Shown: positions 1-64,000 of the stretch, piece after piece | Numbering within the stretch: position 1 is the first letter of the stretch | Layout of the letters: each line of letters starts with the position of its first letter | Origin: Dysidea avara | Lineage: Eukaryota > Porifera > Demospongiae > Dictyoceratida > Dysideidae | Direction: 5' to 3' | DNA: 64,000 nucleotides | Assembly: GCF_963678975.1 (NCBI RefSeq) | Contig: NC_089274.1 | Span: 19,803,133-19,867,132 of the forward strand | Notes under the pieces: generated by a model | The model's input: the letters and a program-made list of their open reading frames with translations, nothing else | Databases searched by the model: none | What the model was told of the DNA's origin: nothing | Program-made: the position numbers and the translations under genes

Positions 1-35
1 CCATAATGGACAGCTCCACCATATGAGTGTATATA

Positions 36-257
36 CAGTGGTCCCTCGATTATCCGAACTCGTTGGGCCCTGAGTGTGTTCGGATAATTGAAAAGTTCGG
101 ATAATCAAAGCCCATTCATTTATATGCAGAGCCTTGCTCAATTACTCTAATAGAACGCACACCATATATATAAAATACTCTAATAGAGCAGTCATCGCTA
201 CAGTTCGGATAACCGAAAATTCGGTTAATCAATGGCCGGATAATCGAGGGACCACTG
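36..257. mobile_element. pogo/Tigger-like MITE
   Basis: A 222-bp non-autonomous DNA transposon. Its ends are perfect inverted repeats of about 21 bp beginning CAGTGGTCCCTCGATTATCC, and it is flanked by TA on both sides (34-35 and 258-259), as expected for Tc1/mariner-pogo insertions. Unit D near 59,500 carries the surrounding sequence without the insertion. Internal sequence has further copies of the TTCGGATAA end motif and two copies of the CTCTAATAGA motif. It has no coding capacity; the family name rests on the end sequence and the TA target. Confidence 0.88.
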
Positions 258-2700
258 TAGTGAGCCTTATTAACTTGTCTAGTTTCCTGGGAAACATTTC
301 TACTGCACACATCTCTTATGCGATTGCATTATACTAACCACTGATTTGTAACTACAATTTTACTATATATAGCTATTATTTAACATTTAATTCAGGGCTG
401 ATTAAATACTCGCTGTTAGAAAGTTTGCTTTGTACATTAATGTTAATTATCCAAAATGTAACTCAGAGTATAAATCAATATGAGGCCATATAATTATATT
501 AGTATCCTGGACTTGTGTGTTGAATGATATACCATCTTATCTGAGACAGTCTATATGTGATGGTGTACATACTTCCTGTGCAGTTGATAGCCAACAAATT
601 CCTTAATCCAGTCTTATGATCACAGTAAAGTGTTGTATATGATATGATAACAATAATATGAGCTAGTATATTGTTATCCTCCACATCACAGTACTTTTAT
701 AATTTTTTTATACATACACCCAAAGAGTGTGATTTTGTGCTATTTTTAGGTAATACCTTTACTGAATCAAAACTTAATAATGACAGACAAGAAACTGTTA
801 TAAAGTAATGGAAACACACAATGCCTTGCAAACACTCTCCATCCATTCACCACTAGTAATAGCATACTAACTATTGTGTTATGTACCAATGGTATACATC
901 TCTAGTATATAGATTAAACTATACAGTATATACCTAACACCACTACAATACTTAATTTTGCTACAAGAAACTAGAGACATCTACAATATACATGCATGAT
1001 CCTCTACAAGTTTACACGCAAAAATCCTACCCGATAATCTTGTCTTACCAGCTAATCTCATCTGCCGGTAACAGTTGTTGGTACACTGTGTCCATATCAA
1101 CTGCCCAAGAGGCTGACCAACCATTGTTTTGTTGCTAAACCACAGTATATGAGCTGAAATGCAATACTGTTGTAATTGTTATTGATAACAAAACATCCAC
1201 ACTTACTAATTAGACCTTTAATTAATATTACATGTCAAGCTTTTGTGATACCTTTTGTGATATAGAGTTGAAAGGTTGGAGTTTCTCAATGAGGGAGACC
1301 TGTTAACTCAACTGTTAAGACACTATTGTATCAGTGTTGGTTATAATGACAAGAATGATGTAGGTCAGTAATGTGTGGTGTACATTGTGACTACCCATTA
1401 CCATACACCATGATGGGACTATTAATAATACTAAATGGTTTATGATATTTCTCCCTGTGTGTCTCCAATGTGTTTCTTGCATGGGAGGTACTTCATAGCC
1501 ACACACACATGCAGCTGCAAATGCATGCACACATCACACATCTTTGCTGTTACACTGCCAATTGTCATGATACAGAGTCAGAATTCAAATGTTCTGGTAA
1601 TACACAGTCTACCAAGCTGTTACCATCCTTTGTACAAACTAGCAATTGATTTATGAGAGGCTTGCAAAACCTCAGCATGAAGAGGCATAAGGTTACTGTG
1701 TACCAAGTGATACCAACAGGATGCATCCTGCACTTGGTACACCCTATGCATGGTCAGTGTTAGCAGCTTACAGTACCATTAGGAGTTGCTGAGTGCCAGC
1801 AAGAACCAACCTTCCAGACATGCACACAAACATCATTCTATTTTTAACAATGATGTAATACACTTATTGTAGTCAGAACTTCAGGATCATGTGTGGGATA
1901 TGAGAATATTACTTGTTTTCATTTAGTGCAGATCATATCATTTTGATGCCAAGCTTATATAATCTTTGTACCTATACAGACTACACACTTTGTCCTTCTA
2001 TAGTGTTATATTTCTACTGACAGGTTTGGCTGGTGTCAACTTACATGGGATGGCTCACAGATAAAATATAATTTTGTGGTTTCTGCAGATGATGTCATTT
2101 CCAGAAATTCAGTACTTTTTGAGTGAACGTGTATCATCACATCAATGTGTATAGTGATGCTAATTTAATTTCACAAATGCTTTTTTAATAATACTTATAC
2201 AGTAAGTTATAGATATGGCAACTGGAATATTTCTCCAATTGGGAATCTTTTTTTTCTGATTTGACTGTGCTCATCACCTACAAAGCAGTCTAGCTACTAG
2301 TCAAGCAGTGTCAGTGGACTAAATTGCCGCTAATGCATAGTCAACTTCATGTCCTACCACTTATTTAGAGTTTGACGTGTACTTTGATGTTGATTAGAGT
2401 GTTCGGAAACCACACATGTGAAAGCCATATAGAGAAATTGATGTACACTGTGTGTAGTAGTTGTAATCAAATAAACGTCCTCCGCATGATTGTAAATCTT
2501 AACAAGTAGCTAATGGACTGGGAGGAGTGCATACATGGTTTAAAATGCCTCTTACTCATTGACAGTGTTACCTTTTCGTATAGCTAGTTCAGTAGTTGTT
2601 GTTTTTTTTTGTTTTGTTGTTTGCTCGTTTGTCTTGTTTTTGTTTGACCAGACCCTGATCTCCCAGTATCATAATCATGAAGTCCGATATTTTGACCATA
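258..2700. other. Non-coding duplicated spacer upstream of ankyrin copy 1
   Basis: AT-rich sequence with no sustained open frame. It aligns along its length with the matching spacers of units B, C and D. The block 1085-1740 is present in C (40,840-41,590) and D but deleted in B near 16,640. Its short open frames are not conserved between copies, so I annotate none as genes. Confidence 0.6.
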
Positions 2701-2783
2701 AACGCGTTCGTTATGTCATATTGAAGTCTTAGAACGTAAACAACTCGCTTGACGCCATTGAATGGCTTCCGCTATACTTGCTG

Positions 2784-2790
2784 TATAAAA
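2784..2790 (+). promoter_or_regulatory. TATA box of ankyrin copy 1
   Basis: TATAAAA lies 61 bp upstream of the ATG, and the sequence just after it is shared with copies 2 and 3 (GAGYGCTTGTC, then CGATCATA). The TGACGTCA element seen upstream of copies 2 and 3 is degraded here to TTGACGCCATTG, so this promoter may behave differently. Confidence 0.6.
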
Positions 2791-2850
2791 AATCGAGTGC
2801 TTGTCACCATCGATCATATTAAACTCTTAACGTGAAAAACTAGCTAAAAG

Positions 2851-3747
2851 ATGGAAACTGTACTTAAACGCAAGAATTACTCCAGCGGACTGCTGAGTGG
2901 GAAACTTAAAGTTTTAACCTCCATGAAGAGCGCCAAGGCTAAACGAAGGGTTACCTTTCCAGTCAACGTCATGTTGCAACAAGCCATCACTGATGGAGAC
3001 AAAGAAGAGATCAAGAAAATAATCACAAAACACGGCAAGAGTGTCTTGGATCTTAAAGACCCGACTGGAATGCCGCTGTTGCACCGTGCCATCTTTGAAG
3101 ATCAAATTGAGTGTTTTGAGCTGATGGTAAACGAGGGTGCAAATTTACTTGCAACCGACGAGGAAGGATGGAACGCGTTGCACGTGGCCGTCTCGTTTGA
3201 AGACATGGACGCAGTTGAGCTGCTACTCCAACACAAGCCAGAACTGATCAACACTCGCACCATGGACAGTTTGAGACCGATCAATGTTTGCGAGTCAAAC
3301 TGTGAACTTTGTGCTTACCTTCTCCAAGCAGAGGTGACATATCTGAAAACCAGATCAGTCACACACTGGGATAGTGCCAACTGCAAACGAGAAGAACTAG
3401 AACTATTGAACATTGTAATGATAGTGAATGAAGAGGACGAGAGGAGCACTAGACAAGTACGACAAAGTGCCCTACACCTGTCAGCAGCTAAGAACTACCT
3501 TGGACTAGCTTACTACATGTTGGAGAACCAGTTAGTAACTGTAGACTGTGAGGATTATGAACATTGGACGGCACTTCACTTAGCTGCTCTACATTCCAGC
3601 ATGGACGTGTTAGTACTACTCATCCAATATGGTGCTAATGTGGAGAAGTTGACCAGTTGTTACAAGAGTCCAGTTGATCTGGCTGATGATGAACTGACCT
3701 TAGAGTTCTTGAGACGAGGCTCTGAATATATTGAACAAGCTATCTAA
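2851..3747 (+). CDS. MYPT-like ankyrin-repeat PP1-binding protein, copy 1
   Basis: Single-exon gene for 298 residues. A basic N-terminal tail ends in KRRVTF (residues 31-36), a textbook RVxF docking site for the catalytic subunit of protein phosphatase 1. Ankyrin repeats follow at about 41-73, 74-106 and 107-139, then a degenerate one at 140-168, an acidic linker at 175-204, and further repeats at 205-238, 239-272 and 273-290. The 'WNALHVA', 'SALHLSA' and 'WTALHLA' helices are clear. This order (RVxF, three repeats, gap, more repeats) is that of the N-terminal third of myosin phosphatase targeting subunits (PPP1R12/PPP1R16); PPP1R27 is a shorter alternative. The C-terminal regions of those proteins are absent. 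A cytosolic PP1 targeting or inhibitory role is inferred. The start codon is the first ATG after the TATA box, and its context (AAAAGATGG) is good. Confidence 0.9.
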   Translation: METVLKRKNYSSGLLSGKLKVLTSMKSAKAKRRVTFPVNVMLQQAITDGDKEEIKKIITKHGKSVLDLKDPTGMPLLHRAIFEDQIECFELMVNEGANLLATDEEGWNALHVAVSFEDMDAVELLLQHKPELINTRTMDSLRPINVCESNCELCAYLLQAEVTYLKTRSVTHWDSANCKREELELLNIVMIVNEEDERSTRQVRQSALHLSAAKNYLGLAYYMLENQLVTVDCEDYEHWTALHLAALHSSMDVLVLLIQYGANVEKLTSCYKSPVDLADDELTLEFLRRGSEYIEQAI

Positions 3748-4727
3748 TTTATGTAATAACTAATATATAATATCTAGCTATACGGGTTTGTTTACTGTAA
3801 GATTTTTAATCATTTTTTCGCTTTCGTTTTTAACTCTATTTTGTATTAAATTTGTGTTTGTTTTCTGCACTGAAAATGTTCATCAAACAAATAACAATTA
3901 TATCAAGTCAACAACAAATTAACTTCTCCCTTATTTAGAAGTGGGTTACAGGTATGATGCAGTACTTACAATCCTTAATCAATAAGCGTACTAGATTAAA
4001 CCCATGATGTACATGTGATGCTTTCATTATGCACGTATGTGTACATACCTCACCTATTGTAGATATAGGCTGTGCACGATGTTACTGTAATGTACAACAC
4101 CTTGCCCACTGCATCTATACGGTACAACAAATACTGTACTGATCTGTTGTTAACTTTTCCCTATTTGCTCTACATCCTATGTACGTTGTGGTTGGAATTG
4201 TTTGAAGAATAAATGAAAAATGTATAAAGGGGCAAGAAAGGTTACATGCAGTTTAGAATGCATTCACACAATATATATATATATATACTATATACATATA
4301 TTGTTAATTCAGCAAATACACTAGCTATATATGCTTTTAATGTAGATTTAGTGGCTGTTTTCCAGTTGTCATCATAATACACTTCCAATACAGCACGTAG
4401 TGACACAACACTGTGACATGAATGTTCTGTTGGAGTATTTGTAATTAACAGGAGCAACAATAACTAGCTGATGTATTTGTGCATGGTACTGGATAATTTT
4501 ACAGCTATAGTTTCACCTTCGGTTTAGTATACTTTGCATTTATCATAGATTTTTTTTCTCTTTTTGCACACTTACAAAATCCATAAACATGATATCTGGT
4601 TGCCTTGAAATATGGCACACTTAAAATGATGACAAAAGTTGAAATCTTTGGTGTCAAGTTTGTTAAAAAGTTAGAAATGATTATTCACATAATTTGAATT
4701 GATGGACATTAACATCATTGCAGCTAT
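3748..4727. other. 3' flank of ankyrin copy 1
   Basis: The first 170 bp after the stop resemble the 3' flanks of copies 2 and 3 and are probably 3' UTR. Similarity then fades. An AATAAA at 4208-4213 is a possible polyadenylation signal. A short (TA)n tract lies at 4270-4290. No other coding signal is visible. Confidence 0.5.
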
Positions 4728-5565
4728 TTCTTGGCGGGCATCTGGATTCAGTGGAATGGAATGGTGGAATGGAACGGTACATTGGTAATTTCAATTGGTG
4801 GTCACCTCTTTATAAAGACCACCTTCTAACAAATACCACCTCTTTATAAAGACCGTTTTACTTTAATGTTTAAATTGTTGCTATCTTATTGTTTTAGAGT
4901 GTGTCCCCATAGATGGTCTTATTGATTAGTTGTGCGCCACATGCCTAGAAAAGTCAGAGTGATATCTGATTTGTAATACAGCAATATACCCCATGCAAAA
5001 ATAGTTTGGCTGTACAAAAGTGACATCCCCATCAAACTAAAAATAACTGACAACTATAAAGGAGCTAATATTTGGGTGAGGTCAAGAAATACTGGCAAAT
5101 AATTATAACTCGCTATAATTTATAAAATTTTGGTCCTTTATCATTGACTCGCACAGTCTTGCTACATTCCTAATTAATTCCCTGTAACTCTAATTGGCTA
5201 GTAATTTAGCCGCCTTTTTTCTCCTCTACAACACCAGACTATTGAGAAAGGTACCAATTTACTAGCCTATTAGATTTACAGGGAATTAATTAGGAATACA
5301 GTCAGACTGCACAAGTCAATGATAAGGGACCAAGATTTGTTTAGTTGCCAGTATGTATTAACATTCATTTCTTGGCCTCATCAAATAATAGCTCCATTAG
5401 TTGCCAGTTGCTTTTAGTTTCGTGGGTACATCTTTTTTTGTATAGCCAAGCTGTTTTTGTATGGGGTATATAGCTATTACTGTATTGTATCATAAATCAG
5501 ATATCACTGGCTTTTCTAGTCATAACATGTGACACACAATTCATCATTATTTTAATTTTATTATT

Positions 5566-5847
5566 AGCGCTTTACAGTGACCAGCACTGAAGGTCTGACA
5601 GCAACATGTGCAGCAGCCTTAGGATTACCTAACCTAATTTCAAGGACTTAGACCTAGTGACTTGACTTACTGACTCATAAAGGTGTAACAGAAAAGGGGC
5701 CAAAGTAAGGAAAAAATCCCAGGATTCGAACTGCAAGTCACCCAATGTCTAGTCGGGGACACACTCAGTCTTCCTCCAGGAGAGATGGATTTTCTTCCTT
5801 AAACCTAAAGTATTTATTATTAGCACTTTACAGTGACCAGCACTGTT
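5566..5847 (-). mobile_element. tRNA-like SINE fragment
   Basis: A 280-bp segment bracketed by direct repeats of about 30 bp (TTATTATTAGCRCTTTACAG followed by TGACCAGCACTG, at 5567 and 5816). Between them, read on the minus strand, is CAGTTCGAATCCTGGG, which fits the pol III B box of tRNA genes; an A box is not clear. Related fragments of the repeated end lie near 48,655 (plus orientation) and 56,985 (inverted, extending into the next 20 bases). The SINE call is inferred from the B box and the dispersed copies. Confidence 0.45.
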
Positions 5848-5974
5848 AAGACTGTCTTATAGGGCTCTAAAACAACAATTCAGATATTAAAGTAAAACGG
5901 TATTTGTAAAGATGTGGTCTTTGTTAGAAGGTGGTCTTTTAAAGAGGTGACCACTAATTGAAATTACCTAAGAA

Positions 5975-6065
5975 CTGTTCCATTCCACCATTTGATTCCA
6001 CCATTCCACTATTACATTCCACCATTCCAGTCCACCATTCCATTCCACCATTCCATTCCACTGAA
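5975..6065. repeat. CATTC-type minisatellite
   Basis: Repeated CCACCATTCCATT-like units make up this tract in the right arm of the foldback. The left arm (about 4750-4780) has only a few GGAATGG units, so the tract grew in one arm after the foldback formed. The open frames across it are repeat artefacts. Confidence 0.8.
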
Positions 6066-6090
6066 TCCAGACACCCTTTCTTGGCTGCTA

Positions 6091-8960
6091 TCTTTACTTT
6101 CACAACATGTTTTTACCTTATTTGGCTTGTTAAAGACCACAATCTTTTTCTGGCACTGCCCATGCACAGCTATTATTGTATCATAAATAATACTATTAGT
6201 ATTATCAGCTTCACAGCAAGAAAACTGTGAACTTGCCAATACACTATGACTGTTTAATTTGATTCAATTTACAATGCCACTATGTGGTTTGTGTGATACA
6301 CTAGCTGTATAATACTACAATCAATACACTTTTACAAAGTTATGTGACTGCTTAGCTACCGGTATAATGCCGATCAGTTTGCACGGCATGCACAGTTTAT
6401 AATTTGTTGCATCTGTTTTAGTCCTTTCATATGTGTGTGTTTACAAACTGTCCTGTGTGGTACTCTTTATATGTGACATCATTTACCTGTTAATTGTGGC
6501 CATAGCTACATGGTAGTTGTAGCTACACAGTGTATATTCATAAAATAATAAACTTACAGACTAGATCATTTTTCAATGCTTCCCTTGTACTGTTTTCTTT
6601 CCATATTGTGTATATAGTAGTTTTCTAAAGTTATTTTTCAGAACATCATGTGTGTGCATGTAGTCTGCATGACTGTCTACAGCCACATGACAATACAGTT
6701 TGTGATCTGTCCAAATAAACTCCTCACAAGGTGACATCAGGAGTTCATCAGTGTCCAAAGGGCTCCTAGTAACATCCGCTTTGACATAGTCTTGTGTTGT
6801 GATAGTTTGAACTGTTCAGGTGGGCCCAGCCTGGCACTGTAACAACAGGTGCTTTGAGTTGACCAATGCTAGGATGCCTTTCAGGAGCTGTCATTTCATT
6901 TCGAGTTAACAAGAATAACTTATTAAATATTTTGTTGGGTGCATGTCTGTTATTCACAATGCTCTAGAATATTCTGAAAGGTAAATTTAGTAGACTCCAA
7001 CTATTTATTGGTACATTGGTAATTCTGTACTACCAGCAAAAGCAGCAGAACTTACAATCTAGGCTAACTAATAAGCCTTGTGTGATTGCTAACATATTCA
7101 CATACTAAATTAATGTCATCATTACTGTTATAATTTGCAGGCTATTGTGTCAAGTGACAGCACTATACACAATCTTGTGACTTATCATTAAGAGTCAGGT
7201 GATACCACTGGGGGCAGGGTTTGACGCCACCTATGGTCTATGTGCATCCAACAAGTTATTTTGAGGTGGATTTTGCTACAGAACATAAGGTATGCTGTAG
7301 TATACTGTATTATGTGTGATAAGTTTGATATTCCCTTGTCCATGGGAATATCAAGAGTCACAATTTAAAAGCATTCCTATCACCTAATAATGCGACCCCA
7401 ATTTTTTGTACTATACTTGTAGGCAAAAGTGTAACCATAAACTACACTATCAAAAAATAACTCTACCATGCATGTGGTGGGTTGTACAATCTTTTCCCTA
7501 AAGCACTGCAAGTGTTGCTATTATGAACCACATGTGGGTATCATGAGTCACTATGTTCATAAGGTTATTATTTTTCATCCAAGTAAGATAAATATTATGG
7601 AAATATTTGCAGGCACTCCTAATAACATTCAAAACACCACTCTATATCTTTTTACTTCTTACTATTATGGTAATGGGTACAGGTAGCTAATCTGGGACAG
7701 TATTCCTACAGTTTAATGAGGTATGTTATCTCTAAATTGGATTTGTGGTTAGCTTATAATGTTGATCTGAAATAGTATCATCCATTTCTTCTTAAATATG
7801 CAGGATTTACCCCTATGAACACATTTTAAAACCCTTAACACCCCTTGACCCATAATACCAGCATCTACTGTGTTACTCAATTGTACACATATACGTACTG
7901 TATTCTGAAAGAGTCAGACCACCTCTCAAACATGGACACCTGTTCATGGGTAATTTCATAGACATTGAGAATGGTCAGATTATGCCTACAGCAGAGGAGA
8001 TTGTTATGGTAATTGCCTGTATGGTGTGAGGTATAGCTTCTCTAATTGTATGTTGTAATATTATAGTGTTCTCATGTAATAATATCCTCATCTCTTTAGC
8101 TACCACTGTTATCAATTCTGTTTGTTGTGTACTGCATTGACTGCACTCCCACAGTCTTTAAAAATGTATTCTGTGTCTGCACTGTCCCCAAATCATACAC
8201 CCACATACTCTCAAAACATCTGGCTAGCAGGATTAATGTATACTATGTAGTCATTGTCTCAGTCATTTAGTTGTATTGATCCAGTTGCATGAGCTCACAT
8301 ATGATGTCTTGTTGTCCTTAATGGTACATTGTAATAGTGCACCCCTGCCTTGAAATGTCACCATAGTTAGAATATAACAGTCTATGTTTTGTATGTCTGT
8401 CCCGTTATTTTATTTTATTTTTTTTTGTGCTTGAGAAGTGAAAACATGTCAAGTCAGACTTCTTGAAAGACTGAAATATTTGTCCTATACATGAAAGTTT
8501 ACCACTAAGTCAACTAGAGTGCTAATCTGTCATTGTGCATTGCCATATATAGAGTGATGATGTTATATTGGTACAGGCATTGTATTGTGAACATTTTCAA
8601 GTAATTATTTTATGGTTGCAAGAAGTGCGGTCTCTTGTGGTCATATAAACCAGATTTGCTTGGAGACAATTTGGTATAAAGGAATGGTATAGTAGTGATA
8701 TATAGTTTTGTACTGTCAGTATCCAACAGCTTATCATACTTCCTGACTTTTGAATGGATGTCTCTGTGTAGTCAAAGAGGCAAGAGCTGATGAAATTTCT
8801 GTAGTCTGTACTTTCTCAGTCTTTTTGATCACCATGAGATGTGTATGAAATGACTGAAACTAAAACATAAGTCATATATGTATGTATATATCCTAACACT
8901 ACAAGTATGTTTGCTTACAATACAAATCAGTGAATACTAAAATAGGTTATTGGTTTCAAT
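6091..8960. other. Non-coding spacer, unit A
   Basis: No supported gene. The part 6240-6600 corresponds to 23,330-23,560 and 47,530-47,760, and 7,880-8,300 corresponds to 24,836-25,100 in unit B; unit C lacks that second stretch. Open frames are under 80 codons and are not conserved between the units. Confidence 0.5.
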
Positions 8961-9154
8961 TACCATATAGCCTAAATATTTCTTTTTCGAGGTTGAGCAA
9001 TGTTGCTAAAAATAATTTTTTTGCGGATTTACAAACACTCCCAAAATGTATTAGATTATATGGAGGTCTAAGGATAAAATTTTCACTGGTAACCCTTAAA
9101 ACCCCGAAATCGGCAAAAAATTTGCCCATCAAAATATTTAGGTTATATATGGTA
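8961..9154. mobile_element. Short MITE with TACCATATA ends
   Basis: A 194-bp segment with imperfect terminal inverted repeats: TACCATATAGCCTAAATATT on the left, and the complement of AATATTTAGGTTATATATGG followed by TA on the right. Superfamily is not assigned because no target duplication is clear. The open frames covering it on both strands (8930-9244) follow the repeat and are not genes. Confidence 0.65.
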
Positions 9155-12100
9155 CGTATGTGCATAAAGATTTATCACTTAAATGTTCCAAATGTCAGTT
9201 ATATCAATATACATCATGGTCTCTACAGTGTTCCAGTCATGTAATGATACATGACTAGCAGAGGTTAGTTATGTTTACCTGTGAAGTACCAAAAGCACTT
9301 TTCCATAGTTGACTCTTTATCACACTCAGGTTCTCTCCACAGTGCTGATCTATGCTGCGTAGTTTCATGTTTTGATTGGTATTTGTACTGCACATATCCC
9401 GACACAGAATCAATACTCTATTATCAGAGCTTATTCACTAAGTTTCAATGCAAATTCCAATTAAAAGTATCCCTTGTAAAGCATTTAACATAGTAAAATT
9501 TTATGTAGCATCGACCTTGTTAACAAGACCACTAGTATTCTGACATTAAGAAAGCTCAGAACCTTTAGCTAAGGTGTTTTTCATAACATCATCAATAATT
9601 ATTATTATTAAGGCCATTTTTTAAAGGTGACCCAATTGCTAAGGTAACTCTGTATATCAACAATTTATCCATGTAGAAAGTATGGAGTCCCTCTCATTAT
9701 TTTTGTTGTTGACCATAAAAAATAGCCAACAAAATTTGATACATTTTCTATCTATTCTTGGAATGATGTTTTTAATGAAACCACTTATTTCAGGTAATTG
9801 TGGATAAATAATATCCTACAAGATTTCTGTGTACAACACATGACTGGTGATGTTGTCTCTACCACCATAATTCATATATGAACTAATGTTATATGTTTAT
9901 ACTGGAATACTTATTTGCATGATAAGTAGTGAGTTGAAATTCTACTACTAGTTCATGAATAGCAGTCAGTCAGTAGCCATATTAATTAAGTTGGTACACC
10001 AACTGCTTCAGCTATCTGGTTGGGTCACCATTAGTAGGTCAACTGTGGGCAAGCCAACGAATGCAGATGAAAATTGGCTGTTGCTCATCTTATTGGCTGT
10101 AATTATATTAGTGTGATGGTTGGTGGTGCATTGTGTGGTATGGTATAATGGTCACCCATCATCATACCTACTACACTGATTACTGGACTCATGTCAGAAT
10201 TTATTTTTTGTGTCAACAAGAGTGTAACATTACTAACATAATATCGTGGATAGACCACTATATCTAGGGATGTTAATTTAGTACGTACATGGTATGGAGT
10301 AGCTAGTAAGACTATTTGTAATCATGATAATAAGCACGTAGGAGAGCCTTTCCTCTTCAACGCAGTCTGGCTAGTGAGACTTCACTCTGTGAGGAGGAAA
10401 AGATTTCATCTACCATTAGTGGTTTCTGTTACTTCCTATAATTCTACACTTTTGGACTTGAGACATGAAATGTTGCATGAGTATACTCACTGAGCTAACA
10501 CATCAATAGTATCACACGACAGGAATGTCTGATGTGTCTCTTATATGTAACTGGGAAGGTGCATTAGTGAGTTTTCCCTAATGTGGTCAAATGTTGTATT
10601 TGCCCATACACACGATATGATCTATCATGTGTGTGTGCTGGGAATGGAGTTTGATTCTAATGGGATTCACAATAGTCTGAGAATCCAGGAATTCACTGGA
10701 AATTCTTTGTGAAGTTGTATGAAAATAATCCTATCACATGATGTGCTCAAAGCTTAAATTGTGTCTTTATTAAGGTTGCATTAGATATTCTATTCCTTCC
10801 TTGTGAATTGTCCAAATGGTTTTTGTCTACTTCAATATCACTAACAAATTCATTCACTTAATCCTGTATACTCAAATAGCACTGTCACAGTAACACTCCC
10901 TGTCTACTTACATATAACGTGTAACTATAGACTTTTCACTTGATAAAGCTTAGTTGAATACATGGTTTAAAACCTTCAAACTGAGTGATACTCTTCAAAC
11001 TCTAGCTCTCTGGTTTGCACTGATTGTGGATAATTTACTCAGCAAATGAATCATGCCACTTATATTTGTCATATTTTACACCTTTTAATGCAACCCACAC
11101 ATAGAAGTCAACTTATCCCTGGTCTAAAAGCTTTCAGTTGTCAATGACCATCTCCTGCTATACCGGGGGATGGCAATGATTGAGGTAGTGGTTTTCATCA
11201 CTTCTGAATTTCAACCTGGAATATAAACACTGCCTTATCTACACTTTCTAAACTAACTATTTCTCTAACTTAAAGGAATGTATGAACAAAACATTAACAG
11301 GAATAGCTAGAGATATCGTAGTATGCTGCTACTAATGATGGACTACTGGTACTGCTAGTACTGATGTTATTGATGATGTGTAGTGGTGTGTATGGGTCTA
11401 ACATGTTTGGTCAGTGAAGTGTGAGATCTTGAGCTTGTAGTGTGGTTAGTAGTGTATATAGAGTACCTTAATACTCTTCTGAGAAACTGAGAAACATTGT
11501 AACAACATCTTCTCTACTTGTTTGTTTGTGGCCAGTGTTGTATTACAAGGTAACCTATCCTCTATATGCAGCCAAAGATAGTACCCCACTCAATGATGTT
11601 TATTAGCTAAACACATTAGTTTTATTGCATTAGTACAATAGAAAGTTACTTGAAAGATTATTAGTACATATGTACCAGCTTCCACTAAAGGTGTAATGTC
11701 TTGTACAACTGGTGAATGAATCACTGGTGATGTGTGTTGAATAAATACATAGGTGTGCATTAATAGGTGGTATATAGATCAGGTATCATTGGCTATATCA
11801 ACACAACTAGACTTCATAGTGACTAAGTCTTTACACCTTAGGAATTTTAAATTCAAAATAATTTAATAATGATTTAGAAAACATTGAAAGCAAGAGGTCA
11901 CCTACACAGCTATATACTAGTGGACATGTATAATCCCTACTTCAATCATGGCTACACTATTAACAAGCTATAGGAATTAAAAGTGCACTACTAGCATAGC
12001 TGTAGGTGCAGGCAACTTAACTTCTTTTGTTTTACTTCTGTGCGAATCCCTACTTGTTTTTCCTTGTACATTATAATAATAACCTCTCTCGATCTGCAAC

Positions 12101-12219
12101 ATAAGAGCCTTGACCTATGGGCAGGTAGTGACTATTGTAGAGGAGGTACCAGCTATGAAGTATGTAGAGAGGACAATTTTGTTGTATAATGTTTAGTGTA
12201 ATGTGATCATGCTCAGTAT

Positions 12220-12259
<40 letters not shown>

Positions 12260-12786
12260 ATGGCGTAATATATATACCATTTAATTGTGTACTATGAAAT
12301 TTTAGCGACTACGTTGATGTACTGTACAGAAAGTAACCCATACAAACTTGTCATAAACTCTTGTCATGATTGTTAACGTACTGGCTACTGCTTAAGGCCT
12401 AAAACATTAACTAACAAAGCACAACAAAAGCAAACAATACCAGCTTAGCTTATTTCATGCAAGTTATATGCATAGCACATTTAGCATGTACCAAATGATT
12501 CCAGTTTTATATAGTAATAAGTTTACAAATACTATACTGTAAGGGATATTCCATGCATTGTTACTGGAATGTTGTGATAGTAAGGATCATTAATTTGTCT
12601 ACTGTGTGTGCATCAGAGCATCATCCTCAGTCTCCATATTGGAGTATAGTGTTTGATAACAATGAAGCTTTCCCTAGTATGGAATGCTGGTGTAATCTTC
12701 TACTGAAGAGAGTTCAACTTTATCACAATCTACTGTTTGTTTTTTTTTGATAGTGCCAAAGCTATTACATTCTAATATGGCCAGCA
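9155..12786. other. Non-coding 3' half of unit A
   Basis: AT-rich sequence matching the 3' halves of B and C in patches, for example 10,340-10,760 with 36,667-36,870 and 53,300-53,640, and 11,400-12,720 with 32,770-34,130 and 53,860-55,225. It includes one copy (about 9,780-9,910) of a dispersed segment built around a 'CAGGTAATTGTGGATA ... GTAATGTCTGG' core. An (AT)n tract sits at 12,224-12,254. No gene is supported. Confidence 0.5.
12224..12254. repeat. (AT)n microsatellite
   Basis: Uninterrupted TA dinucleotides of about 30 bp after ATG. The matching place in units B (about 33,690) and C (about 54,790) has only short TGTACATAT sequence, so the expansion is specific to this unit. Confidence 0.9.
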
Positions 12787-12945
12787 AATTTATACAGTGT
12801 TCATCACAGAGTGTATACTGGTCCAAAATGGTCATCACAACTGATTGAATGGGCAGGGAAACATTTCTCAACATCCATGTTCTTAAACTATGAGCCTGCA
12901 AGTCGTGTTGTGATCTCGTCATTTTCAATACCAATAAAAGTTTGA
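12787..12945 (+). pseudogene. LCMT1-like exon fragment at the A/B junction
   Basis: The segment encodes, with a disrupted frame, a stretch resembling leucine carboxyl methyltransferase 1, the enzyme that methylates the PP2A catalytic subunit. FITEC is read at 12,800-12,814; about 12 bases present in the unit D copy are missing, and the reading resumes in another frame from 12,823 with SSQLIEWAGKHFSTSMFLNY and ends at a TGA at 12,943. The SAM-dependent methyltransferase core elsewhere in the family is not visible nearby, so only one exon is represented. A GCAAGT after the NYEP codons could be a non-canonical GC splice donor or simple decay. The frame-breaking deletion supports a relic. Confidence 0.6.
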
Positions 12946-14707
12946 TGTCAGTACCCTTCAATTATCATTGTGTCTAATTAAATTTTTGATATTACACTAT
13001 TAAGACATCAGGTGTCTAGTCTACATTGTGATAGTTATGAATGACTTTGCTATTTCCTGTGTACATAGCATACTGTAAACTTTTGGCAAATATGACGGTG
13101 ATATTTGCCAAATTTTTCCTCAACCAAAGTTTCTCTCTGTATGTTATATGAGCTTGGGTTATATCATTGTTTATGTTCAAGCGCAAAAATTTGTGGGAAA
13201 AAAGTGATTCTTAAATCAATTTTTCGCTTCTTTCTATCCATTTGGGCAATGTTCGTGTATAAGTTTTGTTGTATATGGTTTGCTGTTTTCACTCAACACA
13301 GTACAAGCTTGTACGTAGCTATTATAACCAGTTGGTCTAATGGCATGGCAAAACTTAAGCTGTGCTGTTAATAACTGTTATCATAGAGGTTCATATAAGA
13401 AGAATTGTGTTAGTATGTGATAGGATTGGCCTGTACATGTACACAAAATCAACTTATTTGTTAGCACAGACTTTTCCCTTCACTAATAAATTGGATTCCA
13501 TAATTAATAAGTCTGCTTTTAGGGGTTGCTATCTCCAGACAATGCTACGATGCCTGAAGATGGGCACCATTTTGAGGGGATGACGTCTTATCAGGTTGTC
13601 TTCGGCTCACCAGACAAATAACTTGTACTTTTCTTTATGTTCTAGTAGGTCTTGAAATACCATAATTCAGCCTGGTGATACTCCATGTGGCTTACTCTTT
13701 CATTTTGGCATACTAGTATTCACTCAATCCCCTCCCTTTGTGAGCATCCAAGCTCATGAAAAATCTATCCAAAATGGCAGGAAAACCTGGGTGACTGTTT
13801 TTGTAGACAATCTTGGAGGTATGAATTGCTTTATATAACATGTGCATATGTTGTTGGATCACATGCTGAGCTGTAGCAGATTAAAAACTTACAAATCCTG
13901 ACATCTCAGTACTTTTCCATGTGTGTGTTTTTGCAGAAACAAATGTATTATGTCATGATGACCATGAAGACTGTAGAGTTTGATTGGTGTAATTTAATGC
14001 ACATTGTTAGTCAGGGACACTAATATTAGTACTTGTGTGTATCGTCATGTTGCTGTTGCTTGAAAACATTATAAACCGCTTAAGGTCTGGTATAAGACAT
14101 TCCACATGAGTATATGACTACAAGTAGCTAACCTATTTGTGAGTACTCTATTATCACTTAATTCAAATACTAAAATCCATAATTGTTTCAGCTCTATACA
14201 AACCCAGTCACATATATTTGGTAGATTAGCTAGACTGGCATCTGGTTACCATTAACAGTGTATCCATATTTCAATAGTCTATACCATTTCTTAATCTTAT
14301 TCTATGAAACTATCACATTTGTTCTAGTACGTACAATAACAGTGTTCAGGTGACATTGTTTACTGATGCATAACTAGTATGTCCAGTTGTCCGAGGTGTA
14401 GTTATCTGTATAGATAATATTTTGATGTGCTCATATTTTAAAGCCATACCGATTAACAGTTTACTAAACCTCGTGTACTTATAAACCATATCCGCACTTT
14501 TACATTAATAGGTTTTGTTTATTTGTTCTATAAGATATTTTACGTATGTAACAGGAATAGCACAACTTTAACCCTAACCTGTGCACCTAGCAGAGGATGT
14601 ACATATAGTATTGTGTGGAATGTTAATAACACCTTATGTTGATCTATAGTGATGATATCTTGTGGAGAATACAACCTCGTAGAATAATCTTGTAGTGACT
14701 TATGCAG
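12946..14707. other. Non-coding spacer nearly identical to 37,181-38,920
   Basis: Differs from the unit C copy by scattered substitutions and a few short indels, such as a 22-bp stretch near 14,185 absent at 38,418. It includes a 12-bp-stem hairpin at 13,083-13,115 (TTTGGCAAATAT and its complement). The open frames at 13,105 and 13,362 shift frame or length between the copies and are not supported as genes. Confidence 0.6.
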
Positions 14708-15049
14708 TAGTGCTGAAATGAATAGCAATTTTTACTATTCGAATAGTTGTGAACAAAACGACCGAATATTCGATTATTCTTTAAGCTTATACTTCTATTG
14801 AATAAGTACTGAAACCTTTTGTTAGGAGCAAGGTAGCGAAAGCCTAAGCACTATTTCTAACAGTGTCTTTTCTAAAATAGAATATTTACAACATAGATAC
14901 ATCACTTCATTCACAATCTTAAGTTTCAAGGCCTTTCCATCTGAATACAGTGTACAAAGCGCTAACGATTATTCAAATAGTGTGTTAACGAATCAAATAG
15001 TGTTATACCGACCGAATAGTCAAATAACTGAATAATCGTTTCAGCACTA
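14708..15049. mobile_element. hAT-like MITE 1
   Basis: A 342-bp insertion with ends TAGTGCTGAAATGA and the complement of TAATCGTTTCAGCACTA. Flanks TTATGCAG and GTATGCAG form an 8-bp target duplication with one mismatch, typical of hAT transposons. Unit C has the empty site (38,925-38,935). The interior carries subterminal CGAATATTCG-like repeats and no open frame. Confidence 0.85.
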
Positions 15050-18000
15050 GTATGCAGTGTCAGCAATATTCTTTGTTTGCCATGCAATGAAGCATATATA
15101 TACTGACATGTAGAGAACGACTAACATATATTAGTTAAGATGACCAATACTCATATGGAAGCCTCATGTACTCCTATAAAAACTAGTGTCCATACCATTA
15201 CAGTAGCACACTGTCCAACCATATCAGTGACATTAGCACATGATATGTTGTAGACAGCGGTCATGGGGGTGGATGTGTACAATATAGTATCCATCTCCTG
15301 TTATTTATTTGTTTTACAGTTCAATAGCTGCTAATGACACTTTTGGTCAAGCGATGAAGAAGAATATCAAAGTAAACTTATAACATGTCACCGTTTCTGT
15401 TTGCCATGTTCCTGTTAGGCTAGAAGATGTCCACTGTTGGGGATTAATGCTTGTCCAAATCTGGAGTCACAGACATGATGGTAGTGATCACACTACACTG
15501 ACTCCTACTAATCATCCCATCATCATCCACTTTTGACCATACGTGTGGGCCATTGTATGATTAATGGTGTGTGTGAGCACCACTGGAATTCGTTGATTTA
15601 TGTTGTATTTCAAGACGTCCAACTGCAACACATCCCATTGGGATTTTAATTAAAATATCAAAATTTCCTAGTAGTAGAACCGTTATATATGGCACTACAG
15701 GAGACCAGTATTACAAACTTTGTCGCCATTTGTGATTATGTTGAAGAACATGTATGGCACTGATATCACTAATGAGGAGTTGTACGCTATGAGGAGTTGT
15801 GCTTTCCACAGCAAATATGATAATAATTTCTCCTCCACATCTGTTGAAGTCTCTTGCTTGAACAGTTCAACCTGGTGTATGCATGAAGGCCTTAAACTTC
15901 GATGAGTTAATAAACATGCATGCATAGGATCTAAATGTGTACAGTCAGCAGTATATTTGGTAATGAAAGCAGAGGATGTGTAGTGTGGGCCATCTGACCT
16001 TGTGTGGCCTCATTATATACTTTGACATGTTGAATGGTGTACTGTCACAACGGACAGAATGTAGTGAGGTAATATACATTACTAACTTATCTAGTGTCCT
16101 GAATACTACACACATCTCTTATGTGATGTTTATGCACATTGCACTACTAACTGCTGTGACTACAATTTTATTTTTACTAACATTTGATTCAAGATTTAAT
16201 TCAGCACTGACCGTGAAGTATTCACTGTTACAAACATTCCTTTTTTACATTGACGTTAATAACGTTTGACTTATAGGATGAAAAGTGCATGGTGAAATAA
16301 AAGTGTAATCATTTTCATTATTAATATGAGGCCATACAATATAGTATCAAATCTCATCTGAGGCAGTCTAGTAAGTATGTGATGAAGTACTTCCTGTGCA
16401 GTTGATTTAAAAATTACACAACAAATTTCCTAATGCTGTCTTGTGATCACAGTATACTGAGGTATAGCTAGCATGTGGTAATATGAGTTAGTAACAATGC
16501 TCCACACATTATCACAATAATACATTTATAATTTTAGACGTACTTTGTGTGTATATACACTATTTGTATAGTGTACTGTGGTTTGCTAGCAACAGAGACA
16601 TCTTAACAATGGTTGGTTAGCTGCTTGCGCAGTTGATATACCAAGTGATCCCCATTAGGTTTCATCCGGCACATACATAGCATGTTAGAGTCCAACGTCA
16701 TTAACCATGGTCACGCATGGCAGTGTTAGTCAGCTTAAGACATTACGTAGTACCATTAGGAGATGCTGACCGCCAACAACCATCAACCTCCCAGACATGC
16801 ACACAAACACCATTCTATTTTTATCGACGATGTAATACTTTATTGTAGTCAGAAATTCTGGATGTGTGGGAATTGAGGATATTAGTTGTTTACATTTAGT
16901 GCATGTGCATAGTATCATTTTGATGACAAACATGTGTATTATTATCCATACCCATACACACTTGGTCCTTCTATATAGTGTTGTATTTCTATTGACACAA
17001 TTAGCTGGTGTCAACTTAGCCAAGGGATGGCTCACAGATAGGATATAACTTGGAAGTTTCTTCATATTAATTTTGCAGATGATGTGATTTCCATAAGAAG
17101 TTCAATACTTTTGAATGTACTTATATCATGTAGTGATGCTAATTTTCTTTAGTTACATAAATTACCTTTTATACATACAATCTCATAGAAATGGTGTCAG
17201 TTTATTTCTCCAATAGGGAACGTTTCTGAAACAACCATATTCTGGTTGGTGTCATAATCGTTGTTTTAATTGGTGGGGCACAGTAACAGTAAACAAGAAA
17301 CAATCTGATGTCCACAATTGATTACACCAGCATATATATCTGTGATCAATTGTTGATAGCTTATCACTCACTTAATTGATGTTTATCGGAGGCAGTGTAA
17401 CATACAGTTAAAGTTGAGTACTTATCACAGCTGATGTTTTATATGATAGACTAAATTCTACAACTGTCAAGTCTCTATATGTCTATACACATCCTACATT
17501 ACATGACCTTACTTAGAGTTGTATATGTTTTCTGTGTGTATATGATGTACTTTGATGTTTAAGTTATTAGTGTACAGAGGCCAAACATGTGAGAGTATGT
17601 GACGTAGACTACATGTGTATGGCAGTTGTAATCAAATAAATCTTGTCCTTTTAGCTAACTCATAACTACAAGTGTTGGAATGACAGGACTGAATGGGGTT
17701 TGATCAATTTGTGTACTAAATTGAGAAACCGCTTATTTATGACTGACTGATCAGATCTCTTAAGAGGCCTAGGTATATAGTCATAATCTTGACATTAAGA
17801 CTTGGATGTAGAAGAAATTCCAGACCCATGCATGCGGTGGTGAAATGATTCTCCAGCAACATGCAATCCGGCTTTTTGATAGTAATAATTCTTCCAGGCA
17901 CCACAAATATGCATAAGAAAATCTTTGTTTAGTCTCACCCATCCCATTACTACTCCATAAGAAAGACCATGCTTATCACTCAAGAGGTTGTCAATCTCTT

Positions 18001-18061
18001 ATAAAACTCAGTGGCAGCATCACCCATTCCACAAGTGGTGGTGAAAATTAAGGGAGTAAAC
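15050..18061. other. Spacer upstream of ankyrin copy 2
   Basis: Collinear with 38,935-42,880 of unit C apart from the deletion near 16,640. It contains the conserved open-frame block at 15,393-15,536, annotated separately. In this unit the dinucleotide site near 15,570 is only GTGTGTGTG, whereas C and D have long expansions there. Other frames (15,695-16,269; 16,730-17,065) are interrupted in the other copies. Confidence 0.5.
15393..15536 (+). other. Conserved open-frame block of unknown function (unit B copy)
   Basis: Reads VPVRLEDVHCWGLMLVQIWS followed by HRHDGSDHTT and ends NHPIIIHF then TGA. The unit D copy (57,419-57,604) keeps almost the same peptide with an upstream methionine, while this copy has an in-frame stop at the preceding part and the unit C copy (39,487-39,640) has a net frame change across the middle. 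An AG precedes CTAGAAGATG, so it could be a 3' exon after an intron. I do not recognise the family. Confidence 0.25.
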
Positions 18062-18536
18062 CAAGGGCATCAGAGTAGGTGCGACCAGTGAGGCCAGAGC
18101 CTCACCACTTTTTGGCTCAGTGAAATAAAACAAATTTAAACTTGATGAAGCCAAACTAACATGTAATACTTGGCATCAATTTAATAGCAATATGGACAGA
18201 AACAACACTAACTTTCACTCAGAACAGCTTCATGTCGACTTTGTCCATATTAAGCGCCTCTAAATAATTACTGTTATACTAGCTTTGGCTTTGTTTCTCT
18301 TTGTAACTGCTTCGGAAACACTACTGTTTATTAATATATAGACACAAATGATAAGGTTAGGAGTTAAACAGTATTATGGAGGTGCTTTTTGGCCAGTCTC
18401 CATTGAACACTTGCACACAGTACTACAACCAAAGAGGCCTCCAAATAGCATCTCTAAATGTGCAATTTTAACAATTTCCTGGGGGCATGACCCCAGACTG
18501 AGCCTTACCACTTTCACTTTTACTCTGATGCCCCCG
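18062..18536. mobile_element. hAT-like MITE 2
   Basis: A 475-bp insertion with ends sharing GGGCATCAGAGTA in inverted orientation. A perfect 8-bp target duplication, GAGTAAAC, flanks it (18,054-18,061 and 18,537-18,544). Unit C shows the empty site GGGAGTAAACAAAAC at about 43,442. The internal open frame (18,348-18,542) runs into the terminus and is not a gene. Confidence 0.92.
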
Positions 18537-18996
18537 GAGTAAACAAAACATTCCCTACTTCATGAAGTATTCTCACCTCTTTTCCTTATCATGACATCCA
18601 GAACAGAATTGGGAGTTGATTTGAGGGTGCAGTAGGGTTAAAAATCCTGACATCAAAATATGACCTCTCAAATCTTCCTCCTCAAAAGCCATTAGCTACA
18701 ATGTCTAGCCTTGCATTATCATCACAGTTGGCTGTTTTGTTTGGAAGGGTCTCACCAGAAAAAGACTGAAGGTGGGGTTCAATGACAATGATGGTACAAT
18801 AGGTCGGCAGTTACATCCCGTACTTCATTATGTCTCCCCACCCTTTGGACAAGACAGAACATGATATGGTAAAAGAGTGACCACAAGCACAGGGGGTAGA
18901 TGGGTAGCCAATGATAATGAAGTCAAGTGTAATTGCATAAGCACAAAGTTGTATGAATTCCATGGAAGACAAGAGAGCCAATTACATGCACATACT
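18537..18996. other. Spacer matching 43,445-43,924
   Basis: Highly similar to unit C over its whole length. The minus-strand frames seen in unit C (43,467-43,932) are broken here, so they are not retained as genes. Confidence 0.5.
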
Positions 18997-19375
18997 CAGG
19001 GCCGCCCAGAGAAATTAAGGGGCCCAGGGCAATGAATTAAATTGGGGCCCCAAAGGCAAGGAAGTTTCCATTCTGAATCACAACTTTACCCAAGCTGTAA
19101 GTTGAAGACCAAAAAAAAAATTAAAAAAAATGGAGATATGGTTGCATGGTTACCATGCAACCATATCTCCTTATCTATAAGCTTACTACACTGCTCCTCT
19201 GAAGAATACTGTGACTGCTCTATTAGAGTATTTAGATCTGACTGCTCTATTAGAGTATATCGATCTTTTAACAAGTATTCAAGGGGCCCTTCATGGGGCC
19301 TCCTGGGGCCCCTTTCAGGCTGGGGCCCGGGGCAAAATGCCCCCCCCCCCCCCCCCCCCCCTGTGGGCGGCCCTG
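18997..19375. mobile_element. hAT-like MITE 3 with poly-C tract
   Basis: A 379-bp insertion with CAGGGCCGCCCA ends in inverted orientation and an 8-bp target duplication with one mismatch (CACATACT at 18,989-18,996, CATATACT at 19,376-19,383). The interior is mosaic: a perfect 19-bp-arm palindrome at 19,132-19,170, two GACTGCTCTATTAGAGTA motifs at 19,213-19,257, and a run of 22 C at 19,340-19,361. Proline-rich and glycine-rich open frames across the C run are artefacts. Confidence 0.88.
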
Positions 19376-19674
19376 CATATACTTTTCCCAACTCAACATG
19401 CAATCTTGTTATGCGCCAAACTCCCGGCCAAACTTTAATAGGGGCCACAGCAGCTGTGCACATCTTTGGTTTGTGTGAAAGTAAACTCTTGTAGCTATGT
19501 AGCCAGCAAGACTTCTGTAAGCACAGTAATGGTGCCTGCCCCTTTGAAGCTTACGTTGAGCACGGGTGCCGCCTTTTAATTATAAATACAGTACTGTACT
19601 GCTTCACATGTATATTTTATATTCGTTCGAAGAAAAACTGTAGGGTGTATAGGATCTATGCTGTAAACAGCGCA

Positions 19675-19720
19675 TGACGTCATTATACCTCCAATGACTT
19701 CCGGTAATCGCTATATAAAT
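19675..19720 (+). promoter_or_regulatory. Core promoter of ankyrin copy 2 (CRE, CCAAT, TATA)
   Basis: TGACGTCA (19,675-19,682) is a full cAMP-response-element palindrome. It is followed by CCAAT (19,691-19,695), CTTCCGG (an ETS-type site) and TATATAAAT (19,712-19,720), all within 50 bp and about 80 bp before the ATG. The same order and spacing occur at copy 3. CREB/ATF control is an inference from the motif. Confidence 0.65.
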
Positions 19721-19797
19721 TCGTGAGCGCTTGTCACCTTCGATCATAACTCTTTCTTAAAGTGAACTGAGTGAACGAAATAAAGTGAGATATATCA

Positions 19798-20709
19798 ATG
19801 ATGGAAACTGTGTTTAAGTGCAAGAATTATTCCAGCGAACTGCTGAGTGCGAAGCTTAAAGCTCTAACCTCCCTGAAGAGCGAGCTGAAGAGTAGCAAGG
19901 CTAAACGAAGGGTCACCTTTCCAGCCAACGTCATGTTGCAACAAGCCATCAGCGATGGAGACAAAGAAGAGATCAAGAAAATAATCACCAAACACGGCAA
20001 GAGTGTCTTGGATCTTAAAGACCCGACTGGAATGCCGCTGTTGCACCGTGCCATCTTTGAAGATCAGTTTGAGTGTTTTGAGCTGATGGTAAACGAAGGT
20101 GCAGATCTCCTCGCAGCAGACGAGGAAGGATGGAATGCGTTACACGTGGCCGTCTCGTTTGAAGACATGGACGCAATTGAGCTGCTACTCCAACACAAGC
20201 CAGAACTGATCAATACTCGCACCATGGACAGTTTGAGACCGATCAATGTTTGCGAGTCAAACTGTGAACTTTGTGCTTACCTTCTCCAAGCAGAGGTCAC
20301 ATATCTGAAAACCAGATCGGTCACACACTGGGATAGTGCCAACTGCAAACGAGAAGAACTAGAACTATTGAATATTGTAATGATAGTGAATGAAGAGGAC
20401 GAGAGGAGCACTAGACAAGTACGACAAAGTGCCCTACACCTGTCAGCAGCTAAGAACTACCTTGGACTGGCTTACTACATGTTGGAGAACCAGTTATTAA
20501 CAGTAGACTGTGAGGATTATGAACATTGGACAGCACTTCACTTAGCTGCTCTACATTCCAGCATGGACGTGTTAGTACTACTCATCCAATATGGCGCTAA
20601 TGTGGAGAAGTTGACCAGTTGTTACAAGAGTCCAGTTGATCTGGCTGATGATGAACTGACATTAGAATTGTTGAGACGAGGCTGTGAATATATTGAACAA
20701 GCTATGTAA
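19798..20709 (+). CDS. MYPT-like ankyrin-repeat PP1-binding protein, copy 2
   Basis: Intact single-exon gene for 303 residues, about 94% identical to copy 1. The PP1 docking motif KRRVTF lies about five residues later than in copy 1 because of a short direct duplication that adds ELKS just before it (KSELKSSKAKRRVTF). The ankyrin layout is unchanged. Distinctive changes include PANV for PVNV after the motif, DQFE for DQIE in the second repeat, DAIE in the third, and a final GCEY for GSEY. The upstream promoter is intact and the stop is followed by a conserved 160-bp 3' flank. It begins with two methionine codons, either usable. Function is inferred as PP1 targeting or inhibition; partners are unknown. 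Confidence 0.9.
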   Translation: MMETVFKCKNYSSELLSAKLKALTSLKSELKSSKAKRRVTFPANVMLQQAISDGDKEEIKKIITKHGKSVLDLKDPTGMPLLHRAIFEDQFECFELMVNEGADLLAADEEGWNALHVAVSFEDMDAIELLLQHKPELINTRTMDSLRPINVCESNCELCAYLLQAEVTYLKTRSVTHWDSANCKREELELLNIVMIVNEEDERSTRQVRQSALHLSAAKNYLGLAYYMLENQLLTVDCEDYEHWTALHLAALHSSMDVLVLLIQYGANVEKLTSCYKSPVDLADDELTLELLRRGCEYIEQAM

Positions 20710-21417
20710 TTTATGTAACATATTGTTATACGGGTTTGTTTACTGTAAAAATTTTTAATCATTTTCGCTGTCGTTTTTTTATTTGTATTTATTGTATTTT
20801 TGTGCTCTGTATTGAAAATGTCCATCAAGCAAATAACAGTTATCATCAAGTCAACAGCAAACTTCTGCACTTTGGACCCCTTTATACTATATATGGCTAC
20901 AGGTACTACAGCACTTGGTGGTCATCCATATAATGATTGGCCTTTATATGCAAGCGAACTGTATAGTGCTATTTCCCTTTAGCCCAAAGTGTACTGTGAC
21001 ATGCACATGCATGTACTGTGCATATACATACGTACATACATGGATAATATTAATGATGGTATGGGGTATCCACGCCCCACATGGTCTAATCATGTCATAT
21101 AGTATACTGCAAATTTTGATTTTCATTTACACTACATTGTCCTTGCTGGGTTGGACCAGCCATACCACAATAGCTACAATACTTGATTAGCATTAGCTAT
21201 TTTATTACCTTCTGTAGAAAGGAATTGTTGTGTTTACAATAATAGTTCAACTATGCTATCGGAAGCTACAAATGAATAAAGGCTTTATGCAGTGGTGAGT
21301 CCTCCCCACAGCTGTGCAGGTTACTAGAAAATGTGTCCTATCATAACTGATCCTATTCATAGCACTGATAGTAGCTAGTTGTTTCAATATTGCTCACATG
21401 CTTTACATTGTGTTGTA

Positions 21418-21587
21418 GCTTGTTGTATGAAAGTATTTCTCCATGTAAGGAAGAAACACTTGCTAAAATTAAGCCAATTGTATACCGTGGGGAATTAATC
21501 AACTACAGACTAAGAGTAGCTACCACAAATGTACCAGGTAGTGTTATTGTTGTTCCTGTTAATAACACAGATCATCACACGTACTGA
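21418..21587 (+). other. Possible exon relic of unknown function
   Basis: After TTGTGTTGTAG, which would serve as a splice acceptor, the frame reads LLYESISPCKEETLAKIKPI and continues to VIVVPVNNTDHHTY and a stop. In unit C (46,376-46,540) the same frame hits a stop after the LIN codons, so the peptide is not preserved. I do not recognise it, and decay or chance are both possible. Confidence 0.2.
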
Positions 21588-21902
21588 TGCAGTACATTGG
21601 CTATCATGATGCACTATATATATACCATCCACGTATACATTACAAATACTCTAACAGAGCATTCATGTGTTGTGTCACTAATAATTATGCATGAAGTGTA
21701 TTGTAGAAAACAGCCACTATAAATATGCATTTAGCTAATGCATTTATCAAATCAAGGTATCATCCATTATTTTCAGTCTATATGCAAGTGTACAAACAGT
21801 ATGTTATAGAGAGGAGGGGCTGAGATTACATGTATGCTTTTTTTAATGCTGTTAACATTTTAATAAAATAATATGTAGTATAATCATCTCATGTTTGAAG
21901 GG

Positions 21903-21939
21903 TACCCACCCTTTTAACTGTTCCTTAAAAGGGCGGGTA
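21903..21939. repeat. Small conserved hairpin
   Basis: ACCCACCCTTTTAA and TTAAAAGGGCGGGT pair with one mismatch around a seven-base loop. The same hairpin is kept in unit C at about 46,849-46,886 with one loop change. It may be a structured transcript end or a small MITE remnant. Confidence 0.4.
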
Positions 21940-22417
21940 ATTTCTATGATGTGTGCACTTATAATTATACAGATTCCCCAAGTCAATTAATAGTGATAGA
22001 AACTTCATGATATTGACATGCATCATGATAGTACTTGATTGACAAGTAACTTCATGCATATGCACCACAGCGTGATAAGGAGAAATGCATAAATCATATT
22101 TAAGTTTGACAAGATCACTATTATGTTATTGTTGTTTCAGTCTAGAAAAGAAGAAAACCGCTAAGTAAAAGGTACACCAATCATGATAGTGGAGAGGCCA
22201 TTATCATTATTACAATTTTAACAAAATATGATGAAATTTGAAATTTCACAATTATTACCTAGTTCTAGGTAAAACTGATTGCTTATGTAAAGGATTTTGT
22301 GAAATTAATTGTTGTCTGTGCATACATGTCCCCATTGAGCCACACTTTACTTGGTTAAGCTTCTCACCGAATACGTACATAGTTTGAAACTAATGGAATT
22401 TGCATAATTTAAAGTTA

Positions 22418-23173
22418 AGGTTACGGGCTACCCATTAAATAATTTTGTAGGCGCTTTGCTTATATTAACCGTTTTGCACGGAAGAACTCACTAAAATAAC
22501 ATGGTATATTAACGTACAAGAAATACCAAAAGCGGCGATACACTCAACAAGAGATGCGCTTGTACAGAAATGCAGGCACTAAACAGCGAAACTGTTGAGT
22601 TGCTATTCATCAAAAACCAGGTTTCATGGGAAGCCAGACCATGATAATCAGCATTAATAAGCTATTACTTAGTGATTTCTAGGTCCTCACGAACGAATTG
22701 AGTTGTTATCCGATTGTAACAGCACTGTAGTGCACTCGCGGTATTTCCGTAGCAGAACTAATCGCCATTATCCTTGAAAGATACGATAATTAACCAGCTT
22801 CTAGTCAGCTTTCCCACAAAGTCTCCACGACAGGACCTAGATAATATAACCACCCATTGACACTGCCATAAAAAATTAGTGCTGATTGGCTGACAGCTGC
22901 TATTTTTGATGAATAATAACCACATTAAGCAGTAGCGCTAAACGCTGGTTCAACCACATTGCGGGGACTTAATTTTACGCTTGACTACCTTCCGCAGTAA
23001 ATTATTAACACTCACTTTGTATGATTCCTCCGCTATTATCACGTGGCTATACAATGCTTTAAAGTTAACAACCTTCTCACTAACACCTGCTCGAGTTTCG
23101 TGCCAGTATTGCACCAACCATTATCGCGCATCGAAAAATAATAACTTATTATTAAGCGCCTAACCCGTAACCT
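22418..23173. mobile_element. 756-bp MITE with AGGTTACGGG ends
   Basis: Ends are AGGTTACGGG in inverted orientation, with further matching AGGCGC subterminal sequence. Unit C has the site without the insertion (AATTTAAAGTTATTATGGCAA, about 47,354-47,374). TTA or TA is duplicated at the borders, so a TA- or TTA-targeting superfamily is likely. Base composition is richer in G and C than its surroundings. No transposase frame is present; the 60-codon frame at 22,981 is incidental. Confidence 0.85.
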
Positions 23174-26100
23174 TAATATGGCAATATTCTATTGCTTATA
23201 GACTCTGTACTGTTGCCATAGCAGGTGCCTTTTATGGAATTGTACAATATCAGGAAGTATCAATCACATTGTTATCCTACTATTGTTATTGACATGAAAT
23301 TATCTCTATAGTTCAGGAAATTGCATTCTAGCCGGTCAGTGTGGCACGGTTTATAATTTGATGTTTTCCAACATACTCTTTAGTCCTTTCATATATGTGT
23401 ATGTGTTTATAAACTGTCGTGTGTGGTACTCTTTATGTGTGACATCATTCACCTGTTAATTGTGACCATACATGGTAGTCATAGCTACACAGTGTATCCA
23501 TGAAAATAATAATCATCTTACAGACTAGATCATTTTACAATACTTCCCTTGTAAATGTTCTACTGTTTTCTTTCCTATCTACATAGGTTCATGCCCTGGT
23601 TTACTAAGATTATTTCATGTGTCTGTCTGCATGCAGTGTATTGTCTCTCCACATGGCTGTCTGCACCCATGTGTCCATGCTGTTTGTGCTGTCTGCATTC
23701 ATTGTATATAAACTCCTCTCAAGGAGACATCTCACTTGAATAATGTGACACAATCTGTACAATGTTGAATAATTTGCATGTTTGTGTGCTACTGGATCTA
23801 TAGTGTATATGGTACGATAGTACGTACTGTATAGTAGGGATCGTGCAGAGCTGGGCTTTTCCAGCCCAAAATATCACCCTAAAACCAGCCTCAATTTCCC
23901 TTCATAACAATTTGGTGGTATTGGTTAGGTGCAGTCAAGCCCAAAAATATCCTAACCACTGTGCTACCTACTGCTATATAGCTGCTAGCTACCTCAGCTG
24001 AATTTTTGACTACTTTAAATGCAAGACAATATAAATAGTGGTCTAACCTATATCAGAGAAGATAGCTAAAACTGAACCCAAACCCTAACCCTAACTTTGG
24101 ACTACTAGAATTGTGAGAAATTGTTCTGGATAGTATAGAGGGCGCATTAGCTCCCTCTATCATGGAACCTCTTCTCTTTAATTTTATAAAAATAACAAAA
24201 GTGGGCCAAAAAATTGGCCCAGGGTGGATAAAAACTTGTTCTTAGCAAAGTAGAACAGAGATGTGCTGAATAGTTGGCACCGTTACGTGCTGTTTTACTG
24301 TGTAAGTTCTTTGTACTAAGCTATTTAATTCTATGAACACTGATGTGCTGGCCTGTATGCCCAGCTTGTTACAAATGAGATTGGTTACTTAGGGCATACA
24401 CCTGCAATGCTGACCAACCTATCTTGTGCATGCAAGTTACCATTAAGTCATTGTTTAATCAAGCTGCCAGAATTGCAATATCCTGTTCATACTGACAGAA
24501 TTTTCAGTGCTCGCTCCTTAGATCTGTGGGATCTGTCAAATCTAATTAATTTAACATAATAATTGATGTATGTGTGTGTTTTGTTTCTTTTGTGTGTGTG
24601 TTTGCCTTGCCAGAGCTCCAGCTGCTTTAAAGCTTGGTACCCCTTTGTCCAGGTCACTTATTTATTTCCTGTACATTGTCTAAGATGTATAAATTAATTA
24701 AATCAATTGTTGTAGAATATCAGTACACCAACCTATGTACAAAATTACAGTTTATGTTCAACAAAAGAAATTGATGGTGTCTTCATTGATTGACTTCCCA
24801 TAGGAAACAAGCTAGTCATGTAGATTGATCACCAGTTCTACCTCTCAAATATGGACACATGTCCATGGTTTCAATAATTTTGTGGACTTCAAAAATTGTC
24901 ACATGATGTCTGTGGTAGAGGGGCTTTCACTCGATTGTTATGGTAGTTGCTGAGTGTTTGTGTAGAATAAGATTTGAAATGTGATAGCTTTCTCGTGCAA
25001 TAATATTCTCATCTCCACTGTTGTCACTTTTATTTATGGTGCACTACATTGACTACGCCCCCACAGCCTTTGAAAATGTATTCTGTGTCCGCATTGTCCC
25101 CCATAGCACAGTCTGTCTTTTAGTGAAACCACTTAATAGGGGCAAGGTAGGACCTTGTTTGGGAGCAAACTCAATAATGAGATGGGCTTTTTCATCATCA
25201 GTTTTACCAGTTCAGCATTGAATATAAAATTACATTGTAGAGTACAGCCTATACCAACCCACTTAAGTGGTCTTATTATTGACATATTGATAACTAGTAG
25301 CTATACTGTATACTAACTTGATCCCGGCAATTTATCATACACAAAAATGAGACAGTATATTATTACTGGTATACGTGTGTCCCTTGCAGTCTAAGCTACC
25401 ACTACTGGATGCATTCCAAGGCTCACATGATCCAGAGTTCAGTAAGTACTCAATACTGGTAAAAATAAAATATAATATTAACTAAGCAACTAAAATATGA
25501 CACTTCATAAAATTAATATATAGTGATTCCAAGCATGCATCATTAAGACTATATATGTTAAGGACCCCTTAGTGAATATGTACTGTTGATATGGTCTATG
25601 TGAGTAGGAGTAATACAGAATGTGATGTCTTAATAGAGGATGATCTTGACTCTGGCCTTAGGAAGAGCTTGATTAGAAACTGTTAACAGCTGGAGTAGAC
25701 AAAGAGTAAGTATATGTGCCATATGCTGTTTACAGCATGACTGCTAATTGATTATCTCTGCTTGCTTAGCATTCACTTGCCTTCTCTAGTTCTCCTCAAT
25801 GTACTGTCATCAATTCTAAGTTTTTATGAAGACCAATGTGGCTAGATGTTTTGGCTATACATGTATACTACTATTAATTTTTGTCCCAGTCATTTGTGCT
25901 GATCCAGTTAATATTTCAGTTGCATGAGCTCACACAATGTCTTAATAGTATATGTCAATGGTAACCCCTGCCTTGAAATGTCAGCACAGAATGCTAATAA
26001 AACAGATACTTCCAGGTTTTGGAGGCAACACAGTCTGTGCTATGCTGGTCTGGCCTTCAATTATTATTATTATTTTTGTAAAAACATGTCATTAGACTCA

Positions 26101-27247
26101 AGTTAAACCTCTTGAGAGACTTTAATCTTTGTCCTATGAAAGTTGCTACTGAGTCAACTAATACACTATTGCCTGTTGAGGTGCATTGCCATGGTGGTGT
26201 TATTGGTACAGGTGTTGTGTTGTAAACATTTTCAACTGAATATCAAAATATTAATTTTAGTGTTTTAGATCATGGCAGGAAGTGTCTCTTAATTGTGGTT
26301 ATATAATATCACCAGTAGACTATTTGACATCTTGTGGTATAGTGGTGTGAGTTAAGGTGAGTTTGTATTGTCAGTATCCACCCTTATCAATACTTCCTGA
26401 GATTGGTAGATATTTTCTGTGATTAGCTATTAAAAAAATTATAGACTTTTCAAAATGATATCTTTCTCTCCAGTCACAGAGTTAATGAAACTTTTAGCAG
26501 TCTGTACTTTCTCCTATCTTTCTCATTAGCCGCCACAAGATGTGTATGAAATGAAGGAAACACTACATATAAGATAGTTTAAACTACAACCCAAGTCATT
26601 TATGCATCAAGACTCATCACGGTAGTGAATCACACAGCCAAGAGAGTAAATAAGTTTGAAAACTATAGCAAGTAACAGTTTTTCAGATTTTTAACACCTC
26701 AGCTTATGGATGTACAACAAGCCTTCAACTCAATATCACACACAAACAATACCTCTATACATCATTCACCTAATATGAAGGAAGGGTAACTCTTTTTTGT
26801 CACACGTGCCTTAATATAATTGGTTAGCCATCATTTTCTTCTTCCTTAAATCTGAATTATAAAGCTGTATGATCACACTTTTTAGGACATTGTCATTTGA
26901 GCACATTGTAAACGTTTCAAGAAAATATGAATTCTTCTTTAGTATCTCTAACCTGGTAAACATGACAGCCACCTCTTCCATGCCAGCATCTTGATGACAT
27001 CCAGTATCCTAATAAATTCAAGCACATGTTGAGAGCATAGGTGGTGGAAAAGTAGTGTTCTGGGCAATAAATGCTTGTACAACAGATCAAAATGCTCTAA
27101 TAGAGCAGTCAGCCACTCTAAAAAATATTCACATGCTTTTTATAAGTTGCTACTTAATTTCTCTACAACACAATAAAAATAGTCTATTAGCTATCAGTTC
27201 CTCCCTGAGAGAATTCCCCGTATACTTCCAAGGACGACATCCATGTC
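23174..27247. other. Non-coding spacer, unit B
   Basis: 23,180-24,060 matches 47,363-48,725 with internal indels, and 25,835-27,247 matches 48,755-50,116. The stretch 24,060-25,835 has no counterpart in unit C but resembles 7,880-8,300 of unit A, so C lost it. A short AACCCTAACCCTAAC tract at 24,078-24,092 is too short to be telomeric. No gene is supported. Confidence 0.5.
23823..23965. mobile_element. Fragment of TAGTAGGGAT-ended element (copy 1)
   Basis: Begins with the sequence TACTGTATAGTAGGGATCGT, shared almost exactly with 48,014 in unit C and, as ACTGTATAGTAGGGAT, with 28,999. This copy lost its middle relative to unit C, which continues to about 48,320. The family has CAGCCCAAAATATCA and GTCAAGCCCAAAAATAT segments. 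Superfamily unknown. Confidence 0.5.
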
Positions 27248-27661
27248 CAGTGGTGGATCTAGGTGGGTTTCTGATGAAACTCTCTTTTTAAATTTAGCTC
27301 ATGGCAGTCTAACTAACTTTGTTATTGCTGTATTGACAATTTATTATAACAAAATATCCGGTTATACCACTGTATTTCAGTAGCATGTATGTAACTTCTT
27401 ATATACCACTGCATTAAAAACAATCACAATACTCTAATAGAGCAGTCGACTGACTACTCTAACAATAAAGCAATCAAAACTACAGATTAATAACAACTTT
27501 TGTTCTACAGTTAGCTCGTTGTAATTGCTAACTAAAAGTAGCCAATTCTGATTTCAGAGTTTTTAAAATCTCAAAATTTTCTGGAGGCATGTACTCAGAC
27601 ACCTTATTATACATTTTTTTATTAATCTTAACACCCTTTTAAAATCCTAGATCTAGCACTG
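27248..27661. mobile_element. hAT-like MITE 4 (older, shared with unit C)
   Basis: Ends are CAGTGGTGGATCTAGG and the complement of CCTAGATCTAGCACTG, resembling common animal hAT termini. Unit C carries the same insertion at 50,117-50,530, so it predates the B/C duplication. Target duplication is no longer clear. The interior contains one TACTCTAATAGAGCAGTC motif. Confidence 0.65.
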
Positions 27662-28979
27662 AAGCTCCAGCTTGGGAAGTTCATTGGTAGAATGGTAGTG
27701 AGACTTGTTACCAACTTGAAATACCAACTGATGATGATGGAGATGAGTCCTTCAGCCACAAACATGTAAATAAATTCATTTGTATATTATTAAACCATTC
27801 AATTCACAGAAATCCTCCATGCAAAAAACAGCTTGGCTATAAAAGAGATGTATCCATGGAAGTAAAATAGAGGCTGATATCTTAAGCAGCCAAAAATAAA
27901 TGCTAATACAACCAAGGCCACTTGTTGTTGATTTTATGTTTCAGATCCTCCTCTCACATTGCTGCCTCACTGCCCAAATTTGGTCATAATTGTGACATCA
28001 TCTCAAAATGGAAAGAATAACTAGATAAGCTGATGACCCAACTCATATTGGGAAGTTCAGATAGTAGGGTAGTGATTAATAACAGATCGAAATAATCTAA
28101 TAGAGCATTCAACCAGCTTTAATAAAACAGTCACATGTATATAATGGATTCTAAATAATGAACTACCCTAGGTAACTTCCCTGATCTGAAGTGTAAAATT
28201 AAACATAAGTGGCCTAACTAAAGTTTTAACTAAGCACCTTTGTCAGGGACTTGTGTTCTTGTGTTTGAATGTAAATACGAGTCAGTGATAAAGGTCCATC
28301 ATTCTTGGATATTAGTCCTTTTGGTTGCCATTTTTTGTTTTACTTTTATAGACATGCATTTTTATAGCCAAGCTGTTTTTGAGTGGAGAAAATATATATT
28401 GAAATCAGATCACCATCACTGATCCAGATGACCCACTGACTACTGACTAGGATAGCAATCCAGGTCAGACCCAAATTTGACCCAGATGTGACCTGGATTA
28501 AAGTTGAGGCACATGCTAAACTTTTATTTTGAGCACTATGAATTGCTTCTATGTTATAGTTGCAGGAGCCAAAGTTAACTGTATAGATTTATTAAACATA
28601 CAGTAATACAGGCAAACAGTATTCATCAGTACTCAAGTGAGTGTGGCTCCAAATTGGATGACTTGTAGTGGCATTTTTCTTACTGTGTTAATGCTTCCCC
28701 AATGAGTGATCATTGAAAAAGTAGCAAGAAAATTGTATATGGATGATATGAAAATGGTTATCTGCTAATGCTTTCAAGATAATTATCTGTGTTGTCCCAT
28801 AGATAGGATTTTCCAAACACCAAATGATTGAAATACTCTAATAAAGCAGTCACATAGTTTGATTTGAAAATGCTCCCATGCTCTGCTTCCTATCTATTTC
28901 TTCAGAATATACTCATTTGCAATGACAAGGATTGTGCAAGGCATTATAATGAGAATGTAGGGCTGTTAGTGATGATTAT
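27662..28979. other. Spacer nearly identical to 50,531-51,790
   Basis: Non-coding and highly similar between units B and C. It contains two further CTCTAATA-type motifs (28,093 and 28,834). The plus-strand frame at 28,240-28,422 is interrupted in unit C. Confidence 0.5.
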
Positions 28980-29194
28980 CATACAGTACAATATTACTGT
29001 ATAGTAGGGATGATGGTGTGGGCGTGGTCCACGAAGAAAAATCTACCCAAAATCATCTTCAGAAATCCTTCACGGCCATTTCACAGTATTGTTCAGATAT
29101 AAACAAGCCCAAATGTGTCTTCAGAACAACCCGAAATATTTCCGACGAGGTGCTACGAAATTTTAAAAATATATTATTTTAGGGAATTTTCTAC

Positions 29195-29252
29195 TGCCTC
29201 ACTGCCTAGCTGCCTCACTGCCTAGCTGCCTCACCGCCTAGCTGCCTCACTG
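29195..29252. repeat. 16-bp tandem repeat
   Basis: About 3.6 copies of TGCCTCACTGCCTAGC, with one C-for-T change. The matching element in unit C (about 48,220) has no such tandem repeat. Confidence 0.85.
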
Positions 29253-29423
29253 ATGCGTTCAGTCAAGCGTAGCGGAAAACTGGCTACAGCTACATCCTTG
29301 CTTCTTTGGCGAAAATGCTTCGAATTTTGTGGAGAAAAACCTTTCACAATATTAAATACCTACGATGTGTGCGCTACTGTCTTACTGTTTTATCTTTGAT
29401 CCTTCTTTATCATGGCCATCTCT

Positions 29424-29551
29424 TAGTCTCGCGTGGCCAGACCCTTTCCGCGCAGCCGCTTATCGATTGGAAATTATAACCTTGTAGCGCGGCGCTTATA
29501 ATTTCCAATCGATAAGCGGCTGCGCGGAAAGGGTCTGGCCACGCGAGACTA
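29424..29551. mobile_element. GC-rich hairpin element with 9-bp target duplication
   Basis: A 128-bp insertion that is almost entirely a perfect inverted repeat. Each arm is about 55 bp, starting TAGTCTCGCGTGGCCAGACC, around an 18-bp loop (29,479-29,496). GCCATCTCT is duplicated on both sides (29,415-29,423 and 29,552-29,560). Nine-base target duplications with long inverted ends suggest a Mutator-like or foldback element. Perfect arms suggest a young insertion. Confidence 0.92.
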
Positions 29552-30130
29552 GCCATCTCTCATGCCGGGTACGGCTTCCATCAAAGCACGCACACCACAG
29601 CGCCCCAACATATTGGAATAAACGTGTAGCATAATTGTAGCAAGCACATGATTTTAATGTTGGGATACACCTCGGGATATGCTGCTGCCTGTTCAACATC
29701 GCCACTACACGCATAAGGATTCAGTAGAGTGTTTGCTTTGGCTCGAAGGTGGTTTCTTTTCTGAGTTTAAAAACCGGTTGTATATGGCGCCTCTCTACAG
29801 ACTCTATGGGTAGCTTTCCCAGAGCACTTTTCAGGCGTACTACAACTGAAAAACACCATAGTAGGCCTCATAGGCTCGCGTATCTCATCGTCTAGAAAGT
29901 GGGCGTGACCCGTACTTACGCAAACTAAAAGTAAGAGCAGCCCTGAGGCTTTGTTGAAAGAATTAGTGGAAAATAATACTGTAGACACACTATAAAACAG
30001 TTGAAAAGATGCTTCTGTGGGTAATGTGTTGTTTAAAGCGGTTTGTTAAAAATCAGCATCCTTAGGAACGTTTAGCTGTGTATTTCGAGAATACGGTTAT
30101 TCAATAAAATTTACAAAAAAAGTACACAAA

Positions 30131-30376
30131 CAAGTGCAAGAAAAAATTAGGAATATTCCATATGAGTAGGGACTGTAGCAATAAAAAGCGCTGAGACAAA
30201 ACACAACTGAATGATTGCATTTTAATCCCTACTTTAACCTGCTATGATGTATGGTTAAAGTAGGGATTAAAATGCAATCATTCAGTTGTGTTTTGTCTCA
30301 GTGGCTTGTTTCAGTGCTTTTTATTGCTGCAGTCCCTACTCATATGGAAAATTCCTAATTTTTTCTTGCACTTGTT
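30131..30376. repeat. Foldback with AGTAGGGA boxes
   Basis: Long inverted repeat centred near 30,246. From the left, ACAAGTGCAAGAAAAAATTA, CATATGAGTAGGGACTG, GCTGAGACAAAACACAACTG and TTTTAATCCCTACTTTAACC all recur inverted on the right. The right arm has a short extra stretch (GTGGCTTGTTTCA) not present on the left. Arms are over 100 bp and would form a large cruciform. Confidence 0.85.
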
Positions 30377-30946
30377 AATTAAGGCTTACTGTATGACAAT
30401 GGTAGCACTTGCAGTTTGCAAGGCCATGATGCATTTATCACCTAATTTATTTATACCATTGTGGAAGGTAGAGCTGTAGAATCAATAACCTACACCTAAT
30501 TGTTGACAGAATTTCAGTGCAAATTTACATGCAATACATTGAAGCTCCACTTGGCATTGACCTCATTAACAAGACCACTTCATTATTGAGACAATGTAGC
30601 TAAAGTAAGCTCCTATAACTAAGTAACTATGAGTAACATAATGATCTATGGAGCCTTTGTGTGCAGCACTTGATAAATGCTGATTTGGTGTCGTCTATAA
30701 CCAGTAATGTCTGGCGGTGTTGTCTCTGTTATGTATGAACTAATATTTTCCTGGAATACTGGAAAGGTAAATACATAAAGTGATGATATGAAACTCTATA
30801 CCAGGTAACATCATCAGATTATGAATATGCTTAGTGCTGTCAGTTATAGGATCAACTATCCAGTGAAATCACCATTGGTATGTCAAATGTGTTGACAACT
30901 GACGTGGTATAACAATACTATACTTGGCCAATGAATATAATTATAT
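30377..30946. other. Spacer matching 51,796-52,360
   Basis: Non-coding. It contains one copy of the dispersed 'AACCAGTAATGTCTGG' segment (about 30,698-30,740). Similar to unit C throughout. Confidence 0.5.
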
Positions 30947-31225
30947 CAAGAGTACATAATAAAAATAGGGAGGGAGAGTGTCTAACTGCCAATACAGCCT
31001 GTACAAAATCACTGCGTATTATTGAATAGACAATGATCTTTGAACAAATTAACACTTTAACTGATGATAGAGATCTGTTGATAGGTGTTGAGTGCTGTTG
31101 ATAAGTATTGAATAACGTAAAGCTTTTGCTCTACCAATGTGTGGATTGTCTATAATACGCAGTGATTTTGGCTGAAGGTGTCCTAGTTAGACACTCTCCC
31201 TCCCTATTTTTATTATGTACTCTTG
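30947..31225. mobile_element. MITE with 40-bp perfect inverted ends
   Basis: A 279-bp insertion with perfect 40-bp terminal inverted repeats starting CAAGAGTACATAATAAAAAT, and further imperfect pairing inside (CAAAATCACTGCGTATTAT). ATTATAT is duplicated on each side (30,940-30,946 and 31,226-31,232). Unit C holds the empty site AATTATATTGATAATAC at about 52,362. Superfamily is not clear from a 7-bp duplication. Confidence 0.92.
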
Positions 31226-34200
31226 ATTATATTGATAATACAGATGAAGAATCAACTTCAGCTATAGCACCCATCCTCCATCCATTAGTGTGGCACATGT
31301 TAAGAAAATTTTCATATTAACAAAGCCCTAACATCATTGTTCAGGTTACTTATTGTTCCATACAGTTTCAGAAATTTGGGGGGAGGACAAGTAGGTTCAG
31401 TGTAATGGTAAGACCATTTTCACCTGATGTGTTTATACCATTGTGTAAGGTAGAACTGTACTACATACAATGAGGGATCATCTCATTATTGTAACAATGT
31501 GAAGCTCTAAGCATAGCTAAAATGTATTTTCATGACCTCATTAATAGTTATTGAGGTAAATGTTGAAGGTGACCCAATTACTGAGACTATTCGATTCTTC
31601 TTGTTGGTTGAAGATTAACCATGAAATGAAACAATAAAAGTAGCCAATGAAATTTGATACATTTTCTACGTAATTAGGGAATGACGTTTGTCATGACGTC
31701 ACTTATTTCAGGTAATTGTGGATAGCAAAATGTCCTGCAGGATTTCTGTGTACAGTACATGACCTGATGTTTGTAGCCAGTAATGTCTGGTGATGTTGTC
31801 TCTACCATATGAACTAATTGTGTTAACATTTTTACCGGAATTCTTATTTGCACAATGAATGAAATCCTAGATGAAGTTAGTAGATTATGACCATGTCTTC
31901 AATGCTTTTGGACTGGCAAGAGATTGACAAGTGTACTCACTGAGCTATAACACACATCAACAGCATCACACAACTGAAATATTTGATGTGTTTCCCATAA
32001 TTATATAGCTAAATGGAAAGTATGTTAGAGAGTTTTCCCTTATCTGGTCAAACATTATGGATGCCCATGCACACGATATGATCTATCATGTGTGCTCACT
32101 GAAAATGTAGACTGCAACAGGAGTCACAACCCAGGAAATTCTTTGTGAGGTTATTACTACCATAACCCTGATGTGCTCAAAGCTTAAAGTGTGTATTTAT
32201 TTAGGAGGCACTCTATTCCTTACTTTGTCAATTGTGTGAACAGTTTTTGTTTTGTTGTGTTCAGAATGTGCAACGAGGTACTAAGAAAATAGCATTTATT
32301 ACTCCAGTATAATCATTTAGTCCTATATCCATTAGCAATACTCTAGTAATATTGTCGTAGTGATGCTTTCTGTCCGGCTTACTTGTGTGTGTCATGTAAC
32401 TAGACTTTTCTCTGTAACTTGATACAGCTCACTTTTAATACAAGAACATGTGTTTAATAAAAAATGTATGATACTCCTTAACCACATTGTCACTTTTTTA
32501 GCTCCCTCCCTGGTGGACTATATATTTAGCAAATGGATGCCACTGTCATCTCTTGCACCTTTCAACACCACCCATGCAAACAAGTTGACTTATCCTTAGT
32601 CTAGTTACATCTCCTGCTGAGATGTAGTAATTGAGGTAGTGTGGAATCTTTGCTTTTGATTCTTCTGAATTCCAACCTGGAATGGTCACATTCTGACATG
32701 TCAAAAAACTGATTGCATCAGCTTTAAGGAATATATGAACAATATGTTAACTGAAAATGTGTTTAGTCAGTGAAGTGTGAGATGTTGAGCTTGTGGTGAG
32801 GTTAGTGCCTTGATACTCTTCTGAGAAACTCAGGAATGTTGTAATCAACAGTTACTTTGTTTATAGCCAGTATTACTTGAAGTGTTATATTACAAGGGAA
32901 TCCTGTAAATTTGCAGTTGAAGATAGTATCCAGCTAAAATCAAATGTCTCTAAAAGCTTTAATTTTGTTGCTAAGTAAGGAGGAATACATATGTACCTAA
33001 AGGTTTCATTACAGTGTGTACACTTATACACATGACCGATGATACCCACACTTGGTGATTGAGTCACTGGTGATGTGTGTTTAAGTAATAGATGTGCATT
33101 AATACGTAGGTGGTAGATCAGGTATCAATGGTACTATCATGTAGTTCCTCATTAGACTCCATAGTGACTAAGTCTCTTTACACCAACAAACAGAGTCTCA
33201 ATCAGTGACGATGCAATTACAACATTAAACTACGTATCAGAATACTGGCTGATAAACACATTACTTGTAATAAGTGTTCAGTTATATGTTGATAGTGAGG
33301 CATGTTCATGTATTGAGTATTGGTCATATACCCTTAGCCATCATGTGCCAGTTGTTGAATGTGCTGTAACATACTGATTGTACAAAAATGTACTGAATTG
33401 ATAATGAAACAATTACAATTAATTTGAATGGTGGTCTCACATCATATTGTTGATGTTACAATCAAAGGCTGCAACAGAATACGGTATACAGTATGCATGA
33501 ACTATGAGTTATGTGAATTGAACATCTAGTCTCTATAATATAAGAAGCCTTGACCTGCACAACACCAGGCAGGTAGCCATTATAAAAGAGGTTTCAGTTG
33601 TAAAGTATGTAGAAAGGATGACTATTCTATACCTGTGTTAAGTGAAATGTGATTGTGCATCATCTCATCAGTATTTTAATACAATAGTGTTATGTACATA
33701 TACAATACCATGGAATTGTGTATACTGTGAACTTTTAGCAACTACACTGATGTATTGTGCCGAATGTAACCCAGTAGTTACAACCTTGTCATAAACTCTT
33801 GTGTCACAGTTGTTACTAATGCCCAAGGTCCAAGACATTATTAACAGAACACAATGAGAGCAAGCAATACCAGCCTTATATGCATAGCACATCTAACATG
33901 TCATATCAAATAAAGCCCATGCATGCTACCTTAAATCAAACACTGATACTGTGAAAAGGTATTCCATGTTTGTATTGTTACTGGAATAATGTGATAGTAA
34001 TGATCATTGATTTGTACCATATTCTACTCTCTCTGTGTATCAGAGGATCATCCTCAGTCTCCATATTGGAGTAGTGTTTGATAACAGTGAAGCTTTCCCT
34101 AGTATGGAAGACTGATGATAGTCTTCTAGTGAAGTGAGTATTTGGTGAATTTATGCTAGTCTTCCATAGATAACATGTAAGGTCTATGTTAGCAAAGTTT

Positions 34201-36918
34201 TAACACCATGTATTGTTCAGTGATCACAGTATATTCCACAGTTCAAAACGAAGTCAAAGCTGTTAATCAGTGTTAACAAGTGTTAACAGAGGTTCAATGT
34301 AATGGTACCATTTGCAGTATGTAAGGCCATGATGTGACTAATGTGTTTATTCCATTGTGAAAGTGTAGACCTACAACTACAATTCAAAGCATTCATGTAA
34401 GTCTTGTATTTATACCTCTTGCAAACATGAGCTTCACTCAGCATTGACATTTTTATGCACTTATCAATGTCAACCTCTGTGGGTCCCATATACTGACATG
34501 AAGATTTCATATCTATGTCTTGTCCTACATAGGGCTTTTTACAACAGAAGTTTAGTGGGCCAAAAATTGTTTTATACAGATTGATCAAATCCCTTATAAA
34601 AACCTTGCTTAGGATGTGGAGACATGCATAGTGGGAGTTTGACTGAGCTTCTTTGCCCCAGTACTGTAGCTGGGAAATCTGTCACTAGAATTATCAAGTA
34701 CCCTTGCCCTATATAACCGTGGGGTAGTGAGGTGGGACATGAAAAATTGATAGGTCAGTGCAATAATAAGTCCACCACTTTATTGTGGTGACAATGTAGT
34801 TAAAGTATGACTCAATTATGCTAGTGTTACTCTGATAAAGATTTATCCACGTAGTAGATGTGGAGTCTCTTATTGGTGTATCATTATAGTCAATTAACCA
34901 TGAAATGAAATTTAAAGCATTTTCTACCTATTTTTGAATGACACTGTCAAATCAGGTAGCTAATTGTGAGTAGCATAGTATCCTAGCTACATATCCTAGC
35001 TACAGGATTTCTGTGTCAACACCTGAGCAATCTACATGGTGTCTGTAACCAGCAATGTCTGGTTGGTGATATTGCCTCAGTAACAATTTATGTATGAACT
35101 AATTGTGTTAACAATTTTACTGGAGCACATCATTGCGTTGAAGTAGAAATTCTAGCCAAATGATGAGACAGTAGCCATGTTGGTAGATCAAATACCTCAA
35201 CTATTCAGTGGAATCACCATCAGTAGGCTAAAACTGTGTGTTTTTACTTGCAACTGGTGTGGTATTACTGACGAATATTGATAGTGGAGGGGTCTGAAGT
35301 GCAGCCCCCAGAAGCTGTAAGATGTTTAATAGTTATAACACAAAAATGTACAACATTGTAACTATTCATTTTCATTGGTAGTGGAGAGTGGAAGAACATC
35401 AGGAGTTTACTTGAAAGGGATTTTAGCTGCTTACGTTGATAGAACTGTTACAGCTTAGGTGCATCTGCATGACTGTTTTATTACATGACTGCAGTATTAG
35501 AGTGACTGACTGCTCTATTAGAGTAGCTAGTTGACTAAAATCCACAAAGCCCTGAGTGACACTACATTACCTTATTGCACAGTTCAAAATCAAGCTAGAA
35601 CTGTTAACCACTGCTATTAATGGTAGCTAATGCCTGCAGTGTATAACTGCAAGATCATACATTTCCTGATGATATGGTATGAATATGTATATAGGAGTAC
35701 AATCATATAGATGAACTGTTGATTAGGTATATCATGGACACACTGGGAAACTGCAGCTACCAGGCTGTTAAATAAAGGAAAAATTGCCGCATACATGCAC
35801 TGACTAAGTTTCAATGTAAGTATAGTTGTTCATTATTGTAACTCAGTAATTTGGTCATCTTCAACAATGGCCTCAGTGAGATACACCCAAGCTATGCTTG
35901 GAGCTTACTTTAGCTATACATTATTGTCATTATTCTGAATTATCAATATGGTATGTAGGTATGAAATTCTCTAAGTAGTGTATTGTAAGTTGAAGATTAT
36001 CTGTGAAATGAATATTTAAAAGCCAATCAAATTTGATACAATTTTCTTCATACTTTTGAAATGATGCTTATCATGAAGCCATTCATTTCAGGTAATTGTG
36101 AATAACATAATATCCTATGGGACTTTACGTACTTGACTTGGTGTTTATAGCCAACAATATCTGCATGGTGATGTTGTCTCTGTAGCAATTCCTGTGATAT
36201 TTTAGGTAATGCTACCAATTTATATGAGTAATAGCCATCTTGGTAGACCAATTTAAATGCTTCAATTATTCAATGGTATCACCTCTGGTGTGTTTATACC
36301 TAGCAACTGGTGTGGTATAATTAACTGGGCCATTGACTATTGATAGTGAAGATACAGATCACTTTCAGCTGTAGCTCAGCTGTAGCACTCATCTTAAATA
36401 TGGTGATCCTCTCCATGAGTGTGGTGGGTGGGTGAGTAGATAATATGGTAGTGTTTGTATTGTGTGGCTTGGTGTAGTCATCCTAATTGATTTGCTTTTC
36501 ATCATGTCTGGATTCTACATTGATATCACTCAGCTCATATCAGAATTTATTTTATATTCTATGTAATGGTGAATAGTTTACAATGCAAGATGTCTCTCGG
36601 AATGTTTTAAGCACTTACTGTTTGGTGGGCTATTACTTTATTTGTATCTATAAGTTGGAACATGCTTTTCCTGCAAAGATCCCAGTCTGGCTGGTGACAC
36701 TTCACTGTGTGGAGGAGGAGAAAATCATTTCATCTACCATTAATGGTTTCTGTTGCTTCCCATAGTTCTACATTTTGGACTTGAGCCCTGAAATTGGCAA
36801 GAGTATACACCTTGAGCTAACACACATCATTAGTATCCCGCAACTGAATTTCCATATGCAACTGGGAAGGTGCATTGCTATAAGACACTCCTTTGGTCAA
36901 ATATTGTGTATTACCATA
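31226..36918. other. Non-coding 3' half of unit B with dispersed ~1-kb repeats
   Basis: Bases 31,226-34,140 match 52,363-55,225 of unit C; 34,140-36,915 is extra. Segments built on 'AGGTAATTGTGGATA', 'CAGGATTTCTGTGT' and 'GTAATGTCTGG' recur near 31,710-31,860, 34,960-35,120 and 36,090-36,190, so this region grew by internal duplication. A CTCTATTAGAG motif lies at 35,508-35,525. No gene is supported; open frames are short and unshared. Confidence 0.5.
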
Positions 36919-37010
36919 CAGTGGAACCTCTCTTATCCGGGCGGTCTGGTACACACTACTGTCCGTATCTCAGAAATGTCCGTAACTAAGAATAACATGC
37001 TATTATGCTA
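36919..37010. mobile_element. Solo end of a pogo/Tigger-like element
   Basis: Starts CAGTGGAACCTCTCTTATCC after a TA, with a second TCTCAGAAATGTCCG box like the subterminal motifs of such elements. No opposite end is found before the B/C junction, so this is a truncated copy. It differs from the family at 36-257. Confidence 0.55.
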
Positions 37011-37026
37011 AAGTGACTAACTTAAA

Positions 37027-37119
37027 TACAAGTAATATTCTAAAATGTATAATTTAAAGTAATTAAGTAATTACTTTAAATAATTACTCCATGATTCTAC
37101 AAGTAATATTCCAAAATGT
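37027..37119. repeat. Direct repeats flanking a palindrome at the B/C breakpoint
   Basis: TACAAGTAATATTCTAAAAT at 37,027 recurs with one change at 37,098, and between them TAATTTAAAGTAATTA pairs with TAATTACTTTAAATAATTA. The second repeat ends CCAAAATGT exactly where unit C sequence begins inside the LCMT1-like exon (ATGTTCTTAAAC). This marks the physical join of units B and C. Confidence 0.7.
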
Positions 37120-37195
37120 TCTTAAACTATGAGCCTGCAAGTCGTGTTGTGATCTCGTCATTTTCAATACCAATAAAATTTTGACGTCAGTACCC
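37117..37195 (+). pseudogene. 5'-truncated LCMT1-like exon at the B/C junction
   Basis: Only the last part of the exon remains: MFLNYEPASRVVISSFSIPI, matching the A/B junction copy. The ECVL and WAGKHFS portion is missing because the unit boundary falls inside the exon. It cannot encode a functional product. Confidence 0.6.
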
Positions 37196-39226
37196 TTCAA
37201 TTATCATTGTGTCTAATTAAATTTTTGATATTACACTATTAAGACATCAGGTGTCTAGTCTACATTGTGATAGTTATGAATGACTTTGCTATTTCCTGTG
37301 TGCATAGCATACTGTAAACTTTTGGCAAATATGACGGTGATATTTGCCAAATTTTTCCTCAACCAAAGTTTCTCTCTGTATGTTATATGAGCTTGGGTTA
37401 TATCATTGTGTATGTTCAAGCGCAAAATTCTGTGGAAAAAAAGTGATTCTTAAATCAATCTTTTGCTTCTTTCTATCCATTAATTTGGGCAATGTACATG
37501 TATATGTTTTGTTGTATATGGTTTGCTGTTTTCACTCAACACAGTACAAGCTTGTACGTAGCTATTATAACCAGTTGGTCTAATGGCATGGCAAAACTTA
37601 AGCTGTCCTGTTAATAACTGTTATCATAGAGGTTCATACAAGAGGAATTGTGTTAGTATGTGATAGGATTGGCCTGTACATGTACACAAAATCAACTTAT
37701 TTGTTAGCACAGACTTTTCCCTTCACTAATAAATTGGATTCCATAGTTAATAAGTCTGCTTTTAGGGGTTGCTATCTCCAGACAATGCTATGATGCCTGA
37801 AGATGAACACCATTTTGAGGTGATGACGTCTTATCAGGTTGTCTTCAGCTCACCAGACAAATAACTTGTACTTTTCTTTATGTTCTAGTAGGTCTTGAAA
37901 GACCATAATTCAGCCTGGTGATACTTCATGTGGCTTACTCTTTCGTTTTAGCATACTAGTATTCACTCAATCCCCTCCCTTTGTGAGCATCCAAGCTCAT
38001 GAAAAATCTATCCAAAATGGCAGGAAAACCTGGGTGACTGTTTTTGTAGACAATCTTGGAGGTATGAATTGCTTTATATAACATGTGCATATGTTGTTGG
38101 ATCACATGCTGAGCTGTAGCAGATTAAAAACTTACAAATCCTGACATCTCAGTACTTTTCCATGTGTGTGTTTTTGCAGAAACAAATGTATTATGTCATG
38201 ATGACCATGAAGACTGTAGAGTTTGATTGGTGTAATTTAATGCACAATGCTAGTCAGGGACACTAATATTAGTACTTGTGTGTATCGTCATGTTGCTGTT
38301 GCTTGAAAACATTATAAACCGCTTAAGGTCTGGTATAAGACATTCCACATGAGTATATGACTACAAGTAGCTAGTATTTGTGAGTACTCTATTATCACTT
38401 AATTCAAATACTAAAATCCAACCCAGTCACATATACTTGGTAGATTAGCTAGACTGGCATCTGGTTACCATTAACAGTGTATCTATATTTCAATAGTCTA
38501 TAACATTTCTTAATCTTATTCTATGAAACTATCACATTTGTTCTAGTACGTACAATAACAGTGTTCAGGTGACATTGTTTACTGATGCATAACTAGTATG
38601 TCCAGTTGTCCGAGGTGCTGTTGTATGGATAATATTTTAATGTGCTCATATTTTAAAGCCATACCGATTAACAGTTTACTAAACCTTATGTACTTATAAA
38701 CCATATCCACACTTTTACATTAATAGGTTGTGTTTATTTGTTCTATAAGATATTTTACGTATGTAACAGGAATAGCACAACTTTAACCCTAACCTGTGCA
38801 CCTAGCAGAGGATGTACATATAGTGTTGTGTGGAATGTTACTTAACACCTTATGTTGATCTATAGTGATGATATCTTGTGGAGAGTACAACCTCGTAGAA
38901 TAATCTTGTAGTAACTTATGCAATGTCAACAATATTCTTTGTTTGCCATGCAATGAGGCATATTGACATGTAAAGGACAACTAAAATAATTAGTTAAGAT
39001 GACCAATACGCATATGGAAGCCTCATGCACTCCTATAAAAACTAATGTCCATACCATCACAGTAGTACACTGTCCAGTGACATTAGCACATGATATGTCG
39101 TAGACAGCAGTCATGGGGGGTTGGATGTGTACAATATAGTATCCATCTTCTGTTATTTAAATGTTTTACAGTTCAATGCTATAATGACACTTTTGGTCAA
39201 GTGATGAAGAAGAATATCAAAGTAAA
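37196..39226. other. Spacer nearly identical to 12,956-15,365
   Basis: Non-coding duplicate of the unit B region without hAT-like MITE 1. It keeps the TTTGGCAAATAT hairpin (37,321-37,351). Open frames differ from the B copy in length and frame. Confidence 0.5.
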
Positions 39227-39482
39227 TATGTGACTGAATTTTGGAAAATCACCCATATGGGCGCATTTGACACCTAAAATAATTAATAATCAAATCACAA
39301 ACTTTACAAGGCAAATGTACTTGTTTATGGTTTTAAGCCATCCTCAATACCTTTAATTACAAGAAAATTCTTGAAATATTTTTAAAGCTGTACCCTGCTC
39401 TTATTAGCAACCTACTAAACATGGAAATTCTAATTGTTTCACACACGCCCATATGGGTGATTTTCCAAAATTTGGTCGCATA
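39227..39482. mobile_element. MITE with TTTTGGAAAATCACCC inverted ends
   Basis: A 256-bp insertion relative to unit B, which reads AAAGTAAACTTATAACATG at the same place. The ends share TATGTGACTGAATTTTGGAA and, next to it, AATCACCCATATGGGCG in inverted orientation, about 37 bp with a few mismatches. The CCCATATGGG box is itself a palindrome. No coding capacity. Confidence 0.82.
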
Positions 39483-39670
39483 TATAACATGTCACCGTTT
39501 CTCTTTGTTATGTTTCTGTTAGGCTAGAGGATGTTCACTGTTGGGGATTGATGTTTACATCCAGATCTGGAGTCACAGGTATCATTGGTAGTGATCACAC
39601 TACACCGACTCCTACTAATCATCCCATCATCATCCACTTTTGATCATTTATGGGCCATTGTATGATTAAT

Positions 39671-39671
<1 letters not shown>

Positions 39672-39744
<73 letters not shown>
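39672..39744. repeat. (GT)n microsatellite, unit C
   Basis: About 36 uninterrupted GT units. The equivalent site in unit B has four and in unit D has a long interrupted tract (57,633-57,719). The minus-strand frame rich in His-Thr across it is an artefact. Confidence 0.95.
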
Positions 39745-39746
<2 letters not shown>

Positions 39747-42700
39747 CACCAATGGAATTTGTTGATTCATGTTGTATTTCTAGACGTCCAACTGCAACAC
39801 ATCCCATTGGAATTTTAATTAAAATATCAATGTTTCCTAGTAGTGGAACCATTATATATGGCACTACAGGAGAAGTATTACAAAATTTGTCACTATTTGT
39901 GATTATGTTGAAGAACATGTATACATACACTGATATCACCGATTAGGAGTTGTATATGAGGAGTTGTGATTTCCACAGCATAGATGACAATAGTTTCTCC
40001 TGTGCATCTGTTGAAGTCTATTGCTTGAACAGTTCAACCTGGTGTATGCATGAAGGCCTTAAACTTCGATGAGTTAATAAACATGTATGTACATGTATCT
40101 AAATGTGTACAGTCAGCAGTATATTTGGTAATGAAAGTAGAGGATGTGTAGTGTGGGCCATCTGGCCTTGTGTGGCCTCATTATGTGCTTTGACATGTTG
40201 AATGGTGTATGGACAGAGTGTAGTGATCATGAGGTAACTACATTACTAACTTATCTAGTGTCCTGAATACTACAAGAGGAGTACACTTCTCTTATGTGAT
40301 GTTTGCACTTTTGCACTACTAACTGTTGTGACTACAATTTTATTTTTATTAACATTTGATTCAAGAGTCAATTCAGGGCTGACCATGAAGTATTCACTGT
40401 TACAAACATTCATTTTACATTAACGTTAATAATGTTTGACTTATAGGATGAAAAGTGCATGGTGAAATAAAAGTGTAATCATTTTCATTATTAATAATTA
40501 TGAGGCCATACAATTATCTTAAATAGGACTTCAACTTCTGCATTGAATGATGCACCATCTTATCTGAGACAGACAGTCTAGTAGTCAATATGTAATGAAG
40601 TATCTCCTGTGCAGTTGATTCAAGAATTATATAGACAAGCCAACAAATTTCCTAATGCTGTCTTGTGATCACAGAATACTGAGGGATAGCTAGCATGTGA
40701 TAATATGAGCTAATAACAATGCTCCACACATTATCACAACAATACATTTATAATTTTATATGTACATTGTGTGTATACACTGTTTGTATAGTATACTGTG
40801 GTTTACTAGCAACGGAGGTATCTTAACAATGGAAGTCGGCCTCTTGGGCAGTTGAAATGCTCTCTTTGGGTGAGCTAAAATGCAACACTGTTGTATTTGT
40901 TATTGATAACAAGACATCTACACTTACTAATTAGACCTTTAATAGTAATTCCTTTTACATGTCAAGCTTTTGTGATATAGAGTTGAAAGGTTGGAGTTTC
41001 TCAATGAGGGAGACCTGTTAACTCAATTGTTAAGACACTATTGTATCAGTGTTGGTTATAATGACAAGAATGATGTAGGTCAGTAATGTGTGGTGTACAT
41101 TGTGACTACCCAATACCATACACCATGATGGGACTATTAATAATACTAAATGGTTTATGATATTTCTCCCTGTGTGTCTCCAATGTGTTTCTTGCATGGG
41201 AGGTACTTCAGAGCCACACACAAACATGAATGCATGCACACACCACGTCTTTGCTGCCTGGCTGCCAATTGTCATGACACAGTTTCGTTAATTTAAAGTC
41301 TAGCTACCATATGGCAGTAAATTTTGACAGAAAGAAAGTTGACAGATCATTTGCTTTGACAAATTAAATGTTGAGATCTCAACATTCACTTTTGAAGCAC
41401 TTATTGATGTTTGATGAATTAAATGTTGACAATTTTAGCTGGTTTATCAACTTTTCCTTCCGCCAAAATTGTCTGTTGTACAGTTATCAAGCTCTTTGTG
41501 CAATTGATTAATAAGAGGCCTGCAAAACCTTAACAGATGCACACAAGGTTGGTGTGTACCAAGTGATACCATCAAGTTGCATCTGGCACTTACGTAACAC
41601 ACAAGAGTCCAACCTCATTAACAATGGTCAGTGTAAGACATTACATAGTACCATTAGGAAATGCTGACCGTCAACAAGCATCGACCTCCTAGACATGCAC
41701 ACAAACATCATTCTATTTTTAACAATGATGTAATACTTATTGTAGTCAGAACTTCTGGATGTGTAGGAATTTAGGATATTAGTTGTTTTCATTTAGTGCA
41801 TACACATAGTGTCATTTTGATGATAAGCATGTGTATACATTATTATCCAGACCCATACACACTCAGTCCTTCTATATGGTGTTGTATTTCTACTGACACA
41901 ATTAGCTGGTGTCAACTTAGCCAAGGGATGGCTCTATAACTTGGAAGTTTCTTCACATTAACTTTGCAGATGATGTGATTTCCATAAGAAATTCAACACT
42001 TTTGAATGTACTTATATCATGTAAAGATGCCAATTTTCTTTAGTTACATAAATTGCCTTTTTATACATATAATCTCATAGAAAATGGTGTTTATTTCTCC
42101 AATAGGGAACATTTCTGAAACAACCATGATCATATATTCTGGTTGGTTGTCATGATTGTTGTTTTAATTGGTATAACACAGTAACAGTTAACAAGGAACA
42201 ACTTAATGTCCACCATTGTTGATAGTTTATCACTCACTTGATGAGGTGCTGTAACATACAGTTGAAGTTGAGTACTTACCACTGCTGATATTTTATATGA
42301 CATTTCCTTAAGTTACGCTAGACTAAATTCTATAACTGTCAAGTCTCTATACGTCTATACACATCCTACATTACATGACCTTACTTAGAGTTGTGTATGT
42401 TTTGTGTGTATATGATGTACTTTGATGTTTATGTTATTAGTATACAGAGGCCAAACATGTGAGAGTATATTGTTAGCTATACCGAAATTGACGTAGACTA
42501 CATGTGTATGGCAGTTGTAAATCAAATAAATCTTGTCCTAACTCTTAACTACAAGTATTGGAATGGCAGGACTGAATGGGGTTTGATCAATTTGTAGACT
42601 AAAATTGAGAAACTGCTTATTTATTATTTATGCCTGACTGATCAGATCTCTTTATAGCCCTAGGTATAGTCATAATCTTGACATTAAGACTTAGATGTAG

Positions 42701-42880
42701 AAAAAATTCCAGGCCCATGCATGCGGTGGTGAAATGATTCTCCAGCAACATGCAAACCGGCTTTTTTATAGTAATACATATATAACAGTAGCAAAAACAA
42801 ATGGACCTAAATATTAGCTTCTGTGACCTGCACAGAAATCAGCAACTGGACAATGCAAATTGGACCAGAAACCACAAATA
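39745..42880. other. Spacer upstream of ankyrin copy 3
   Basis: Collinear with 15,580-17,910, plus a block at 40,840-41,560 that B lacks and A and D keep. A stretch at about 41,285-41,480 has no match in A and has weak inverted similarity at its ends (AAATTTTGACAG against CAAAATTGTCTG), possibly an old MITE. No gene is supported. Confidence 0.45.
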
Positions 42881-43278
42881 TAGTGTTGCACCGATAATCG
42901 GATCGGTTATTGGAAAAACCATATATCGGCTGTGTTTTTTTGTATATCGGTATCGCATTGGCACCAAGATGTAAAAAGCAGCAGATACAGATATATGAAT
43001 TTATTCAGAACACATGCTCACGTGCACCAAATGATGTCTACAAATGTAATGAGTTACATTTCCTGTATTATGATGTTGTTAATACTGCTTCAATGCAATG
43101 TCAGCTGTTGTTGTAGCAATGCTGCCACTATAAACAAGCTAAAGTGGTCCTTCACTAGTAAAAATTACTACAAAATAGATATTGTACTATATCGGATTGG
43201 TTACATTTATCGGTTTGAAAATATTATTCAATATTGGTTATCGGAATATCGGCAAAATCTCATATCGGTGCAACACTA
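42881..43278. mobile_element. hAT-like MITE 5
   Basis: A 398-bp insertion with ends TAGTGTTGCACCGATA in inverted orientation and a perfect 8-bp target duplication CACAAATA (42,873-42,880 and 43,279-43,286). The interior has repeated ATCGGT boxes (subterminal repeats). Open frames across it (42,910-43,400) arise from the element and do not resemble a transposase. Confidence 0.95.
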
Positions 43279-43924
43279 CACAAATACACATAATTGCATA
43301 TCTCAACAAAGAAAAGCTTAGTTTAGTATCATCCATCCCATTACTACTCCATAAGAAAGACCATGCTTATCACTCAAGAGGTTATCAATCTCTTATATGA
43401 GTGGCAGCATCATCCATTCCACAAGTAGTGATGAAAATTAAGGGAGTAAACAAAACATTCTCTGCTTCATGAAGAGTTCTCGCCTCTTTTCCTTATCATG
43501 ATATCCAGAGAGCAGAATTGGGAGTTGATTTGAGGGTGCAGTAGGGTTAAAAATCCTGACATCAAAATGTGACCTCTCAAATCTTCCTCCGCAAAAGCCA
43601 TTAGCTGTGATGTCAAGCCTTGCATTATCATCACAGTTGGCTGTTTTGTATTGAAGGGTCTCACCAGAAAGAGACTGAAGGTGGGGTTCAATGACAATGT
43701 TGTCACAATAGGTTGGAAATTACATTCCGTACTTCATTATGTCTCTCCACCCTTTGAGCAAGACAGAACATGATATGGTAAAAGAGTGACAAAAAGCACA
43801 GGAGGTAGAGGATAGCCAATGATAATGAAGTACAATTGCGTAAGCACAAAGTTGTATGACTTCTATGGAAGACAAGAGAGCCAATTGGATGCATACTTCT
43901 CCTAACTCAGCATGCAGTCCCTTC
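43279..43924. other. Spacer matching 17,915-18,990
   Basis: Similar to unit B without hAT-like MITE 2. The minus-strand frames at 43,467-43,932 overlap each other in different frames and are broken in unit B, so they are not called genes. Confidence 0.5.
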
Positions 43925-44383
43925 ATTACCAACTTTGTCTGTACTTTGGATGGATGTCCATAAGGTTATGATTAAAAAGAATGCATTATTGACATATGAG
44001 GATGCAAATTTAAGACAACGTAGCGCAGCAGTGAAAAGACTGCTGCTGTTAGGTAACGTCAAAAGTTATCAACCATCTATTACTATATCATTTAGCATCA
44101 GAAAACCAGGAAAATATTGGTGTTATCACCTGGCAATTTCAGTATTTTACAAATATTGTATTTTCAAATGTATTAGTAAATGCAATATTATAAAATACTG
44201 AAATTTCCAGGTGAAAACACCAATGGTTTTCTAATACTAAATCATATAGTAATAGATGGTTGATAACTTTTGATGTTACCTAACAGCAGCAGTCTTTTCA
44301 CTCACTTAGATGTGCATTCCCATATGTCTGTAAGTACATTCTTTTTTTCTTTCATAACCTTATGTCCATCCAAACTTGGTAAT
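43925..44383. repeat. 459-bp near-complete foldback insertion
   Basis: Almost the whole segment is an inverted repeat centred near 44,160. Outer pairs: ATTACCAA with TTGGTAAT, and GGATGTCCATAAGGTTATGA with its complement. Inner pairs: GTGAAAAGACTGCTGCTGTT, TCAAAAGTTATCAACCATCT, and TTTCAGTATTTTA, each recurring inverted. Unit B lacks it. The 88-codon frame on the left arm is incidental. Confidence 0.88.
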
Positions 44384-44639
44384 GTGTTATGCACTAAACT
44401 TTAATAGGGGCCACAGCAGCTGTGCACATCTTTGAAATGCATGCAGCTATGAACAGCTGCAGTGGGCAGACGAAGTGATTACTTTTGTGTGAAAGTAAAC
44501 TCTTGCAGCTATGTAGTGCCTGCCCCTTTGAAGCTTACGTTGAGCACGGGTGCCGCCTTTTAATTATAAATACTGCTTCATGTGTATATTTCATATTCGT
44601 GTCGAAGAAAAACTGTAGGTCTATACTGTAAACAGTGCA

Positions 44640-44685
44640 TGACGTCATTGTACGTCCAATGACTTCCGGTAATCATTGTATAAAT
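44640..44685 (+). promoter_or_regulatory. Core promoter of ankyrin copy 3 (CRE, CCAAT, TATA)
   Basis: TGACGTCA (44,640-44,647), CCAAT (44,656-44,660), CTTCCGG and TATAAAT (44,679-44,685) repeat the layout at copy 2 with the same spacing. The TATA box is 76 bp before the ATG. Confidence 0.65.
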
Positions 44686-44761
44686 ATGTGAGCGCTTGTC
44701 GCTTTCGATCATAACTCTTTCTTAAAGTGAAACTGAGTGAGCGAAATAAAGTGAGATATCA

Positions 44762-45661
44762 ATGATGGAAACAGTGTTTAAGTGCAAGAATTATTCCAGC
44801 GGACTGCTGAGTGCGAAGCTTAAAGCTCTAACCTCCCTGAAGAGCACCAAAGCTAAACGAAGGGTCACCTTTCCAGTCAACGTCATGTTGCAACAAGCCA
44901 TCACTGATGGAGACAAAGAGGAGATCAAGAAAATAATCACCAAACACGGCAAGAGTGTTTTGGATCTTAAAGACCCGACTGGAATGCCACTACTGCATCG
45001 TGCCATCTTTGAAGATCAAATTGAGTGTTTTGAGCTGATGGTAAATGAGGGTGCAGATTTGCTTGCAGCAGACGAGGAAGGATGGAACGCGCTGCACGTG
45101 GCCGTCTCGTTTGAAGACATGGACGCAGTTGAGCTGCTGCTCCAACACAAGCCAGAACTGATCAATACACGCACCATGGACAGTTTGAGACCAATCAATG
45201 TTTGCGAGTCAAACTGTGAACTTTGTGCTTACCTTCTCCAAGCAGAGGTCACATATCTGAAAACCAGATCAGTCACACACTGGGATAGTGCCAACTGCAA
45301 ACAAGAAGAACTAGAACTATTAAACATTGTAATGAGAGTGAATGAAGAGGACAAGAGGAGCACTAGACAAGTACAACAAAGTGCCCTACACCTGTCAGCA
45401 GCTAAGAACTACCTTGGACTAGCTTACTACATGTTGGAGAAACAGTTAGTAACAGTAGACTGTGAGGATTATGAACATTGGACGGCACTTCACTTAGCTG
45501 CTCTACATTCCAGCATGGATGTGTTGGTACTACTCATCCAATATGGTGCTAATGTGGAGAAGTTGACCAGTTGCTACAAGAGCCCAGTTGATCTGGCTGA
45601 TGATGAACTGACATTAGAGTTCTTGAGACGAGGTTCTGAATATATTGAACAAGCTGTGTAA
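44762..45661 (+). CDS. MYPT-like ankyrin-repeat PP1-binding protein, copy 3
   Basis: Intact single-exon gene for 299 residues, about 95% identical to copy 1 and closer to it in the C-terminal half than copy 2 is (EFLRRGSEY ending). The N-terminal tail (METVFKCKNYSS) is shared with copy 2. KRRVTF, the PP1 docking motif, begins near residue 32; ankyrin repeats follow as in the other copies. Copy-specific changes cluster in the linker and the following repeat: KQEELE, VMRVNEEDKRS, RQVQQS and LEKQL, making that surface more basic. Promoter and start context match copy 2. The role is inferred to be PP1 targeting or inhibition in the cytosol. No sign of decay. Confidence 0.9.
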   Translation: MMETVFKCKNYSSGLLSAKLKALTSLKSTKAKRRVTFPVNVMLQQAITDGDKEEIKKIITKHGKSVLDLKDPTGMPLLHRAIFEDQIECFELMVNEGADLLAADEEGWNALHVAVSFEDMDAVELLLQHKPELINTRTMDSLRPINVCESNCELCAYLLQAEVTYLKTRSVTHWDSANCKQEELELLNIVMRVNEEDKRSTRQVQQSALHLSAAKNYLGLAYYMLEKQLVTVDCEDYEHWTALHLAALHSSMDVLVLLIQYGANVEKLTSCYKSPVDLADDELTLEFLRRGSEYIEQAV

Positions 45662-48013
45662 TTTATGTAACATATATTTATACCTGTTTTGTTATACTAA
45701 ATTTTTAATCATTTTCGCTGTCTTTTTTAAAATTCTATTTGTATTTATTTATTGTATTTTTGTGTTCTGTATTGAAAATTTCAAACAAATAATAATTATC
45801 ATCAAGTCAACAACAAACTTCTGCACTTTGGATCCTTTATGGCTACGGGTAGTGCAGCACTTGGTGGTCATCCATAATGATCAGCTTTTATATGCAAGCA
45901 AACTGTATGTACAACTGTATTTATAATCTTCTCCTTAGCCCAAAGTACACTGTGACATGCACATGCATGTATACTGTGCATATACATATGTACATATATA
46001 TGGAACATGGGTAGTTTTAATGACTGTATGGGGTATGCACACCCCACATGGTCTAATCATGTCATATAGTACACTGCAAATTTTCATTGTCATTTATACC
46101 ACTTTGCCCTTGCTGGGTTGGACCAGCCATACCACAATAGCTACAATAGATGATTAGCATTAACTGTTTTATTACCTTCTGTAGAAGGAAATTGTTTTGT
46201 TTACAATAATAGTTCAACTATGCTATCGGAAGCTACAAATGAATAAAGACTATGTGCAGTAGTGAGTCCTCCCCACAGCTGTGCAGGTTACTAGAAAATG
46301 TGTCCTATCATAACTGATCCTATTCATAGCACTGATAGTAGCTAGTTGCACACATGCTTTACATTGTGCTGTAGCTTGTTGTATGAAAGTATTTCTCCAT
46401 GTAAGGAAGAAACACTTACTAAAATTAAGCCAATTGTATACCATGAGAAATTAATCAACTAGACTAAGAGTAGCTACCACAAATGTACCAGGTAGTGTTA
46501 TAGCTGTTCCTGTTAATAACACAGATCATGACATGTTCTGATGCAGTACACCTCGTGATGCACTTATATATGCCATCCATGTAAACATTACAAATACTCT
46601 AACAGAACATTCATGTGTTGTGTCACTATGCATGAAGTGTATTGTCGAAAACAGCCACTATAAATATGCATTTAGCTAATGTATTTATCAAATCAAAGTA
46701 TCATTCACTAATTTCAGTCTATATGCAAGTGTACAAACAGTATGCTATAGAGAGGAGGGAGGAGCTGAGATCACGTGTATGCTTTTTTTAATGCTGTTAA
46801 CATTTTAATAAAATAATATGTAGTATTATCATCTCATGTTTGAAGGATACCCACCCTTTTAACTGTTTCTTAAAAGGGCGGGTAATTTCTATGATGTGTG
46901 CACTTATATACCGATTCCTCAAGTCAATTAATAGTGATAGAAATTTTATGATATTGACATGCATCATGATAGTACTTGATTGACAAGTAACTTCATGCAT
47001 ATGTACCACAGCGTGATAAGGAGAAATGCATAAATTATACTTAAGTTTGACATGATCACTATTATGTTATTGTTTGTTTCTAGAAAAGAAGAAAACCGCT
47101 AAGTAAAAGGTACACCAATCATGATAGTGGAGAGGCCATTATCATTATTACAATTTTAACAAAATATGATGAAATTCGAAATTTCACAATTATTACCTAG
47201 CTCTAGGTAAAACTATGTAGAGTGATTGCTTATGTAAAGGATTTTGTGAAATTAATTGTTGTCTGTGCATACATGTCCCCATTGAGCCACACTTGACTTG
47301 GTTGAACTTCTCAATGTATACGTACATAGTTTGAAACCAACAGAATTTGTATAATTTAAAGTTATTATGGCAATATTCAATTGTTTATAGACTCTGTACT
47401 GTTGCCATAGCAGGTGCCTTTTATGGAATTGTACAATATCAGGAAGTATCAATCACATTGTTATCCTACTATTGTTATTGACATGAAATTATCTCTATAG
47501 TTCAGGAAATTGCATTTTAGCCAGTCAGTGTGGCACAGTTTATAATTTGATGTTTTCCAACATACTCTTTAATCCTTTCATATATGTGTATGTGTTTATA
47601 AACTGTCCTGTGTGGTACTCTAACTACTCTTTATATGTGACATCATTTACCTGTTAAATGTGACCATACATGGTAGTCATAGCTACACAGTGTATCCATG
47701 AAAATAATAATCATCTTACAGACTAGATCATTTTACAATACTTCCCTTGTAAATGTTCTACTGTTTTCTTTCCTATCTACATAGGTGCATGCCCTGGTTT
47801 AATAAGATTATTTAATGTGTCTGTCTGTCTGCATGCAGTGTATTGTCTGTCCACATGACTGTCTGCACCCATGTGTCCATGCTGTTTGTATTGTCTGCAT
47901 TCATTGTATATAAACTCCTCTCAAGGAGACATCTCACTTGAATAATGTGACACAATCTGTACAATGTTGAATAATTTGCATGTTTGTGTGCTACTGAATC
48001 TATATAGTGTATA
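45662..48013. other. 3' flank of ankyrin copy 3 and following spacer
   Basis: Matches 20,710-23,820 without the 756-bp MITE. AATAAA at about 46,241 may be a polyadenylation signal. The exon-like block seen at 21,418 has a premature stop here. Conserved hairpin at about 46,849-46,886. No other gene. Confidence 0.5.
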
Positions 48014-48320
48014 TGGTACGATAGTACTGCATAGTAGGGATCGTGCAGAGCTGGGCTTTTCCAGCCCAAAATATCACCCTAAAACTAGCCTCAATTTCCC
48101 TTCATAACAACTTGGCAGTATTAGTTAGGCGCAGTCAAGCCCAAAAATATTTTCAGATTAATCCCAAACCCTTCCAAATAGTTTCTATGAATTTTTTTTA
48201 AACTTCTATTTAACGGAATTTTATTCTGACTAACTGATGCCTTCAGCTAAGCATAACTCAACAATGGATATAGCTACAGGCTTGATTTTTTCACTGTTCG
48301 ACACTGCTTCATCCCGAGAT
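48014..48320. mobile_element. TAGTAGGGAT-ended element fragment (copy in unit C)
   Basis: A longer version of the element at 23,823. After the shared left end it continues with CCCAAAAATATTTTCAGATT and AACTGATGCCTTCAGCTAAG, also recognisable in diverged form at 29,050-29,290. No terminal inverted repeat or target duplication was identified, so the class is unknown. Confidence 0.5.
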
Positions 48321-50116
48321 GTGCCACCACAGTATGTACAATGCACACATCATGAACTTTCTTATGTACCCAGTTCTTTTTACTGGCAACACAGGGTGTT
48401 CATTTATTCATGATAGCACATTAGTGCCAATAATTTATTTAGTACACGCTGCTGGACTTTCTGGTGCTGGCCGGTATGTGCTAATTTTTTTTGCCCACTT
48501 TTGACTTAAACTTAAAAACAGAAAAAAAACCATTGGAAAATTCTAAGCTTGAACCCACCAGCTCCTTTTTCTCAATACACCAGATTCCTGTGCTACCACT
48601 GCTACATAGCTGCTAGCTACCTGAATTTTTGACTACTTTAAATTATTTATTTTATTATTATTAACACTTTACAGTGACCAGCACTGAATGTAAGATAGTG
48701 GTCTAACCTATATCAAAGAAGATACATGACAGAATTCCATGTATGAATTCCATGAATGTTTTGGCTATACATGGTATACTGTTATTAATTTTTGTCCCAG
48801 TCATTTGTGCTGATCTAATTAATATTTCAGTTGCATGAGTTCACACAATGTCTTAATAGTATGATATGTCAATGGTAATGCCTTGAAATGTCAGCACGCT
48901 AATAAAACAGATACTTCCAGGTTTTGGAGGCAACACAGTCTGTGCTATGCTGGTCTGGCCTTCAATTATTATTATTATTTTTGTAAAAACGTCCTCTTGA
49001 GAGACTTTAATCTTTGTCCTATGAAAGTTGCTACTGAGTCAACTAATACACTATTGCCTGTTGAGGTGCATTGCCATGGTGGTGTTATTGGTACAGGTGT
49101 TGTGTCGTAAACATTTCAACTGAATATCAAAATATTAATTTTAGTGTTTTAGATCATGGCAGGAAGTGTCTCTTAATTGTGGTTATATAATATCACCAGT
49201 AGACTATTTGACATCTTGTGGTATAGTGGTGTGAGTTAAAGTGAGTTTGTATTGTCAGTATCCACCCTTATCAATACTTCCTGAGATTGGTAGATATTTT
49301 CTGTGATTAGCTATTAAAAAATTATAGACTTTTCAAAATGATATCTTTCTCTCCAGTCACAAAGCTAATGAAAATTTTAGCAGTCTGTACTTTCTCCTAT
49401 CTTTCTCATTAGCCGCCACAAGATGTGTATGAAATGAAGGAAACACTACATATAAGACAGTTTAAACTACAACCCAAGTCATTTATGCATCAAGACTCAT
49501 CACGGTAGTGAATCACACAGCCAAGAGAGTAAATACGTTTGAGCACTATAGCAAGTAACAGTCTTTCAGATGTTTGCCATTTTTAACACCTCAGCTTATG
49601 GATGTACAACAAGCCTTCAACTCAATATCACACACAAGCAATACCTCTATACATCATTCACCTAATACAAAGGAAGGGTAATTCTTTTTTGTCACACATG
49701 CCTTAATATAATTGGTTAACCATGCCATCATTTTCGTCTTCCTTAAATCTGAATTATAAAGCCATATGATCACACTTTTTAGGACATTGTCATTTGAGCA
49801 CATTGTAAAAGTTTCTAACCTGGTAAACATGACAGCCACCTCTTCCATTCCAGCCTCTTGATGACATCCAGTATCCTAATAAATCCAAGCACATGTTGAG
49901 AACATAGGTGGTGGAAAAGTAATGTTCTGGTCAATCAATGCTTGTACAACAGATCAAACTGCTCTAATAGAGTAGTCAGCCACTCTAAAAAATATTCACA
50001 TGCTTTTTGTAAGTTGCTACTTAATTTCTCTGCAACACAATAAAAATAGTCTATTAGCTATCAGTTCCTTCCTGAGAGTATTCCCCTACTATATTTCCAA
50101 GGACGACATCCATGTC
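48321..50116. other. Spacer, unit C
   Basis: 48,640-48,700 holds a SINE-end fragment (TTTACAGTGACCAGCACTGA). From about 48,755 on the sequence is nearly identical to 25,838-27,247. One CTCTAATAGAG motif at 49,960. No gene supported; the 75-codon frame at 48,883 is not shared with unit B in length. Confidence 0.45.
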
Positions 50117-50530
50117 CAGTGGTGGATCTAGGTGGGTTTCTGATGAAATCCTCTTTTTAAATTTAGCTCATGGCAGTCTAACTAACTTTGTTATTGCTGT
50201 ATTTACAATTTATTACAACAAAATATCCGGTTATACACTGCATTTCAGTAGCATGTATGTAACTTCTTATATACCACTGCATTAAAAACAATCACAATAC
50301 TCTAATAGAGCAGTCGACTAACTACTCTAACAATAAAGCAATCAAAACTACAGATTAATAACAACTTTTGTTCTACAGTTAGCTTGTTGTAATTGCTAAC
50401 TAAAAGTAGCCAATTCTGATCTCAGAGTTTTTAAAATCTCAAAAATTTTCTGGAGGCATGTACTCAGACACCTTATTATACATTTTTTTATTAATCTTAA
50501 CACCCTTTTAAAATCCTAGATCTACCGCTG
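50117..50530. mobile_element. hAT-like MITE 4, unit C copy
   Basis: Orthologous-position copy of the insertion at 27,248-27,661. Ends are CAGTGGTGGATCTAGG and the complement of CCTAGATCTACCGCTG; the second end is slightly closer to the consensus than in unit B. Confidence 0.65.
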
Positions 50531-53500
50531 AAGCTCCAACTTGGGAATTTCATTGGTAGTGAGACTTGTTACCAACTTGAAATACTAACTGATGATGATG
50601 AAGATGAGTCCTTCAGCCACAAACATGTAAATAAATTCATTTTGTATATTATTAAACCATTCAATTCACAGAAATCCTCCATGCAAAAAAAAACAGCTTG
50701 GCTATAAAAGAGGTGTATCCATGGAGGTAAAATAGAGGCTGATATCTTAAGCAGCCAAAAATTAATGCTAATACAACCAAGGCCACTTGTTGTTGATTTT
50801 ATGTTTCAGATCCTCCCACTGCCCAAATTTGGTCATTATTGTGACATCATCTCAAAATGGGAAGAATAACTAGATAAGCTGATGACCCAACTCATATTGG
50901 GAAGTTCAGACAGCAGGGTAGTGATTAGTAACAGATCAAAATAATCTAATAGAGCATTCAGCCAGCTCTAATAAAACAGTCACGCGCATATAATGAATTC
51001 TAAATAATGAACTACCCTTGGTAGCTTTCCTGATCTGAAGTGTAAAATTAAACATAAGTGGCCTAACTAAAGTTTTAACTATGCACCTTTGTCAGTGACC
51101 TGTGTTTTTGTGTTTGATGTAAGCACGGGTCAGTGATAAAAGTCCATCATTCTTGGATATTAGTCCTTTTGGTTGCTATTTTTTAAACTTTCATAGTCAT
51201 GCATTTTTATAGCCAAGCTGTTTTTGAGTGGAGAAAATATATATTGAAGTCAGGTCACCATCACTGACCCAGATGACTCACTGACTACTGACTAGGATAG
51301 CAATCCAGGTCAGACCTGAATTTGACCCAGATATGACCCGGATTAAAGTTGAGGCACATGCTAAACTTTTATTTTGAACACTATGAATTGCTATAGTTGT
51401 AGGAGCCAAAGTTAAATGTATAGATGTATTAAACATACAGTAATACAGGCAAGCAGTATTCATCAGTACTCAAGTGAGCATGGCTACAAACTGGATGGCA
51501 TTTATCTTACGCTTCCCCAATGAGTGATCATTGAAAAAGTAGCAATAAAACTGTATATGGATGATATGAAAGTGGTTGTCTGCTAATGCTTTCAAGATAA
51601 TTATCTGTGTTGTCCCATAGGTAGGGTTTTCCAAGCACTAAATGATTGAAATACTCTAATAAAGCAGTCACATAGTTTGATTTGAAAATGCTCCCATGCT
51701 CTTGCTTCCTTTTTACTTCTTCAGAATATACTCATTTTTGCAATTGTGCAAGATGTTATAATCAGAAGTTAGGGCTGTTAGTGATGATTATTAATTAAGG
51801 CTTACTGTATGACAATGGTAGCACTTGCAGTGTGCAAGGCCATGATGCATTTATCACCTAATTTATTTATACCATTGTGGAAGGTAGAACTGTAGAATCA
51901 ATAACCACAATCATGGCTACATCTTATTGACAGAATTTCAGTGCAAATGTACATGCAATGCATTGAAGCTTCATTTGGCATTGACCTCATTAACAAGACC
52001 ACTTCATTATTGAGACAATGTAGCTAAAGTAGGCTCCTAACTAAGTAACTATGAGTAACATAATTACCTACAGAGTTTTTGTGTGCAGCACTTGATAAAT
52101 ACTGATTTGGTGTCGTTTATAACCAGTAATGTCCGCAGTGTTGTCTCTGTTATGTATGAACTAATATTTTCCTGGAATACTGGAAAGGTAAATACGTAAA
52201 GTGATGATATGAAACTCTATACCAGGTAACATCATCAGATTATGAATATGCTTAGTGCTGTCAGTTATAGGATCAACTATCCAGTGAGATCACCATTGGT
52301 ATGTCAAATGTGTTGACAACTGACATGGTATAACAATACTACTGCGGCCAATGAATATATATAATTATATTGATAATACAGATGAAGAATCAATTTAGCT
52401 ATAGCACCCATCCTCCATCCATTAGTGTGGCATGTGTTAAGAAAATTTTCATATTAACAAAGCCCTAACATCATTGTTCAGGTTACTTATCGTTCCATAT
52501 AGTTTATGAAATTTGGAGGGAGGACAAATAGGTTCAGTGTATAATGGTAAGACCATTTTCACCTGATGTGTTTATACCATTGTGTAAGGTAAACTGTACT
52601 ACATACAATGAGGGATCATCTCAATATTGTAACAATGTGAAGCTCCAAACATAGCTAAATGTATTTTCATGACCTCATTAATAGTTGTTGAGGTAAACGT
52701 TGAAGGTTACCAAATTACTGAGGCTATTCGATTCTTCTTCTTGTTTGTTGAAGATTAACCATGAAATGAAACAATAAAAGTAGCCAATGAAATTCAATAC
52801 ATTTTCTACGTAATTAGGGAATGACATTTCTCATGAAGTCACTTATTTCAGGTAATTGTGGATAGCATAATATTCTGCAGGATTTCTGTGTACAGTACAT
52901 GACCTGATGTTTGTAGCCAGTAATGTCTGGCGATGTTGTCTCTACTATATGAACTATCATGTTAACATTTTTACTGGAATACTTATTTGTGCAATGAGTG
53001 AAATTCTAGATGAAGTTAGTAGATTATGATCATGTCTATATGGGCCCACCACACTAATGGATGTCAGTAATCCCACTGAGGCATCTGGTCCACACTAACT
53101 GACTGCACTGGTGTAATTGTCATACTTGCATGGATTCTACTGAACTCATTATTGTTGCATCCACAAGAGGTAGCCTTAATATGGTGGATAGACACACTAT
53201 ACTATACATACACATATTGGGATATTAATTTAGTAAAATGTTCTGGAGTAGTGAGGCTATTATTCTATGATGAAAAATAGGTAGTAGCTATAGGCTGAGA
53301 ACATGCCTTTTTCCTCTTCAATACAAAGATTCCTAAAACTTTACTGTGTTTAGGTGGAGAAGATTTTATCTATTGTTTCTGTTGCCACCTATAATTCAAT
53401 GCTTTTGGACTGGCAAGAGATTAACAAGTGTACTCACTGAGCTATAACACACATCAACAGCATCACACAACTGAAATGTTTGATGTGTTTCCCATAATTA

Positions 53501-55681
53501 TATAGCTATATATGGAAATTACGTTAGTGAGTTTTCCCTTATCTGGTCAAACATGGATGCCCATGCACACGATATGATCTATCATGTGTGCTTACTGAAA
53601 ATGGCAACAGGAGTCACAACCCAGGAAATTCTTTGTGAGCTTATTACTACCATAACCCTGATGTGCTCAAAGCTTAAAGTGTGTCTTTATTTAGGAGGCG
53701 CTCTATTCCTTACTTTGTCAATTGTGTGAATGATTTTTGTTTTGTTGTGTTCAGAATGTGCAACAAAGTACTAAGAAAATAGCATTAATTATTACTCCAG
53801 AATAATCATTTAGTCCTATATCCTTTAGCAATACTCTAGTAACATTGTCGTAGTGAGTTTGTAGTGAGGTTAGTAGTGAGGTTAGTAGTGTAGAGTGCCT
53901 TGATACTCTTCTGAGAAACTGAGGAATGTTGTAATCAACAGTCACTTTGTTTCTTGCCAGTATTACTTGAAGTGTTGTATTACAAGGGAATCCTGTAAAT
54001 TTGCAGTTGAAGATGGTATTCAGCTAAAATCAAATGTCAAAAGCTTTACTTTGTTGCTAAGTAAAGAGGAATACATATGTACCTAAAGGTTTCATTACAG
54101 TGTGTACACTTATACACATGACCGATGATACCCACACTTGGTGATTGAGTCACTGGTGATGTGTGTTTAAGTAATAGATGTGCATTAATACGTAGGTGGT
54201 AGATCAGGTATCAATGCTACTATCATGTAGCTCCTCATTAGACTCCATAGTGACTAAGTCTCTTTACACCAACAAACAGAGTCAGTGATGATGCAATTAC
54301 AACATTAAACTACATATTAGAATACTGGCTGATAAACACATTACTTGTAATAAGCGTTCAGTTATATGTCGATAGTAACTCTCACTAAGGCATGTACATG
54401 TATTAAGTATTGGTCATATACCCTTAGCCATCATGTGCCAGTTGTTGAATGTGCTGTAACATACCAATTGTACAAAAATGTACTGAATTGATAATGAAAC
54501 AGTTACAATTAATTTGAATGGTGGTCTCACATCATATTGTTGATGCTACAATCAAAGGCTGCAACAAAATACGGTATACAGTGTGCATGAACTATGAGTT
54601 ATGTGTATTGGACATCTAGTCTCTATAACATAAGAAGCCTTGACCTGCACAACACCAGGCAGGTAGCCATTATAAAAGAGGTATCAGTTATAAAGTATGT
54701 AAAAAGGATGACTATTCTATACCTGTGTTAAGTGAAATGTGATTGTGTATCAATCATCTCATCAGTGTTTTAATACAATAGTGTTATGTACATATGCAAT
54801 ACCATGGAATTGTGTATACTGTGAAATTTTAGCAACTACACTGACGTATTGTGCCGAATGTAACCCAGTAGTTACAACCTTGTCATAAACTCTTGTGTCA
54901 CAGTTGTTAAGGTACTACTAATGCCCAAGGTCTAAGACATTATTAACAGAACACAATGAAAGCAAGTAATACCAGCCTTATATGCATAGCACATGTAACA
55001 TGTCATATCAAATAAAGCCCATGCTACTTTAAATCAAACACTGATACTGTGAAAAGGTATTCCATGTTTGTATTGTTACTGGAATAATGTGATAGTAATG
55101 ATCATTGATTTGTACCATATTCTACTGTGTATGCATCAGAGGATCATCCTCAGTCTCCATATTGGAGTAGTGTTTGATAACAGTGAAGCTTTCCCTAGTA
55201 TGGAAGACTGATGATAGTCTTCTAGTGAAGAGGGACATACTGAGTTTCTTTGGTAGTACTGGTTCTAGTACATTGAAGTTGGAAATTTATTCAAAAACTG
55301 TATACATAGCCTGAGGTAGTTATAGCCATCACATTTATATGTGATGGTACACACTATAGCTGTGCATCTTGGACTTTTAATAGAAGAAGAATTTCTTGCA
55401 AGTCTCTTTATAGCATATATAGAATAACTGCTGAAGTTTTTGATCCTTGAATATGTACATAGGAGACTATTAAGGATTAATTATACAGTGTGATGCTGAT
55501 CATTTATGAAGTGTACTGTGTTTTGTTAGTCTTCATTGGCTTTACCACTGGTGACAAATGTTCTGATTTATTAGATCGTTATTGTTACACCTATTTGTAA
55601 TGTCCATATAATAGTTTAGTGTGTACAGAATACACAAAGATTTGTGTGCTGACATTTCAGTGTTCTCATGTATCGTTTACA
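50531..55681. other. Non-coding 3' half of unit C
   Basis: Matches 27,662-28,979 and then, across the empty sites of two unit B insertions, 30,376-34,140. It includes copies of the 'GTAATGTCTGG' segment near 52,120 and 52,910. A block at about 53,040-53,390 is absent from B at 31,900 but resembles 10,190-10,430 in A, so B lost it. The 55,230-55,680 stretch before unit D has no match that I can see. No gene. Confidence 0.45.
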
Positions 55682-55837
55682 GATTACCAACAGTGTTCAT
55701 CACAGAGTGTGTACTGGTGTATGTTGTGCCAAAAATTGTCATCGCAACTGATTGAATGGGCAGGGAAACATTTCTCAACATTAATGTTCTTAAACTATGA
55801 GCCTGTAAATCATGATGTGATTACGTATTTCTTGTAA
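55682..55837 (+). pseudogene. LCMT1-like exon with frameshift (unit D start)
   Basis: After a possible splice acceptor (GTTTACAG) the frame reads LPTVFITECVLVYV and then, one base out of frame, LSSQLIEWAGKHFSTLMFLN followed by YEPVN. Together these match the stretch of leucine carboxyl methyltransferase 1 beginning LPT and containing ECVLVY and NYEQVN. The frame break coincides with a run of five A at about 55,731-55,735. GTAAAT after YEP could be a donor; otherwise the frame ends at TAA 55,835. The human enzyme is about 330 residues, so only one exon is represented and neighbouring exons were not found. Either a relic or, if the A run is a sequencing error, part of a split gene. Confidence 0.6.
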
Positions 55838-57418
55838 TTTTCCTCATAATAACAGTGCAAGTTTGACACTGGTAGTCTTCAATCATCATTTGTGTCTAAT
55901 AGTATTACACTCTATTAAGTATATATGAGAAAGCAGCTGGTACATTTGCATTCTTGTGTACGTATATATTTACAGAGGTGAATCCATACGTAGTTTAAAC
56001 AGAGAGATTCCACTCTGAAGCATGACAATGCTGGTAGTAACTTCTAGCATTTCGTAGCAAATAATCACTCTCCAGCAATGCTTCACTGTTATGCCTTACT
56101 ATTTACACCTTTAGAAATGCAACTTTTTCAGAGCAAAATGTGTAGAAAATAAGTGATTTCTACATTAAACTTCAACAATCTTTGTTGGTTTCTATCTATC
56201 TGGGTAAAAGACTTGAAAGCTTGTACATATAGTTGTTGTAGTATGGTTCCAATTGTCATTTGCTAGCTGTTTTCACCTAACATGGGACAACTTCGTAGCT
56301 ATTATAACCAGTTGGTCTAATCAGTGGCTTATTAGTTTGCAAAACTCTGTTGAGGAACAGTAAATTATTCAAAGTATATGTGACAGGATTGCCTACGTTT
56401 TAGTACAGGCCTGTTCCTTCACTATACTACACTATTGATTTCTGACTTTCATAGTTAATAAGTCTGTTTTCAGGGGTTACTTTCTCCTGAGTGCGCCACA
56501 TTTCTCCTGAGTGTGCCACAATAATTCAGCCTGGTTTACACTCTATGGCTTGCTCTTTCATTCTGATTGTCACTCACCCACCAACCATCAGTGATACTTC
56601 TAACCTCATAAAACTAAAATGGCAGGAAAATCTGTACATATACCGTATTCTGTACGTACGTAGTTGGATCACATGCTGAATTAAATAGTACAAATCAATA
56701 ATTTTCCTTGTGCATGGAAGACTTCTTTTTGCAAATTCATGCAGTCACATATCATACTGTATGGCATCAAAGTATCATTACCAATTTGTTTTTGTGTCCA
56801 TTTCAATGGTATAACATATCTTAATCTTATTCTATGAAACTATCACATTTGCTCTAGTGTTTCTCATTCCACTCAGGCAGCATTGTTTAGTTCAGTTGCT
56901 ATGACAACACTATGTCATGATGTATCCAGTTGTTCAAGGTGTAGTTGTATGGGGATCCTGTTTAGGTAACTCAAAGGCTGCAGCATAAGTTGCTGTCAGA
57001 CCTTCACTGCTGGTGACTGTAAAGCAGTAATAACTTAAACCCTAACCTGTACACCAAGTAGAACATATTGTGGTTGTTGTTCAGGACATTACTTAGTGAA
57101 TTCTAATGATGATATCTTCTAGAGAATAGAATTATTAGTAAGCTACAACTATCAGAAAACTTCTTATAGTAGTTTGTACAATATAAGCATATACTGTTAA
57201 TATGCAACAAAGAACAATGATGTGTAGAGCACCACTAAGATGTATTTTCGCTATTGTATGGGGCATGAAGCTTCAAATGTCATCACTACTATACATCAGT
57301 AACATTAGTACATAATGTGTTATTGACTGCAGTCATGATCATAGAGGGTAGATGTGTAGTGTCCATCTCTGTTTTTTACTAATTTTTTGCAGTTTAATAC
57401 TAATACAATATTGGTCAA
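55838..57418. other. Non-coding spacer, unit D
   Basis: Diverged version of 12,950-15,350. An inverted fragment of the SINE-associated repeat (GACCTTCACTGCTGGTGACT) lies at 56,988-57,015. No gene seen. Confidence 0.45.
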
Positions 57419-57604
57419 GTGATGAAGAAGAACATCAAAGTAAACATACAACATGTCACCATTGCTGTTTGTCACATTCCTGTTAGGCTAGAGGATGTTC
57501 ACTGTTGGGGATTGATGCTTGTCCAGATCTGGAGTCACAGATATGATGGTAGTGATCACACTACACTAACTCCTACTAATCATCCCATCATCATCCACTT
57601 TTGA
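57419..57604 (+). other. Conserved open-frame block of unknown function (unit D copy)
   Basis: The most open of the three copies: 61 codons starting MMKKNIKVNIQHV, then VRLEDVHCWGLMLVQIWS, ending HPIIIHF and TGA. CCTGTTAG before GCTAGAGGATG could be a splice acceptor. Unit B retains the second half and unit C has a net frame change. I cannot assign a family; it may be one exon of a decayed gene that was part of the duplicated unit. Confidence 0.25.
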
Positions 57605-57631
57605 TCATATGTGGGTCATTGTATGATTAAT

Positions 57632-57632
<1 letters not shown>

Positions 57633-57691
<59 letters not shown>

Positions 57692-57719
57692 TGTGTGTGC
57701 GTGTGAGAGAGAGAGCGAG
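57633..57719. repeat. (GT)n/(GA)n microsatellite, unit D
   Basis: Long GT tract with single TATG and GTGC interruptions, then a short GA run. Same site as the (GT)36 tract in unit C. Confidence 0.95.
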
Positions 57720-60378
57720 TAAGCATGAACAATCAGAATTTCTAAACATGTTGATTTATTTTAAGTAAATTCTGCTAATCAAAAATAGAAATAGTATGTA
57801 TATTCATCATTTCCAGTAGCGCATGGAACATTATAACAGTCAGAGACCAGTATTACATTGTTGTCACTATTAATGATTGTTATTCGTTCTCAATGCCCAC
57901 TCTTGATTTTGTACAACTGGGAAATATTATAATGTTTGGTTATTTGCAACAACAGAGATCATTGGGAAAATGTGGTACTATACCTGTTGTACTAGTGGAA
58001 TAGTAGGGTAGTGTCAGGATGCATCACCTTTCTCAGCTGTAATGTAAGGCTCAAGCTACTCTATCCTAAAATACATAGTGGTGATGTGTAAATGATTATA
58101 CTAATGACTGTATAATGTAATTTATTGTATCACAATAAATTGAAGTTAACATACCTGCTGTGGGCTGTACCTGCATGCTTATAGTTATAACCTAAACGCA
58201 GTGATGTTAAATTAGTCACCAAGATATGCAACTCATAAGTTACGTAGTTTAACAAATTTCGGGTCACGTGAGATGCCATTGCTTTAAAGATTGAATGTAC
58301 AAAAAACTCCTATGCCATTTTCAGCATGTGCAGTGGAATCTTGCTATATTGAACACATGCCCTGCATCCCAGACGCAAAATTTGTGGCATGTGTACTATC
58401 ATGTCAGTATAGACTCACTTAGCTGCATGTTTATTTATGCTTGTATGTCTATTTACATGTTTGCTATCTGCTACTATAACTCCACCCCTGAACTTAGTGT
58501 GTGCATGCGTGCATGTGTCCGAATGTGCCATTTGTGCCGCATGTGTATTGGTGTTATGTATATTTATTCCTGACATTGTAGGTGTTAAATCTATTAGTAT
58601 AGTCAGTGTACCATCAAAAATTTTTATTCTGGTAGGGTAATGCAAGCTTGGGCAACTGAGGAAATTTGGAGGAATTTGGGCAAGTTAGATGTTAGTTATG
58701 TGCTTGTAAAGCTTCATCAAACATTAACTTGTTTGACATAGCAGCTTTCAATGGTTATGTGTTATGTTTGACTTACTGTTGATAAAGTACTGCGGTTTGA
58801 TGTGACTTAGCAGTTTGCTATCATCAATTGTTTTGGAAGACCATTCTAAGCTGTAAATGTAATGTTTACCTGCCCTCTTTGTGGAGGAGGCTATTGCCCA
58901 TCCTATGACTTCCTCAGTTGCCCATTATTCATCCAAACTCATTGTCTTAATGTAGTAACGGTATATCTACAATGTGTAACCAATATCAAAATATTATTGT
59001 GTCATAATTATATTGTTACTTGTTGTTACTTGTTGTGTATTGTTATGTACACTTACTGCATGGCTTTACAAAAAATGTTATGTGCTTAGCATTAGGACAA
59101 AGTAGGTAATAGAGCTAGGTGTGGTGGAAGGGTGGTGTGTATAGCTAGGCAAATATGCTAGACTGTGTATATACGAGCACATACATGTGTGTGTGTATGT
59201 AGAATGGAGTCCTGAATGGGTGGTGGCATTGCCATTACCCCCTGGGGTACATCACAGCAACCAACATGTTAAGTGAAGAACATGTATGCAATGATATCAG
59301 TTGTACACTATTAGGAATTATATGTATACTCACGAGATGGTTAATGAAGGCCTTAGATTCTATTAAACTTCTATGACTTTTAAGTAACTAAAATGTGTCG
59401 TCAACAGTATATATGGTAAGGATAGTGTGTTGCCATTTGACCTTGTGTGGCCTCATTACTTTTTGAATGTCAAATGGTCATAATGGACAGCTCCACAATA
59501 CCAGTGTGGTGAGGTAACTACATTATTAGTTTTCTGAAGACTGTAAGAGGAGAATTCCTATGGCACATGTCTCTTATGTGATGTTCACACCTAATTCCTG
59601 ATTTCATCCATAGCTGCAACTTTAGATTTCTTTTTTTACTATAACATTTTCAGTGATTACTTCCTTTTGTACATAGATGCTGAACATCCAATAACAAGAT
59701 AAGAAGTGCTCAATAATAGCCACAAGTATAGACTTAATAATGGTATTGGGATTCAACTGTTGTGTTGAATGATGCACCATCTTATTCGAGACAGTCTAGT
59801 AATTAGATGATTGAATGTTTCCTGTGCAGATGGCTAAAGCCAGAATATAAACAAGACAAGCTAAAAAATTCTCTACTCCAGCATTATTAGAATAATATAC
59901 TTCACAGCTGCAGTGAGACAAGATTATCATGCAAGCATGTAGTGGATGTCTAGTTTCTTGTAACAAATGAAATATTGAAATGATGTTAAGGTTACTTCAT
60001 GGCTCCAATTGTATGTGTGTTTCCATATACTGTTTAGTTTTTAACAGTTTCTTGATCAGCTTTGATTCAGCCAGTAAAGATATTACCTAAAAACAGTACA
60101 AAATCACACTCTTTGGGTGAAATAAAATGCAACACTGTTGTAATTGTATATAAATAACAAGACCTTTAATAGTAATTCCTTTTATATGTCAAGCTTTTGT
60201 GATACCTTTTGCGATACAGAGTTGAAAGGTTGGAGTTTCTCAATGAGGGAGACCTGTTAACTCAACTGTTAAGACACTATTGTATCAGTGTTGGTTATAA
60301 TGACAAGAATGATGTAGGTCAGTAATGTGTGGTGTACATTGTGACTACCCATTACCATACACTATGATGGGACTATTA
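57720..60378. other. Non-coding spacer, unit D
   Basis: From about 59,260 it follows 15,760-16,600 and 39,910-40,990, and from 59,478 it follows the first part of unit A. Bases 57,730-59,250 show little similarity to B or C at that place; the two open frames there (58,295-58,645, 58,862-59,089) have no recognisable domains and overlapping frames on both strands. No gene is called. Confidence 0.4.
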
Positions 60379-60947
60379 CTAGACAGATGCTAAAAGCATT
60401 GTGGGACGAGCCTGATCTATAGCTAAAAGACTTGTATAGCTAGCTATACACATTAGGGATGCAACAATACAGGTAAACGGTAATGAATGATTTGAAATTT
60501 GATGTCTCTCCCTTGGATCTTCAAGTGCTGTTTCAGAATGTTCCGCATTCATAGCATCACGTCTATATACGTCTATAATTTTCCCTCCTCCTAGCAAATC
60601 TATATGAAAAGTATAATCAATTTTTATTATGTGATGAGCTATATCAAGAAACATGTAAGCAAGTCGGGTTTTTGCCTAGTGGGTCACATAAAATCCCATA
60701 TTCAAAGAAACAGTATAGTCAGCTTATTACTGACTTATGTTGACATGCAATATAGATGGCTATCAACACAGCCTCACTTAGTTTATTGAAAGTACTTAAT
60801 ACACAGTTCTTTGATTAATACCATACCTGTTTCACTGCCCGTACAAAAGTCTCAATAGTAGCAGTGAAATTTATCCCGTATTTCACTGACAGCAGTGAAA
60901 AAGTTGTAATTGCAATTTCATTGGCTAGAATTTATGTTTGTCTTTCC

Positions 60948-62211
60948 TCCTCGGTTTCATCAATCTGTTGTAAAGTTCTAGAGCACATCATCTATTCTTC
61001 CATCAGCTCTCATTTGGAAAATCATCAACTTATTTGAGAAGAACAGCATGGTTTTCAGAAAAATAAGTCCTGTGAAACACAACTGATCTACACAATTCAT
61101 GAATTTGCAACAATACTTAATGATGGTGGAGAAGTGGATGCTTTATTTCTTGACTTTAGCAAAGCTTTCGATAAAGTTCCACATGTAAGACTTCTTCAAA
61201 AACTTGAGCATTACAGAATTTGTCCACAGCTTGTCAATTGGATAAAAGATTTTCTTGGACAAAGACAACAGCAAGTAGTTCTGAATGGTGTAACTAGTGA
61301 GCAGTGTGAAGTTATCTTTGGCGTACCGCAAGGTACAGTACTTGGCCCTTTACTATTTACTTGTTTTATTAACGACCTACCAGCTCTAGTGAACTCTCAG
61401 ATACGACTCTACGCAGATGATATACTTATTTTTAGACCGATTTATTCAAATGAAGACACTTTAGTATTGCAGAGAGACCTTGATGCCATAGTGAGGTGGA
61501 GTGAAGACTGGCAAATGTTTTTCAACCTTAGCAAATGTGTACACCTCAAGGTCACTAACAGGATATTAACAACTAACTCAACATATTTTCTGAAACAACA
61601 TCAAATTTGTAGATCTACCAGTGCCACTTACCTGGGAGTAACAATAGATGAACACCTGAAATGGACAAACCATATCCAACATGTTACCTGTAAAGCAAAC
61701 TCAGCCAATGCCTTTTTGCGACGTAATATTAGCTCTTGCACTCAACAAACTAAGAAGCTGTGTTATCTAGCAATGGTACGTCCTATCTTAGAGTATGCAT
61801 CAACTGTCTGGTCTCCATACACTAACAGTAGCATCTACAAGTTAGAAATGGTCCAACGAAGAGCTGCAAGGTTTAATACAAACAATTATTCACCCTGGGC
61901 TAGTGTAACTGAGATACTAGATCACCTGAATCTACCAACTCTTGAACAGCGACGGAACAATTTGAAGCTAGTTATGATGTATAAAATGGTGCATAGACAA
62001 GTTCACATCGATAATGGAACCTATATATTTAATCCCAACAGCAAGCCAAACACGAGGTCACGATCAACGATTTTTGCAGCCACACTCCAGAATTGATTCT
62101 TACCTTTATTCTTATTACCCCTCTACAATTAAATTATGGAATAACCTATCTAGCAATACTGTGGAATCACCTACCTTAAACACATTTAAACAATGTATTA
62201 ATTATAGCTAA
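60948..62211 (+). pseudogene. Non-LTR (jockey/CR1-type) reverse transcriptase, degenerate
   Basis: Fragment of a LINE ORF2. In one frame with a TGA at 61,035 it reads CCKVLEHII, then EEQHGFQKNKSCETQLIY, then VDALFLDFSKAFDKVPH (motif A, catalytic Asp), GVPQGTVLGPLLF (motif B) and YADDILIF (motif C, the catalytic Asp pair). The thumb and C-terminal domain follow. A shift of frame near 62,030-62,050 separates this from the normal ending TRGHDQRFLQPHSRIDSY to FKQCINYS (TAA 62,209). The endonuclease domain and the first RT blocks are missing, so it is 5'-truncated. The longest open part is 61,038-62,096. The stop and frameshift make it non-autonomous. Superfamily is judged from motif style only. 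Confidence 0.9.
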
Positions 62212-62470
62212 GTACAATCACTACAATTTTATTCTTAATTTAATCTGTTGTACTATATACTCCATATGGAGGTTTCTGTACAGTAAACAAATAATAATAA
62301 AATAATAATAATAATTCTCTCTCTCTCTCTTCTGAGCTTATCGCGCTCCCTTCTTCTTTTGAGCCTTTCTTCTCTCTGTTCTGCACTTTCAACACTCGCC
62401 ATGGTCACATCGCGCCACGTGCAATAAAAGTGACCACTGTAAATTTTTGGAAACTGAATGTGACGGTCCC

Positions 62471-62700
62471 GACTACCAACAGTGTGGGATTTTCCGTGTT
62501 CTTTGCGTAAACGTTTGGGAATGCGACGATCGTACGGTCCAATGGAGTACTAACAGTGTGGGACTTTCCGTGTTCTTTGCGTAAACGTTTGGGAACGCAA
62601 AAGTCGTACGACGGTCCAATGGACTACTAACAGTGTGGGACTTTCCGTGTTCTTTGCGTAAACGTTTGGGAACGCGACGATCGTACGGTCGAATAGAGTA
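62471..62700. repeat. 75-bp tandem repeat (three copies)
   Basis: Three units beginning near 62,471, 62,547 and 62,625 share AACAGTGTGGGACTTTCCGT, then TTCTTTGCGTAAACGTTTGG and end CGTACGGTCCAATGGAST. The second unit has a local change in the CGACGATCG part. CG-rich relative to surroundings. The long minus-strand frames across it are repeat artefacts. Confidence 0.92.
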
Positions 62701-62733
62701 CTGCAATTGTGGGACTCGCTCAGGCTCACCCCA

Positions 62734-64000
62734 AATAATACTAAATGGTTTATGATATTTATCTCTGTGTGTCTCCAATGTGTCTCTCGGCAGTTCTTAC
62801 ACATGGGAGGTACTTCAGAGCCACACACACATAAATGCATGTACATGCACATACAACATACACCACATGCACATCCAGAAAGCAGAGAATCCATTGTTAC
62901 AAAGTCTTAGCTGCCACCACCATCCTTTGTGTGAATTTACAATGAGAGGCTTACAAAGTTGGTGTGTACCAAGTGATACCATGCACGTAGAAGAGTCTAA
63001 CCTTATTGACCCTAATCTGTATAGCTAGCCATTGCACCATTAGAAGGTGCTGACCATCAATATATTATGCTAACCCGGACACAAACATGGCTTTATTTTT
63101 AAAAATGACATAACTGATACACCTATAGTAGACTTCATGATGTGTAGGAATTGAAGACTCATTTATCAGTTATTTTGATGACAAGCTTAAATTATTCTCC
63201 ATACCCATGCAGACTTCACATTCAACTTTGTCTGTTGTATTTCTTCTGACAGGTTTCAACGTTACACACAGATAAAATATTTCTCTACATTTGCAGATGA
63301 TGTGATTTCCAGAAGAAGTTCAATACTTTTTGAATTTATACTCACATCACATCAATGTATAATGATAGTTATTTATTTTTTAAAACTTTCACAAAAAAAT
63401 TGCTTTCATAAATTGTTTACGTATTTCTCCATTAGGGAACCTTATTATTATTATTATATTTTATAATTGTAAGACTCATGTGCATGAGCATAGTACAATG
63501 ATTAGTTACAAATTAAATTAGAATGTAAGTAAATAAGTAAGTAAATTAATTAAGTATAAGTAATTAAGTAAGTAAATTAATTACCTTTCTAAAATGTCCA
63601 TGATCATTATATTCTAGCATAATTGTTTTAATTGGCAATCCATTAATGGTTAATTAATGTTTAGCAGTTAACACTCAGAAACAATGAACAGTCTGATGTC
63701 CACAATTGATCATGCATTCCATATATTTGTGATATATTGTTGATAGCTTATCACTCACTTGATGTTTATCTGACATTAACCAGGTGTGGTTGAGTAGTTA
63801 CCACTGCTGATGTTTTATATGACATCTCCTTTATAGGTTATGCTAGACTAAATTCTGACAATTGTCTCAAGGTATATGCATGTCCACACATCCTACATTA
63901 CATAACCTTACTTAGAGTAGCTAGTATACAGTTTTGTGTGTATATACAATGTATGATGTTGATGTTAGCTATTAGTGTACAGAGGCCACACATGTGAGTT
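62734..64000. other. Spacer after the composite insertion, unit D
   Basis: Resumes the unit A order from about 1,425 and runs to the match of about 2,425. A (TAAG)n/(TAAT) tract sits at 63,520-63,590. No gene within the window. Confidence 0.5.
63520..63590. repeat. (TAAG)n microsatellite
   Basis: Irregular tract of TAAG, TAAA and TTAATTAAG units. The matching part of unit A (about 2,230-2,300) lacks it. Confidence 0.8.

Follow-up and report, generated by a model that had tools for sequence, protein, structure and literature searches.

The specificity of PP1 comes from its subunits, and several described regulators combine an RVxF motif with ankyrin repeats in the manner of the gene family reported here. 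PPP1R12A (MYPT1) places RVxF before its first ankyrin repeat (ANK1) at the same register as these proteins and is collinear with them over approximately residues 30-280, but it additionally carries MyPhoNE and a C-terminal regulatory region with ROCK sites and a PRKG1-binding domain. PPP1R16A and PPP1R16B (MYPT3 and TIMAP) share with the family both RVxF and a linker between two ankyrin blocks, yet possess their own MyPhoNE and a long C-terminal region, which ends in CaaX. PPP1R27 (DYSFIP1) is likewise short, stand-alone and of PP1 type, with RVxF followed directly by F-P-x-x-V and ankyrins; at 154 aa it has one ankyrin block, whereas the family proteins, at approximately 300 aa, add a linker and a second block. 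ASPP and iASPP (PPP1R13) also position RVxF ahead of ankyrins, in their case a single ankyrin block plus SH3. Our best reading of the sequences is that the family comprises candidate RVxF-plus-ankyrin PP1 regulators, describable as 'PPP1R27 with a second ankyrin block'.

Three window genes and the array to which they belong

The window, that is, the whole 64,000-nucleotide stretch of DNA analysed, contains three stand-alone genes on the forward strand, each proposed in the initial annotation to be an intact single exon. This proposal holds, as each open reading frame runs uninterrupted from ATG to stop: gene A at 2851-3747 (298 aa), gene B at 19798-20709 (303 aa) and gene C at 44762-45661 (299 aa). 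The encoded proteins are 93-95% identical in pairwise comparison and share one layout, in which KRRVTF, a putative PP1-docking motif, is followed by ankyrin repeats, then by a segment that lacks the ankyrin consensus and then by another ankyrin block. The motif lies at 2941-2958 in gene A (residues 31-36), 19903-19920 in gene B (residues 36-41) and 44855-44872 in gene C (residues 32-37), and a pattern scan returns a single RVxF-like match per window protein, inside KRRVTF. Pfam Ank_2 matches the three proteins with E values of 2e-27, 6.2e-23 and 9.2e-26. That nothing follows the ankyrin module, as also claimed, appears sound: donor-like GTRAG is absent from the last 80 nt of all 15 family coding sequences, and the one genome match at E <= 1 to PF15898, the MYPT C-terminal, PRKG1-interacting domain (four candidates scored), lies on C7, not C3.

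A search of the organism's own genome confirms the suggested tandem expansion while revising its size from three genes to 14 plus one. Fourteen copies, including the three in the window, span 282 kb of one chromosome-sized contig (C3:19719628-20001570), and a diverged one-exon relative with 48% identity lies 25 kb beyond the array at C3:20026146. Thirteen of the array copies are intact and one (L021) is shortened; the coding sequence at C3:19767032 is identical to that of gene A. Genes B and C sit in matching blocks (12877-34134 and 37116-55230, respectively) that align in pieces, counted from 300 bases upward, with 82-96% identity at a spacing of 21-25 kb. The family has thus spread by segmental duplication, and segmental tandem duplication accounts at least in part for growth of the array.

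Median dN/dS among the 14 copies is 0.20 (90 of 91 pairs, the remaining pair being identical); the open reading frames are therefore not chance occurrences, and purifying selection maintains the array. A sequence scan finds that most copies retain short promoter-like elements; 11 of 14 have a TATA-like element no farther than 100 nt upstream. These include TATAAAA at 2784-2790, 67 nt upstream of gene A, and proximal TGACGT, TTCCGG and TATAAA elements at 19675-19719 for gene B and 44640-44684 for gene C, all on the forward strand. This retention, the intactness of 13 of 14 copies and the low dN/dS speak against the notion that the genes are functionless derivatives of a MYPT gene, whether processed or degenerating, as do the long flanks duplicated along with genes B and C and an N-terminal half nearer to PPP1R27 than to MYPT1 (see below). 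Although one-exon structure, set against the multi-exon MYPT of this genome, and the shortening of one copy in 14 are what such an origin would leave, we regard it as very improbable.

Similarity to the MYPT superfamily

A profile HMM of the family, scored on the best single stretch, gives 89.0 bits to PPP1R16B and 74.8 bits to MYPT1, compared with at most 56.1 bits for 26 control ORFs and at most 25.1 bits for 11 further control ORFs drawn from MYPT1's best other matches. PPP1R27 scores 54.1 bits, over half the length only. When whole sequences are scored, long ankyrin ORFs reach up to 231 bits versus 75 for MYPT1. The reverse HMM, built from MYPT1 and PPP1R16B, assigns 84.1-115 bits to all 15 family proteins (91-115 within the array, 84.1 for the diverged member), while three generic ankyrin ORFs score 84.6 (L057), 80.9 (L060) and 76.0 bits (L059). 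A further ORF of this genome, L026 (C8:3.807-3.810 Mb), attains 96.2 bits, above three family members. It resembles the family in having an RVxF-ankyrin module (SVSFPPEVLLQ; 54.5 bits with the N-half HMM) but differs in that the module is embedded in a longer, 772-aa open frame with other ankyrin sets. Taken together, the profiles appear to set the family closer to the MYPT superfamily (PPP1R12/16/27) than to generic ankyrins or ASPP2, clearly in the forward direction and narrowly in reverse. Least probable of all is membership in the ASPP (PPP1R13) group, in which RVxF likewise stands before the ankyrins: the family HMM gives ASPP2 28.6 bits, below several generic ankyrins, a Pfam scan of the three window proteins detects no SH3 domain (E <= 0.001), and the family has two ankyrin blocks rather than one.

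Within the superfamily, the two halves of the proteins point to different members. The N-half HMM scores best on PPP1R27 (56.5 bits) and the second-block HMM on PPP1R16B (44.1 bits). When chicken MYPT1 is searched against the whole genome, all 15 family genes fall among its 141 matches and two of them occupy the top rows (E 4.7e-19, residues 31-277); the genome's canonical MYPT scores lower per piece because it is split into exons.

The initial annotation equated this layout with the MYPT N-terminus. The RVxF motif followed by two-block ankyrins stands; the equation as a whole does not, given the PPP1R27-like N-terminal half and the lack of MyPhoNE, an element that a passage of PMC6737228 places N-terminal to RVxF in all MYPTs. 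The consensus pattern R..Q[VIL][KR].[YWF] matches none of the 15 family proteins, whereas the MYPT and PPP1R16-like genes of this genome contain RNKQLKEW and RQKQLKKW. Both of these genes are split, MYPT over several exons. The family is thus not simply a MYPT N-terminus.

Other comparisons separate the family less sharply from ankyrin proteins at large. Across 245 positions the family is 24% identical to MYPT1; with generic controls it shares 20.5-27.7%, in some cases at least as much. In a 15-row tree the branch deciding the PPP1R12/16/27 grouping is not supported (47/30), and one generic ankyrin falls inside the group. Residues 143-240, when searched alone against the PDB, return no MYPT chain among their matches. 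A predicted structure, built with 11 of the 15 proteins aligned, has a mean pLDDT of 67.5, with some low-confidence portions in its second half, and comparison of its fold leaves MYPT1 tied with generic ankyrins and iASPP.

The low identity and the poor separation from generic ankyrins by reverse profile and fold would suit ordinary ankyrin-repeat adaptors, in which RVTF is incidental and the partner is something other than PP1. Ankyrins are indeed very numerous in this genome (at least 174 PF12796 matches), and RVxF, a short and common motif, has look-alike strings in 10 of the 26 and 5 of the 11 control ORFs, or 15 of 37. We nevertheless consider such adaptors rather unlikely, as the forward profile prefers PPP1R16B and MYPT1, and the motif is conserved in place. 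An RVxF-type motif, with one RVxF-like match each, is kept in all 15 proteins, unchanged as RVTF in all 14 array copies and with KVTF in its stead in the relative of 48% identity, and its gap-free register to ANK1 is that of MYPT1. RVxF plus ANK1 is also the most constrained region, with pN/pS of 0.09 versus 0.16-0.40 elsewhere. The position of MYPT1 E55, a key interacting residue according to a portion of PMC12110079, is occupied by E in 11 of 11 aligned rows.

Candidate role in PP1 regulation

On balance, we think it reasonably likely that the genes encode small one-domain PP1 regulatory subunits of the MYPT superfamily. RVTF would dock into the RVxF pocket of PP1, and the first ankyrin repeats would adjoin it as in MYPT1, a placement suggested by the equal motif-to-repeat register; the second ankyrin block might then enlarge the substrate surface or contact the PP1 C-tail. 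MYPT-like regulation or targeting would be impossible, because MyPhoNE is missing and so, apparently, is any C-terminal regulatory or myosin-binding region. Because they look like PP1-gripping MYPT front ends that stop there, the proteins may be plug-in or decoy PP1 regulators. The likeliest net effect would be to redirect or blunt PP1 by competing for it with the MYPT and PPP1R16 subunits that this genome also encodes; by analogy with TIMAP, for which a section of PMC6737228 offers a precedent, the family would probably compete in this way.

A far more speculative use, which we judge highly improbable, would be a dosage-amplified PP1 shield, in which excess tail-less MYPT-type modules cap the active site and preserve a pool of shielded PP1. 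It presupposes that the animal is a sponge or some other host that lives alongside natural products inhibiting PP1/PP2A. Part of PMC6737228 relates that PP1c-beta loses its microcystin binding when bound by TIMAP, and sponges are described in an extract of PMC5754374 as known for PP1/PP2A inhibitors and okadaic-acid-binding proteins. Such a shield, if real, would constitute a new kind of self-protection through regulatory-subunit amplification.

As putative minimal, MyPhoNE-less PP1 regulators, the 13 intact array copies and their one relative would form a set of natural variants. The array lets one ask how the module acts alone and how evolution tunes the dosage of competing subunits, in a lineage where an apparently bare docking module coexists with ordinary MYPT and PPP1R16 genes.

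A tandem array of single-exon ankyrin genes

Reading of the ORFs bore out the three intact one-exon genes of the initial annotation, all on the forward strand: gene A (2851-3747, 298 aa), gene B (19798-20709, 303 aa) and gene C (44762-45661, 299 aa). Their proteins share 93-95% pairwise identity, and a Pfam scan of the three returned no models other than ankyrin. The cluster is likewise real, but three genes proved too few. In the 550 Mb assembly (108 contigs; window at C3:19803133-19867132), gene A gives 28 matches, 15 of them to its own family: 14 array copies 89-100% identical to gene A between C3:19719628 and 20001570 (12 on the forward strand, 2 on the reverse), together with a diverged member at C3:20026146 (48% identity). 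The remaining 13 are other ankyrin ORFs, matched in pieces at 25-35% identity. The ORF is intact in 13 of the 14 array copies, the exception, L021 (C3:19870073), stopping early at 268 aa. This is an array of stand-alone MYPT-superfamily-like modules that exceeds its reported size.

The copy at C3:19767032 has a coding sequence identical to that of gene A, with 99.05% identity across 3.9 kb, gaps included; the pair may have arisen by recent copying or be an artifact of the assembly, with one region included twice. In a window self-comparison counting only pieces of at least 300 bases, long, diverged duplicate blocks surround gene B (12.9-34.1 kb) and gene C (37.1-55.2 kb), their pieces 82-96% identical, and the copying was therefore segmental. 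At gene A only a short stretch, 2847-3918, has a match. The window also holds a LINE-type reverse transcriptase ORF at 61038-62096 (RVT_1, E 2.6e-29).

Among the 14 copies the median dN/dS is 0.20 (range 0.04-0.35, 90 of 91 pairs, one pair being identical); because the pairs are non-independent, no test value is attached to these comparisons. Regional pN/pS falls from 0.40 in the N-tail to 0.09 in the RVxF motif plus ANK1; it is 0.16 both in ANK2-3 and in the second ankyrin block, 0.33 in the linker between them and 0.30 in the C-tail. Synonymous differences amount to 0.10 in the linker and second block versus 0.18-0.34 elsewhere, and gene conversion may have acted there.

Putative promoter elements recur upstream: TTCCGG at 71-103 nt in 9 of 14 copies (background 0.25% of 2000 random 120-nt window pieces). 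Eleven of 14 copies have a TATA-like element in the first 100 nt, against a background of 10%, and 11 of 14 have TGACGT, read on either strand, in the first 150 nt, against 2.75% for random 120-nt pieces. Since the copies are related, shared descent accounts in part for this retention.

Resemblance to the MYPT superfamily

PDB searches (phmmer and profile) matched many ankyrins, including MYPT1 (1s70_B), collinear over approximately residues 30-280. By total score, designed and long ankyrins rank above MYPT1, and with the family HMM long ankyrin ORFs of the genome reach 231 bits versus 75.2 for MYPT1. Because total scores favor such proteins, best single stretches were compared. In all scores the PPP1R16B and PPP1R27 sequences are provisional; those of MYPT1 and ASPP2 were checked with PDB entries. 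The family HMM gives 89.0 bits for PPP1R16B, 74.8 for MYPT1, 54.1 for PPP1R27 and 28.6 for ASPP2, versus at most 56.1 for 26 control ORFs and 25.1 for 11 harder controls, taken from eight of the best non-family places of MYPT1 in the genome.

The reverse HMM (MYPT1 plus PPP1R16B) scores all 15 family proteins at 84.1-115 bits, PPP1R27 at 100.1, the ankyrin locus L026 at 96.2 and the other first controls at no more than 58.0. The harder controls reach 84.6 (L057), 80.9, 76.0 and 73.1 bits, so that the array is separated from generic ankyrins narrowly and the diverged member is not separated.

The two halves of the family differ in their closest relatives by score. For the N-terminal half the top score is that of PPP1R27 (56.5 bits), with L026 next (54.5); MYPT1 (42.4) and PPP1R16B (40.6) follow, and generic ankyrins do not exceed 36.4. 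For the second half it is that of the second block of PPP1R16B (44.1 bits), ahead of an ankyrin set of L026 (34.2), generic ankyrins (28.8) and MYPT1 (26.8, aligned to its first block).

Other comparisons discriminate less. Identity to MYPT1 is 24%, and some generic ankyrin controls are as high (20.5-27.7%). In the tree, the deciding branch has support of 47/30, with one generic ankyrin inside the group. A structure model built from 11 of the 15 proteins has a middling mean pLDDT of 67.5, and its structural matches are non-discriminating. The case for the proposed superfamily membership is made by motif, register and layout together with the forward profile scores.

Ordinary subunits and putative PP1 binding

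Chicken MYPT1 matches 141 places in the genome, all 15 family genes among them. Two members of the family lead the list (E 4.7e-19 over residues 31-277, a single open frame, 26% identity) and the L026 gene is third; the diverged member is matched at E 5.2e-10. A canonical MYPT lies on C7, split into exons, with 53% identity over residues 5-82; the only PF15898 match in the genome is 17 kb from these exons on the same strand. A PPP1R16-like gene, also split, lies on C8 at 5.27 Mb. These subunits carry MyPhoNE, the motif N-terminal to RVxF (RNKQLKEW and RQKQLKKW, respectively), whereas the family genes are single open frames and MyPhoNE was found in 0 of their 15 proteins. Ordinary subunits are thus present alongside the array, which departs from them in a defining feature.

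Of the 37 control ORFs, 15 contain RVxF-like strings, making the motif alone weak evidence; it is its register and conservation, rather than its presence, that carry weight. We infer that the family proteins most likely bind PP1 through a putative contact formed by RVTF and the ankyrin face, and would compete with MYPT and PPP1R16 for PP1. In endothelial cells, TIMAP (PPP1R16B) is reported to compete with MYPT1 and to block the active site of PP1 (PMC6737228). MYPT1 ankyrins bind PP1 C-tail residues 301-309 (PMC6377682), a contact that the second block of the family may also make. Peptide work on MYPT1 identifies A42, V43 and E55 as key residues (PMC12110079). Gene A has V40, M41 and E53 at the corresponding positions, and all 11 alignment rows keep the glutamate.

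Neighboring and related loci

A very long (TG)n repeat (951-1757 of locus L040) lies ~1.3 kb upstream of the diverged member. Adjoining the array on the left, an exon-like frame (2320-2607 of locus L042, C3:19.701 Mb) resembles, by eye, a leucine carboxyl methyltransferase; this enzyme methylates PP2A. COX1 gives 21 matches across nuclear contigs, at C8:25954946 among other places, mostly broken and resembling mitochondrial DNA copied into the nucleus. The best contains three TGA codons reading as Trp, and one (C3:20195380) lies ~0.2 Mb right of the array.

On C8 (3.806-3.810 Mb), L026/L052 hold an open frame of 772 aa in which an RVxF-ankyrin module with SVSFPPEV, similar to PPP1R27, sits amid other ankyrin sets: a second unusual ankyrin gene with a PP1-docking-like motif. 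L057 (C9:26735266-26736027) is a 272-aa open frame with KIQF ahead of ankyrin repeats; scoring 84.6 bits with the MYPT1 plus PPP1R16B profile versus 23.3 with the family profile, it may be a further RVxF-ankyrin gene or a chance match.
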